Source: Niebla homalea (taxonomy: Eukaryota; Ascomycota; Lecanoromycetes; Lecanorales; Ramalinaceae). Taken from it: a DNA stretch of 64,000 nucleotides. How positions within the stretch are numbered: position 1 is the stretch's first letter; every line of letters begins with the position of its first letter. Below are positions 1 to 64,000 of this stretch, one piece after another. The DNA is taken from positions 744,001 to 808,000 of the forward strand of contig JAHGAU010000028.1 in assembly GCA_019925105.1 (NCBI GenBank), given 5' to 3'. Made by a program: the position numbers and the translations under genes. The notes below the pieces were generated by a model that was not told the DNA's origin, did no database searches, and saw nothing but the letters and a program-made list of their open reading frames with translations.

Positions 1-3000
1 GCAAGTCACTGGAATTAACTACGTTGACGGTCGATTCCCAGAGGCTTTCTGAAGCACCTTTATCCCAAAGGCGCCTACCTGCAATGACGGGCAGCGATAT
101 CGCATATGTCATTTTCACCAGTGGCTCAACTGGAAAGCCCAAAGGCACTTTGGTATCGCACTCGGCATTCTCCAGCGGAGCTTTCGCCCACGGGCCCGCA
201 ATGCAAATGACATCGGATTCACGGGTGTTTCAATTCGCATCTTACATCTTTGATGCATCAATCCTTGAAATATTCTCAACACTTTTGTTGGGAGGGTGTA
301 TCTGTGTGCCTAATGAGAAGCGCCGGCTGAATGATACCGCGGCGGTCTTGAACGAATTGAACGTCAATTGGGCCTTACTCACTCCATCCTTTGTCCAGAT
401 GATCAGCCCCACTTCGGTCCCTGGGCTCAAGACATTGGTCCTTGGTGGTGAGGCGGTATCTCAGAATCACGTCAGTACTTGGGCCTCAAAGACTCATCTC
501 ATCAATGCCTATGGTCCAAGTGAGTGTGCCGTAGTCGCAACAGCCAATACACAGGTCCTTCCGTCATCGAAGCCAGCCAATATAGGACGAGCAGTCGGTG
601 GTCACGGCTTCGTTGTAAGTCAAGATGATCATAGTAAACTGGTACCTGTTGGTGCTACTGGAGAACTGGTGATTCACGGTCCAATTTTGGCGAACGGTTA
701 CCTCAACAATCAGTCAAAGACTGAAGAGTCTTTTGTTCCAGCACCTGCTTGGTTGCATCGTATGACGCGGTCCCAGCATGATCGGGAAAGCTTGATCTAC
801 AAGTCTGGTGACCTCGTTAGATATACCGAAGATGGATCTTTTATTTATTGTGGTCGAAAGGATAACCAGACCAAGCTCCACGGGCAGCGTCTTGAGCTGG
901 GCGAGATAGAGCATCATTTGATGCAAAACCCAATGGTGCGACACGCAATGGCCATCATACCTACCACAGGTCATTTCCAGAAGAAACTCGTTGCCGTGAT
1001 TTCCCTCAATGATGAAATCGAGTCCCACATCTCCTGCAACGGCCTCACTCTAGTGTCAGGTGATGATTCGGCTTCGTATACAGACCAGCTACGTGACTTC
1101 CTCGGCAGTCGGCTCCAGATTTACATGATTCCGTCCAGCTGGATCGCGTTTACGAAAATTCCCATGCTGCCCAGTGGGAAATTGGATCGAAGGCGAGTCG
1201 CCTCCGTAATTGAAGACATGCCAGATGATGTCTATCTTGCGACAAGGGTTGTAGAGACCGAGACCGCCAACGAGAAAGGTAGTGAGAGCGAGCAAAGACT
1301 ACAGGCGATCTGGGCCGACGTTCTCAATCTATCAAGCGATCAAGTTAGGTTGGACAAGAGCTTCTTCCTACTTGGCGGCGACTCGATATCAGCTCTTCAG
1401 ATACTGTCCCAGTGCCGAGCTGAGGGAATGGGCATTACAGTGCAGGACATCATTCGGAGTCCCTCCATATCGGATCTTGCAACCCGTATCACTTTGCCAG
1501 TGACTACATCATATGAAGCTGAAGAATTTGACAAATCTTTTGACTTGTCCCCAATACAGAACTTATTTTTCACGTGGATGCGCGGTAAAGTAAATCATTT
1601 CAATCAGAGCATCATGCTACGGCTTCCTCAAGAACAAGAGTCGAAGAACATCGCAAATGCGATTGGAGGGCTAGTCAAGCTGCATTCTATGTTAAGAGCT
1701 CGCTTTGAGAAAGACGAGTCCGGGAAATGGACACAGAAGCTTATCAAGGATGCTGCAAATACTTATGCATTTAGATCGCATTCCTCGTCGCTCTCAAATC
1801 GCCAGATCGATTCAAAGGTGGAAGTAAGCCAGAAGTGTCTGGACATCGAACAAGGGCCGTTGCTGGCCGTCGACCTTTTCCCATCCAGCGACGATGGTAA
1901 ACAGGTGCTTTCCATCGTCGCTCATCACTTGGTAATCGATGTCATCTCATGGGGCGTCATTCTCGAGGACCTGGAGGATCTCCTTCATTCCGGCAAATCC
2001 AAGACTGCTTCATCGCTTCCTTTTCAATCCTGGAGCCGCGCTCAGAATCGGTACACCAATGATAACCCTTCCAGTGGCTTGAGTCACGAGATCGAGATAC
2101 CTCGTGCCGACTACGGGTACTGGAACATGCGTGGCAAACCCAATGTCTACGGTGATAGCTGTGACGCCAAATGGGAACTCGATGCTGTCACAACAAGGAA
2201 GCTGACTGGCGATTGCAATATACCACTGGGGACAGAGATTGTCGACATTCTTCTTGGATCTATCCTTTACTCCTTTGTGCGCGCGTTCCCAGACCGAGAC
2301 ACCTTACCAAACCTCTTCAACGAGGCGCATGGTCGCGAGCCCTGGGACCCAGATCTCGATCTGTCTCATACCGTCGGTTGGTTCACTACCATCAGCCCGG
2401 TAATGCTGCCTCCAGAGGCTGCTCGAGAAAGTAGTATCGTCAAGGTCATCCGCTGGGTTAAGGATTTGAGAAGTCGGACCATGGGAAAAGGTCGCCAGTA
2501 CTTTGCTTATCGTATGTTGACCGCGTCAGGGCAAGAAAAGTATGCCGACCACTGGCCGATAGAAATTGCTTTCAACTATCTGGGTCAAGAAAAGAGCTTT
2601 AAGAAATCCGGAAGGCTCCTGGAACCGCTCGACAGAGCTTCGGCTTTTGACATTGGTGCAGATGTGCCTCGCTTTGCGCTTTTCGAGATATCCGCATCAA
2701 TTTCTGACGACAGGTTGAAGATGTGCCTATCTTTTAATCGCAATACCGAACGTCGGGACGGCATCGAGAATTGGGTGGGAGAGCTGGGAAATACCCTGCG
2801 CCTAGCTTCTCAACGCCTCCTCAAGACAAAGACCGAGCCAACTCTGAGTAATTTTCCGCTTTTGCCACTAGGCTACAAGTCACTGGCGAAATTGAACGAG
2901 CGGTTACCCGCTATGAGAGTCGACTCGTTGAACGACGTCCAGGATGTATATGGCTGTACCCCAATGCAACGAGGCATCCTCCTCAGTCAGATCAAGGACA

Positions 3001-6000
3001 ATGGCCATTACATGTATGATTCCATTTTCAAGGCTCGTCTTGGCGGCTTAGAGTCGGTCGACAAGGATCGCCTTGCTCTTGCGTGGGAGAAGGTTCTCCA
3101 GAAGCATGCATCACTTCGAACAATCTTCATCGATTCCGTGTCACAGGAGGGTTTGATGGACCAAGCCGTCATTAAGCACGTCTCGCCCAAGATTACATAC
3201 TTAAAATGCGAGAACGGAGATGGTGTGACGACATTGCAGAGCCGTAGTACTCTCAGCTTCTCGGATGCCCAACCGCATCATCATCTGACCATCTGTGAGG
3301 CCCGAGATGGTGAAGTTCATTGCAAATTTGAGATCAGCCACGCGCTGTGTGATGGCACTTCGATCCCCATCATCCTTCAGGATCTTGCTATCATGTATCA
3401 CGCTAAACCTCTCAAGACCATTGATGGACCTTTGTACAGTGACTTTGTGACCCACATTCAAAAGAGCTCTTATGATGATGATGTGTCATACTGGCGTCGC
3501 TACTTGGAAGACTTGGAACCTTGCGATTTTCCTTCACTCACTGACGGGGTCAAGCGTGAACGGAGCCTCCATGTGCTGGAAACGCGGATCGAACAAGGCA
3601 AGGACTTGCAAGCCTTTTGCGCTCGCGAGGGCGTCACTGTCTCCAATGTTCTGCAACTTGTGTGGTCTCTCGTTCTCAGAGTCTACACTGGCAATGATAG
3701 CGTCTGTTTTGGATACCTTAGTTCTGGTCGCGACGTGCCAGTGCGAGGAATCGAAAATGCTGTTGGTCTTTTCATTTCCATGTTGGTATGCCGTATGGAT
3801 CTCAGTGATGGTCTTCAAGTCAGAGATGCACTCCAACAGGTACAGAACGACTTTGCCCAGAGCATGGCGCATCAGGCCTACTCGCTCGGCGAGATGCAGC
3901 ACGAGTTGCAGCTCTCTGGAAAGTCTTTATTCAACACCGCTTTCACCTTCCAAAGACGGTCAACGGCGCCGTCAGACCATAAGGACCACTTACAATTTGA
4001 AGTGCTGCAAGCGCATGATCCTAGCGAATATGATTTGACGGTGAATGTGGAGGCCTATGACTCCGGCATAGATGTGCATTTCAACTACTGGACCGATTTC
4101 ATGAGCGATGAACAAGCATCATACCTTTCCGAGACCTTTGCACAAGTATTGGGGTCCCTCATTTCGCCCGCCAATGGTCAGCAAACCGTGAAAGGCATCA
4201 ACACGTGCAGTTCAGCACATCGCAAGCGAATCGAAGATTGGAATGGAACATCTCTTCCCAACATCGACCAGTGCGTCCACGATGTCATCGAACTACAAGC
4301 ACGGTCGCTTCCACAATCCGCTCCTGCCGTCAGCTCTTGGGACGTTGATCTCACTTATCCTGAGCTAATTTCTCATGCTGAGCGCCTTGCGACCCACCTC
4401 CAAGCACTTGGTGTTGGACCCGAGACATATGTTCCAATTTGCTTCTACAAATCAACATGGGCTGTCGTTGCCATCATGGGAGTGCTTCGGGCGGGCGGAG
4501 CATTCGTTCCCCTGGATCCTTCGCATCCCGAAAGCCGGATCAAGTTCATACTCGAAAGTGTTGCAGCCAAGACTGTCCTCTGCTCTGAGAAGACAAACGA
4601 CAAGTTTACCGGCGTTCCCGGGTTGACTGCCCTGACTGTGAATGAGGGTCTGCTCCGGCAGCCGCAGCCTCTTCTGTTAGGCGAGCACTCAAAACCCACT
4701 CCCAGCAATGCAGCCTACCTCATTTTCACCAGTGGAACGACAGGTCTGCCAAAGGGGACAATCATATCACATCGTGCCTTCGCGACAGGTGCTACCGAGC
4801 ACGCGCCCGCAATCCTAATGCGAAAAGGCGCTCGCGTGCTCCAATTTTCCAATCTTTCGTTCGACGCCTCAGTTATGGAGATTCTGACATCTCTCGTCAC
4901 TGGAGCGTGTATCTGCATACCTAGTGATGACGAGCGCATGAACGACATCCCAGGAGCGATCAGTCGCATGTCGGTGACTTGGACTCTCCTGACACCATCT
5001 GTGGCAAACGTTCTCGACCCCGAGAAGGTGCCAACATTGAAAGTGCTTGTGACAGGTGGAGAAGCCATGCAAGCCAAACACATTGCCAAGTGGCATGGTA
5101 GAACAGCACTTGTCAACGCATATGGCCCCAGCGAATGTGCGGTCATTGCCACAGCCAGCATAAAGATCGATGAGCATGGCAACCTCATGAATGGAGATCC
5201 TTCCAACATAGGACATGCGGTCGGAGGTCACAGCTGGGTGGTAAACGCCCAGGATCACAACGAGCTTGTCCCTATCGGGTCTATCGGCGAACTCATCGTT
5301 GAAGGTAACACTGTCTCAAGTGGCTATCTCAACAACGAAGAAAAGACTGCCAAGGCATTTGTCGCCCGACCTCCTTGGATGGGCACTTCTAACGAAGGTT
5401 TGCCTCACGGCCATACAGGCTTGGTGTACAAGACGGGAGACCTGGTTCGCTACAACTCGGACGGCAGTCTCGCATATGTAGGCCGAAAAGACACCCAAGT
5501 GAAACTGAAAGGATTGCGCATTGAGCTGGGAGAGATCGAACATCATGTGAAACGATTGATGCCATCTCATGTGCAATCTGCGGTCGAGGTGGTGGCGCCT
5601 GCAGGCAAACAAGCCACATTGGCAGCTTTCCTTGCCTCTTCTGAGAATTTCGTATCTCACGTAGGGGCTCTAAGCTCCTCGGAGACTGGTGATTCCTTAC
5701 TGCTGACTGTGTCTGATGCTACGATATCGCTTGGCAAGACGCTCAAATCGAATCTTGGAGGATCGTTGCCAGCTTACATGATCCCCACGCTTTTCATACC
5801 GCTCTCACGCATGCCAATCACTTCGTCGGGCAAGTTGGATCGATCGCGACTGCGCAAAGCTATCGCAGCGCTCTCGACCCGAGATACAGTTCCATTCAAA
5901 CTTGAGAACACTAGTGGCAAGCGCACTGCAAAGACCGAGACGGACATGGAGAAGGCGTTACGCAGCATGTGGCAGAAGATCCTGCATCTCGAACCCGAAA

Positions 6001-9000
6001 CGATCGGCCCTAACGACAGTTTCTTCGTTCTCGGTGGCGACAGCGTTCAAGCAATGCGGCTTGTGGCTGCTTGCCGAGCTCAGCAAATCTCACTCAGCGT
6101 TCTGGACATATTCCGCAAGCCTCTGCTTTCCGACATGGCGGGTGCCTGCTCACGTCTTGAGGAAGACGATCAAGCCGCGCTAAGGCCATTTGGCTTACTG
6201 GCTGATGTCGAGCCACTGGATCGCTTGATTGACGAGATTTCGACGCAATGTCGCATTGACAAGGACCAACTGATGGACGCTTATCCGTGTACATCCTTGC
6301 AAGCTGGCTTGATCACCTTATCCATCAAACAGGCGGGGTCCTACGTTGCACACAATGTCTTCCGCCTACCCGATGCGATAGACCTGGACCAGTTCAAGAC
6401 GGCGTGGGACAAAGCCATTGATGAGATCGATATCCTGAGAACCCGGATTGTGCACACTACGATGTCGACCTTTGTTCAAGCTGTCCTTCGTAAGGAAGGT
6501 TTTGAATGGCACACCGTTGCAAGCACAGAGGAGGCAATCGACTCGATGCCTCCACTACCTGATCACAATGGGTCGCAGCTTATGCGGTTCGCCATGGTAG
6601 GAGAAGAGGCTGGCAGCGAGCGCCTATTCGTGTGGTCTATTCATCATGCGCTCTATGACGGCTGGAGTATGCCCAAGATGTTGCAGAGGGTAGAGGATAT
6701 ATACCTAGAGAATGATCAATCATCGATAAAAGCTTCGTACTCACACTTTATCCGGTACCTTTCCCAGACGGACACCAATACTTCTGATGGTTTCTGGAAG
6801 ACACGGTGCGAGGATTTGGAAGCCGCAACCTTCCCAAAGCAATCTGTTCAAGGCGTTGAAAGTCACGGCACCAATGCATCCATGAGCGAGAAGTTCACAC
6901 TCCGAAGCAAAACATCGATGCCGGATGTCACAGTACCCTCAATCATCCGCGCAGCCTGGGCGATCCTCATGTCCGCTCATTCTGGGAGCGACGATGTTGT
7001 CTTTGGTGAAACTCTAACGGGGCGTGATGTCCCCGTTGAGGGCATTATTGATATGATGGGCCCAACACTGACCACGGTACCCACGAGGGTCCGCATTGAC
7101 AAGTCGCTGAGCGTTCACGACTTCCTGCGCAAGGTTCACCAGATGGCTGCAGAAGTGATCCCATACCAGCACGTTGGCTTGTCAAACATTCGAAGACTCA
7201 ATCAGGATACAGCAGCCGCGTGTAACTTCCAGAATCTACTCGTCATTCAAAATGCTGGGGAAAGCTCCGAGAGTAAGATGTGGGATCCCGTCAACACCGG
7301 CGTGGGCTCGAATTTCTTCACTTACCCGCTTGTTCTTGAATGCACTGCTGGCGATAAGGACATGCATCTCGATGTGCACTTTGACGATACCGTACTGTCG
7401 AGGTGGCATGTGGAGAGGCTGGTCTACCAATTCTCGCATATCGTCAATCAGCTGCTCGCTGGGGGGGCGAAGCTGAATGAAGTACAGGTCACCAGCGCCG
7501 ATGATGTTGCGCTTATCCAGGATTGGAACAGTTACAAGCATGTGCCTGTCGAGGCATGCATCCATGACCTCTTCATTCAACAAGTCAGCCTTGCGCCGCA
7601 AAGACAGGCCGTCTGCGCCTGGGATGGTGACCTGACTTACGAGGAACTTCATCTTGAGGCGAAACGGCTGTCGAAACATCTGATATCACTTGGCGTAGGC
7701 CCCGAGATCCTCGTGCCGTTCTGCATGGATAAATCAAAGTGGGCGGTTGTTGCACAAATTGGGATTCTCATGTCTGGTGGTGGAATGGTACCGTTGGATC
7801 CATCACATCCTTCTACTCGTCATGCAGAGATCATCAAGGACACAGCTTCGAAGGTTATGCTCTGCTCACCTGCGTACCAAACGCGATACTCGAGCATGGT
7901 TGAAACTGTCATTCCAATCGACGAGCAGACGCTACCATCATCGAATGCTTCACGCCGTTCCAGTCAATCGATGTTGCGAGCCACACCAAAGAGCATTGCC
8001 TACGTCATCTTCACTTCCGGCTCGACAGGCCGTCCTAAAGGCGTTGTGGTCGAGCATGAAGCCTTTTGTAGCAGTTCAAAGGCATATGCAAAGGCCATGC
8101 TCATGACACCCGACTCTCGTGTTTTCAACTTTGCGTCTGTCACCTTCGACGTCGGCCTTATGGAGAACATGTCTCCACTGACGATGGGAGCAACTGTGTG
8201 CATGCCCAACAATGAGGCCAAGATGCTTGACCTGGCCAAGTCCATGGAGGATCTGAAGGCGACCTGGTCGTTCTTGACGCCATCAGTTGCGAACCTCATT
8301 GAGCCGTCGGCGGTTGCTTCATTAGACGTGCTGGTGTGTGGTGGTGAAGCAATGTCGACAGAGAATGTCCTGAAGTGGGCAGACAAGGTCAAGCTGGTCA
8401 ATGGGTACGGCCCAACGGAAACGGCAGTCATCACTATCGTCAACGACAAGGTCTCTCAACAAAAGAACCCTTCAATTATCGGCTTTGGCCATGCAAATTG
8501 TCACACGTGGATCACGGATTGCGACGATCATAATTGTCTCGCGCCTCTTGGCTGCGCTGGTGAGCTTCTGCTCGAAGGGCCCATCCTTGCGCGTGAATAC
8601 CTGCACGACGCTGAAAAATCGGCCAAGGCTTTCGTATCTAACCTTTCGTGGTCCCAAGGCAGTGACAGCCAACGTCGATTCTACAAGACGGGCGATCTTG
8701 CAAGGTATAATCCCGACGGAAGTGTCACCTACATTGGCCGCAAAGACAACCAGATCAAGCTGAATGGGCAGCGCATAGAGCTTGGAGAAATTGAACACAA
8801 CATAGAGATACATGCCCGCACGCAACACTCTGTGACCATGCTTCCCAAAACTGGCCCGTGCAAGGGTCGCATTGTCGCTGCTCTTTCCATGGCTGACATC
8901 AAATCTGATACGAATGCATCAGCGGCCAATAGTTGTGAGCTTCTGCGTGAAAGATCTCGAGGAGGGAAGCAAGCAGAAAGTTATCTGGATGAGATCAAAG

Positions 9001-12000
9001 ACTTCGTGTCTAGTCAGCTGCCGACTTACATGGTTCCCTCCATCTGGGTGATACTGGAAAACCTTCCCATGCTCGTGTCGGGAAAGCTGGACAGAAAGCT
9101 GGTCGAGCGATGGATTGAAAACATGAGCAAAGAGGACTATCAATACGTCACTGCCGATAGCAACGGAAGCTCCGATTCAGCACCAATTACCCCAACCGTA
9201 CAGCAGCTTCGAGAGGTCTGGGCTGCGGTCTTCAATCTCCCTCAAGATCAGGTCGACCCGAGCAAGTCATTCATGAGCATGGGAGGCGATTCTCTGATAT
9301 CCATGTCGATCATTGCGCGCTGCCGGAAGATTGGCATAGTCTTGGGCTTGCAAGAAATTCTGACCAGCAAATCGCTCTTCCAGGTCGCCAAAATTGTGGA
9401 CTCAAAGGGTGGCGCTTTGAGAACCGGTTCGAAGATCAAGCAGGAAGAGAGATTGGATCAACTCTTCGATCTTTCCCCCGTTCAACAATTGTACTTCCAG
9501 ATGACGAAAGAACAGAGCATGCACAGTGGCGAAGGGCGCTTCAACCAGAGTCAAACGCTTCGCCTTGGACGAAAAGTCGATACAAGCGCTGTCGAAAATG
9601 CTGTTCAAACAATTGTACAACAGCATTCCATGTTCCGCGTGCGCTTCGTAAAGGCAAAGGGAGGTCAATGGCAACAAAAAATCATTGCATCATTAGCAGC
9701 ATCTTACCGCTTCAGACATCATGAAGTGGCCGGCTTTGCCGACACCGTACCGCTAATAGCTACCAGTCAGAGAAGTCTTGATATTGAACATGGACCCCTA
9801 TTTGCGATCGAACTGTTCACTACTCAATCAGGAGCTCAGGTCATATCACTCATCGCACATCATTTGGTGATTGATGTTGTTTCATGGGGCATCATCCTCC
9901 AGCAGCTGGAAGAGTTACTCTCCTTGCAGACGGATGCAGTTGAAAAGCCGTTGTCCTTCCAGGCTTGGTGCATAATGCAGAACGATCATGCCAATCAGAA
10001 AGAAGTCTCCGAGGTCAAGACCATACTGCCATTCAATGTCAAACGAGCAGACCTGGGCTTCTGGGACATGGCGAATCGGAACAACGTGTACGGGGACGCG
10101 GCGCATTTCGACTTCATCCTTGATAAGCCGTCTTCGGACATGGTACTGGGAAGAGCCAACAAGGCCATGCGGACTCAACCGATTGAGATCCTCACATCTG
10201 CGTTGATCCACTCATTCAAGGCCCACTTCCCGACGCGAGCCATACCGACTGTATTCAATGAAAGTCACGGCCGCGATGCTTGGGATCCGTCGATCGACCT
10301 TTCGGGTACAACTGGATGGTTCACGTCACTCTGCCCCATTCAAGTGGCGATGGAGCAAGAGGACAGTGAAAACGCGATTGAAGTGTTGAAGAGGACCAAA
10401 GATGTCCGACGCTCCATCCCTGAAAGCGGGCGAGATTACTTCGCGCACCGTTACCTCACACCAGATGGCCGATTCCGCTTTGGAGATCACATGCCTATGG
10501 AGATTCTGCTCAATTACACCGGCCGTGCTCGAGGTGGCGAAAGTGGCGAGTCGTTGTTTCAACCAATTCAGATCGCCAACGATGACGAGGAGGAAATGCT
10601 CGTTGCCGATGTTGGTAGGGAGATGACGCGCATGGCTCTCTTTGAGGTGTCAGTATCGGTAGTGGACGACCAGATTCACTTCTCCTTCATGTTCAACAAA
10701 CACATGAAATATCAGGAAGAGATATACCACTGGGTGGCTGGATGCAAGCAAAGCCTGACCGATTTAGCCATGCAGCTTTCACACCTCGTCCCTCAGCCAA
10801 CGCTCAGTGACTATCCCCTGCTGCCAACGACATACAAGGGGCTGGGAAAGCACATTAGTGAGACATTCAATGACGTTGGTATTTCAAGCCTGGACGAGGT
10901 TGAGGACATGCTCATCTGCGCGCCGACCCAGCAAGGTCTTTTGCTTTCACAGCTCAGGAATCCGAATCAATACGTCAATTTTGTCATTTCAGAGATCAAT
11001 CTGTCTCGCGAAGGCGGTCAGGTTGATGTGCAGCGACTCGTCCGAGCGTGGCAAAAGGTGGTGGATCGACACCAGTCTCTACGAACAGCATTCGTCTACA
11101 GCGTGTGCAAAGGCCATGCATTCGATCAGATTGTGTTGAAGAAAGCAGCTGGCGATGCACGAGTCCTGCACTGCAGGAGCGATGAGTGGGAACAGGTCGA
11201 GAAGACCTTCGAGCAGGTAAACATGCGCGAGATCAACAAAACGAGGCGGCCGCAGCTACCCCATCAGCTGTCCATTTGCACGACTCCCTCTGGCAAAGGT
11301 TACACCAAGTTGGAGTTGAACCATGCCGTCATCGATGGCGGATCTGGTGCACTCATGACGCGCGACCTCTCTCTGGCATATGAGGGGATGCTGCCTGGAG
11401 ATCCGAAGCCGTTGTACTCGGACTACATCAAATACATCAATCGGCGCTCCGACAAGGCGGATGTCACGTTTTGGAAAAATTACCTCAGTGGCATTGAACG
11501 CTGCTATCTACCCAAGCTCAAGGGTGATGGGGGAGAACGAACAAAGTTGAATGCACTGTACATGAAGTTTGACCGATGGGGCGAGCTGCAGCAATTCTGT
11601 CGCAATAATGCCTTGACTCTGTCCAACGTGCTTCTGGCCGGATGGGGTCTTGTACTCCGCCAATACACCTCTCGCGACGACGTATGCTTTGGTAATCTGA
11701 CTGCCGGCCGGGATGCTCCAGTGGAGGGCATTCAGGATACCGTGGGTGCATTTATCAACATGCTGGTCTGTCGTGTGGGCTTCCGAAAGAGCGACGCCCT
11801 GAAAGATGTCTTCCGAAAGGTGCAGAGCGATTATTTGGACATGCTACCGTATCAGCATTGCTCTCTTGCGAGGATCCAACACGATCTCGGATTCACTGGA
11901 GAAGCGCTCTACAACACTGCGGCTTCGATCCAAAACCAGATGTCCACTCGTGATGCAGAAAAGGAGGGTGATGCGATTGACTTTGACCCCATCACCGACC

Positions 12001-14591
12001 ATGATCCGACCGAGTACTCTGTCACAGTCAATATTCGGAGTGCACCGGGAGATGAGGGTGTGCGCCTCAAGCATTGGACGTCGGAGGTGTCTGTTGAAGA
12101 AGGCGAGAAGCTTGCGCAAGCGTACGCTGACACGTTGACTGCCATCCTCGAAGGACCTGATCGGACCATCGCCGAGTTCCGTACAGGCCATGAAATCACA
12201 GAGGCGAAAGGGGTGAGAATTGAATTGGGCCCGAACCAGCTGCAGAAGAGACCAACCGACCTGCTCACGCCCAACGAACCACCAGCCATATCCCCCTTCA
12301 TACCCGTGCAAGCTGAGGTTCGAGGTCTTACAAGTCGGGAACTCGTCAAAGATGTCGTGAAGGAAGTCGTCGGCCAGATCATGCAGACCCAGGTATCGAC
12401 ACAAATGACGGACATCATCGCTCAGACTGTTGGCAGCTTGACATCTGATGGGCATTCAATGAGGAGCTTTGGCACCAGTCGAAGAGGCTCATTGCCGGAG
12501 CCAGGACCAGATCAAGTGCAATTGATGCTCAAGACGCTTCGCTCACTCTGGAGTTCGTTGCTGGACATCCCCGAGGACGAGATTCAGCCGAAGGATTCTT
12601 TCTTCGTACTAGGAGGTGACTCGGTCCTGGCCATGGAGCTTGCAGGATCTGCACGAGATCTGGGACACAAGTTGAGTACGACTGACATCTTCGACTGTCC
12701 GGCCTTGTGCGATATGACAGAAGCGATCATCAAGAACAATCAGAAGGCGGCGAGCGAGCCTGCAAAATCGACACGTGCACCCTCTCAAGCCAGCACTCGT
12801 CCGCCCAGCGTTCACCAAGATGAAGACAAAGTTGAAGACGATTCGAATGCTCGATTCGCCCTCGTTCAAGCAGGCGATACCGAGACCTTCATACAGGACT
12901 ATGTTTGCCCCAAGATTGGCGTCTTTCGAGGCGGGATCGTCGATGTATTGCCAGTGACAGACTTCCAGGCTCTCGCTATTGCTGGATCTCTCCTACAGCC
13001 GAGGTGGATGTTGAACTACCTCTTCTTCGACGGGCGGGGCTCCATCGACATTGATCGACTCAAGAAGTGCGCCTTCCGACTGGTGCAGAACTTCGAGATC
13101 TTGCGAACGCTGTTCATCTCGTGCGGCGATAGATTCCTGCAGGTCGTCCTTCGAACACTGCGGCCACCGTTCCAAGTACATGACACCGACCTGGATCCTG
13201 GCGTCTTCCTTGAACAGATGAGAGAAAGCAGCCAGGATGCGTATCCAAAGCTGGGCCAGCCAATGGTTCAGTTCCTGGTCATCCGAAAGACGGGCACAAA
13301 CATCCATCGCCTAGTGATTCGTCTATCTCATGCGCAATATGACGGAATCAGTCTACCCAAGATAATGCACGCTTTCCGGATGGGATATGAGGGCAAAGCT
13401 ATGCAAGCCTTACCAGCCTTCTCCAATTACGTGATCGACGCATCTGGAACGGCAGGTGATGCACATTATGATTATTGGACGAAGTTACTTCGGGGCTCAA
13501 CCATGACGAATCTCGTGCAACGCGGTGCTCCAAGCTATGAGGCCTCAGAAGGGGCAATAACGGTGAAGAAAACGATAGAATTGCCTACCCCGGGTGGAAA
13601 GAATATCACCATCGCAACCATACTCAAGGCCACCTGGGCATACGTCCTCGCACAATTGACTGGTCGAACCGATGTCGTTTTCGGCACCCTCATCAGCGGT
13701 CGCAACGAAGGCGTCAGCGGTATCGAAAACATCGCCGGCCCCTGCATCAACCTGATCCCCGTCCGCGTCAAGCTTGACTCGCGCTGGACCGCCATGGACC
13801 TCCTCCGGAAGGTGCAGTCCCAGCAAGTCGCCAGTATGCCCTTTGAATCTCTCGGTTTCCGCGAGATTGTCCAGCGCTGCACCGAATGGCCGGAGTGGAC
13901 CTACTTCTCCAGCACGGTGCAGCACCAGAATATTGCGCAGGACACGTCCTTCAAGCTGGACCGCAACAAGTACAAGGTCGGCTTCCTCGGCGTGCAAGAT
14001 ACCCTCTCGGACCTCTCCATTGTGTCCACCCCCAAAGAGGGCGACCTGGTCGAAATCGCGCTGGGCTATCAAGCCGACGGGCCCGTCACCCCTGATTTCG
14101 TCGACAAAGCCCTCGACATGATCTGCAGTCAAGCCCGGGCCTTCACCACAAATCCCAACGCGCACATCCAACCCATCACCGAACAATGGGTGCCGGAGCC
14201 CATGATCCAGGAGGAGAAGACGACGCAGAAAGGCGGGTCCGACACCACCTCGCTGCCCTCCATGCTGCGTAAGCTCAAGAAACAGGAGGTCTTCGACGTG
14301 ACGGACACGTTGCGCCGCGCCTGGAAGACCGTCCTGCCCGCCCAGCAGAAGCGGGCGCAGCAGCCCAGCGCGGTCAATATTGAATCCTCCTTTTACGATC
14401 TGGGCGGCGATCTGATCAGTCTGGCCAACCTGGCCGCCTTCCTCGAGGCCCAGGGGTATGTGGTGAGGCTCGAGGATCTGATTGAGCGGCCGACCATCGG
14501 GGAACAGATTGTCATGCTGGCGAGTCAGCATGATTTCGAGGGGGTCAAGGAGAAAGCAGCGGTGGTGGGGGGAGTCTTCCGGGTCCGGTGA
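1..14591 (+). CDS. Multimodular nonribosomal peptide synthetase, 5' end outside window
   Basis: The frame is open from the left edge to TGA at 14589-14591, about 4860 residues without an intron. Domains by core motifs (approximate bases): A1, incomplete at its N-terminus, to 1200 (IFTSGSTGKPKG near 110, YGPSECAV near 515); T1 LGGDSIS near 1375; E1 1540-2860 (HHLVIDVISW near 1922); C1 2940-4150 (SHALCDG); A2 4240-5860; T2 LGGDSV near 6030; C2 6270-7450 (HHALYDGWS); A3 7540-9100; T3 MGGDSL near 9280; E2 9465-10790 (HHLVIDVVSW); C3 10900-12140 (NHAVIDGGS); T4 LGGDSV near 12610; C4 12940-14140 (SHAQYDGIS); T5 near 14400 reading LGGDLIS. Two epimerases imply two D-residues. The last two modules lack A domains, and T5 has Leu where the phosphopantetheine Ser should be. 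Pocket codes aligned by eye to GrsA: A1 DALLVGAVVK, A2 DAMLVGAVIK, A3 DVMFVGGVIK; I assign no substrates. There is no TE domain; C4 may be a fungal cyclising C domain (inference). Confidence 0.97.
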   Translation, partial: KSLELTTLTVDSQRLSEAPLSQRRLPAMTGSDIAYVIFTSGSTGKPKGTLVSHSAFSSGAFAHGPAMQMTSDSRVFQFASYIFDASILEIFSTLLLGGCICVPNEKRRLNDTAAVLNELNVNWALLTPSFVQMISPTSVPGLKTLVLGGEAVSQNHVSTWASKTHLINAYGPSECAVVATANTQVLPSSKPANIGRAVGGHGFVVSQDDHSKLVPVGATGELVIHGPILANGYLNNQSKTEESFVPAPAWLHRMTRSQHDRESLIYKSGDLVRYTEDGSFIYCGRKDNQTKLHGQRLELGEIEHHLMQNPMVRHAMAIIPTTGHFQKKLVAVISLNDEIESHISCNGLTLVSGDDSASYTDQLRDFLGSRLQIYMIPSSWIAFTKIPMLPSGKLDRRRVASVIEDMPDDVYLATRVVETETANEKGSESEQRLQAIWADVLNLSSDQVRLDKSFFLLGGDSISALQILSQCRAEGMGITVQDIIRSPSISDLATRITLPVTTSYEAEEFDKSFDLSPIQNLFFTWMRGKVNHFNQSIMLRLPQEQESKNIANAIGGLVKLHSMLRARFEKDESGKWTQKLIKDAANTYAFRSHSSSLSNRQIDSKVEVSQKCLDIEQGPLLAVDLFPSSDDGKQVLSIVAHHLVIDVISWGVILEDLEDLLHSGKSKTASSLPFQSWSRAQNRYTNDNPSSGLSHEIEIPRADYGYWNMRGKPNVYGDSCDAKWELDAVTTRKLTGDCNIPLGTEIVDILLGSILYSFVRAFPDRDTLPNLFNEAHGREPWDPDLDLSHTVGWFTTISPVMLPPEAARESSIVKVIRWVKDLRSRTMGKGRQYFAYRMLTASGQEKYADHWPIEIAFNYLGQEKSFKKSGRLLEPLDRASAFDIGADVPRFALFEISASISDDRLKMCLSFNRNTERRDGIENWVGELGNTLRLASQRLLKTKTEPTLSNFPLLPLGYKSLAKLNERLPAMRVDSLNDVQDVYGCTPMQRGILLSQIKDNGHYMYDSIFKARLGGLESVDKDRLALAWEKVLQKHASLRTIFIDSVSQEGLMDQAVIKHVSPKITYLKCENGDGVTTLQSRSTLSFSDAQPHHHLTICEARDGEVHCKFEISHALCDGTSIPIILQDLAIMYHAKPLKTIDGPLYSDFVTHIQKSSYDDDVSYWRRYLEDLEPCDFPSLTDGVKRERSLHVLETRIEQGKDLQAFCAREGVTVSNVLQLVWSLVLRVYTGNDSVCFGYLSSGRDVPVRGIENAVGLFISMLVCRMDLSDGLQVRDALQQVQNDFAQSMAHQAYSLGEMQHELQLSGKSLFNTAFTFQRRSTAPSDHKDHLQFEVLQAHDPSEYDLTVNVEAYDSGIDVHFNYWTDFMSDEQASYLSETFAQVLGSLISPANGQQTVKGINTCSSAHRKRIEDWNGTSLPNIDQCVHDVIELQARSLPQSAPAVSSWDVDLTYPELISHAERLATHLQALGVGPETYVPICFYKSTWAVVAIMGVLRAGGAFVPLDPSHPESRIKFILESVAAKTVLCSEKTNDKFTGVPGLTALTVNEGLLRQPQPLLLGEHSKPTPSNAAYLIFTSGTTGLPKGTIISHRAFATGATEHAPAILMRKGARVLQFSNLSFDASVMEILTSLVTGACICIPSDDERMNDIPGAISRMSVTWTLLTPSVANVLDPEKVPTLKVLVTGGEAMQAKHIAKWHGRTALVNAYGPSECAVIATASIKIDEHGNLMNGDPSNIGHAVGGHSWVVNAQDHNELVPIGSIGELIVEGNTVSSGYLNNEEKTAKAFVARPPWMGTSNEGLPHGHTGLVYKTGDLVRYNSDGSLAYVGRKDTQVKLKGLRIELGEIEHHVKRLMPSHVQSAVEVVAPAGKQATLAAFLASSENFVSHVGALSSSETGDSLLLTVSDATISLGKTLKSNLGGSLPAYMIPTLFIPLSRMPITSSGKLDRSRLRKAIAALSTRDTVPFKLENTSGKRTAKTETDMEKALRSMWQKILHLEPETIGPNDSFFVLGGDSVQAMRLVAACRAQQISLSVLDIFRKPLLSDMAGACSRLEEDDQAALRPFGLLADVEPLDRLIDEISTQCRIDKDQLMDAYPCTSLQAGLITLSIKQAGSYVAHNVFRLPDAIDLDQFKTAWDKAIDEIDILRTRIVHTTMSTFVQAVLRKEGFEWHTVASTEEAIDSMPPLPDHNGSQLMRFAMVGEEAGSERLFVWSIHHALYDGWSMPKMLQRVEDIYLENDQSSIKASYSHFIRYLSQTDTNTSDGFWKTRCEDLEAATFPKQSVQGVESHGTNASMSEKFTLRSKTSMPDVTVPSIIRAAWAILMSAHSGSDDVVFGETLTGRDVPVEGIIDMMGPTLTTVPTRVRIDKSLSVHDFLRKVHQMAAEVIPYQHVGLSNIRRLNQDTAAACNFQNLLVIQNAGESSESKMWDPVNTGVGSNFFTYPLVLECTAGDKDMHLDVHFDDTVLSRWHVERLVYQFSHIVNQLLAGGAKLNEVQVTSADDVALIQDWNSYKHVPVEACIHDLFIQQVSLAPQRQAVCAWDGDLTYEELHLEAKRLSKHLISLGVGPEILVPFCMDKSKWAVVAQIGILMSGGGMVPLDPSHPSTRHAEIIKDTASKVMLCSPAYQTRYSSMVETVIPIDEQTLPSSNASRRSSQSMLRATPKSIAYVIFTSGSTGRPKGVVVEHEAFCSSSKAYAKAMLMTPDSRVFNFASVTFDVGLMENMSPLTMGATVCMPNNEAKMLDLAKSMEDLKATWSFLTPSVANLIEPSAVASLDVLVCGGEAMSTENVLKWADKVKLVNGYGPTETAVITIVNDKVSQQKNPSIIGFGHANCHTWITDCDDHNCLAPLGCAGELLLEGPILAREYLHDAEKSAKAFVSNLSWSQGSDSQRRFYKTGDLARYNPDGSVTYIGRKDNQIKLNGQRIELGEIEHNIEIHARTQHSVTMLPKTGPCKGRIVAALSMADIKSDTNASAANSCELLRERSRGGKQAESYLDEIKDFVSSQLPTYMVPSIWVILENLPMLVSGKLDRKLVERWIENMSKEDYQYVTADSNGSSDSAPITPTVQQLREVWAAVFNLPQDQVDPSKSFMSMGGDSLISMSIIARCRKIGIVLGLQEILTSKSLFQVAKIVDSKGGALRTGSKIKQEERLDQLFDLSPVQQLYFQMTKEQSMHSGEGRFNQSQTLRLGRKVDTSAVENAVQTIVQQHSMFRVRFVKAKGGQWQQKIIASLAASYRFRHHEVAGFADTVPLIATSQRSLDIEHGPLFAIELFTTQSGAQVISLIAHHLVIDVVSWGIILQQLEELLSLQTDAVEKPLSFQAWCIMQNDHANQKEVSEVKTILPFNVKRADLGFWDMANRNNVYGDAAHFDFILDKPSSDMVLGRANKAMRTQPIEILTSALIHSFKAHFPTRAIPTVFNESHGRDAWDPSIDLSGTTGWFTSLCPIQVAMEQEDSENAIEVLKRTKDVRRSIPESGRDYFAHRYLTPDGRFRFGDHMPMEILLNYTGRARGGESGESLFQPIQIANDDEEEMLVADVGREMTRMALFEVSVSVVDDQIHFSFMFNKHMKYQEEIYHWVAGCKQSLTDLAMQLSHLVPQPTLSDYPLLPTTYKGLGKHISETFNDVGISSLDEVEDMLICAPTQQGLLLSQLRNPNQYVNFVISEINLSREGGQVDVQRLVRAWQKVVDRHQSLRTAFVYSVCKGHAFDQIVLKKAAGDARVLHCRSDEWEQVEKTFEQVNMREINKTRRPQLPHQLSICTTPSGKGYTKLELNHAVIDGGSGALMTRDLSLAYEGMLPGDPKPLYSDYIKYINRRSDKADVTFWKNYLSGIERCYLPKLKGDGGERTKLNALYMKFDRWGELQQFCRNNALTLSNVLLAGWGLVLRQYTSRDDVCFGNLTAGRDAPVEGIQDTVGAFINMLVCRVGFRKSDALKDVFRKVQSDYLDMLPYQHCSLARIQHDLGFTGEALYNTAASIQNQMSTRDAEKEGDAIDFDPITDHDPTEYSVTVNIRSAPGDEGVRLKHWTSEVSVEEGEKLAQAYADTLTAILEGPDRTIAEFRTGHEITEAKGVRIELGPNQLQKRPTDLLTPNEPPAISPFIPVQAEVRGLTSRELVKDVVKEVVGQIMQTQVSTQMTDIIAQTVGSLTSDGHSMRSFGTSRRGSLPEPGPDQVQLMLKTLRSLWSSLLDIPEDEIQPKDSFFVLGGDSVLAMELAGSARDLGHKLSTTDIFDCPALCDMTEAIIKNNQKAASEPAKSTRAPSQASTRPPSVHQDEDKVEDDSNARFALVQAGDTETFIQDYVCPKIGVFRGGIVDVLPVTDFQALAIAGSLLQPRWMLNYLFFDGRGSIDIDRLKKCAFRLVQNFEILRTLFISCGDRFLQVVLRTLRPPFQVHDTDLDPGVFLEQMRESSQDAYPKLGQPMVQFLVIRKTGTNIHRLVIRLSHAQYDGISLPKIMHAFRMGYEGKAMQALPAFSNYVIDASGTAGDAHYDYWTKLLRGSTMTNLVQRGAPSYEASEGAITVKKTIELPTPGGKNITIATILKATWAYVLAQLTGRTDVVFGTLISGRNEGVSGIENIAGPCINLIPVRVKLDSRWTAMDLLRKVQSQQVASMPFESLGFREIVQRCTEWPEWTYFSSTVQHQNIAQDTSFKLDRNKYKVGFLGVQDTLSDLSIVSTPKEGDLVEIALGYQADGPVTPDFVDKALDMICSQARAFTTNPNAHIQPITEQWVPEPMIQEEKTTQKGGSDTTSLPSMLRKLKKQEVFDVTDTLRRAWKTVLPAQQKRAQQPSAVNIESSFYDLGGDLISLANLAAFLEAQGYVVRLEDLIERPTIGEQIVMLASQHDFEGVKEKAAVVGGVFRVR

Positions 14592-16882
14592 GGGAAAAGA
14601 AAACAAAACTGGGAAGGAGAAGGGCGGGTCGGATGAGAGGAAGAGGGATGTAGAGGAAGCCCAGGGCGGGGGGGAGGAGAAGGAGAAGAAGAAGAAGAGG
14701 AAGGGGTTTTGGTCCAAGGGGGTCACGAGCGTGGCGAAGAAATGGGGAGGGATGAAGGGGAAAGGGAAAGAGAAGGAGACGGAGACCGAAGCTGAGGCGT
14801 AATCGGTGCCACATAGATCCATCTCTTGCTTTGATATTCCGTCTACAATCAGTTGCCTTGCCGTCAAAAAAGTTATATTCAGCTCTCACATGAATATGAA
14901 TTTTAAGTCCTCCCTCTCTCTCTCAGATGCTATCGCCAGTGCATGACCGTTCCGACACCAGTGAGTTGTTCAGGATCCCGATCGTCCATCCATCCCACGC
15001 TCATCTCAAGCCTGTCCCTTGATCACAGGTACGTGCAATCGCTGGGATACATCGTGTGTGGCTCTCCCTCTCTTCTCGCTTCGATCCACCTCTTCGCGGG
15101 GGTTGCTTTCTCTTCTGTATGCACCTATTCATGTCCCTTCTTCCCTTTCGTGCCTCCTTACTCGCCACCACCCTTCTCACGCGGTTCGTCTCTCTTCATG
15201 TCGTCCAGTCGCCTCTTCTCCATCTGCTTTGATGTATCAGTCGGATGGATCAAAGGTGGTTGCTCACAGTCACGATTACGTGCGACCACGCCCTACATTC
15301 GTTATTCGGGGCGGTCTCGTGGTATGTATGTTGTCCCTGTTATCTGTCTGTCTGTCTTCTTCTTCTTCTCCTTCTCCACTCTCTACTCTCTACTCTCTAC
15401 TCCACTCTCTAGTCTCTACTCTACTCCACTCTCTACTCTCTACTCCACTCCACTACATCTGTGGTATTTACTTGATGTTCTCCGAATGATCTCCCCGTCT
15501 CGACTGCACTACCCCGAAAACCCCTCGTTCCTGTGTTGTTCGTTGCTAGTCCTCCTCTCCGACATCAAAATCAGCCGGTAATCGGTAAGTGCAAATGTGC
15601 CGTTTTCCTCCTAGATCGAAATCAGCTGGCAGGGGCAGAAACGTGCCCCGCTTCTTGAGGCAAAAGGAACTTGGAGGGGAGGGGGGGGTGAGGTTTGAAC
15701 ACGGTGGCTGAGAAGTTGCAGGTACTGCGGCATTTGTAATAGGGGGGTTTGGTATGTGATGTGTGACGCAGGTGTGCTGGTAACGCTGGAGACGGGGATC
15801 CGAATAGAATGGAAGCGGAGGAGACTGGGCAAGGGTACCAATAATGGGCGATGATTTACGGTGGGGTATTTGGGTTTGGATACCAAAGAGTTCTCGACCT
15901 CAGATGATAGGATCTGGACCGGCTGACAATAAAGCGCATCCCCCGTGATCAAGGAATCTTCCGAATCTCCTTCTCATCAGATCCCAGATAAAATCCTCTT
16001 ACCACCTTAGCCCTGCAAATGGAATCACGAGGGCCATCATACCTGCTATCTACCAAGCTGGAGGCAGCATGTGATGAGACCGCGAGATCTTCCCATCATA
16101 CCTGGCGAATCTCCCGAGTCGATTTAAGTAAGCCCCCGTCTTCTCTTACCTAAGGGATTCATTGAATTCGTTCGTCATACCAAAGGATCACACGCGGAAG
16201 TGTACATCGAGGCTACGACGATGTTTCATCTTAATCACAGAAAGCTCACTTGGGAGACTTTGGAGAAGGTCAGAGCTATAGTGCCCTCTCCTTACGCAAC
16301 AAGTCTTAAAAGAACAAGATGTTACCTGGAGAAAGCACGTACCCATGATTGTTACCCTGCCGGTCTTTTTGATCCTTGTACCTCGCCCTACGATTTACCT
16401 TTCATTCTTTTATCAGTCAGCATGTCATTCAATGGGCTGGCTCGCAGTTGGGACAATGACGCTGCAGCAATAGCAATTGAAGTTTTTTCCACACTCCGGG
16501 ACAAAGTCATCACCACCTTCTACAATTCACCGACTTTTCAGGGATTTGAATGACGTCGACCTCGGGAAACATGGCTTCATTAGGCATTCTAGGTGCGAGA
16601 AAGATGAGAAGATTTTTTTGAAGTGCCACCCATCCTCGTGTCCTGCGAAGACATCTCGAATCCTTGCAGGATATGATGAGTGGCATTGGAAATGATTTCC
16701 TTTCTTTCACAATCGACGTTTGAGATGCTCGCATTGCTGAAGCTATATAGCAGGCTTTCTCTGCTACGAGCAGCTGTGAGACATGATTGATGCGGGGCCA
16801 TGTCTATTGAACAGTGCGAAATGGTAGCCCCACGTATGCTTCAATTTGCTCAATATCGTGCGACCTAAGAGTTCCAGACATA
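14592..16882. other. Intergenic region, no confident gene
   Basis: About 2.3 kb between the NRPS stop and the dienelactone-hydrolase gene. The first 210 bases, in a different frame from the NRPS, stay open to TAA at about 14800 and encode a Lys/Glu-rich tail (see findings). A CT-rich microsatellite lies at 15373-15453. Short open frames near 14943-15581, 15611-15952 and 16200-16553 show no recognisable domain, signal peptide or splice partner, and I do not call them genes. Confidence 0.6.
15373..15453. repeat. CT-rich microsatellite
   Basis: Repeated CTCTACT / CTCCACT units on the + strand. Simple-sequence repeat in non-coding DNA. Confidence 0.85.
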
Positions 16883-17910
16883 TCACAGATGCTCAGCAAA
16901 GAAGCGGGCGGCCTGCTTGTACCTGTAATCATCCCAAGGTTAGCAAGGGGAGCGGAGACTAGGTCTTAAGCGTTTCATGAACACGATCTTACCCTCTCTC
17001 GAACTCCTTCACATTCTCCGTATTGGTGAGGTCGGCCATTGTGCCCATCCAGCCATGAGACATGGTGCTATACACCTCCACTTCACCTACCCGTCCATCG
17101 CCACTGAAGACTTGGGCGTATTGCTTGATTGGCTCAGCTTCCTTTTTGGAGGCCAGAACAATGTGAGGGATTGTCAACTTTTCGGCGTCCTCTCTTGCGG
17201 GCTGACTGCGTTTGGACGTCAAGTGGAGATCTCATGACGCCACATTCGTTCGGCGGCCGGGGAGCAAATGGGGGGATGGTGACTTACGAAGGAAAAGCTT
17301 GACCGGACGCTTTGAATGGAGTCCCCGCACCAGACGCCTGCGCAACCAACTGCAGACCCACGGGCGTGTCAGCTCTTCGTCGTGAACATGCATCTGAGCG
17401 TTGGCAGAGCATCGTTACCTTGCCACCCCATCCGAGACCAAAACAGCCCCAAGCCTGCACTGCCGGCCATTTCAGCTTCGCATCTTCAGCAACTTGAAGG
17501 ATGGTGGGAACCAAGGTGGAGTTGTAGGCTTTCGGCTGAAATTCCTTCAATGCGGCGGCCTTCTCGTCTGTGTCGGTTGGGAACCAGCTGGGATCGGCTG
17601 GCGGACCACCTTTGAAGAGATCGGGGATGATAACCAAGCAGGGCACTGAGGCGGCCAGTAAATCGGCGCCGCGGAGGGTGGGAGGACGGAAGCCAAAGGC
17701 GTCGAAGATGTCGATGATGGCGTGATTGGATGATTCGGAGCCGGTGATGTCTGTTGGGGGTTTTAATATCACGGTATTGGTGATGTGGTTTTAATTATGG
17801 TGGAAGGGAGAGGAGAGGGGAAGATTTGAGGTGGACTCACAGCAATTGATGTCAGCAACCTTTTCGTATCTGCCGATTGGGTTGTATTTGTCGCCTGTCG
17901 TCGCTGCCAT
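16883..17910 (-). CDS. Dienelactone hydrolase family protein
   Basis: Five exons on the minus strand, 17910-17841, 17750-17419, 17349-17288, 17205-16993 and 16922-16883, give 238 aa. All four introns are GT-AG (69-90 nt) and keep frame. The start ATG (17910-17908) gives MAATTGDKYNPIG. The nucleophile elbow GCFGLGWGGK carries the family Cys (Cys in place of Ser), and MSHGWMG supplies the C-terminal catalytic His. The length fits the family (about 230-250 aa) and no signal peptide is seen. Family members are cytosolic alpha/beta-hydrolases acting on dienelactones or other lactones and esters; the substrate here is unknown. It is divergent from the transporter gene at 18671. It could be housekeeping, or an accessory hydrolase of either biosynthetic cluster. 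Confidence 0.9.
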
Positions 17911-18670
17911 GTTGGAGAGGTTTGATGTCTATTTTAGTTGTAGTCTGTTGTAGGGGATGAAGATTGGAGAATGGTGGAATTGACATGATCGCCTTGTGAT
18001 GGGTGATACCTATTAAGATACATGATACATTGGCTGACAAGCAGGTACATGAGTACCTTCCCCTTTGCCCCCCACAGCAATTTCCCGAATGCACGTGTTC
18101 GGAGTTTAAAAATCTATGTCAGCAGGTGGCAGCAGGTGGCAGCAGCTGGTAGCTCAGCAGATGGTCCTATCGGGGCTTTACGTGGGCGCCGATCATCACC
18201 AAGACAGGTTTAGCCTGAATATTGTACCTGCACAAGGCTCTCAGCAGCATACCCAGCTCTGATGGTGCTGGGTCTTGGCATGCAAACACGGATTTTACAC
18301 AGTCCTGAGAAGATGTGTTAATGCCGAGGTGCATAAGTCCTCCCACCATCTCCATCTCCACCAAACCTTCTCTTTCTTGGTTTTTCTCCTCTCAAGCCCC
18401 TGGCGCCCAATCCGAAGCTCGTATCACCATGACTCCCTTCACTGCCTATACATGTTCTCACCATAACCATGACTCCTCCTTTCCCTCTTCCCTCTCTTCC
18501 TCCTCTTCATCCTCTTCATTCTCTTCCTCCACTTTAGTTTTCAACAACACCGACCCAATTCTATCATTTTTACAGCCTGATCCTATGCGCCATGATCATT
18601 TTTGGTCTTTTTACTCCAATATAAACGCTCCTTCTTCATTGACCCTTTCTTCCCCCTCCTTAGGCAAGTC
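17911..18670. promoter_or_regulatory. Divergent intergenic region of hydrolase and transporter genes
   Basis: About 760 bases between two divergent start codons, so both promoters must lie here. It contains a short repeat (AGCAGGTGGC twice, 18121-18140) and a long pyrimidine-rich stretch (about 18340-18540) on the transporter side, a frequent property of fungal promoters and 5' leaders. I recognise no specific operator. Confidence 0.5.
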
Positions 18671-20481
18671 ATGGAATCTCAATCTCAATCTCAACCTCAA
18701 CCCCCTAGATCTGAAGAGCTGGAAGAGATGGAACCACACAACTCATCCGGAGAGAGAGAGATGAAGGCGGAGAAAGTACGAGATGATGATCCTGAAGGCC
18801 ACTCCGAATCAGAGATGAAAGAAGAGCCTCAGTCACTGAATAACCAGAATGAGAATGAGAATGAGAATGAGAATGAGAATGAGAAAGAGAAAGAGGCCAT
18901 GGGTCATGACCTGAACCCACAAATCTCTACCGAGCCTCCCTATTCCACCTTCACCCGCGGACAGAGAAATTTCATCGTCGTGATCGCCTCTCTCGCAGCC
19001 TTGTTCTCGCCCTTGTCCGCCAATATCTACTATCCAGCTCTCAACACCTTGTCGGACGAACTCCATGAGTCCTTGTCGAATATCAACTTGACCATCACCA
19101 CCTATCTCGTAGGTCCCCCCTGATGTTTCCTCTGGTCAGAGCCACAATTACAAGAGCTCATCGTCGCTTGCAGATCTTTCAAGGCCTGGCACCCGCCTTC
19201 ATCGGTAACCTGGCAGACGAGACCGGTCGCCGGCCATCCTACATGATCTGCTTCATCATTTATATCGGCGCAAACGTGGGGCTGGCACTCCTCCAAAACT
19301 ATCCCACCCTGCTCGTCCTGCGCATGATCCAAAGTACAGGCAGCAGTGGCACCGTCGCTCTGGCCAATGCTCTCGTCTCTGATGTTGTCACCTCCGCAGA
19401 GAGGGGCACCAAGATAGGCTACGCACAGATGGGCGCCACCGTGGGTCCCGCCTTTGGTCCCATCATCGGTGGCCTCCTGAACCAATTCCAAGGCTGGCGA
19501 TCCATCTTCTGGTTCCTGACCGCCTTCTCCGGCATTGTCTTCCTCTTCATCCTCGTCGCCCTCCCCGAAACCTGCCGCAAGATCGTCGGCAACGGCTCCA
19601 TTCCCCCGCCCTGGTGGAGCCTCTCCCTCGTGAGCTATCTGCAGCTGCGCAAACAGCGCAACGAGGGCACCGCCCCAGATCGCAGCACCACCTCCGGCTT
19701 CAAAGCCCGCCCCAATCCCCTCAAATCCATTTACATCATCCTCCAGAAAGAATCGAGCGTCGCCATCTTCTACGCCGGCACCCTCTTCGCGGGGCTGTAC
19801 ATGGTCCTCAGCAGCATGCCCGCCCAATTCGGATCCAAGTACAACTTCAACACCCTCCAGATCGGGCTCTGCTATATCCCGACCGGGCTCGGCAGCATGA
19901 CGGCCTCCTTCGTCGTCGGGCGCATGCTCAACTGGAACTTCCGCCGCCACGCCAGAAGACTCGGCATGGAGATCGTCGACCGCAAGCAGCAGGACCTCAC
20001 CAATTTTCCCATCGAGGCCGCCCGACTTGAGGTGGTGTCTCCGCTGGTCTACCTCGCCGCAGCCACCGTCACCGCCTACGGGTGGGTCATGCACGCACAT
20101 ACCTCGCTCGCGGGGCCCGTCATCCTACTCTACGTGTCCACGTTTTGCATGTCGGGATCGTTCACAGGATTGAGCACCTTGGTGGTCGACCTCAACCGCG
20201 AGAGCTCCGGCACCGCCACCGCGGCCATGAATCTGGTGCGCTGCTGGATGGGGGCCGGGGCCGTCGCCTTTGTGAACCCCTTGCTGAATGCGGTCGGGAT
20301 CGGCTGGGTGGCTGTCATTGTAGCGGCGGTGTGGCTGATCATCAGTCCGGTTGCCTGGGTGATTATCAAGTGGGGACCGAGATGGAGGGAGGAGATGCGG
20401 GTGAAGGAGGCGGAGAAAAAGAAGAGGAACGAGGCTGAGAGACAGGCTGCCAGTGGGAATGAGGAGGGGGGAGGGACATGA
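18671..20481 (+). CDS. DHA1-type MFS transporter
   Basis: Two exons, 18671-19108 and 19174-20481, joined across a 65-nt GT-AG intron, give 581 aa. The intron restores the family junction TYL-IFQGLAP. ATG 18671 was chosen because it opens the hydrophilic N-terminal region before the conserved TRGQRNFIVVIASLAALFSP helix. Other DHA1 (Qdr/Aqr-like drug:H+ antiporter) signatures are LADETGRRPSY in the loop between helices 2 and 3 and GPIIGGLL. The N-terminal tail of about 95 residues is acidic and contains an Asn-Glu dipeptide run; the C-terminal tail is charged. It is a plasma-membrane or vesicular exporter by family and may export the local product (inference). It belongs to the same subfamily as the transporter at 29125-31300. 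Confidence 0.93.
18846..18894 (+). repeat. In-frame GAGAAT hexanucleotide repeat
   Basis: A run of AATGAG/GAGAAT units inside exon 1 of the MFS gene, encoding a (Asn-Glu)n and then (Lys-Glu)n stretch in the cytosolic tail. The unit length is a multiple of three, so copy changes would keep frame. Confidence 0.9.
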
Positions 20482-21437
20482 ACAAGTCAGCATCGCCGAG
20501 GCGTGTGTGAGGGAAGTTGGAGGAGAAAGAGGAGCAGTGGTGTCCACTGCCGCTGGCCGGGCAGGAGGGAACATTTTGCAAAGATTGCAATTCTTGCTGT
20601 TTCCTTAGCATGCGCAGCCTATAGACGACGTTCTTGTTGTACAGATATTGTCAAAACTGAATCAATATGAACTAAGCTCTGAAGAATGACACAACGGCTA
20701 AACCATCACCTTACGAGTGCTCACGCTCTGTTGGGGTCTGCCTGGCCTATGGAAACATCTTTCTCACGACCCGGTTGGGAGCCATCAAACCGCCCCCTGC
20801 TTCGACAATCCCAAATGCACTCACAATTTCCCATGTCCAGCCAATCCCACACAAAAGTGACGACCTCGCCACCAAGAAATAACAAAAAAAGAAACAAAAC
20901 AGACACTACTGCGTCTCACATATTCGACAACGGTGCTTCCCCCCGCGCGCCGCCCCCCCTTTCCCCCTCCCCGCCATCCATACGAAGCAAGAGCAGCAGC
21001 AGCAGTAGAAGAAGCCGACACCCGAGGAATCTCGCAAAACGGGTTCGCATAACCCACGCCACGCCAACGCCACACGGACCGACATGACAAAAAGGGGGGT
21101 TGGAGTGGTTCGCGCGTTTTTGCATCCAAAAGTATGTATGTATATACAAGTTCGCTTCCGACGTGACGACGTGCCATCTTTCCATCCATCCTTCCGTGCG
21201 TCCATCGAACCCCTTCCTGTTCGGCGTTTCCCGCCTTGCCCCTTGTCCCGCTCCCCGTTTCCCCGCTTCACTGTTTTTCCTTATCCCCACCCCCTTACCC
21301 AGCCCAGCCTCCCCACCGGCGATAGAAATAGAATAGAATAGACACCACACACCAAACCATCATCATCATCACCACCATCAGCTTTCCCCACCCATGTCCA
21401 CCGATCATGCCACGCTCCTGAGCTGAGCCCAGCCAAG
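20482..21437. other. Intergenic region, no gene seen
   Basis: Convergent 3' flank between the MFS gene (+) and the AsaB/CmcJ-like gene (-). The open frames are compositionally biased and show no domain. Confidence 0.6.
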
Positions 21438-22743
21438 CTAAGCTACGATGGGGCTGGCCACGTTTCCCTGCTGTTGCTGTGGCTGTGCCACGTCGTTGGT
21501 GGTGGTGGGGTAGGTGAAGACGAGGGCGCGGAGTTCGATGCTCTCGCGGGGCGGGGTGGAAGCGGTGGCGGTGGGGAGGGGAAAGGAGACGTGGGGGCAA
21601 TCTGGATTTTTTGGTGTATTTGTTATTTTGTTGTTTGTTGTTTGTTGTTTGTTTGTTTGTTTGTTGAAAAAAAAACTACTCACACTTGGCCACCCCGCGC
21701 TCCCCACTGCTGTCGTAGCACTTGAACAGCACCACCTCATCATCCCGCGCCCCGCTCTGGTAGTACCACCGGAACCCCGGCGCGTGGATCAGGTACCGCG
21801 TGTTGCCCACCTGGGTGCCGCGCACCCGGTCCGTCGGCACGAGGTGCGATTCCGGGATGGAGAGCGCGTCGCAGAGGGCGAGGGGCCAGTTTTGGATGGG
21901 GCCGTTGATGGGGCGCCAGATGCTAGAGGGGAAAAAACAGAAAGGATTAGGGGATGGAGAGGGGTTGAGCGTCAGGATGGGAGGAAGGTGGGGGGAGGGG
22001 GGAGGAGAGGGGGTAATAACACTGTGGAAGGATGGGCCTACTTCATCATTCGGACGCGGCCGCGGAGGAGGAAGTCGGCTTCATCGCCGTAGATCTTGCG
22101 GATTTGTTTCTCAATGTGCTCCTTGGACTGGTCTGTTTTTGTATGGTAGGGAGGTTGAGTAGGGGTTTGCTTGGGATTTGGTAGGAGCAACGGGTTTCGA
22201 ACGGGGAGAAATGGAAAAACCGACTCACCCACATGGCAGATGCGTGCTGGCCCGGTAGGATTGTTGGGGTCGTCGCCGACGGTTTTCCTCGTCTATTGAT
22301 AGACAGTCACTTGGATCAGCATATGAAGTGCTTGCCAGAGGGCGACTGATTGGATGCAAAAGGGGGAAACAAACCCTCCAATGAAGGATCTTGACCCTGT
22401 CAACTCCGTCGAATCGATTTCGAAACAGCTCCTCGCTCTCGGGCAGGTAAAGCGCATCGACAACGTCCTTGTCCTTGAATTGATCCGGCGTCAATTGGCT
22501 GGCATGTTTGTAGAACTCAAATCCATTCACGTCGATATCGAATTCGGATTCGCGGCCGCGAGCGTCTTGAACCTCTTCCGAGACAGCTTCTTGAAACGTG
22601 ATGTTGGTGGCTTTCTGGTCTGGAGCAGCCTTTTCCGGCTCGACGACTTGGGTGGGTTTCTCCTTGGCGAAGATGTCTTGCCATTCGAGGTAGGTGAATT
22701 TTGTTTGGACGGGCGGCGAGGCGGTGATTGTTGCAGTAGCCAT
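21438..22743 (-). CDS. AsaB/CmcJ-like oxidoreductase (GA4-desaturase-like family)
   Basis: Five exons on the minus strand, 22743-22375, 22292-22229, 22132-22042, 21922-21684 and 21601-21438, give 308 aa; introns are 82-119 nt and GT-AG. The assembled protein shows the signature order of this fungal/bacterial family: NGFEFYKHASQLTP early, GDDPNNPTGPARICHVDQS mid-way, WRPINGPIQNWPLALCD, then GFRWYYQSGARDDEVVLFKCYDS, CPHVSF and a terminal PPRESIELRALVF. HVD in ICHVDQS and a later His (LIHAP) could form the HxD...H iron triad of 2-oxoglutarate-type oxygenases (inference). Members hydroxylate or desaturate secondary metabolites. It could tailor the NRPS product or a maleidride, or be unrelated. 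The last intron contains a TTTG microsatellite. Confidence 0.9.
21618..21665. repeat. TTTG microsatellite in intron 4
   Basis: TTG/TTTG repeats wholly inside the 82-nt intron (21602-21683) of the AsaB/CmcJ-like gene, next to the splice donor. Length change would alter intron size only. Confidence 0.8.
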
Positions 22744-24094
22744 GACTGTGTTGGTGAAGCCAGACTAAGAAAAAGATGATCGCTAAGGGACGATGATAAG
22801 ATTCAGTCCTTGATAGGTTTGCTATAGCTTGAGACCTGATCTGACAGATCTGACGCAGCACTGCAGGTGTTTTTGAGCCTACACGGCTACCTTCGTCCTG
22901 CATCGTAGCCTCTGCTCCTTGGAGAAAATTCGAAATGATGACGATACGGTTGGACAACAAAATAAACCGACACCTGTGCTTGCTTCTCTCCGCCAATCGT
23001 TGACATTGGGTCCAAAGTGCGATCGAACTGCCAGCTTCCTCGGTCTTTGACTGCCTAAGAAAGGGTGCGAACGTCGGAAAGGGGTATAGCTGTCTAGACT
23101 CGGGTCTCTGGTGCGGAAATCCAAGCAGCGAGTTTGATTGGAGGGGCCACAAGGCCCTGCTCTGACAGTTGCAGATTACTCGGCCTCAATGGACTTGCCG
23201 ATTGTAAGGCAATCAGGGATGACTAATATGCAACGGCTCCAAATCTCTTCTCGGGAAGAAAACGCCTACTCATCGCAGCAGCAAGAGTAAACTTTCGGCA
23301 TTAGACACCAGGGACAGGGAATGTGGCTCGGGTCTATAAATTTACAGCATGGGTCTATAAATTTACAGCATGGGTCACGGTTGACCGATGACGAAGCAAA
23401 CAATGAGGATCTTTCTGCAGGGTCCAAGATACTTCAAGCTCACCGACAATGGAGATTCTCTGGCCGGAGTTGTGTCGCCTTGTCCTTTGTCTGGGCTGGA
23501 AATACAGAACTGAAAAGTGAAATAGTGTTAATCATCCAGGTCTGCCTTCCAGTATGCAAGCCCACTTAGTTGGATCTGCTGGACAGATCGCATCCAATTT
23601 TTAGGCCGTATCGTATGCAATCTCAAAGACACCCAGTCTTAACAGGGGATTTAGGGGTCATGGGTACGCCTTCATAAGTGGAGCGAAGCTCTCCAAGGAG
23701 TGCAGGCTCGGGTGGCCGCTGAGCGTTAGTGCCAGCCTTTCAAATACGCTTCAGGCAACATGAGTTCTGGTCTAATTCATGACTGCAGAGATAAGTCTGC
23801 AGTCAGGATCGAGCCATACTACTCACTATCATTCATGATGTGGAGTAGCTAGTAATTCACCCTCATTGGAGAATTGAAGGGTTGAGCTTGTGGAGTTATC
23901 AAGTTGATCGAGGCCTACAGCGAACGGTGCGTGGGATTCCCTCGGAGACACTCCGCAGCATTGGTATAATATGGACCTAACCTTGTGAACGTCGATCAGA
24001 GAATTCGGGCGTCTTTTGTGCTCTTCTTTATGCACCAGCAGGGTCGACTCTGCTCTTGATTTACACAGCCAGCTGCTTTCTCGTATCTAGGAAT
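22744..24094. other. Intergenic region with a 21-bp tandem duplication
   Basis: About 1.35 kb. It holds the promoter of the AsaB/CmcJ-like gene at its left end and a perfect 21-bp direct repeat at 23330-23371. I see no gene. The part just before 24095 was searched by eye for a zinc-cluster exon and none was found. Confidence 0.5.
23330..23371. repeat. Two perfect copies of a 21-bp unit
   Basis: The unit GGGTCTATAAATTTACAGCA plus T occurs at 23330-23350 and 23351-23371 and is followed by GGG, the start of a third unit. AT-rich core; function unknown. Confidence 0.9.
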
Positions 24095-24913
24095 ATGCAG
24101 TCCCTCCCACGGTCCCAGATGACCAAGGGTCTTTCAACAGCCTTGTCTCCTTTGTCGATGCATCACCAAAGCATGGCCTGCTCCTCGCCGGAGCAGTATC
24201 AGTCAATGTCGCAGTTGGTTCGTGATGTAGATGATCCTGTTCCATCCGAGTCCGATTGACATTCCGCCCAGGCGTTCTCAAATGCCTTGACATCTCCTCG
24301 TCGTCAGAACAAAGAGACGCCCGCTCCCTGCGAATGCTCCTATAACGTGTTCCAAACGCTCTCCGAACATCGGGATCAAAGCATGCTCAAGTTTGAAAAC
24401 GTTCTGGAATTAAGCCGACGCGTCTTTGCGCAATGGGAGAAAACGTTGAGTTGCGAGCATTGCAGCACCGATCGACAATCGATGGTCGTTCTTCCCATGG
24501 CAGCCGAGCGAGTTCTGACTCTTTTTGAAGCTGCATGCGTGACGTATGGAGTTGTTCAGTCAGACTCCGAGATAGGTAATGATCAGGATGGAGGACGGGA
24601 TCTTTCTCCCTTATCCTTGCATTCCAGACGGTTGATTGGGCTGGAGAGTGTTCCACAGCAAGTGGTCTGTCTGAAGAGCACAATGAAGTTCGGCAAGATG
24701 GAGTTGGATGGCTCCAACGCCAAGTTGTTCGTCAAGGTTCTTTTGAGCCGTCGGCTGCTGAGGCTGTCTTGTTTACTAGAAGATCTGAAAGAGGTGATTG
24801 GCAGACTTTGGCATAAGGACTGGGCTCAACAGACAAACACACTGAAAGTATGTCAGACGTCGACGGCCTTCATAATGGATAGACTGTTTGTTTTAATAGG
24901 GGAAATTAGATGA
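24095..24913 (+). CDS. AflR-like regulatory-domain protein lacking the zinc cluster (remnant or co-regulator)
   Basis: Model: exons 24095-24226 and 24272-24913, 257 aa. A 45-nt GT-AG intron (24227-24271, phase 0) removes an in-frame TGA at 24257. The main exon has the conserved layout of AflR-type C-terminal regions: CECSYNVFQTLSEH, a Cys-rich ALSCEHC-like segment (LSCEHCSTDRQSM) and a terminal helical region. The intact regulator at 27020-28570 has the same layout (CGCYDNILQKL, QCGTCATRRPT). Unlike that gene, no CxxC...C zinc cluster is found upstream. A short SCFLVSRNM just before the ATG resembles the segment that normally follows the last zinc Cys, which suggests the 5' part has been lost or scrambled. 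It is either a pseudogene fragment or a DNA-binding-free partner. Confidence 0.5.
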
Positions 24914-25183
24914 AAGACCATGCCCGTTTGCGTAGAGCATCGGAGTTACGGGTGCCTTGTAGAGGAGCCTGCTGGATGTTGCTCGGGAGATTTGGCATCC
25001 GCCTGTTAATTCGGCACTTTTTCAATAGATTTGATGTTGGAAGGGTACCAGTCAGGCATGTGGGCATAAGCAATCCCTTCGTCTATATGATCCCTTCCTC
25101 TCCTGTGATAACCTCTGCTGCGGATAATCCAGAAAAGGTTTCACTTCGATTGATGTTTGAATTGGGATCATTTGCCATCCAGA

Positions 25184-25900
25184 ATGATTGCACTCCCTTC
25201 ATTCGCAACCGCAATCGTTCTCATAGCCACTGTATGCGCCCAGACTCCTCCAGGATTTTCACCCACCTGCAATGGGAACCTCGGCGTCGCATACTCGGAT
25301 TCCATGAGGGTACAGCCTGGAAGCTTCTCCCAAGCCTCAGGTATGATGACTGAGTGGCCAATGATCTCGATGGCGGCTTGTTGACGTGCGGTAGAGGAAC
25401 TCCTCACATTGCCGTCGATAAGCTGTGAGCTATTGGATATTTACAGAAGCTACACCGTCTTTATGATCGACCTTGATGTTATTGAAGGGGGCAAGGCGAC
25501 GACAATTCTCCACTGGTATCAGGAGGACCTCTTGTTGCAACCTAGTAGCGGCCGGTTGTTCAATCTCACCAATCACGGCGCAAGTTACGTTGGCCCGACT
25601 CCGCCACCTGGCCCCAGTCATCGATACGTATTCCTTTTATTCGCCCAACCGGAAGGATACACATTCCCAGCGTGCTTTTCGGAGATGCTTCCACTCACCT
25701 TAGCTGCACGGCAAGGGTTCAATATCGAGCAGTTTATGGATGTTGCCGATCTCGGGGAGCCTATAGCAGCCAATTACTTTACGGTGGTAAATCCAGAAGT
25801 AGCAACATCAACCCGGGTGGCTACGGCCACGTCATTGAGCTCTGCTGATTGTCCTCGAGCACAACAGACTGGCACTGAGGGCCACGTGGACTTGCGCTAA
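25184..25900 (+). CDS. Secreted phosphatidylethanolamine-binding-protein (PEBP) family protein
   Basis: Exons 25184-25340 and 25395-25900; the 54-nt intron (GTATGA...GGTAG) restores ...QASEELLTLPS, giving 220 aa. ATG 25184 opens a signal peptide (MIALPSFATAIVLIATVCAQ, likely cut after Ala-19). PEBP signatures are YTVFMIDLDV, LHWYQ, PPPGPSHRYVFLLFAQP and a C-terminal FTVVNPE. In characterised maleidride clusters PEBP-like proteins accompany the KSI-like cyclases and improve monomer coupling (established for the byssochlamic acid system). Here it sits between two AflR-like genes and about 8 kb from the second PEBP gene. The role in this pathway is inferred from that context; secreted fungal PEBPs also exist outside clusters. 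Confidence 0.88.
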
Positions 25901-27019
25901 GTGGTGGGTTCAGGAGCAATGCGAGGCCTTTGATTGCACGATATTCTGGGTGTGGAGGATAATTTTCTACTGATTGGCGGTCTTGTGAGTGGACACCTGC
26001 GACAAGTACGTGTCAGTGATGCAGGGTTCTTACCTAAGGTATCCATAGTGGTGTGAGGGGCAAGGAAGGTTCAGTCAGCCCAATTCGAAAAGAAGGTTGG
26101 AGGAAATATGAGCTAAACGGAATCAAGTGTAGGGCGATGGCTATAGCAATTTGTTGGTGGCCTTAAGGATCTTCATCCCATCTTCGCCTCACTTTCATCT
26201 CCCTCAGGCTCCCAGTCTTCCTCTCATGTCAGACGTCACCAGTGAAGATCTTATTCTTAACCTTGACGTTCTCCGTCCCGCGTTGCTTGTCTTGTAACAA
26301 GCTTTGGCATGGCGCCACCCGAAATATCCCCCCATTCGCTCTCCTGCTCCCGCTCCAATAGATTTTGATGTATGAATGAAGAGTTACCATCTCAAGTATC
26401 AATAGACGTCGATGCAAAGTCACTGGAAAAAGTCATTAGATTGTTATCCTCCTCGCCTTTTCAAACACGCTAATTACCTCCGTACCTTCTACATAGATTG
26501 CTGACGAGCCTCTGTACCAATCGGGCCTTATTGGCACCCAAACTAATGCGGTCCTCGCAGCTTGTAACCTCCCCACCAGACCGGCCAGGCTTACGCACAG
26601 ACCGCTGATCACTTGACTGCAGGATTAAAGCCGGGTCATCCCAGGAGACGCAATTGCTGGGATGGTAACCTCTCATCCCTAATGCTTGTCTGCCATCTTG
26701 CGATACGGATCGAGAAATTTCATACCAACGCAGACTACCTATGACACGAGACGGCTCATCAAAGCACGCAAATTACACATGTGAGGACTCAGCATAATCC
26801 CACGTCGAAGGATTCTTGGTAGTTCAGAAACCCGCAAGGGTGTCGACCTGTAGCATGCATTGACTTTAAAATATCTACTGCAGCCCCCGCACGATATCTC
26901 CGATGTCACTCTTCCTAGGTCGGTACTCGTGCTGTCCTCGTGGCACATCTGCCACTCTCTGGAACTCGTGCCAAATATTCTCGGGCTCGTCCAAACCATG
27001 AGATGTTGATGTCGTCATA
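25901..27019. other. Intergenic region upstream of the regulator gene
   Basis: About 1.1 kb with no open frame of recognisable type. It contains the promoter of the zinc-cluster regulator. Nothing else identified. Confidence 0.5.
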
Positions 27020-28570
27020 ATGGACTTCATGCCAACATCCCCTGGAACTAGGGACTCGGGAAGTAAGAAGGGAACAAAGCTGAGATCGACGTGTGATGCT
27101 TGCAAAGATGCAAAGGTCCGCTGCAACCGCGAGACACCGAGCTGTTATCGATGCCGCAATCAGAAGCTGAAATGCGTCTACAATCTATCTCGGCGCATGG
27201 GTCGACCTCGCAGAAACCGAAATGATGGAGAGTCAAACGACGCAGGAGCGGAAGAAGAGCCGGACGGAACAGACAGGACCAGACATCAGGGGGATAATGG
27301 TAGAATCCGTGAATCTACTCATGTAGAATCGGCGCCATACCGTGGTCATGGCTGTGGAGAATGTGCCCAGGAACAGGGGCAATGCAGTACACATCGAAGT
27401 GGCCATTCCACCGGATCAAGCTCGAACGGTGCTAGAATGCAAGATGATAACATCATGTCGTCTCTGGTGGACCCGTTCGGCAACCCGGATGATTACGATC
27501 TCAGCCAGCTTTCAGGCACGACAGAAATGCCAGACTTTGACCAGATGAATGATTTTGACTTCACGAATGGTCCAGGCATCACCATTGCTTCTGGTCCATC
27601 AACTCCAAACGGATCACGCACAACGCAATGGATGAGGCCCCAAACCTCCTCGATCCTGGATGGAGTCTCGATACGAGACCAGTACAGTGCAGCCCCTAAA
27701 TTGGCTTCCGTGCCAAAAACGACCTCTCTCTCTGACTCAAGTGCGCACACGCTTGCCGACGCAAACCTAATGCTGATGGATATGCTCGACCAGAGACCCG
27801 TGTCGAGCTCTGGAAGCCCATTACACTTGGAAGATTTGCCGTCCAACGGCAAGAACAGCATGGACTCTCCTTCACGGCCTAGCAAACACGGGGACAATGG
27901 CGTGACGGCGTTTAGGCATTCCACCGGCTGCGGCTGCTATGACAACATCCTCCAGAAACTTTCGGACGTCGACGAACGACACTCGGACAACTTTTCTTCC
28001 ACCATTGACGTCGCTCTGATGCTCGAGCAATGGGTGCAACTTGACATCACCCAAGTGCTCCAATGCGGTACTTGCGCCACCAGGCGACCCACACTTCTTG
28101 TGCTTTTGGCAGTCGTCATCGATAACGTCGTGTGCATGCTCGAAAACACATCAACCCTCGGCAACAGCAAGTCACCCACTGAGACAGGCAACAGCAGTAG
28201 TAGCAGTACGTCCGCTCCACCCAACTACCCGACGGCGCAGTCATCATTTCGAAGACCGCAAGTGGCCGACATGATCGGCACGAGCGGCGGCAGCTCCAGT
28301 GGGGCGAGCTCAAGACCAAAGACCCCCGATAGACCCCCGTTGCTCGTAGGCAGTCATGAGATTCTGTCGGATGAGAAGAACAAGTTCCTCAAGCAGCTCC
28401 TTCAAGGTCGACTCAGCAGCCTATCGGCGACACTGCGACAGCTGATGCAGTACATGCAACGTAGTGGTAGCCCACAGAATTCGAATTCCAGGCACGGGAC
28501 GATGATGCTGGCGGAGACTTATAAGAAGCTGCAGTCGATTATCGGACGCGTGGAGATGTGGGAGGGTTAG
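27020..28570 (+). CDS. Zn(II)2Cys6 transcription factor, AflR type
   Basis: Single exon, 516 aa. Near residues 24-52 the zinc cluster reads CDACKDAKVRC-x6-CYRCRNQKLKC, with the expected spacing CX2CX6CX6CX2CX6C, followed by the basic linker SRRMGRPRRNR. A low-complexity Ser/Thr/Asn middle region precedes the AflR-type C-terminal domain: CGCYDNILQKLSDVDERH near residue 310, then QCGTCATRRPT, and FLKQLLQGRLSSLSATL near the end. Proteins of this architecture are pathway-specific nuclear activators of secondary-metabolite clusters. Its position inside the gene set makes it the prime candidate regulator of the maleidride-like cluster (inference). I did not find a clear TCG(N5)CGA site by eye in the two main divergent promoters, but did not scan exhaustively. 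Confidence 0.93.
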   Translation: MDFMPTSPGTRDSGSKKGTKLRSTCDACKDAKVRCNRETPSCYRCRNQKLKCVYNLSRRMGRPRRNRNDGESNDAGAEEEPDGTDRTRHQGDNGRIRESTHVESAPYRGHGCGECAQEQGQCSTHRSGHSTGSSSNGARMQDDNIMSSLVDPFGNPDDYDLSQLSGTTEMPDFDQMNDFDFTNGPGITIASGPSTPNGSRTTQWMRPQTSSILDGVSIRDQYSAAPKLASVPKTTSLSDSSAHTLADANLMLMDMLDQRPVSSSGSPLHLEDLPSNGKNSMDSPSRPSKHGDNGVTAFRHSTGCGCYDNILQKLSDVDERHSDNFSSTIDVALMLEQWVQLDITQVLQCGTCATRRPTLLVLLAVVIDNVVCMLENTSTLGNSKSPTETGNSSSSSTSAPPNYPTAQSSFRRPQVADMIGTSGGSSSGASSRPKTPDRPPLLVGSHEILSDEKNKFLKQLLQGRLSSLSATLRQLMQYMQRSGSPQNSNSRHGTMMLAETYKKLQSIIGRVEMWEG

Positions 28571-29124
28571 AGTAAGGTGAGTCCAGGGTCTTTGGCAAGG
28601 ATAGAGCAAGATTGGGATAGATGCTAGAGGGAGATGGAGGGATTCTTTAGTAAAGGCCCCTACTGCACTGAATCAAATAACAACCACTGGGGTTTTTTCA
28701 TACAGGTGAGGCTGCAAAGCACTGAGATAACAACGGCGACAATGTCATGTAGGTGTGAAGCAAAGAGTATTCTGCAGGCAGAGAATTGAGTTCTTCAGCT
28801 CGTGAACCTCAAAGTGAATGGAGCAAGAGAAAGCTTGGGGAGAGGTTCGAGGTAGATTATATATTTCTTTTTCCATCGAGTGCTTTCTCTTCCACTTTCG
28901 GTTTCCTATTTCTGGGCTGTCCAATGATTCTCCTAGATCAACACAGTACTACTCGGTATCTATTCTGCTACTCTCAGAATCAAAGCGTTGAATCATGATA
29001 TCCAGTCTTTTTCGGGTCCCAAACAACACACATGACACGGCGCTTACCCCATCGCCCGGACCCCTCCTCCGCCTCCCTTCCCTCATCCATACCTTATCCC
29101 CACATCTTCTCATCTTCCTCCCCA
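28571..29124. other. Convergent intergenic region, no gene seen
   Basis: 3' flanks of the regulator gene (+) and of the MFS gene (-). Confidence 0.6.
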
Positions 29125-31300
29125 TTAGACCTTCCCCCCTCTCCTCCCCGTCCTCCACCCCCGCCCCCACAAACAGACCATCCCCAACACAGGCCCTACA
29201 GTACCCACCCACACCCCTGCCAGTCCCGCATAGGTCCACCCCCTGCCCAACCGATTCAAGACCGGATGTACCAGCGCGGTGGACCCGGCCCCCAAAAAGC
29301 AACGCACGAGGTTATTCGCCGCCGTGGCGGTGGCGGGGGTGCTGTAGTTGAGGTCGACGATGAGGACGTTCATGACGTTGAAACAGGCCGTGACGGCGAA
29401 GCCGAGAAAGAAGAGCAGGATGATGGGGATCGCGAGGGGGGGTGGGGGGGTACGCTGCAGGACCCAGGCGTAGACGTTCAGGGTGAGGGCGCCGATATAC
29501 TGTTTTTTGAAAATTATAGTGTCAGGGGGGGGGAAAAGAAGATGGAAGTGATTGAGGCTGGAAGGGAAAGGGGATGAGGGGAGGGGAAGAAGGTCTGGAA
29601 AGACGGACCAGCATCGGCATCGCGACTTGCAGCCTTGCCTTCTCGATGGGGAAGTGGGTGAGATCCTGCTTCTTCTTGCCACCGCCACCGCCCCCATCCG
29701 CAGCCTCGTCGTCATCGACACCGCCATCCCTCGACTTCTCGAGCCTCGCTACCCGTCGGAAATTCCAATCGACAAGGTATCCATTCAACCACGCTCCCTA
29801 AATAAGGAAGCGGAGTCAGCATTACTGTACATGATGATACAGGACCTCTCAACACGTTGATACAAACCCAACAAATCGATGCAAGTTAGTCAATCGCCGC
29901 CGAAAACCCACCAAAGGAAGGGAAGACGTAAGAGTGAAGATTTCCTCTTTATGCCAATCCAACAGCTTCAGAGAAAAAACATTGACGGAACAGGGGCCAA
30001 CAAAACAAAAGAGACGAAAACGTCTCTGGGGGCAAAGAAAAAAAGCTGTTGCTCACCATCGGCGTGCCCAAACCCGGCGCGATGAAAATGAGCCCGACCT
30101 GCAAATCATTCACCCCATAGATCTCATGGAACTGCGACGGCACGCTCGAGGTGACGAAGTAATACCCCGCAAACAACACCCCATTGCAGAGCAGGATCAA
30201 ACCCGTGGGCAGCTCGAAGAGCAACCTCAGCGTGGTAAGCGGGTTGGGGATGATGCTGCCGCCCCCCCTTCTTCTTCCCTTCTTCCCCCCACCACCACCA
30301 CCATCCGAATCCGGCACCGGCGTCGCAAAAGAATGATACCACCCCTCCCCCTCCCCCTCCTCGGCCTCATCATCATCATCATCCTCAACCAACGCCTTCA
30401 CCCGCCTCCGCTCCCTCTCCCTCCGCCACGCCAGGTACGAAAACCCCCACCACCGCCGCGGCACCGCACTCCCATCCCCCACGACGCCGCGACACGTCTC
30501 CGGATAGGCGACCGCCATCGGCACCGCCACCACCGTCGCAAACACCGCCAGGAACCAGAAGATGCTGCGCCACCCCAGGTACTCGCTCAGCACCCCCCCC
30601 ACAATGGGTCCCAGCGTGGGCCCCATGATGGACCCCAGCGACGCGAGACCCATGTACCTGCCCCTCTCGGAAGAAGTGACGAGGTCGGCGGCGACGGCGC
30701 TGGCGAGGGCGACGGTTCCCGACGAGCCCGAGGATTGCAGGGCTCGCAGCAGGAGGAGCGCGGGGAAGGAGTGCTGGCACGCCAGGAGGATGTTGGCGGT
30801 GATGTAGATGGTGAAGCAGACGAGGTAGATGGGGCGGCGGCCGGCGGTGTCGGAGAGGGAGGCCGTGATTGTGGGGGCGAGGCCTTGGAAGATCTGTGTG
30901 TGTGTGTCGTTGGCGTCTTTTATCAGTGTCTTGACGGGAGGGGGCTTGGGGGAGGGGGGCGGTCTAGGGGGCTCGATGGTGTGGTCGGGGAGAGGGGAGG
31001 GGAGGGAGGGAGGGAGGCAGGGGAGGGACTGACCATGTACGTCATGATGGTCAGGTTGATGAGGGAGGCGCTGATGTGCAGATCGGCGGCGATGGAGTTG
31101 AGGGCCGGGTAGTAGATGTTGGCTGAGAAGGGGGAGAAGGTGGAGGCTAGGGCGGCCGTGAGGATGATGTACTTCTTCTGTCGGTCCGTGAAGGCGGAGT
31201 ATTGCTCGGGTGGATGGAGTAAAGGGGTTTCTTCATCTGACGCTCGCCGTACTTCTTCGGTGTGGGTGTGTTTAGTGAAGCCATGGCTGTTGGTGGACAT
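29125..31300 (-). CDS. DHA1-type MFS transporter
   Basis: Four exons on the minus strand, 31300-31034, 30893-30057, 29797-29609 and 29499-29125, all joined in phase 0, give 555 aa; introns are 140, 259 and 109 nt. The start ATG (31300) opens MSTNSHGFTKHTHTEE. The first helix block SPFSANIYYPALNSIAADL, the splice junction TYM-IFQGLAP and the loop LSDTAGRRPIYL match the transporter at 18671-20481, marking them as members of one DHA1 (Qdr-like) subfamily. The central cytosolic loop is expanded by Asp-, Glu- and Gly-rich low-complexity segments, and a second Gly-rich insert follows WNFRRVARL. Likely an exporter of the cluster product or a self-protection pump (inference). Confidence 0.9.
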
Positions 31301-31981
31301 GATCGTAAGGCTGGTGGGGAAACGTCTGACTCGATAGTGCGATAAGGTGACTGAGTAGGGAACTAAAAAGGACTGGAAGGTAAGGCATTTAATTATCTTG
31401 TCATAAACGATGAAACTAGTAAGGCGGTCTGCTTGGTCTGGACTTCAACAGGAAATCTCTCCGGTGCAGAACCGTCGGCCTTTCTTCGACTGCTGCTGCA
31501 TGGGGCAGTACCAAATGCCGGAGGGGAGTTTTATGCTAGGAGAACCATCGGTCTGCAATGGTAGGGTAGGAAAGCTGACCATGACTGAGGAACTAGATAC
31601 GGTGTCGCCGCCTACAGACCAATGCTATTGTGTTTCGGAGAAAAGGAGGCGTGGTTTAGATCATTGATGGGCGTGATTGTTAAAACTTGCAACTGCACTT
31701 TTATGAGAGCCCGATATTGAGGATGTTCTATGAGGTAATAGCAGCCAAGCAATCTCAATGTATGACCAAGCAGACCAATCCTCTTGGATCAGACAGAGCC
31801 TCAGGCTCATTTGAGAGGAAAGATTGCAAGCAAATTATCATTCCCGATCGCCTGTCTGATAATGAACCCACTCACCACCATTCTGCCACTCCGTCAAGGA
31901 CACAAACCCAACCGCAATCCTAACCTGCCTCACTCCCCAGCTCTAGGGTTACAATCCTCAACAGCTGCGTTCGATCCTTCT
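31301..31981. other. Intergenic region, promoter of the MFS gene
   Basis: 680 bases between the MFS start codon and the 3' end of the KSI-like gene, both on the minus strand. No further gene seen. Confidence 0.5.
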
Positions 31982-32806
31982 TCAAGGCATCAACTGCTCC
32001 AGCTCGGTCAGATTGGGCATGCCGGCCGGGCCGGGCTCAAACTCATGGTGATCAGTGTATCTGGTGGCGTTCCACCAGATCTCATTCTCGTGCAGCATCT
32101 GCGAAACGCGGGTGGAATCGATGTATGTCCGAACCTGAATCATCTGGTTCTCGTGGCTCCATCTGGTGACCCATACGTTGACGATGTCGAACTCGGAGCC
32201 TTTTCTCCAAATCATCAGATACTCACCTTCGGAAAGTGTTTTCCAGAGCAAAAGAAGAGGGCGCAATGGACACTTACCGCTGTTGGACATGCCTTTGAAG
32301 TTCATCTCCTGAACCGACCATTCCTCATCGCAACCTCCGTGAATGCCCATTGGATTGACACGGAAAGCATCAGGGTGCTCCGATCCCGTGATGCTGACTC
32401 GGCGAAGGGCGTTGACGTAGAAATGCATCAGGTCGTGATAGATGCCGGCCCCCGGATGATGGCCCACGATCTGAAAGTGCACGTCTTTGTTGATCAAGGT
32501 GAACAGGCGACTCAGATCGGTCTCGAGTGTTTTGAATGCCTTGTAGATGTACGGCTGGGACACGTATTTGCAGTCAGTCTCTGGGTTTTCAAAGAAGAAG
32601 CCGTCTCGGTTGGCATCGAGAAGGTCATCCGGGGTCACGTCAAAGTCGTTGGTCTTGACATCTGGGGCCGCTTCATGGCAGTCTGGTTTTGCAGAGATGG
32701 GTTGTTGAACCTCGCCATGACGATGAGCCCAGAGGTCCGCAACTGCTGCTGCTGCTGGTAAGACTTGGCCAGCAAGGCCAAGAGTGAGGAGACGTAGGCA
32801 AAGCAT
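31982..32806 (-). CDS. Secreted NTF2/ketosteroid-isomerase-like protein, candidate maleidride cyclase
   Basis: Two exons on the minus strand, 32806-32278 and 32226-31982; a 51-nt GT-AG intron restores SNSGEYLMIW; 257 aa. ATG 32806 was preferred over an upstream TTG because it starts a clear signal peptide (MLCLRLLTLGLAGQVLPAAA). The mature region has the NTF2/SnoaL-like pattern: a helical start ETDLSRLFTLINKDVHFQIVG, then GIYHDLMHFYVNALRRV, and beta-strand segments EYLMIWRKGSEF and MIQVRTYIDSTRV. In known maleidride clusters one or two ketosteroid-isomerase-like proteins carry out the decarboxylative dimerisation of maleic anhydride monomers. The adjacent PEBP gene and nearby alkylcitrate genes point to that role here; the family match is by pattern only. 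Confidence 0.8.
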   Translation of the reverse strand: MLCLRLLTLGLAGQVLPAAAAVADLWAHRHGEVQQPISAKPDCHEAAPDVKTNDFDVTPDDLLDANRDGFFFENPETDCKYVSQPYIYKAFKTLETDLSRLFTLINKDVHFQIVGHHPGAGIYHDLMHFYVNALRRVSITGSEHPDAFRVNPMGIHGGCDEEWSVQEMNFKGMSNSGKCPLRPLLLLWKTLSEGEYLMIWRKGSEFDIVNVWVTRWSHENQMIQVRTYIDSTRVSQMLHENEIWWNATRYTDHHEFEPGPAGMPNLTELEQLMP

Positions 32807-33758
32807 TGTGAATCGATGGCAGAAAAAAGGAGATTCAATCAATGGACAATGAATTGCAAACTAATGGCTGGTGGAGTGGTGGGCATGTCGTCCCCCATTA
32901 GGTATATTGAGGCTTTTCTCTTGAGCATAGCAACCAAATACCAAGCGAGCACATTGGATCGGTAACTTTCGACAACTTCGGCTTGTTCTGTGTAACCATG
33001 TTGAATTGCGGCTCTTTCTTCAAATGTCACGACATCGGAGAGTTTTGGAAAGGTGCCCGACCGAGCAGCCAACGGCCTCTTTAGCCTCACTGATCGACAC
33101 CGGTGGATCATGGTAAAGATTGGTAAGGGTGGAGCATATGCAGGTTCAAAGTATGTAGAATGATGGTTGTATCATCATGCAGATTTCCGTCAAGGAAGAT
33201 GAAAGACGGTGAAAATAATCAGGAAAGATTGGAGAAATGCTGTGATAGTCTAGTCCTATTGTATATTAGCTCCTCTATTTCTACTCCTGTTGAAGAAGTG
33301 GTGCCAAGTTGGGGCTGGTTGGTGCCTTATCTAGCACGCTAATGCTTAGTAAGGCCCGAGTGGGTCACATGCGGGGCTCGGTTTCAACGGGATCATCACC
33401 GGAATTAAGCTAGCCTTGCATGAGCCTGCTAGCCTATCCCTAGGTCCCCAAGGTTCCTTACCACTTAGAGAGGCTCCTTTTCCAAGCAGTGGTAGAGTAA
33501 GTAGGTACCTAGGCAGGGTAAGACATGAAAAGAGCATGCAGGACTGCGTCATGTTTGGCTCCTCCACATGGCAATCGCAATCTCATCTGTTCGCGTCAAT
33601 CAATCCTCTTTGTTTTTCACTTTCAAATCTACACGCGTCGTCCGGGTCAATAAAATCGGACAACCGCAACATCATCGTTATTAGCAACCTGCTTGACGCG
33701 TCCTTGACATTTCCATTTCTTCTCTAGTCAGATCGTCTGTCTCTTGATATCAGTAATC
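32807..33758. promoter_or_regulatory. Divergent promoter region of the KSI-like and PEBP genes
   Basis: 950 bases separating two divergent pathway genes, so it should carry both promoters and would be a natural site for co-activation by the cluster regulator. No specific motif is claimed. Confidence 0.5.
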
Positions 33759-34400
33759 ATGGGCCCCCCGGCCTTCATCGAATATGGCCTCGGTAAACTC
33801 TTCTCCTATGCCAAAGGCCACGAAGCCAAAGTCTTCACCAAGGGCCCCGCCTTCAAGGACCTGCCCAACCCCACCATCGACCTCACCTGCCCCGAATGCG
33901 GGCCCTCGGGTTCCGTCATGAAGCTGCACCACACCCAAGTCGGCCCCAACGGCAACAAGGACCGCTTCCCGCACCTGACCTGGCAGGCAGTTCCGGGCGC
34001 CAAGGAGTACATCCTGCTGTGCGAGGATGTCGATCTGCCCGTCCCGGCTGTGGTGTTTCACGGCCTGTTCTATGCGTTGCCCGGTACCAGGACCGAAGTC
34101 ACGGCCGAGGACATGGATCCTGTGGATGCGGCGGCCGATGCGAAGAAGAGCGCGGGGCCGTACATGGCCAAAGGGGGGTTCAAGTACTTGAAGAATATCC
34201 AGGGGTCGCATTACGGGGGGCCGAAACCGTTGCTGGGGCATGGGGTTCATCACTACTATTATCAGTTGGTGGCGCTCAAAGAGCCGGTCAACACGGACAA
34301 GATGGCCAAGGTGACCAAGGACGGGTTGGGGCAGGCGATTGTGGGGAACGTGCTTGGATGGGGTCAATGGATTGGGACTTATGAGAGGAAGTGGGAGTGA
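33759..34400 (+). CDS. PEBP (YbhB/RKIP-like) family protein, cytosolic type
   Basis: Single exon, 213 aa, from ATG 33759 (AATCATGG) to TGA. There is no signal peptide. Family features are FPHLTWQAVPGAKEYILLCEDVDLP, the HGLFYALPG segment, GPKPLLGHGVHHYYYQLVAL and a C-terminal GWGQWIGTYER. This PEBP branch is the type found in maleidride clusters, where PEBP-like proteins assist the KSI-like cyclase. It is divergent from the KSI-like gene and convergent with the PKS gene. The gene is visibly GC-richer at third positions than the flanking DNA. Confidence 0.9.
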   Translation: MGPPAFIEYGLGKLFSYAKGHEAKVFTKGPAFKDLPNPTIDLTCPECGPSGSVMKLHHTQVGPNGNKDRFPHLTWQAVPGAKEYILLCEDVDLPVPAVVFHGLFYALPGTRTEVTAEDMDPVDAAADAKKSAGPYMAKGGFKYLKNIQGSHYGGPKPLLGHGVHHYYYQLVALKEPVNTDKMAKVTKDGLGQAIVGNVLGWGQWIGTYERKWE

Positions 34401-34984
34401 ATTGCAAGACAATCAATACAGGATGGGACGAGTGATTGATTCTATTCGGTTGTCATTCTGCTGGTCTGCTGTAGCTACTATACCCCGAGGAAGACGCAAA
34501 ATTGGCAGCAGAATCTAGCAACTACGGAACGGGGTTCTCGCCAAGCTTCAAGTGCATAGAGCTTTGCAGAAAGTAATATAGGTTGAGCATCATGTTGATT
34601 GATTCAATAAGGTATGTGAGGAGGGGTGTTTGGGGACGGTCATTCCTAGTTCATATATATACGCACATATGCTCAGATGTACAGTATCCACATTCTCAGC
34701 CGGTTGATTATTCCTTACACCTCCAACAAAGACCAGGAACAGTAACCCACAAGGCACTCCTCACACCTCTAGATATATCCCTATTGCAAGCATTTTTATG
34801 TTGTACCAATCTGCCTGTCAGCAGTGCGGTAAAAGCTGCTTCTTCAACTTATTTCTACCTCAACTCCCTTCCGCGTGTCAGACAAGCCACGCTCTCTCCC
34901 CAAGTACAAGCCAGTAATAAATCGTCATTATATATCAGCACTCTCGACATCTTCTATCTGGTCCTACCTTACTGACTCTCCCCT
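34401..34984. other. Convergent intergenic region, no gene seen
   Basis: 3' flanks of the PEBP gene (+) and the PKS gene (-); AT-rich. Confidence 0.6.
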
Positions 34985-37900
34985 TCACGACTTCTCTCCC
35001 CCCGGCGCCGCCGCCACAGTTACTAACCTCGACTTCTGTGCAATCTTCCCCGCCAACATCACCAGACTCTGATTCGCCAGCAGATCCAGAATCGGCACCG
35101 TACTGTCCATCTCCCGCACGATCCAGTTCCGCAGCTCCACCGCCACCAGTGAGTCGATACCGAACTCGGTGATCGCCTTGCCCGTGTTGATGTTCTCCAC
35201 CGGGATCGAACTCCGTGCCGCGATCCTCTCCACCAGCGCCGTACAAATCTTCTCGGCGGCTTCCTCGAAGCTGGCGGCCTGTCGCAGGGCATCGCTGACC
35301 CGATCGGATGCGTCACCATGGCTATTACCACCGTTGGACTCGAGGGCGGCGCGGCGCCGGAAGTGCGCAAAGGGTGGGACGTCAAAGGCGCTGAGCGAGG
35401 TGCCTTCGGTGTAGGTGCCCAGCCCCGTGATGGTTTGGGCGAGTGGACCTTGCCGGCGGGGTTCGGCGATGGCAGACTGGATAAGGGCCATAAGGCGTTG
35501 CTCATTCGTGCCTTCGAAGCCCTGGCGCTCCATCCCCTGGGCGAGCTCCTTATTCTCGGAGAGGTAGCCGATGCCAGTGATGACGCCAAGGTCGAGTGTG
35601 GTGGCCGGTAGGCCGAGGGAGTTGCGGTAAGAGGCGAAGCTATCCATGAAGGTGGAGCCGGCGGCGTAGGCGGCCTGGGTGGCGTTGCCGATGATGCCGC
35701 TGACGGACGAGAGCATGAGAAAGAAGTCGAGCGGTTGGGGAAGGAGGTTGTGTAGGTTCCATGTGCCATGAACTTTAGGCCTCATCACTGCGTTGAAATC
35801 TTCTAGGGTCATCTTTTCTAATAGCATGTCCTGCGAGATCTTGGTCAGTGAAGACTTCTCAAAGGTGAAGGTAGTGATGCATTTACCCTCAGCACCATGG
35901 CACTTTGAATGACTCCCCGGATGGGCGGCATGGTCTTGGAACTCTTGCTGATCAGATCAGCCAAGTGCCCCGACTCGCACACGTCACAGGCATAGACAGC
36001 AACGGTCGCGCCCTTTGCTCGAAGTGCCTGCACGACATCCTTGGAGTCTTGTCTTGCCAGCCCGCTTCGGTTGGCGAAGATCAAGTTCTTAGCTCCGTGC
36101 TCGATCATCCAGGACGCTGTGGCTCTACCGACACCACCAAGACCTCCGACAATCAGATATGATGCGTCTGCGCGGAGCAAATGTTTGCTCGCGTCCTGTG
36201 GAATGGCCTGAAAAGCATGTTAACAATTTCCCAGATTATGAGGTAAAGACTGGAAAAGCGGACCTTGACAGTTACACCGGGATCTGCCACCGCAACCAGC
36301 TTGCCGGTATGCTGCCCAGTCTGCATGATCCGGAGGGCCTTCTCGACATCAGACATGGGATGAGCATGTAACGGTGTAGGCCCCTTGCAAGATCCGTTGC
36401 GGAAAAGATCCATCACATCAGTCCACACCTTGTCCGCCACATCCTTCTTCTGTCTGATCAAATAGACGAGGTTGAACGCCGCAAACATGGGATTCTTAAG
36501 GAAATTGGCCATTTCAAGCCTGGTGTTCACCGTCAAATCTCGCGCACCAAGCTCAATGAAACGCCCATAGGGCGCGATGCAGTTCCACGTCAGTCGCAGC
36601 GCCTCCCCAGCAAGAGAATTCATGATGACATCCGCCCCCTTACCACCGGTCATCCTCATTATCCCACTGGCAAAGCTGCCATCCCGGCTGAAGAAGATGT
36701 GATCCTCTGCTATCCCGAACCGCTCCATCAATAAGCCCTTCTTCTCCAAGGTCCCCACCGTCGCGAAGATCTCGGCCCCAATCAACTGACACAACTCGAT
36801 AATCGCTTGACCCAATCCTCCAGTCGCTGCATGGACCAACACGCTATCCTCTTTGGTAACCCTGGCGAGATGATATACCGAGTAATAAGCCGTGCAATAC
36901 GTTACAGGCAGCGCCGAGCCCAATTCAAAGCTCATTCCATCGGGCATTTTCTGGAAAGCACCCACATGGCCTCGATAGAAATTCGAAAACGTCCCGAACC
37001 CATAGCATGACACGCGATCCCCAACGAAAAAGCCACTAACATTTTTCCCCACGCGGGAGACGGTACCGGCAGCCTCACCGCCGAGCGCTTCCGAGAGGAT
37101 CTGGCCGAGGCCCATCATGACGTCTTTGAAGTTGAGCCCGACGGAACTGACTTCGATCTCCACGTGGTCTTCGGGCATCTCCTCGGCAAACCGCTCGTCG
37201 TCGACGAAGCGGATGGAGTCGAGGAAGCCCGGAGTGACTTCCATGCGGAGGGGGCGGCCGGGTTGGTGAAAGGGCTGGTCTTCGGGGACGGGAGTGCTCA
37301 TGGTGGTCTTGAGCTTCTGGTTGAGAGCGTTGTTCTCCACAATGCGGGGGATGGTGAGGAGGCCGGCTTTCTCGGCGTATTCGAGGTCGAGGGAGCCGAT
37401 CTGGTTGTTGCCGTCATGTCGCTCGGTGGCGAAGTGGCTTCTGAAGAGAGTAAACATCGTGTCGGCGGATGTATTGTTGGGGAGGAGGTTGCGTTTGGAG
37501 TCAATTTCGAGATCAAGGGTGACGATTGCCGTGCCACCGTTCTCAGCTCGAGCTGTCCGGGCCAGTCCAAGAGCGAGGCTTCCGTTGGGGTCTCCAGGTG
37601 AGCGAATCGATCCTCGAGTGACCCACAAAACACCCGCGGCGCGTAGGAAGATGTCCTTAATGATGGAGAAATGTTCGAGGGAGGGGTCGTAGAGGAACGA
37701 GCCGCAAAGTTCGCTGAGAACGATGCAAACTTTGCCTTCGGGCTTCGCATTCGCCAAGGTGGCCACCTCGACGGAGACCTTCGACCCGGATAGTAAGCCG
37801 AGGAGGCGAACGAGGGAGACGCCACAGTCGTGCTCCTCGGCAACGATGAGCACTTCTGGTGTGGTCATGGTGGTATTCACAGGAGTGCTTGTCACCATCA

Positions 37901-40900
37901 TGGAGTTGATGTGTTCGTCGGACTCACGCGGAAAGTCGCAAAGAGAGGCTTCTAAGCCCGAGAAACCACACTGCGTCAGAGTTTCGTGCCACTGCTGCTC
38001 GCTCATGGTAGGTTGAGCTCCCGCCCACCAGCTTGGTAATGTGCCGAATAGGATGGTGTTGGACATGCATCCGCGGGTCATTTCTATGAGGATGAGCCTA
38101 CCACCTGGCTTCATCAGCTTGCGCGCGTTGTTCAAAGCATTGGACGTCGACTTCGTTCGGCAAAGCGAATGGGCGGCGATGATCACGTCGTAGGATCCTG
38201 CCTCGTATCCCTGACCCAATGGATCGGTTTCGATGTCGAGGGTCTGAAAGCTCATCAGGGGTTTCCACTGCGTATACTTCTCCCTTTCCTCTTCGAATCC
38301 ATCCTTGCTGACATCCGTATAGGTGTATCTCTCCAAGCGAGCGATATCTTCTTCACTACCACCCAGCGCTTGCATGACAACGGGCGTCGCACCATCACTG
38401 GCCGCTCCAATCTCGAGGATCGAAAGTCGAGGGTTCTTGTGGCCTAGTAGATTCAGGTACTTTGCGAGGCTCTGGGAAGAGCGGTTGTACCGCACGCTCT
38501 CCTTCTTGTAAGCCTCAAGATGGCCACCGAGGTGCCCCTTTTCGGCCATTAAATGCCATGGTTCGACCTCTTTTCGGAGGATGGCGGGCAGCTGACGACC
38601 GATGTGGCAGAGCAGATTGCCCTCCGCACCCGAATCTCTCACGCCGTGTCGTAGGTCCGCTCGCTCGGATTGGCTGGCACTGTTCCATGAAGCGGTTGGA
38701 GCGTCAGGCTTCGCTTGTTGTATGTTTTGGACGTAAGATTGTATGCATTCCCAGAACTTCTGGTGGTGAGGATGCATGTTTTCCACCTCACTTTGTGCCA
38801 CCATTTTCAGGGTCCACTCGAGATAGTAGAATGCTACTTGATCTAATGCCCGACTCGCGGCCATCTCTTGCTCGGTGGGTCTTTCGGGCAGACAGAGTCC
38901 TGCTATGGCCTGTGATGAGAGAAGGTCCACGTCCGGTTGCCACTCGAAGTTGTGGGCCACGCGCTTCATCTCCTGGCTCCCAGTCTCCACAACGTCTCTG
39001 GCGAGGATTGTGCACTCCAGATCCGTCATCGTAAGGACTGGCTCTTCTGGGCGATTCTTGTCGAATGCCATCAGTGAGGCGATGATGTAACGCTCGTCCT
39101 TCTTCTTCGTGGTGGTGTACGTAGTCACCGTCTCGCCCGGCTTGTTGGTGATATCAGCAGAGACGAAGATTTCACCCAACAACACAGGCACTGCTGGATC
39201 CTGCAGCAAGCCAGCTTCGGCAGACAGGGCCACGAAGATCGGATGGAGCATGCTGTCCAGCATGGCCGGATGTAGAATGAATGGGTATTGGAAATTGAGG
39301 GGCATGACGGATGCCGTGTCTGGCGTCACAATCTCCGCGACACAAGAGTTCCTCGCCGACCGTGCCTTGGTCATATTCGAAAAGGTTGGGCCGTACTCCA
39401 GTCCTAAGCTCGTGAGGTGGGAATAGAACTCCTGGACATCTACATCCTTGACGCATTTTCCTTCTGCCTCCGCGATGACATTGGTGAAAGACTTCTTCTC
39501 GGCCTGCATCACCACTTCGCCATCGATGATGTTGGTGCTCTTCTGTGGCGTTACAACACTGACCAGACCGCGACAGTGCTCTGTCCAGCTATTATCGTCC
39601 GTGACGGAGAACACGCAAAACTCGTCCCACAGGTCGGACGGCGATTTGATGCTCTCGGTATAAGGTTTGAAGGTCACCAGAACCTCGACCTCACCCTCTT
39701 GCTCCGGGATGATGAGTGCAGATCCGACGGATATCTCGCGTAGCTTGTAGCCGGTGATGTTTGTGACCGACCTTTCCGTCGCACGCTGGAAGGCAGCCTC
39801 GATGGCCATGACGATGTATCCAGCGGCGGGGTAAACGACGTTGTTCTGAACCTTGTGGTCGTTGATCCACGGGATCTCCGACGTCCGCAAGTGGTTCCGC
39901 CAGCGAGGTTCGAGCGGGTTGGAATTCCTGTCCAAGGCGCCGAGAAGGTCCGTCCGGGGGAACTTGCGATTGCGAAAGACCTTGCTGAGGCGGGGCTCGG
40001 CCCAGTAGCATTCCCGGTGGTTCCACGAGTAGGATGGCAAGTCGACGAGCAGGTTGCGGCTTTCCTTGCCGGCAGGGCGATTGATCGCGTGGAAGGCCAC
40101 CAATTGACCTCTCATGATCAACTTGGAAACCAGTTCTTGCGAAGTCTTGACCGCGTTACGCTTGCGAACGAGAGCTGACATGTATTCAATGGAGGCTTCC
40201 TTCAACTTGGCATCGGCTTGGAGAGTCTGCTTGATGGGTCCAGCCAGTGCTGCATGAGGTCCCAATTCGATGAGGGTGTTCACCGTTGGAGTAGCAGCCC
40301 GCTTGCGCTGCCTCTTGCTGGAACTTGTCTCATAGCAAAGCTGGTGAAGAGAGGTGGCGAACTTTACCTGACTGACCATGTTGGCCACCCAGTAAGCCGA
40401 TCCCAGCTCTGATGCGCTGGTGACTCTCTTGCCCGTGACCGACGAGAAGAATTGAACAGTGTCCTTTTCGCGACGAGGGATGATCTTTGACAGCGCGGCT
40501 GAGTATTCCTCGGCAACCAAAGCCATGTGGTGAGAATGATAAGCCACCTCGACGGCGAGTTTGCGAGCGAACATCTTCTTCTCCTCCAATATGCCTTGCA
40601 ACTCATCGATCGCGGAAACGTCCCCCGAAATCGTCGTGCTGGAGGGACTATTCACGCACGCCACCTTCGCCTGCCCGTTCGTCAGCGCAGACACGTACGG
40701 CTCGACGTCTTCCTCAGACATCCCCACTGCCATCATCGCTCCCTTCACTTTGCCAGTCTTTTGCATGTTGCTCGACGCGACCCCGCGGTAGTAAGCGACT
40801 TCCGTGGCGTCCTCCCAGGTGAGAGCGCCGAAAGCATAAGCAGCCGCAATCTCACCGCTGGAATGGCCCGTCACGGAGGCTGGAGTGATGCCCCAAGAGT

Positions 40901-43792
40901 CGAGGAGATCCACGAGGGCGATCTGGACGGCAGTGCAGATGGGCTGGCTGTAGAGTGCGAGCCCGATCTGGGAGCCGTTGGGATCTCTGGTGATCTCGTC
41001 TTCGCAAAAGAGAAATGTTAGCGTATGAAGCTCAGCGGCATGCCAGGGTCGACAGGCAAGTCTTCACCTTTTAGGACAAATGGAGCCCCAAGGCTCGTCA
41101 ATTTAGCTCCCATCTTCTCGATGGAACTCCGGAAGATAGGGTACGAGGCCAGCAACTCGCGGCCCATCCCACACCACTGCGCTCCCTGCCCCGTGAACAC
41201 AAATCCAATCACCGGCTTCTTCGAGTTCTTGGAAAAGATTGTGTCGTTCCTCAACTTTTCAATCAGGTCGGAGCTCGACTTGGCCGAGATGGCCGCCTTC
41301 CAGAGGAAGTTCGACCGTTTCTCATCCAGCGTGTACGCGAGATCGTCCAGCAAACTGCTATCGGAATCCTCGAAGTGCTCTTCCAGATGGCTCGCGAGGA
41401 TTTTGGCGTACTTCTTCCCGGCTGCTTCGTCGACGGAGGAGAGGACAAAGAGCCGAGAACGCTCGTCCACAGGTTTAGGAGGGGAAGGGACAGCGCCGTC
41501 GAAATCAATTTTGGTCTCGGTGCTGGTGGGGGTGGTGTTGGCGGATCCATCCTTCAAACCCTCGCTGGAGCTGTTGGAGAGACCATCAAACGAGTCGGTG
41601 GAAGGGCTACCGTTGACTACGAAGGAGCCATTGAGGTGAGGTGCCTTGGAAAGTTCAGTGGCTCGTGGGAGGATTGATTTGGTCTTCCTGTGAGCAGCCT
41701 GGAGACCATGTGATGACATGTATCCTACAGTGTCCTCGAGGATGGCATGAGCATTCGAGCCGCCATAACCGAAGCTGTTGACGGAAGCTCGACGGGGACC
41801 CTCGACAAGCCACGGCTCCACGGCTGTCGTCACCTGGCGTTGTAAGTGTCAGTTTCGCATAAGGTAAGTGGTTGTAAGCTTCAGATATGGCTTGTATCTT
41901 ACCTTTAATTTCCACTCATCAAAAGGAATTCTAGGTAAAAGTGGAGTCAGCATTGCCAGTTACACTACTTCGCCCCCAAGGAAACATATGATCGAAAGTT
42001 GGAGCAACGCTTCTGGATTTTACCATGCCACGAGTAACGTGATGTCCTGGATTACTTCAAGCAATGCAAAGCCCCCCATAACATCGACGGAAAAAGGGAA
42101 AAAAACGGCCTCTGAGGTTCGCTCACCTAGGATTTCCATTCCGGAAATTCCGGTTTGGCAAAATCATTTGGTTCTCCAGCATGAGGACAGTCTTGATCAC
42201 GCCTGCGATACCACTTGCGCCTTCCAAATGACCCACGTTGGTCTTGATGGACCCGATCTTGAGGGGGTCTCCCACCGGTCGAGTCGGGCAAAACACTTTG
42301 GAGAGCGCGCCGGTCTCGAGTGGATCACCGGCCGGCGTCCCTGGATTTCACTGCCATGTCAGAGTCGATACATCGCAGTACAAAGTTTTTCAAATGCCGT
42401 GAGTGACGAACCTGTCCCGTGGGCCTCCACATAGCTAGTCTCCCTCGGGTTCAGCCCCGCGTCCTCGTAGGTCTTCCGGATCAACGCTTCCTGGGCCGTC
42501 GCACTCGGGAGCGTGATGCCGGACGTCTTACCGTCCTGATTCGACCCGGTACCTCGAATGACGGCGCGGATGGTGTCGCCGTCCTTCAGTGCATCGGCCA
42601 GGGGTTTGAGGATGATGCTACCGACGCCTTCGCCGCGGGCGTACCCGTTGGCACGATCGTCAAAGGTGTAGCAGCGACCGTCGGGGGACATGAATCTGTT
42701 TTGCTCCCCGAATCAGCCAGCACTCCTTGGTCAATAAAAAGCTTGCTGGAGATGAAGGAGTCACCTCATCATGCTCATGGCAATCATGATCTCGTGACTT
42801 AGAATCACATTCGCCCCGGCCACCACGGCGCGCTTCGCGTCCCCTGTCCGCAGACTCTGGCAGCCCAGGTGCAGCGACACCAGACTGGCCGAGCACGCGG
42901 TGTCGATCGTCACACTAGGGCCGTGCAGATCGAAGAAGTAGGAGAGCCGGTTGGCAAGGGTGGCGCGCGAGTGGCCGCTGTTGGTGCACTGATACATGGG
43001 GACAGTGTCCGGGTCGCGGAGGAGCATGTCGGTGTAGTCGCCGCAGAAGGAGCCGACGAAGACGGACGTCTGGGTTCCCAAAAAGTCATCCAGGGGGGTA
43101 CCGGCTGGTTTGTGGCGTGTCTGTGTCAGTGACACGGCTTTTGGGGTGGAGGGATGGGGAAGATTCGTGTGAGCCAGCCAACATACAATTTTCGAGAGCT
43201 TCGTAAGTACATTCCAGTAGCAGTCGTTGCTGCGGGTCCAGTGCCTGCACGGTTTCACAAATAAGTATTGGGATGGGAGAGACGCTTTCGATTCGGGTGC
43301 AGATGAGAGGAAAACACCACCCACAGCAACCTCTGTACTGGTCATCCCGAAGAACGGCGCATCGAACCGGGAAAGGTCATCCGTCATGAAATGCCCCGCC
43401 TCAACATTATGCTGTGCAAAAAACAATCACAATCGTCAGTTCTCAATTCCATCCATCCCGCGCCTCCTCCTCCGCCAAGGACAACTAAGGTAGGTATTCA
43501 CCGTTCCATTCCTGGCCGAGTTCGGGTGGTAAAAAGCCTCGTTGTTCCATCTGCCGGGAGGGATCTCGGTGCGTCCCTCCCGTGCCTCGGCGACCATCTT
43601 CCACAGCTTCTCGATGCTGGTCGCGTCGCCGGGGCCGCGGAAGCCCATGCCCACGATGGCGATGGGCATCGATTTATCCCCCTCGATCGTGGGTGGGCCG
43701 TCGCTGCTGCTGCTCCTGCTGGTAGGAGGGGGAGGTGCCGGGGATGATGGCGTGGGCCCGGCATGGCCGTTCAGGTTCAGGTAGGGAGCCAT
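34985..43792 (-). CDS. Highly reducing iterative type I polyketide synthase
   Basis: Eleven exons on the minus strand: 43792-43502, 43411-43325, 43244-43187, 43104-42765, 42695-42412, 42340-42127, 41930-41903 (28 nt), 41833-41068, 40999-36264, 36207-35887, 35830-34985; about 2656 aa. Order is KS-AT-DH-cMeT-ER-KR-ACP. KS: active Cys in TACSASL near residue 216, [30 protein letters not shown] near 736. [17 protein letters not shown] near 1071. cMeT: motif I reads [10 protein letters not shown] near 1554 instead of the usual EIGAGTGGAT, so methylation may be lost. [14 protein letters not shown] near 1983 and ATGGLGQA near 2080. [11 protein letters not shown] near 2289 and Tyr near 2430. ACP: GIDSL near 2604. 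No release domain is present, which fits the adjacent hydrolase. It should make a reduced, unsaturated acyl chain from malonyl-CoA in the cytosol. Confidence 0.96.
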
Positions 43793-44360
43793 TGATGGAG
43801 GAAGGCGGCGGCCTCGTGAGTCCTGAGGGTTGAAAGAGAGAGGGGGGGAAGGGGGCAAGCTTAGCAGCTTGTCGCGAAGAAAGCCTCAGGTGATCATGGC
43901 TTTTGGGTGTATAACGAAGGTGAGCGCTGAGGATAGCTGTATGGTCAAGCTTGATTCGATGGTTTTTTTTTTTGGTCTTGTTTTTTTGTACCAGAACTGA
44001 TCTGGAAAATTTTATGATATGTCACAGCTGAACAGGACAGGAGTATGCAGCGAACGACTTACACAAAGAACGCTAACCGTAGGAAGAAGATACACATCGG
44101 TCTCTTTTGGTTCGGTGACGGTACATTTCGGCAAGTCAGGTAATCATATCGCCTTTCTCATGTGCCAGACCCTCTTCGACTCTCGGCAACATGGCCACAC
44201 AGAACGCCTGATCTTGCGCGGACTGCTGGCTCCTTAATCGGTTCATCCCAGTGAAGCCGCAGATGTTAGTCACAATCGCTTGTTTTTCCGAACACTCTCG
44301 CGAGCCTTATTGGTCAAGGATCTAGTTGTGCAAGTCTAACGCAGAAAAATTCCAATTCAA
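43793..44360. promoter_or_regulatory. PKS upstream region
   Basis: 570 bases between the PKS start and the stop of the hydrolase gene, same strand. It contains a T-run (about 43964-43976) and the presumptive PKS promoter. No gene seen. Confidence 0.5.
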
Positions 44361-45148
44361 TCACGAAAGGAACGAAGCCCGGGCATCCAGCTCCTTCACC
44401 GCCTTGGCCATCGCGCCCAGGAATTTCCTATCTCCTGGAATCTCATGGCCCCGATCATGCACAACCAGACTCGCCGATCGCGCATCACACAATTTATATA
44501 GCCTCAGCGAGTGATGATAGATGAAATCGCTCTTCCCCACCACATGCACCGTCGGCACGTTAATGTTCATCCCCACCGTATCATCGAAATGTAATTGCTC
44601 CTCATCGTCCATCTGGAAGGGCGGGAGCGCGTTCATGAACACGGCGCAGCGAAAGGGCGCATGGCCGTAAGGGTGCTGCTTCGCATAATGGGCGAGGAAA
44701 CCGGCGGCCAGGGTGCCTCCTTGGGAGAAGCCGAGGACGCCGTCGAAGGGCCCTTCCTCCTCGATGGTCTCGGAGAGGAGCTCGTAGGCTTCGTGGATGG
44801 ATCGCTCGTCCTCGTGGACGGTACGGGGCCATTTGTAGAAGCTCAGGTAAGGTCCTTCGTAGAAGCCGTCGATCCCTGGGCCGGGAGGGGAGTCGACTTC
44901 GCCCTCGACATGATGGAAAGAGGCTGTGTTGTCCTTTTGGAGTTCGCGGGCTAGTGGGCCTGTTGGATGGTACGTTTAGAAACTCGCTCCCTTCCAGTGT
45001 GGTGTCATCAATTGAATACCTAGTTGATGTTTCAAGATCTGTCGTTTGTATACGTAAGTCTATCTTTGATTGGATGTACCTGGTGATGCTAGCCTACCTC
45101 AGCGTTGGTCCCACAGCCGTGCAGGCAGAGAAACCGAAGGCTAGGCAT
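44361..45148 (-). CDS. FSH1/LovG-type serine hydrolase (PKS off-loading thioesterase)
   Basis: Three exons on the minus strand, 45148-45098, 45038-45020 (19 nt) and 44959-44361, give 222 aa. The micro-exon restores the family N-terminus FLCLHGCGTNAEILKHQLGP. The nucleophile elbow is GFSQGG, the Asp lies in GKSDF and the His in DRGHEIP, a complete Ser-Asp-His triad. The length is normal for fungal FSH proteins (200-280 aa). In lovastatin and many HR-PKS pathways this family releases the chain from the ACP; maleidride clusters also carry a hydrolase. Its place directly downstream of the PKS on the same strand supports that role. The C-terminus (ASFLS) is not a PTS1 signal. Confidence 0.92.
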
Positions 45149-45390
45149 TGTAGTCCAGGAGAGGCGGTGGAGCTTGTGCAGACGTGCGTCTCGGTGGCTT
45201 ACGTGTCGCCTGCCCGTTTTCCGTGGGTTTGATACTCGATGGTGAAGAGAGGGGGACCTTAATATACCTATTGTTCGGGTACTTTTTCTGCTAACCCGTG
45301 GCCATACAGATACTCCCGGCTTATTGGTATTTGTCAACCGATTCTAAGGAGCCCAGCAATCAACGATTGGTTCACAGATAGTACCTATTC

Positions 45391-46286
45391 CTATAGCTTT
45401 GCACACGTGTCCACGTTCCTGAGACTGCCCACACCAAGGACCCGATCCAAGTCGGCAGCAACTTCAGCCTCAGAATATTCAGTGTTCCACCCGTGCGTCT
45501 CTTGTACCTCTGCGGGCAATCGTCATTACTAGAAACGTTCAGGATTTCAAGGGAGCAAGCGGTACTTACTTGCCCGGATATTGCGCACCCGCCAGAGTGC
45601 CTGCTTCGACTTCTGCACAAAGCCTGGATTTCTAGCGGCGATGACTGCCGCCAAATTGAGTCCCTGCTTGAATGCCTCGTCATCACTCTCCAACACGTTA
45701 CTCAAGAGGCCAACATTCAGAGCCTCGCGGGCGCTGAATTCCCTTCCGCTGAGGGTGATGTCGAAGATCCAGCTACTGTTGCCAACAAGCTTGGGCAGCA
45801 GGCGGAGGAAGATAGGGTCGGTTGCCTCGGAATCCCCGATAGCGAATGACGCGCTCGCCGCGGAAAGGCGTATGTCGCAGGCGCACACTAACCCTATAGG
45901 CAAGGTGGAATGGGAGCCCAAGGTCACACAAATTACGGCTGGGAGCGCCGTCAATCTCATCAGCTCATCACAGCAGCGCACCCAAGCCAAGTGGGTTGCG
46001 AGTGGGGAGGTGACATGTCCAGTGGGTGCTTACGCTTCACACATTGTAATATGGTAGCAATGCACTCTTGCATGCCGCTACGGCACATGCCTGCCCTTTC
46101 TCCAGCTCCAGAGAGGATAATGACATGGACATCAGAGTCATTCGACAGTTTCTGGAACGTAAGTTGGAGTTCCCGGCATCGACGCAAGCTGGAAGTCTGG
46201 TTTGAGGCTAGAAAAGAAAGGTTCACATGAGCCACGTGAGGTTTTGCAAGTCGGGCCTGCAAATGTGTCTCTGGGCGAGGGTCCAT
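45391..46286 (-). CDS. Enoyl-CoA hydratase / dienoyl-CoA isomerase-like protein with PTS1, diverged active site
   Basis: Model on the minus strand: exons 46286-46041, 45963-45570 and 45509-45391, 252 aa, frame-consistent; the first junction is the least certain. Crotonase-fold landmarks are VIILSGAGERAG, LTALPAVICVTLGS, ACDIRLSAASASFAI and LPKLVGN followed by GREFSAREALNVGLLSN, closest to the delta3,5-delta2,4-dienoyl-CoA isomerase group. The usual FxAGxDL oxyanion/CoA segment is replaced by MCRSGMQEC. The KEVDIGLAAD-type acidic segment is replaced by GDSEATDP and is about three residues shorter. The protein ends in AKL, a canonical PTS1, so peroxisomal location is predicted. Related PTS1 proteins act in the peroxisomal biosynthesis of Alternaria epoxy-decatrienoate (AKT3 type). 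It shares a divergent promoter with the alkylcitrate synthase gene. Confidence 0.8.
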
Positions 46287-47000
46287 TCCCGTGATTTCCG
46301 TGATGAAGTGTAGGTAGGAGCGATATAATCAACGGCTTTTTGGTATAGGAGGAAGCAATAAGTCTTCTTGTTGCTGAATACCACGTCTCGAATAGCCTCC
46401 TCCCAAAGCATTGGGGATACAATCAACAGGCTCTTGGCACGCTACTTGGTAATATTGAAGTAAGTTCGTTGTATGATCATTGATACCGTCTGCCTTTCGA
46501 ACGATGCTAAACCATGCCGGGTGTGGGTCTCGACTCAAGTGTGCCTTGAGATAAGGTCTCCAAGGTTTGGTTCTGTATGCATTTCGGTGCCTTCTCGAAA
46601 GAGCGATGTAAGCGTCAAGAAGTTCCTCCTCGGTCTTTAAAAGCAGGGGCTCCCGCGAAAAATATTTCGGAAAGGCAAGCGAGCATTACTAACATGCTGC
46701 ATAAGTTGCCGAGATGTTGCTTATTCACCGAAATCCGAAACCCTTTGGCTGGGCGAAGAGCTACACCGGTGTACTTTCCATATTCCATGACAATAGTCCC
46801 GATGGAATGTAGACGAGCGGCAGTCTTGGAGTAATGAAGCATGGTGACTTCAGGGTTTGGTCCATCGTTCCGGGACCAAGTGCCTTGATGCCTCGCTTGC
46901 CTGATTTTCACTTTAGGCTCAAGCACCCTTCTTGTTCCCCTTGGAAAATGAATCTCGAGTCTTCGCAGGGAATCGAATCCAAGGTTCATCATATTGATCA
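46287..47000. promoter_or_regulatory. Divergent promoter of the isomerase-like and alkylcitrate synthase genes
   Basis: 714 bases between the start codons of two genes whose products both carry PTS1 signals, suggesting joint control. No specific motif identified. Confidence 0.5.
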
Positions 47001-48599
47001 ATGTCCTCAGGCAAGCTCTTCGTCAAGGACTCGCGCACAGCGCACGAGTACGAGATCCCCATCGATCGCAATGGCGTCCGCGCCACCGCCTTCAAGCAAA
47101 TCAAAGCTCCCGGTACAAGCACCAACAGAGCCGACAAGGTTGCCAACGGCTTGCGAGTGTTCGATTCGGGCCTTCAAAATACTGCCGTCGTGGATACATC
47201 AATCAGTTTTGCGTAAGGGCATCTTTTCTGCATTGTGCAAAACGTCCTGACCTGAACAGAGAAATCGGCGAATGTAAAGTGACGGCGATCGTGGTGAATT
47301 GTTCTATCGCTGCTACAACCTGAAGCAATTATGGAACTGCGATTTTGAAGCGATGCTTCACCTAATGGTCTGGAACGAGTATCCCACTGGGCTGCAGATT
47401 GAATCGCTCCGCCGTAACTTAGCTACGAGGATGATGAAGGTCCCTAAAAGCGTGGCTGAAGCTGTGCATTCATTCCCGTGAGTCCAAGAGACTGGCGGCG
47501 AAGGCGCAATGAACGCTGAAAGCTCGGTAGAAGATCAAGCCCGCCCATGCCAATGGTCTTGGCCGGTCTCTCGTCGTACCTGGGGAGTGATCCAGACTCG
47601 ATCCCGGCTTTCAATGGTGGGAACATCTATCATGGAAATGCAAAGCTTGTCGATGAGGGTATCGTTAGAACGGTAGCGGCCTATGCAGTGGTGTGCGGAC
47701 TGGCTGCCAGCTACAGGAAAGGTATTAACTACACACCTGCATCAGCATCGAACACCTACTATGAAAACCTCTTTACCATGATGGGCGTTGTCGATGCTTC
47801 GAGCGGAATACCGGACCCGAGAAGCCTCTCTTGTTTCAGACGCTTTGCCGTCTTGAACGCGGATCACGGTATGACGCTATCCACCTTCGTTCTGCTTGCC
47901 ACTGCCTCTGCACTCGCCGACCCGATTTCTTGTCTCATCAGCTCGCTATCAGCTGCCTACGGTCCACTTCATTTTGGTGCTCCAGAGGCCGCCTGCAGAA
48001 CTCTCGAAAAGATAGGTGGTGCCGAAAATGTGCCTTCCTTCATCGAGGAGGTGAAGAGGGGCCAGCGCCGTCTTTTCGGATTCGGCCATCGAACATACAA
48101 AGTGGTGGACCCTCGGCTGGGACCGATCAAAGAAATCCTGGCAGAGCTCGATGCTGCGGCAAATCCACTCCTAAAGGTCGCGCAAGAGATTGAGAGGGTC
48201 GCTTCCGCAGATGAATACTTCAAAACGAGGCACCTCAATGCGAACGCGGATTTTTATGGTCATTTCGTCTTCACCAGCATGTAAGGCTTCCTCTGTTGTT
48301 TAGACCTCACACCACGAGATTGCGACAGTCCCTTCTCAAAGGAAGAAGCTGATGGTGCGGCTGTTTCTCCAGTGGCTTTGAACCGGAATTCATTCCTTTG
48401 GTGATGCTTGCACAGCGCCTTGTTGGCCTTATGGCGCATTGGCGTGAATCCATGTGTAAGTCATTTGTTGATCAGAAACGAGAACTTCAGAGTTCTATCA
48501 CTTACTTGATGCACAGCACGGGATATCAAGCTGTATCGCCCGTCCCACATCTACACTGGATCCGTAACATCGAACACAAAAACCACATCCAAGCTGTAG
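47001..48599 (+). CDS. Citrate-synthase family protein, alkylcitrate synthase type, with PTS1
   Basis: Five exons, 47001-47212, 47280-47477, 47531-48280, 48373-48455 and 48517-48599, give 441 aa; introns are 53-92 nt. It opens MSSGKLFVKDSRTAHEYEIP, has DGDRGELFYRCYNLKQLW, SSPPMPMVLAGLSSYLGSD, LNADHGMTLSTFV, YGPLHFGAPEAA (His of the citrate-synthase GPLHGGA motif), FGFGHRTYKVVDPR and NADFYGHFVFTSIGFEPEFIP, so the catalytic core looks complete. The last residues are TSKL, an exact PTS1 peroxisomal signal. Alkylcitrate synthases condense a polyketide- or fatty-acid-derived acyl-CoA with oxaloacetate in maleidride, squalestatin and related pathways. The neighbouring PrpD-like gene on the same strand supplies the next step. 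A primary-metabolism methylcitrate synthase is less likely, because that enzyme is mitochondrial and this N-terminus shows no presequence. Confidence 0.93.
48591..48599 (+). other. PTS1-encoding 3' end (SKL + stop) of the alkylcitrate synthase
   Basis: The codons before TAG at 48597-48599 spell Ser-Lys-Leu on the spliced frame of exon 5. Exon 5 is fixed by matching the family sequence DIKLYRPSHIYTG after the last intron. Confidence 0.85.
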
Positions 48600-48938
48600 A
48601 GTGTGTGTACTCTCGGGAAAAGATTGTGATTCATGAATTGTATAGTAGCAGGATCTCTCTCTCAGATGGTGCAAGTGCAACTCCATTCGTAGGATAGGCA
48701 GCGGGGAAATGAATCCTGAGTCGATATATGCCCTCCCAACTGAATTATGTCACACATGATCATGTAGCGTAGCGTGGTATATTATAAAGCCACCGAAGGG
48801 TGTCTTACGTAGCTGACTTGGAGCCCGGGTATCGTAAGAGCTCTCCAACAGTCCGCCACGATTCATATAACACTGACAGGCCTACCAACTTGACAATCGC
48901 GACTGTCCGCTCACACTGGTCAAAACAAGGAATATACA
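48600..48938. promoter_or_regulatory. Short spacer carrying the MmgE/PrpD gene promoter
   Basis: 339 bases between two same-strand genes; no other feature seen. Confidence 0.5.
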
Positions 48939-50467
48939 ATGACCCCCCAACCTTTCGATAAAGTCACGGTCGACATCAAAGATTATGTATATCATTACGA
49001 GGTCAAAAGCGTCAAAGCATGGCAGCAGGCTCGTGTCGCACTTCTCGATGCCTTGGGTTGTGCGGTGGAGACGGTAGCACAGAGTGCCGAGTGTCGTCGC
49101 CTCTTTGGACCGTTCGTCCCAGGCACCGCCACTCCAGCTGGCTTCAGACTGCCCGGAACATCGATCCAGCTGGACCCTGTAAAGGGCGCTTTTGACTTGG
49201 GAACTGCGATACGGTTTCTTGACCATAACGATGCGATCGCCGGAGCGGATTGGGGCCATCCGTCAGGTCCGTTCAGCCGCTCACTCTCTGTCAAATAAAG
49301 TTGTGGCTCACTGACTTGACGACAGATAACATTGGGTCCATCTTGCCGGTGATGGATTGGCTCAGTCGTTCTTCGGCGAGTGGGAGTCTTACTCATCAAG
49401 GACCACCATTGACAATCAACACTCTACTGATCGCCATTGTCAAGGCTTATGAGATCCAGGGCTGTTTCCTGCTGCGAAATGCCTTCAATGCGCGGGGACT
49501 CGATCACGTCATTCTGGTCAAGCTCGCCTCAACGGCTGTTGTCTCTTGGCTTCTCGGTCTATCAGAGGAGCAGGCCATGGCTGCCATCTCCCATGTCTGG
49601 ATGGATGGGCATCCTCTCCGCGTCTATCGCTCTGGCGCGAATACGATTCCGAGGAAAGGCTGGGCGGCAGGCGACGCGTGTATGAGGGCCGTGCACCTCG
49701 CATTGATGGTGCGATCTGGCCAACTCGGCTCACCCACCGCCTTGACGATGCCAAGATGGGGATTCTATGCCACCATGTGGGGTGGGAAGGAGTTTGAATT
49801 CTTGAGGCCTATGGGGTCGTGGGCAATAGAGAACATCTTTTTCAAGGTCATGCCTGTCGAAGGGCACGGAATATCGGCTGTTGAAGCTGCGCTTGTTCTG
49901 GGGGATAGGATCCGAGCACAAGGCTTACATCCTGGCGAGGATATCACCAAGATTGCGATCCGAACCAATGCTGCCGCTCATCTGATAATCAACAAGAAAG
50001 GTACACTCACCAATGCTGCCGATCGCGATCACTGTATGCAATACGTGGTCGCCCTTGCTCTGCTGAAAGGCAGCGTCCCGGAGACACAGGATTTCCAGGA
50101 TACAAGTGTCTGGGCAAAGAACCTCACACTGGAGGCCTTGAGGGAGAAGATTGACATTCGAGAAGACCAGGATCTGACGCGCGACTACCTGGACGTAGAG
50201 AAGAAAAGTATTTCGGCAGGAGTCACCATTGAATTAGCAAAAGGGAACATCCTCGAAGAAGTCCTGATTGAATTTCCTGTTGGGCACGTCAATAGTGACA
50301 AGACTGCTGAAAGAGTGCAGGAAAAGTTTCTCAACAGCATGAGAATGATGTTCTCTTCAGAAGAGACACGTGCAATTGCTGACATCGTCGATGAGAAGAG
50401 CAATTGTGATGTCCATGAACTGGTAGATTCGTTTGTACGAAATACATACGGAGAAATGAAGTTGTGA
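48939..50467 (+). CDS. MmgE/PrpD family protein, alkylcitrate dehydratase type
   Basis: Two exons, 48939-49266 and 49326-50467, give 489 aa; the 59-nt intron restores WGHPSDNIGSILPVMD, the conserved junction of fungal 2-methylcitrate dehydratases. Other landmarks are FDLGTAIRFLDHNDAIAGADWGHPS (Asp/His-rich active-site loop), RSGANTIPRKGWAAGDA, and AIRTNAAAHLIINKKG. The full-length N- and C-terminal domains are present, and the size matches the family (480-500 aa). In maleidride pathways this enzyme dehydrates the alkylcitrate to the maleic acid/anhydride monomer. It lies directly downstream of the alkylcitrate synthase. It ends in MKL, which is not a standard PTS1, so the location is unclear. 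Confidence 0.93.
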
Positions 50468-50941
50468 ATCAAGTGTCAAACTATAGCTGCTGGTCGACAT
50501 AGAGCGAGCGGCAGAAGATGCCTAATCCATATAAGCTACCAGCTTTTAATTTGTGGAATCAGATCAGGACTTTGGCGAGCTTCTGAGCACTCCGATACTT
50601 GAGACGCGTCTATGGTTCAAATGTGTCGAAGAGGATATCCGAAAGATGAAAAGGAAAACAAAAACAAACAAGACCGAGCGCGGAACTTTTCGGTACACGT
50701 GACTCTAGCGAGTTCAATCAGGACCGTCGGAACGATTTAATGCTTTACGAATACTTGAAAATTACAACGTCTTCTCATAATATCAAATTTCGTTGGCACA
50801 TCTCAGGAGGGTCAATTCAAGCCGTCTCGTCGTGTTATCGGGCCTGCCGAAAAAAACGTCAGAGGGGCATTGATCAGTCCAAGCGCCTGCGGAAGGTGTG
50901 AATGTCTCCTGCGAATTCTGGATATAGTGTTCGTGATCGCT
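50468..50941. other. Convergent intergenic region, no gene seen
   Basis: 470 bases between the PrpD-like gene and the pseudogene; AT-rich, no features recognised. Confidence 0.6.
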
Positions 50942-52416
50942 TTACCACTGAGGGATCCCCCCTGCTACGTCGGCGCAATTTTGATTGGGCGGACCCGTAA
51001 AGGTGCGATCCTTGCCATTCAACAACCAACTCCCCGCCGGCCATGGGTCGTTACAACCGATATGCTGCGATATCTGGCTGATGCAGCTGAAGTTCACTTG
51101 CCCATTGTCCAACACGCTCAGCGTTGGGTTGCCCGCCCTCCCCTACCACGTGCAGTTGAAGCTGCCATCAAACAGCAATTGGGCCGACACCCATTCCTTG
51201 GGGATAGCATCGTTGATAACATAGTCCAGCGATGGTGGGTCGTTCCACTTCTTCTTATCCAGCAAGAAGAGGCGATGCGTGACAAGGGACCACCAGTAAT
51301 CCCCGCAGATGCCGCTCTCCTTCCACGTGTGACAGCTAAACCTCGTGCTCAGATCCTGCTGCGAGGAGAATTGATTTGGGGGCAGGAGCGACTCGCTGGC
51401 CCAGTAATCGTTGCGGGCCAGTGTCTCGCTGAAGAGGTAGGTCGACAGGGCCAGGTCCAGATCATCCACTTTTTGCGGGATCGAGAGCTATTGCGAAGAT
51501 GTCCAGTGCCCGCCGTCGGTGCATTGGAGGAAGGTGGGGAGGTCTAACATGATCAAGCCAAGGGCGTGGTTGAGGTTCTGGCTCAGCCCGCTGGTTGTGC
51601 GGCCGAGCTCGTTCTGAAGCTCACTGATCTGGAATTGTTGCGAATCCTCGGTGCCGCTCGGCCAGAGCGCTTTGACGGTTCTGGGAGTTTGTTCAAGGCT
51701 AATCAACAATGCTTGGGCAGGAATCTTTATTGCAGCATTTAATCCGTGAATGGTAGCACCAACGCTAGGGGCTCCTATGAGGGCGAGTCCGGCTGTGAGA
51801 GCGGTCAAAATGCTGGATAAACCGAAGGTTGGCTCGATTGCGTCAATCTCCTGTGACCATCGCTCCTATCTTGGTTTGTGTGATGCCGGCAGAGTACATG
51901 AGGGCTGTGTAATACGTGGAGAAAAAGTCGTTGATTGCTATGTACGAGTGATCAGTCTAAGGAGGAAACATCTGGTAAAACAGATTGATGGGAAGGCTTA
52001 CCAAATACAGCTCGTAGAGCATAGTGTCTTTGCGCAAAGCCAGTGCCATTGCCATTCTGATCGGGGTTCCAACTGCAGAATTGAAGATGGATGGTCGAAC
52101 AGTCGTAGCCTGGCTGGCCCAATTCGACGCGCAGGAAGCATGTAGTCGAGGATTTGGTCGGCAAGCAGCAAGCCTCCCCATTGCTTGTTGAACTCTCGCT
52201 GTTCGTGAAACCTTGACAAATTGGGGTAGTGGAGTTCCAATTTCGCAGCCAGTCTGCTACCTTCAGCGTCTGCCAGCAGGAAGGATCGAATCGAGATTGC
52301 AGGCTGTAGCAGCTGATGGTCTGTCGACGAAGACTCCTAGAAGGCGGTGTTGGGGATGCAGAGGTGGGAATTAGGGAGGTCAAGAGGACCATCAACAGTA
52401 CTTGAGATTTAATCAT
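50942..52416 (-). pseudogene. Decayed gene for a secreted Cys-containing fungal protein
   Basis: The minus-strand ATG 52416 opens a signal peptide (MIKSQVLLMVLLTSLIPTSA) and a Cys-rich region with SCYSLQSRFDPSCWQTLKVADW. A 64-nt intron (52001-51938) leads to AINDFFSTYYTALMYSAGI. At about 51851-51860 the frame shifts (one extra base fits best), after which IDAIEPTFGLSSILTALTAGL continues the protein. The same frame then meets TAG at 51490-51488 and TAG at 51145-51143, with sensible protein on both sides of each (TDGGHWTSSQ / PQKVDDLDLALSTYLF; FNCTW / GNPTLSVLDNGQVNFSC), ending at TAA 50944-50942. The parent family seems to be a group of uncharacterised secreted fungal proteins; I cannot name a function. 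Three separate lesions make sequencing error unlikely. Confidence 0.75.
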
Positions 52417-55400
52417 TGCGGAGTCGGGAGAGCGTCTTTTCTGGTATGGGACACTTGCCGACTCACGATAGGTGGGATATGGGAGCCTTTAATTGTACCA
52501 TTCTTGTTCGTCTTACTCATGTCTCGCACATATCACGCAGATAGAGGTAGCCCTCCAAGAGGCAGCTCGTCCATGGTCTTGAAACCATCGTGAGATGAGC
52601 CGGATCTCGGGCATACATGATCGAAAAAGTGCAGCGGCCTATTACACATCGGAGCCTAAGGCAGCACTGAAGGATGACGATATGGAAGACATCGTGGCGA
52701 CAAGAGTACTGCCAGCTGAGCAGAGGAGGGAATGACGTGTTCCGACGCGATAGGACCTGGGGTAACGACGCGTTGGGAAACCCGAGAAAGCTTGCACTCG
52801 CCTTGCACAAGTCCTAAGAGATGGTCGGAATGGAGGGATGCGGAGGTCGAACTCAAGAGGCCTGTGAAATTATTGAAGCAGAGAGTATCTGAAGCGTCAT
52901 TCGAAGGATGAAGAACAGTTTCGAATGCTGAAGATGGAGGATATGTCGGAAGAGAGAAAGGTTCTGCAGAATCAACAACGACGCGTAGATGTAAGGTTTG
53001 AGGCAAACGAATTGGTTTTTCACAGCTTCGACGATTGCAAGACGACGGTGTTCTGAAACTTGGGACTATTATGGTGGAAAGATGGGATCACAACAAGGAG
53101 CTGCGTGAGCTAGAAGTACAGGCTGGCAAGGCACCAAAACTAGGTCCAGACTACAAATTTGACTCGTTGGCATTTGTGGCCGCCGAAAGAATCCCCCGAG
53201 ACGACAAAGTGCCGACATAATAGGCAACGACTCGCTCCAGCAGGAGGATCGTGAGCGTCCTGCAGGATGATCCAGCTTCGCCATTTTGTGACCATGCAAC
53301 AGCCAGACCGAGTACGCTCCGCGTGCGGCCTGCAGCGATTTCATGTATCACCCGGCTGTGCGCACTGTGTAAAGAAACAAACAACGCGTCTCGAATTATT
53401 CTTCCAATGCGACTTCCCAGCGCTTCTCTTTGAAAGACCTGAGCTGCCGAATGAGGTGGCCAACCGTTCATCATGATACCACCTCCGTACCTCAAAGATT
53501 CTCAAGCGAAATCTGATATCGATTCGTTGCTGAGTGAAGTCGCCTTTAGTTCGAGGATATGATCTGGATTCAACGATATCTCAGGCGCTTTAAAAGGCAG
53601 TCACGGACAGAAAATCGCTACGCTATGATTGAAGGGGCTGACTGTCTATCAGAAGGCATGTATTCACGTAATAGCTGTCAGGGATCGATGAACTATTGTA
53701 TGTAGACTACAATTGTTTCGACCATCTTGTAGCCCACGGCAAATGCACCGTAGTAACGTTCTCGATTATTCATACCAATACCATGGCCTTCTGGACTCGC
53801 AAGTTGGTCGCGTGCGCATACGCCTTAGGGGCGATCAGGTTTCCTCCGTGTTAACATCCTTCCTCATATGTCTCCCATTCCCACGTTCCTCACATTTACC
53901 CATTCGCTCGTAAGTGGCATCGTACTACTTATCGTCTGGGATAGATTGAGGGCAAGCGGGGTCAAGTCGCCCAGGAAGCGGCGGTCAAAAGGATTGCCTT
54001 TCGAACCCTCCGAGGAACCGGGCTTTGGTGAATTCCATAGGCCCTCTGCGGACTTGTACCCTCTCACAACCAATATTGGCTCATTCGGCAAGCCCCATGT
54101 TCAGCGTATGCTGGTAGGCATGCAAACCCCTATAACGCTTTTGATGTTCAGAAAAGAATGAAAGCGACAATTGTATCAACGTCGACACAAGGACCCCAAA
54201 GAGCTCGCGATTGATTGAATATTGTCAGAGGGCCTTGGGATAATAACCCCTATGATGTATAACACTGATCAAAGTTGTCTCGGAAGACATCAGTGACTAA
54301 TGCAGGCGTAAAATATAACTTCCATCTCCACGCGGACTTCATTATCTCCTTCTCTCCTTCACGCATCCCAGAAATCAGACCGAGAAAGCTAGTCGATGGC
54401 TTTGTGGGTGCTGTGTAAAGTGTTGTGGACCCTGGCGACTTCCACTGCGGTGACCTCGTTCTTCAAGAAGTTGCCCATATGTAGAAATACTTGTAGATTC
54501 TGACTGAATGTGGAAGGTAAGATGCCTTTTGCCATGGCCACGGGTCAAGTCACCTGAACGGCAATACGTATTTCGTGTGGCGGCTGGGAGGCGCGCAGGC
54601 ACGTGGACCGCGGACGGCAAGACCAACCTCGAAAGGGTAATCCTGGACCTCACAGCTCCAGAAATTTCGACGCTGGAAGGAAGGGTTGTCCCAATGAGGT
54701 ATGGTCAGGCAAAGTGTCACCACGTCGTGATGACGGTTGCCGCTTTGGGAAGGGTGGGGAAGTGGATTTATCGCGAGGGTGGCAAATTTTGATATTCGGG
54801 AAGATTGGGAAGGTGATGTTCGCCAACTTCCTTGTTTGCAGGTGGAGAGGCTGAACCTTTGGACAGTGATGTTGCATGACGTGGGAATACCGGTGATGGA
54901 CAGCTCTGTCGTCAAAGTGCATCCAAATTAGAAATTCTTGAGATTGGAGAGGGCAGTCGCGGTATCACCATTTTATTTAGCAGTAATCATTGGCTAACGT
55001 GGGGAAAGATTTCAGAAAGCTTCGCAAACAATGAGAGATCCGATACAGACCAGGATCTCACCTATCTGATTTCCGATGCTGCAATCGATCTTGCTAAAGT
55101 CACCACACTTGATTGCACACGGCCGGCATGCAGATCCCCGCAGAACTCATCATGCGTCTTGAGAATGAGTTCCTTGGCATGGAAAGCTGGAACTTTTCGA
55201 TCTCAAGTGGATATTCCATCTTCATCACTCGTCTCCAGTAGTGTGAATGTCCTCAACACAAAAGCTCCCTCTCCAGCATCCTTACCAACATAGAATGTTT
55301 AAGCTTGTTCTGTGAGCATTGCAACTACCCAAGTAATTGAAGCACATTCATCTCTGGTGAAGCTGATCTTGAAGGTGGCTTGAATTCAGTCTATACAAAC

Positions 55401-55515
55401 GTGGGGTAAGTTGCATTTATTATCCCAGAATCGAGGGCTGAAAGATGGATCCTCCCGCAAGATCCACTCGTCACACCTCATTTGACCATCTCAGCCACAC
55501 GAGTGTGTCAATATT
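52417..55515. other. 3.1-kb region without a confident gene
   Basis: Only short unrelated open frames (for example 53035-53220, 61 codons, and 53868-54161) with no recognised domain and no splice partner. It may hold degraded sequence; nothing identifiable. Confidence 0.5.
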
Positions 55516-56607
55516 TTACGTAACTTGGACTTGCGATGCATCGCCGGAGTTTCCTGGGCGAGAAAGGATAGGTTGCGTGCTGTTCTTCGCATTTAACAGG
55601 TGCACACCTGGATTGACGGGCTCGACATGCACATATCCAATAACAGTCCCGTCCCTCTGCGTCTCTAAATCGGCATAGAAGGCTGCCCAGCTATCGGCCG
55701 ATGGACCACCCGTGGTCTCCAGTAAGTGTTGTATTGCACCCACAAGATCGATCAGGTCGGCAAATGTGAAACGCGGCCATCCAAACCGTTTTTGGGTTTC
55801 GTCGAGCTCCAGCATCATTTGATAGCGCACTCCACCAGTAGTAATGCTTGTTGCAAAACCTTCGGGCACTACGCGTGCGGCCGATCCAGGCGGGACATAC
55901 TGGTTATATTGCGCTTTGGCGGCAGCCAAACTCGCCAGCGCTCCACTGCGGCTCATCGGGCGTGCCTGATAGGTATTGCTGTTGAATTCCAAGTTCCTGC
56001 CGAATTCGGTATGGGACGCTGTTCCTTCCTCTTGGGTCACACTAATGAGGATCTTTTGATCCTTGCCTACGGAGATCTGTAGTGCGATCTCGTATTCGAT
56101 AGCCTCGGGGGTATAGATGTCGCGGTCTAGCGCCTCCAAAAGATAGCCAAGGGCCTCCGCGCATTGTGCATACGTCAGGATGGCACTGCCAGGGGGATCC
56201 ATTATATATTTCAATGATACTGTGGTGTCACCGAAATCGAGCAAGTGCGCGATATCTTCACCACCTCGTGCTGGGTAAAAGTTTCCATACGCCCTCAGAA
56301 GGGGGATCACCTCCTTAATATATGTGACAACGGTATCCTCATCCTCCAATTCGCGAGAGGAGTCGTAAGCTCCTCCAAACTCATAACCTCCGGCAAGTCC
56401 AGGGCAGCAACGTACGATCGCACTGGGATGTTAGTATGATTTTGAGAAAGGGCAAAGGTTTAGCTATAATTACTTGAGCGATGTGCGATTCCCCGGTGAG
56501 TTAGCAAGACTTGTATTATAAGCCCGCGGCTGAATGATAAAGGGGGTTGCCCCAAACATCAGAAGAGACCACAACCACGCTCTCCATGCGAAGAAAATCT
56601 CTGTCAT
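55516..56607 (-). CDS. Secreted protein of unknown function
   Basis: Two exons on the minus strand, 56607-56474 and 56422-55516; a 51-nt intron with ACTAAC branch-like sequence joins in phase 2; 346 aa. ATG 56607 gives an N-terminal hydrophobic stretch (EIFFAWRAWLWSLLMFGATPF) that looks like a signal peptide, followed by N-glycosylation sequons (NTS, NRT). The second exon is a long uninterrupted frame with CCPGLAGGYEFGGAYDSS near its start, ARGGEDIAHLLDFGD, and RPMSRSGALASLAAAKAQY in the middle. I do not recognise the family. The long frame, signal peptide and clean splice sites support a real gene. Confidence 0.7.
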
Positions 56608-58230
56608 GGTTGTTTCTGTTTGTTTTTTTTTTTACCGGTCTCCAAAGTCCGTGTCGAAGGCCTTCTGCCAATTGCCTGTGGAAAACGCCTTTGAAAATAT
56701 TTGTGTGAAGCACTTCCTCCAGAGATATTGTATTAATATGACCTTGCGGCTGTGAGCGCAAAGTGGAAGGGGCCCCAAGGTCTCATACCAGAACGTGCGG
56801 CCCCTTCTTGGGGGCCACTGCCATCTTGGTGTCTACGACCTTACCAGCCACGCCTCCAGATACTTGTGCCTTTCCTCGAGCGCAAAATACGCATGCTGGA
56901 TATATGGGATTTCATCGTGCGATATATGGGATTTCATCGTGCGGCCCGTTTGGTGATGAAATACCGCATTCAAAATCGTGCATGTAATCACTCTGATACA
57001 AGGGGATCGCGCTAGTGTCTTGGCGAGTTGTCTCGGCAAAAAACGCACTGAAGACCTCGTCGCCTAAAGGCCTACCAAACGGCCTTTTATTAACGGTATC
57101 ACAGGTGCGTCGGTGCATATGGTACGATGACTATACGGGCAGCATACGGTATAAATAGACAAGCATATTGGTAGACTCAATACAAGTGATTCAACTGGCG
57201 CGACAAGCGCTACCACCAACGACTGTTGGGGCCAAATGCTTGTGACTTAGCCCGATCAGCAACTAACTTGACAACCCGTAGACACTATTTTTGGACATTG
57301 AAGAACAATCCAATGTATCGAAGTGACATGGTCTTAGACCGTCTCCGCCTCGACGAAGTATGCTTTGATGATCTGTATTGAAGGCTGTGGAATTAGAGGC
57401 AAGGAGTTGCGGTGAACGTATTACACAAAGAATGCAGGGAGGTAGGCAGTGGATGCTGATTGTCTCCTCAAACCTCGATCTTGATTCTCCTTTCGGGTGG
57501 GCGTCAAGCAAAACACCAAGACCGAAATCCTCGTCATTGCACACGGCCAGAGGGGTACCCCAAACATCCACTGCATCGGTGATATGTGCGAAGGGGATAT
57601 AACATCACTCCCAAAAATGGGGTAATAGGTCTTGAACCAAGTTGCGGACTCTTCGATGGATGCCAGAGAGAGCAGCAAGGCCAGTTGACGGTGCCTTTTG
57701 ACTCCCTATTCGTGGCTGCACATCGCTTTTTCGGCACAGTTGGTCACAAAACATCAAAAGCGCGCAAGTTGCGGCATGATGAGGTTACCCACGTCTTTAT
57801 TCATCACACTACAGTGACTATTGGGCGACGGTGGCAAATGTAAATAAAGATCGGCCCAACATGGTCTACAATGTCGTGTGCGCCGACCAGGAGCGGAGGG
57901 TGATTGCGTCAGATGGGGAGAAGGGCAAAGAGGCAACTGCCGGGGTCTGCGCCAGCGATGAGGAGGGCTGCCAGATCCGAGAAGTCTGATGATGTATCGG
58001 CTGTGCATCCGACTGCGAGCAAGGGGTTTGCGATGCTGTGGCAGGGATGATAGATGAGCATTAGGGTACAAGGATCGAGGTGTTGAAGACGGTCATACCA
58101 CAGGAGCCAAGCAAGATGCGAGAGTATGTATGAAATTGCAGCAGACATGCCATTGACATCTCACCCATTCCGTGCCATATGAAAAGCGTCTCTTTCGCCT
58201 CGACTCCGCGATCACGAAACCAAGAAAATG
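56608..58230. other. 1.6-kb intergenic region
   Basis: It contains a 22-bp tandem duplication at 56899-56942. Small open frames around 57260-57840 have no recognisable content. Confidence 0.5.
56899..56942. repeat. Two perfect copies of a 22-bp unit
   Basis: The unit starting GATATATGGGATTTCATCGT occurs at 56899-56920 and 56921-56942. Unknown function. Confidence 0.9.
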
Positions 58231-59901
58231 TCAAGCATTTGGGATAGGCACCTCTGAACTCGTCCACTGCCCTGCGTCAAAATCCCTCACGAACTCCGTA
58301 ATGTCGCTCCCATTAGTCTGATAGAAAGCTAGCAGCGAGTTTCCACCACTGGTGTTCGGCAACGACGTCACTGACAGGTGCGACCCCGGCAGACCTTTCT
58401 GCCCGTTGATGACGAAGCTTTGCGCTGGGTCATTCAGAGGAGCTGATGTCAGCTCCGCATCCCAGGTGACATTGACGCCACTGAATGTGAAATCGGGGTT
58501 TTGGTAGTAGAGGTTGTTGGTGAAGCCGAGGGAGCTGTTTTGGAAGACGGGGATGGAGACATTGCCTACATTGGTGGCGGTGTCAGTACGATTACCGCTC
58601 TTGTCATCAGAATCGGGAAGCTTCGACTCACTTTTCGTCCACTGTAGGACGGGATGCTCGGGAGTGGTTTGGTGGGAGGCGTTTGAGTCTTTCCACAGAA
58701 CGACCAGGTTGTCCTGGAGGTCAACGAAGAAGGTATACGTGACACTACCCGGACCCCAGGAGTAGCACCCAACTCCAGCGTGTGCGTTGTAATCGTTGAA
58801 ATCTTGCTGTTGTGTCCATTCATCGCTTCCGTAGCTCCATGCCATGGATTGGAAGGTGGTTGGGTTGCTTCCATACCAGAGGAAGATACCGACCGATGCA
58901 TTGTTGCTGGTTTGATTCGCGCTTTGACCAGGAACGGGACTGTGGTCATATGCCACATCCGAGTAGAAGCTACCGTACCAACATGCTTGTAATCCGACGT
59001 TGGGATCGTCCATGGGTTTGAGGTTCAGCTGGTTGAGAGGACCAGGCACCCAGACATTGGTCTTATTGCTGTTGGTGACCTCAGACATGGAGCCATTGAC
59101 ATTGATGTAGAAGATGTGCCACTATGATCGATAAGCTTGACGTTGGGACGAATGGGCCGGGGCTCATCTGACAGCAGCGGTATCACCACGCGCGTAGGCA
59201 ACAGCAGCAATGGGGGTACCATTTTTAGCGTCAATGGCGACGACGTCTGTCGCGGCGCCCCCCTCCCATTTGCCTGTGGTGCTCAGCTGAGCCGAGCGTA
59301 TCTGACCCGAATGGTGTTGGAAGTACAGGACAATGCTGCCAAAACCACCGCCCTCGAATGACTGCGAAGCCAGTGCGATGCCTGATCCATTGAAGGCGCC
59401 GATGGTGGAGAGATCGGCAGCCATTGAAGCAGCTCTCTTGGACCTGCGACGGCACGATCAGCAGCCGTCGACGCAACATGGTTGGTCTCTTGTATACCCA
59501 TTGTTCTTCAAGCCAACCCCCAAGCCCACACCAAGCGATATGGCAAGCACGGCCACTATCACAAGTGCACCCAGAATCCATGGCCATTGCCACCTCTTAC
59601 TTTGCTCCCGGTCATGTTGCGCTAGCCCTTCGTCCGCCAAACCCGGGGCTGTTGCAATATATTCCTTCTCTTCAGATGCAGGATCAGGAGAGGTGGCCTC
59701 TTTCAGAGTGTCTTCATCATCGTGGCGGACATGCTCCAGGCCTGGTGAGGAGAGGGACGTAGTCGCAGTCGTCTCCGGTGAGACTGGATCGATCCTCTTC
59801 TCTGGCAAATTCGCCGAGGCTCTCTGCATATTCCTGGCCTGACGTGCCTCTTTCTGCGTCTTGGAGACTCTTCTGCTGAGCGCATCCGTAAAATTGAACA
59901 T
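58231..59901 (-). CDS. Type II membrane protein with fucose-specific-lectin-like domain
   Basis: Four exons on the minus strand, 59901-59498, 59443-59173, 59121-58632 and 58565-58231, give 499 aa; introns are 51-66 nt GT-AG and restore WHIFYINVNGS and WTKSNVSIPV. A charged cytosolic tail of about 105 residues precedes one membrane span (WILGALVIVAVLAISLGVGL), so topology is N-in/C-out. The C-terminal part has the repeated pattern of fungal fucose-specific lectins (six-bladed beta-propeller): NGSGIALASQ, LYFQHHSGQIRSAQLS, AAVAYA, QACWYGSFYSDVAYDHSP, GVGCYSWGPGSVTYTFFVDL, NSLLAFYQTNGSDITEF. Several N-glycosylation sequons lie on the outer side. The role is probably cell-surface glycan recognition; it is not obviously part of the pathway. 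Confidence 0.88.
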
Positions 59902-60666
59902 ATCTCAAGTCGCGATCATGGGCAGAGTGCCCACAATGATGACCATCCAAGACCAACTGAGGAGACTGGGTAAAACTGGGAGGGAGGATATTTGCCCTCT
60001 TCCAAGAAGATGCTGACAGTCACACGGGTGAGATCTCATTGATAGTAGTAGATAGAGTGAGGGGCCTGCCTGGCCAGGCCCAGAACCAAGCTGCCATTGT
60101 TTGGCTTAATGCGCGCAAATGCATACTTGATGCGCACAGTCAGCCGGATAGGCCTGATCCAGCCTTAGCATCAGTCGACGAGAAGTCACAGTGTAACATT
60201 AATAATGCTGCCATTGGTGAGTTGCTGCTGGTCGACAGGATGAGGTGAGACGGAAGTGAGACAATTGCTCAACGTCCTTTGTTGCGCTCTCACATGTTGA
60301 AGACAACATCGAATATGTTCGAGGCCAGCTCGACAGCGCCGAAGAAGTTCTTCACCGCATCATAAACAAGTGAGATGCAGAAAAGGAAGACGTGAAGAAT
60401 CCGGAAATCCCAAGAATGGAAAATGCCTCGGTCGATCTTCGCTAACTGAGCCAACCAAAGTGGCTCATTTTGGGGAGATAGGACGATACCTAGAATGGGC
60501 TTTGAGAGTGGCCGAGGGTGCCCTGAAGAATTAGCTCCTCCAGGCATGACTGTGCGGAATCCCTCCATCATGCTCAACGTCATCCACCTGTAGTGAAACA
60601 AGACTCTTGCACAACCATAATTGCCTGCAAATCCCATTGATCCTGGGTGATTCGATTACGGCCAAA
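59902..60666. other. Intergenic region between lectin gene and methyltransferase remnant
   Basis: 765 bases between divergent starts; no gene or motif recognised. Confidence 0.5.
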
Positions 60667-61559
60667 ATGGACGAGGAGCGATGGTATTCCGAAAAGGTCG
60701 ACAGCATTGCAGAAGAAGGCCGCGACCTGTTGGAGAATTATTCCTGCTCCTCGAGTCATCGAGCACGTACTCGATATTGTATGTCCATATCCTGGGCTCC
60801 CTCCTAGTCGAGCTGATCCTAACGAGGAATATCACTCCATCAGCGTGACAAGGCTTTTAAGATATCCACCCCTGGCCATGCATTGGCCAGGTCCGTTTCC
60901 TGAACAATACACTCCCGAAAAAGTCATACGCCGCCAGAATTCTGCCAAAGCTCCAGAATGGCGCCACTTTCCTGGACGCAAGATGCTGCTTCGGTCAGCA
61001 ATTGCGCTACTTACACTACTCTGATCATGTCTCGCAAAGCCAGCTGTATGCTTTTGACTCCAAACCCGAGTTCATTGAGCTTGGGTACGATCTTTTTCGA
61101 GATAAGCAGAGATTTCAGGGTCGTATGGTCGGAGGCGATATGCTAGCTCCGCCGTCATCACCACAGAATGCAGACCTCCAAGCTCTTTCTATTGAAGGAG
61201 GCATTGACGTTATCAACCTAGCGCAAGACTTGCATGGCTGGGACTATGACGATCAGCTGAGGGCTGTCATCAACCCAATTGCATTCTCCCGACCAGGGTC
61301 TGGCACGCTGATTGCGGGTGATCAGATGGGCAGTGTGAAGTGTGGAAGCTACCCTCTGCCCTCAGAAGGGGGGAGCCATTATCGCCATAATGTTGAAAGC
61401 TTCAAAGCTTTGTGGAAGGAGGTGGGTGAGCGGACAAAGACTCGATGGGACGTGGACGCTGCGCTTGAAGGAAGCCAAGCTATGAAAGACAACGAGAAGT
61501 CGAAATATATGGATGGAGATACCCGCATGATCCGCTTTTGCTGTGAGGGGCTGGAGTAA
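60667..61559 (+). pseudogene. Decayed SAM-dependent methyltransferase gene
   Basis: ATG 60667 starts MDEERWYSEKVDSIAEEGRD. The frame breaks at about 60745-60760, where a few bases seem lost, and continues in another frame as PAPRVIEHVLDI. A 65-nt GT-AG intron (60779-60843, with a CTAAC branch-like site) leads to RDKAFK. A second frameshift, best explained by an AT duplication at 60862-60865, precedes IHPWPCIGQVRFLN. Downstream, NGATFLDARCCFGQQLRYLHY is SAM motif I of this fungal class, with Arg where DAGCC is usual. The rest, including GGIDVINLAQDLHGWDYDDQ and the terminal DGDTRMIRFCCEGLE, is open to TAA 61557-61559. The class methylates secondary metabolites; this copy looks inactive. Confidence 0.75.
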
Positions 61560-63407
61560 GGTTCGTGCAAACCTTAACATATCAAACGACCTGGTCGATG
61601 GGCCGCGAAGATGATGTTTGGTCGGATAGCTTCTTGATCAATCGACGACGGAGCCTAGGCTCCAACAATGACCATGACCAGGAGCTAGTTGTAGGACAAG
61701 CGCTTCACCCACAAGGTCCTATGGCCCCGAACGACAGCTTTACGCTGAACTTGCAGACCCAACACGCTGTCAGAACTCGATCAGGAAGCGAGTCGCTGCT
61801 TGAACAGAATACGGTAGCCTGATACAATTCTGATCAAGGGCATCGGATCATCCACGCACGCACGCACGACGCTACAATTGTTACATCCCTTGTGACGTCT
61901 GAAGCCAGAAACATTGTTGGATCGAAGTCCATCCATGGAACGACTTTGTCCAGAGTTCCCATCGGCTTTGATACGCGTCAAAATTTTAGGCAGCAAAGAA
62001 GCAGCAGTGTGCAAAAATCACGTTGTGGGTACGTGCGTTATGCTGCATGATCACAATCTCAAATTTGCAGGAGAAAGCTGTGCCCTTCGAGATCCACTGA
62101 CTACCAGCTTATAAGCTGTCAGCCTCTGTGATCACACCAGTCAGCGGTTGATCGGTGCACGGAAGAAGCTTCCCACAGCAATGCAAGTAATGTGCTGACC
62201 CCGCAATCTTTCGGCTTATATCCGTGCGTGCCCGTCTATTGCACAAAATAAACCTCACATGTCACGCCTGGAGTCTTCCGGCCGAGCTTGTCCGTTCTTG
62301 ATCTGACATCCGCCTCAGCTCCGACTAGATCTGCCATAGGGTGGAAGGTAGAGGCGATAGCTTCACACTATCGGATTCGCGAGAGCTAGCTTATGTGAAG
62401 TCGGTTAGACATCAAGTCGTTGATGGGTTTTCATGCAGCAATTAGCTTGAGGCTGCCGACCAGGACAATTGAAAACGCAAGTTCCCAAAGTCAGAAATCG
62501 CCCAATGTCTCTAGTCTGAACCAAAGATGCTTCTACAGAGCTAGGCTGCATCCACCCCAGCGAGACCCAGATCCTGGGACCGATGCTATAATCACTAAGT
62601 GCAAGCCACTTGTCGATAGCAGACCGAGACAGCAAAGACGGATACCTGTTGTCATGCGCATTTCCTCCAGCTCCGACGATTCCCTATGATGCACGCTGCT
62701 GGGGTCGCACACTACGGATCGCCGAGGATGATCGTCTTCGTCTGTTACCAATCATGAACCCGAGGTTTGATATTGTACAGGGAAAACCCAATCAATGGAG
62801 TAGCCAAGCCTGAGCTTGTGTCAAAAATCTGTCGAATTACCATTAGCTCACCGCAGGGTCTTGCGGAAGAGTCTCCATTATTCAACGTAATCTCTTCTCT
62901 CCATGAGTTCATCAAAGATACCTTGCAGCTGACGACTCAGCCGTAGTGCAGAAGGTCTCCTCAACTGACCTTCTGAAAAGGCTAGGACATGCTGTGATAA
63001 CATCTCCTGTGCTCCATTGGACGACTTGCTACGCAATAATCAGCCGCCGCTCCCCTCATGCACCTACAGAGCAAACCGAGACTGCCCACCAAAGACCTCT
63101 GCGTGTGGTCGGCTGGTGTAATTGGCACAGAGGCCTCGCTCCTCTCCATGCACCTAGACCGAACACCGAGAAGGCCCAGTAAAGACTTATGCACGGAACT
63201 GGCTCGAGTCGCTGCTGGAAGAGGCCAAAGCAATAGTCATCGCGATCCCCCTGTCGCAAGGATCACCCCGAGCTCTATAAAGGATTGAGCATTGCCCCCA
63301 TTACTCAAAGTCTCCACTGGTCCTTCACTTCCATAGCAGTCGAACAGGGACAGACCTCCAATCCACCATAACAAACGGTAGTAGCAAAGTCTTGAACGGC
63401 CAACATC
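61560..63407. other. 1.85-kb region without a confident gene
   Basis: Holds a degenerate direct duplication (63048-63194) and short unsupported open frames. The right end would carry the promoter of the NTF2-like gene. Confidence 0.5.
63048..63194. repeat. Degenerate direct duplication of about 56 bp
   Basis: Copy 1 (63048-63103) and copy 2 (63137-63194) share CGCTCC, CTC(C)ATGCACCTA, AACACCGAG-like and AAAGACxTxTGC blocks with scattered changes, separated by about 33 bases. Confidence 0.6.
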
Positions 63408-64000
63408 ATGCTTTTCACTCCTCTCTGCCTTCTCGCGTCAGCCGTTCTGACCTCAGGGGAACCCAATCCTCTCCAGGTCTCCGTGACCATCAGCAACGAT
63501 GATTCATTGCCCCAGAAGCCTGTGACCAAGCTCGATGACCCTGGAATTGTTAAATACGACGACAGTCGCATCCAGGATTACCCAGACAAGAAAGCGCTAG
63601 CCAAGGCGCGCACGTTCTTTGAGGTCTTCACGGAAGGGAAAATATGACGAGATGAAGGCGTTGCAAAGCGAGAATTATACCATGACTGACATTCGTAAGC
63701 GTGTCCTCTGTTTGATCCAGCTGCCCTTCTTGGTGCCCCTTCCTCCTCCCTTTGCACTCTTCCTCGCCGTCCGAGTAGGCCTGAAACATCTTCACACCCC
63801 ACTCCTCTTCCTCTCTCTCATGTTGTTTTATGACACCTTTAATGTCTACCTCATCTGACAAGCCGCACTCCAGCGATTGGCCAAATCCGTCTCCCCCGCA
63901 ACGACTGGTATGAGGTCAACAAACAATTTACCTCCCTCCTGGAAGATCTCCGCGTCATCGCTCTCTCCATTGATGGTGACGCCGAGCCCGGCTCCTTTAC
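63408..64000 (+). pseudogene. NTF2/SnoaL-like secreted protein gene, frameshifted and cut by the window edge
   Basis: ATG 63408 opens a signal peptide (MLFTPLCLLASAVLTSG). The protein proceeds to ARTFFEVFTEGK, where an extra A in the run at about 63639-63642 causes a stop. In the next frame the family sequence resumes as YDEMKALQSENYTMTDI. A GT-AG intron (63695-63873) then joins to PIGQIRLPRNDWYEVNKQF and ALSIDGDAEPGSF before the right edge. The pattern is that of NTF2-fold SnoaL-like or ketosteroid-isomerase-like proteins. With a signal peptide it resembles the KSI-like gene at 31982-32806 in design, though not closely in sequence. A single-base run change could also be a sequencing error, in which case this is an intact gene. 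Confidence 0.6.

What the first reader, a model, noticed from the sequence alone, without database searches (positions are those of the whole stretch)
25184..50467. A complete maleidride-type gene set in one block
HR-PKS, FSH hydrolase, alkylcitrate synthase, MmgE/PrpD dehydratase, secreted NTF2/KSI-like protein and two PEBPs occur together with a zinc-cluster regulator and an MFS pump. This combination is the known signature of maleidride (nonadride) pathways such as byssochlamic acid, cornexistin, rubratoxin and zopfiellin. Gene order and extra genes here (isomerase-like protein, zinc-cluster-less regulator) may define a new member.
Basis: partly seen in the sequence, partly recalled or inferred. 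Interest (0 to 1): 0.9.

Follow-up and report, generated by a model that had tools for sequence, protein, structure and literature searches.

The report
Scytalidin-like maleidride gene cluster
This stretch of a fungal genome carries a full set of genes for a maleidride, a ring-shaped compound made by joining two anhydride units; it is a new member of a known pathway, closest to the one for the antifungal scytalidin, and its nearest named relatives include a lichen-forming fungus.

Summary
The core maleidride genes lie in one block: highly reducing PKS, FSH hydrolase, alkylcitrate synthase, alkylcitrate dehydratase, dimerising cyclase (MDC) and two PEBPs, with an enoyl-CoA isomerase, regulators and MFS pumps. 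The MDC falls with ZopL4 (zopfiellin) and a Xylogone protein (100/100) and keeps 18 of 18 invariant MDC residues. The PKS is 75% identical to one from the lichen fungus Lecanora helva and 65% to ScyPKS, in one clade with both. The likely product is a tetraketide nonadride of the deoxyscytalidin/scytalidin type. No isochorismatase match lies on the contig, unlike the scytalidin and zopfiellin clusters. The isomerase does not make it new: half of maleidride clusters have one. Product, coupling mode and host species are untested. New member of a known kind; interest is raised because a tetraketide nonadride, homoheveadride, is recorded from a lichen and my searches showed no gene set for it.

The parts
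18761..20481 (+). MFS transporter, possible member of the cluster
   Evidence: MFS_1 154.8 bits; 43% identical to the inner MFS pump over 486 columns
21438..22743 (-).
   Evidence: NF041278 201.9 bits, cut-off 80; ScyL2 52% over 93%; NvfI structures E 2e-24; no Pfam hit
24260..24913 (+). AflR-type regulator piece without zinc cluster
   Evidence: PF08493 25.3 bits, cut-off 24; weak
25184..25900 (+). PEBP, eukaryotic sort (type 1 candidate)
   Evidence: PF01161 46.3 bits; PDB hits CG7054, FT, CEN, TFL1, PEBP1
27017..28570 (+). Zn2Cys6 transcription factor
   Evidence: PF00172 28.8 bits
29094..31300 (-). MFS transporter; C-terminal exons uncertain
   Evidence: PF07690 147.4 bits; model
31982..32806 (-). 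Maleidride dimerising cyclase (KSI-like)
   Evidence: 66 homologues incl. ZopL4 and phiC; tree; 18 of 18 invariant columns
33759..34400 (+). PEBP, bacterial YbhB sort (type 2 candidate)
   Evidence: PF01161 72.4 bits; PDB hits YbhB and YbcL-type chains and a PEBP, E 1e-4 to 8e-3
34985..43792 (-). Highly reducing PKS, 2652 aa, KS-AT-DH-MT-ER-KR-ACP
   Evidence: tree; motifs
44361..45148 (-). FSH/AlnB-like hydrolase (my model adds a doubtful last exon to 44136; the open frame stops at 44361)
   Evidence: PF03959 95.7 bits
45391..46842 (-). Enoyl-CoA isomerase/hydratase-like protein; ends uncertain
   Evidence: PF00378 44.1 bits
47001..48599 (+). Alkylcitrate synthase; last exon uncertain
   Evidence: PF00285 174.6 bits; citrate synthase structures E 7e-70
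48939..50467 (+). Alkylcitrate dehydratase (MmgE/PrpD)
   Evidence: 2-methylcitrate dehydratase 1szq E 2.8e-136

Best explanation
A complete maleidride biosynthetic cluster of the scytalidin/zopfiellin lineage. The PKS builds an unsaturated tetraketide; the hydrolase frees it; after CoA activation by an enzyme encoded elsewhere, the isomerase places the double bond; the citrate-synthase-like enzyme joins it to oxaloacetate and the PrpD-like dehydratase makes the maleic anhydride monomer. The MDC, helped by the PEBPs, couples two monomers to a nine-membered-ring nonadride of the deoxyscytalidin type, and the ScyL2-like dioxygenase hydroxylates the ring. Shown here: gene content, domains, kinship of PKS, MDC and dioxygenase. 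Inferred from characterised relatives: every reaction, chain length, ring size and hydroxylation.
For: Core genes together. MDC grouped with ZopL4 with its invariant residues. PKS in one clade with ScyPKS (SH-aLRT 99, quick method); ScyPKS serves a tetraketide product. ER motifs intact as in ScyPKS, eroded in 3 of 3 PKSs labelled triketide. Dioxygenase closest to ScyL2 among 120 listed of 243 hits, whose loss stops S. album at deoxyscytalidin. Gene order PEBP-PKS-hydrolase-isomerase-citrate synthase as in the scy and zop tables. L. helva tags 007555 (dioxygenase) and 007562 (PKS) on contigs of equal length, seven apart as here (inference).
Against: No isochorismatase match on contig C28, though deleting it in S. 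album leaves mainly deoxyscytalidin. ScyR11, needed for scytalidin, was not sought. The PKS-side PEBP is of the other sort than the scy/zop ones appear to be. Dioxygenase is only 52% identical to ScyL2. MDC trees do not follow coupling mode. No expression or product data.
Confidence: 0.6

Rival explanations
1. A tetraketide nonadride with head-to-head coupling, such as homoheveadride, known from the lichen Cladonia polycarpoides; the dioxygenase then does another step or belongs elsewhere.
For: Homoheveadride is a tetraketide nonadride from a lichen; best PKS and a partial dioxygenase match are from the lichen fungus Lecanora helva; coupling mode cannot be read from MDC sequence.
Against: Nearest characterised PKS, MDC and dioxygenase belong to the head-to-tail-like scytalidin/zopfiellin group (the head-to-tail label is, which gives scytalidin the byssochlamic acid ring). 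Host not shown to be a lichen.
Confidence: 0.18
2. An octadride pathway like zopfiellin, with ring contraction by the dioxygenase.
For: MDC closest characterised relative is ZopL4.
Against: The dioxygenase is nearest to ScyL2; no ZopL9 is in the 120 listed hits, and ScyL2 and ZopL9 are only about 25% identical. No FAD oxidoreductase (ZopR4) was found among the models tested.
Confidence: 0.06
3. A triketide maleidride such as byssochlamic acid or cornexistin.
For: Shared core genes; P. divaricatus MDC matches at 59% over 73%.
Against: PKS apart from the cornexistin, Bipolaris and T. atroroseus PKSs, which have eroded ER motifs.
Confidence: 0.06
4. A silent or partly inactive cluster that makes only monomers or nothing.
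For: No expression data; isochorismatase not on the contig; conserved protein untested.
Against: MDC keeps the invariant residues; the models give open frames for the core genes.
Confidence: 0.1

Closest known systems
Scytalidin cluster, Scytalidium album (PMC8162798, passages)
   Same: PEBP-PKS-hydrolase-isomerase-citrate synthase order; PKS 65% identical; ScyL2-like dioxygenase 52%; MFS pumps, regulator, MDC, dehydratase, two PEBPs
   Different: No isochorismatase on the contig; dehydratase follows the citrate synthase; PKS-side PEBP of another sort; ScyR11 not sought; H2A neighbour not seen among the models
Zopfiellin cluster, Diffractella curvata (PMC8162798, PMC12231587)
   Same: Same five-gene order; MDC 66% over 86%
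   Different: Dioxygenase nearest to ScyL2, not ZopL9; no isochorismatase on the contig; no ZopR4-like gene found among the models
Lecanora helva homologues (ACLMJK_007562, ACLMJK_007555)
   Different: Rest of that locus not seen
Imshaugia aleurites orphan cluster (PMC8851701)
   Same: Maleidride core genes in a lichen fungus
   Different: Reported without PEBPs, with PvL7/PvL11 homologues and a PKS in a separate clade

Membership tests
Maleidride cluster (core set of PMC8851701) | Highly reducing PKS with KS-AT-DH-MT-ER-KR-ACP | tested here: met
   published lengths 2416-2620 aa, mine 2652 by prediction
Maleidride cluster (core set of PMC8851701) | AlnB-like hydrolase | tested here: met
   FSH1 95.7 bits; the AlnB subfamily itself not tested; no PDB match at E 0.001
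Maleidride cluster (core set of PMC8851701) | Alkylcitrate synthase and dehydratase | tested here: met
   by family; their place in the secondary-metabolism clades was not tested
Maleidride cluster (core set of PMC8851701) | Maleidride dimerising cyclase | tested here: met
   fold of the homologue ZopL4
Maleidride cluster (core set of PMC8851701) | Type 1 PEBP | tested here: inconclusive
   two PEBPs; 25184-25900 resembles eukaryotic PEBPs, as type 1 does, but no maleidride PEBP was compared
Maleidride cluster (core set of PMC8851701) | Dimeric maleic anhydride product | not testable with these tools
   needs extracts
Scytalidin pathway | Tetraketide PKS of the ScyPKS clade | tested here: met
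   the chain length itself is inferred
Scytalidin pathway | ScyL2-type 6-hydroxylase | tested here: inconclusive
   nearest characterised relative ScyL2, 52%; activity unknown
Scytalidin pathway | Linked isochorismatase-like gene | tested here: not met
   8 PF00857 matches on 7 contigs, none on C28; a very divergent one could escape
Scytalidin pathway | Maleidride conserved protein (ScyR11) | not tested
   no reference sequence obtained; gaps in the cluster gave no convincing gene

The most novel reading that the evidence does not exclude
The cluster belongs to a lichen-forming fungus and, with its Lecanora helva counterpart, marks a lichen branch of the tetraketide maleidride pathway that makes a nonadride (scytalidin- or homoheveadride-like) without the linked isochorismatase that its relatives use to support the dioxygenase. 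It would give the first gene set for a lichen tetraketide nonadride.
Probability: 0.35. Interest if true: 0.55.

Novelty: new member of a known kind. Interest (0 to 1): 0.4.

Why it matters
Maleidrides include antifungal and herbicidal compounds, and how the cyclase steers the coupling is unsolved. A further full set from the scytalidin/zopfiellin lineage adds an MDC with a predictable substrate and a natural test of whether the isochorismatase is needed. It may lead to the genes behind the lichen nonadride homoheveadride; one search found that name in one paper only, a review, and the passages I saw there name no gene cluster for it.

Tried and rejected
Hexamer coding scores trained on three ORFs of the window were over-fitted; a codon score trained on long ORFs, mostly from the rest of the assembly, worked better. 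Second copies looked like a second maleidride cluster but do not show one: C9 has an ACDH-like, a further MmgE/PrpD and an ACS-like gene, with no match to the other 11 of 13 query proteins in 30 kb; C23 has an ACDH homologue in separated pieces, a PEBP and a weak MFS match (32% over 100 residues), with none for PKS, ACS or MDC in 29 kb. Names guessed by eye for 16883-17910 (dienelactone hydrolase) and 60667-61822 (AusD-like methyltransferase) got no Pfam or NCBIfam support; PDB gave nothing for the second and one odd match (E 6.6e-7, labelled chloroplast PsbY, no stretch passing by itself) for the first. They are not used. Absence in print rests. Papers: PMC8851701, abstract, section 4 parts 1-5 of 6 and passages; PMC12231587, abstract and all of section 5; PMC8162798, PMC9890510, PMC13169696, PMC12866564, passages only; the rest, search listings. 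Meanings of active-site motifs are recalled.

Full report
WHAT WAS CHECKED. The window lies in a 50.6-Mb assembly of 52 contigs (C28:744001-808000). I predicted genes with a small script scoring codon use and splice sites, trained on long ORFs mostly from the same assembly, and tested models by Pfam, NCBIfam, PDB and protein-database searches. There is no RNA evidence, so exon ends are approximate, above all for the MFS, isomerase, hydrolase and synthase models.

GENE CONTENT. Left to right: MFS pump 18761-20481 (+); dioxygenase 21438-22743 (-); AflR-type piece 24260-24913 (+); PEBP 25184-25900 (+); Zn2Cys6 factor 27017-28570 (+); MFS pump 29094-31300 (-); dimerising cyclase 31982-32806 (-); second PEBP 33759-34400 (+); PKS 34985-43792 (-); hydrolase 44361-45148 (-); enoyl-CoA isomerase 45391-46842 (-); alkylcitrate synthase 47001-48599 (+); dehydratase 48939-50467 (+). 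These cover the core set of Williams et al. (PMC8851701), with the reserve that which PEBP is 'type 1' was not tested against maleidride PEBPs. PrpD and citrate-synthase exon matches are few genome-wide (8 and 11) and the MDC query hit only this gene.

THE DIMERISING CYCLASE. It has no Pfam or NCBIfam match, but 66 database proteins match, among them ZopL4 (66% over 86%), a Paecilomyces divaricatus ketosteroid-isomerase-like protein and phiC (38% over 64%). In a tree of the window and 28 of those 66 it sits with ZopL4, Xylogone and seven unnamed proteins (100/100); phiC is a very long branch there and its place is unsure. It keeps 18 of 18 columns invariant in 35 MDCs and 38 of 39 nearly invariant ones; at the exception it carries the residue of the family consensus, not of ZopL4. 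A model of ZopL4 has the NTF2/SnoaL/KSI fold. A shared fold does not show the reaction.

THE PKS. Of 120 listed hits (7978 matched of 7986 scored, the scored ones being those sharing most words) the best is Lecanora helva (74%), then Xylogone (64%) and ScyPKS (63%); phiA has 52%. A tree of the window and 36 of the 120, chosen by me, puts the window with L. helva (100) and these with Xylogone and ScyPKS (99; SH-aLRT, quick method, no bootstrap). No ZopPKS was among the listed hits. Active-site motifs of KS, AT, DH, KR and ACP are present. Both ER motifs are intact in 6 of the 10 PKSs compared (window, L. helva, Xylogone, ScyPKS, phiA, one Cadophora) and eroded in 4 (cornexistin, Bipolaris, T. 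atroroseus, the other Cadophora). The methyltransferase SAM motif departs from the usual form, as published for several maleidride PKSs. Scytalidin is a tetraketide product, so a tetraketide is the best guess.

THE MISSED DIOXYGENASE. Of 120 listed of 243 hits the first is ScyL2 (52% over 93%). Window and ScyL2 share the HVD, the distal His and the Arg (roles recalled). Deleting scyL2 stops S. album at deoxyscytalidin (PMC8162798). L. helva has a 70% match over 46% of the query, tagged 007555, on a contig of the same length as its PKS, tagged 007562: seven tags apart, as the two genes are seven steps apart here. That suggests synteny but rests on tag numbers. No L. helva protein is named in the MDC list.

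COMPARISON WITH SCY AND ZOP. Both published gene tables list PEBP, PKS, hydrolase, enoyl-CoA hydratase and citrate synthase in that order; so does the window. Differences: no isochorismatase match on contig C28 (8 matches on 7 other contigs), while deletion of scyR4 or zopL2 leaves mainly deoxyscytalidin (PMC12231587); the PEBP next to the PKS resembles YbhB and the distal one eukaryotic PEBPs, whereas the PKS-side ones are listed with BfL5 (scy) and Tfl1 (zop); ScyR11, needed for scytalidin, was not sought for want of a sequence. If no isochorismatase helps, deoxyscytalidin may be the main product.

HOST AND NOVELTY. The best named match of the PKS and a partial one of the dioxygenase are from a lichen fungus, but the MDC's best named matches are Xylogone and Diffractella, the species is unknown, and horizontal transfer of these clusters has been proposed. 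Lichens are not new ground: an orphan maleidride cluster is published from Imshaugia aleurites, zopfiellin and scytalidin predictions are mentioned for Evernia prunastri (PMC13169696), and homoheveadride came from Cladonia polycarpoides (PMC9890510). In my searches I saw no characterised lichen maleidride cluster.

Noticed in passing
G000:C23:19612-27572 (L042, L043): Dehydratase homologue of the window's ACDH in pieces about 5 kb apart (39-54% identity) beside a PEBP 35% identical to the window's second PEBP; no PKS, ACS or MDC match in 29 kb. Looks like a relic of a related pathway.
   Followed up: partly
G000:C9:1725593-1732230 (L040): ACDH-like gene (51-54%), a second, different MmgE/PrpD gene and an ACS-like gene (37%) with no PKS match in 30 kb; perhaps a fatty-acid-fed alkylcitrate or alkylitaconate pathway (my guess).
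   Followed up: partly
window 3-14588 (+): One open frame of 4862 codons without a stop; not scanned for families.
   Followed up: no
window 51143-52055 (-): Predicted 213-aa gene next to the dehydratase with no Pfam match; could be outside the cluster or an unknown member.
   Followed up: no
G000:C23:16000-18000: G+C drops to 0.157 beside the C23 relic, against about 0.5 in the rest of the 29 kb read.
   Followed up: no
assembly G000: 98 places match the ketoacyl-synthase N-terminal domain, counted exon by exon; the fungus is rich in polyketide synthases.
   Followed up: no
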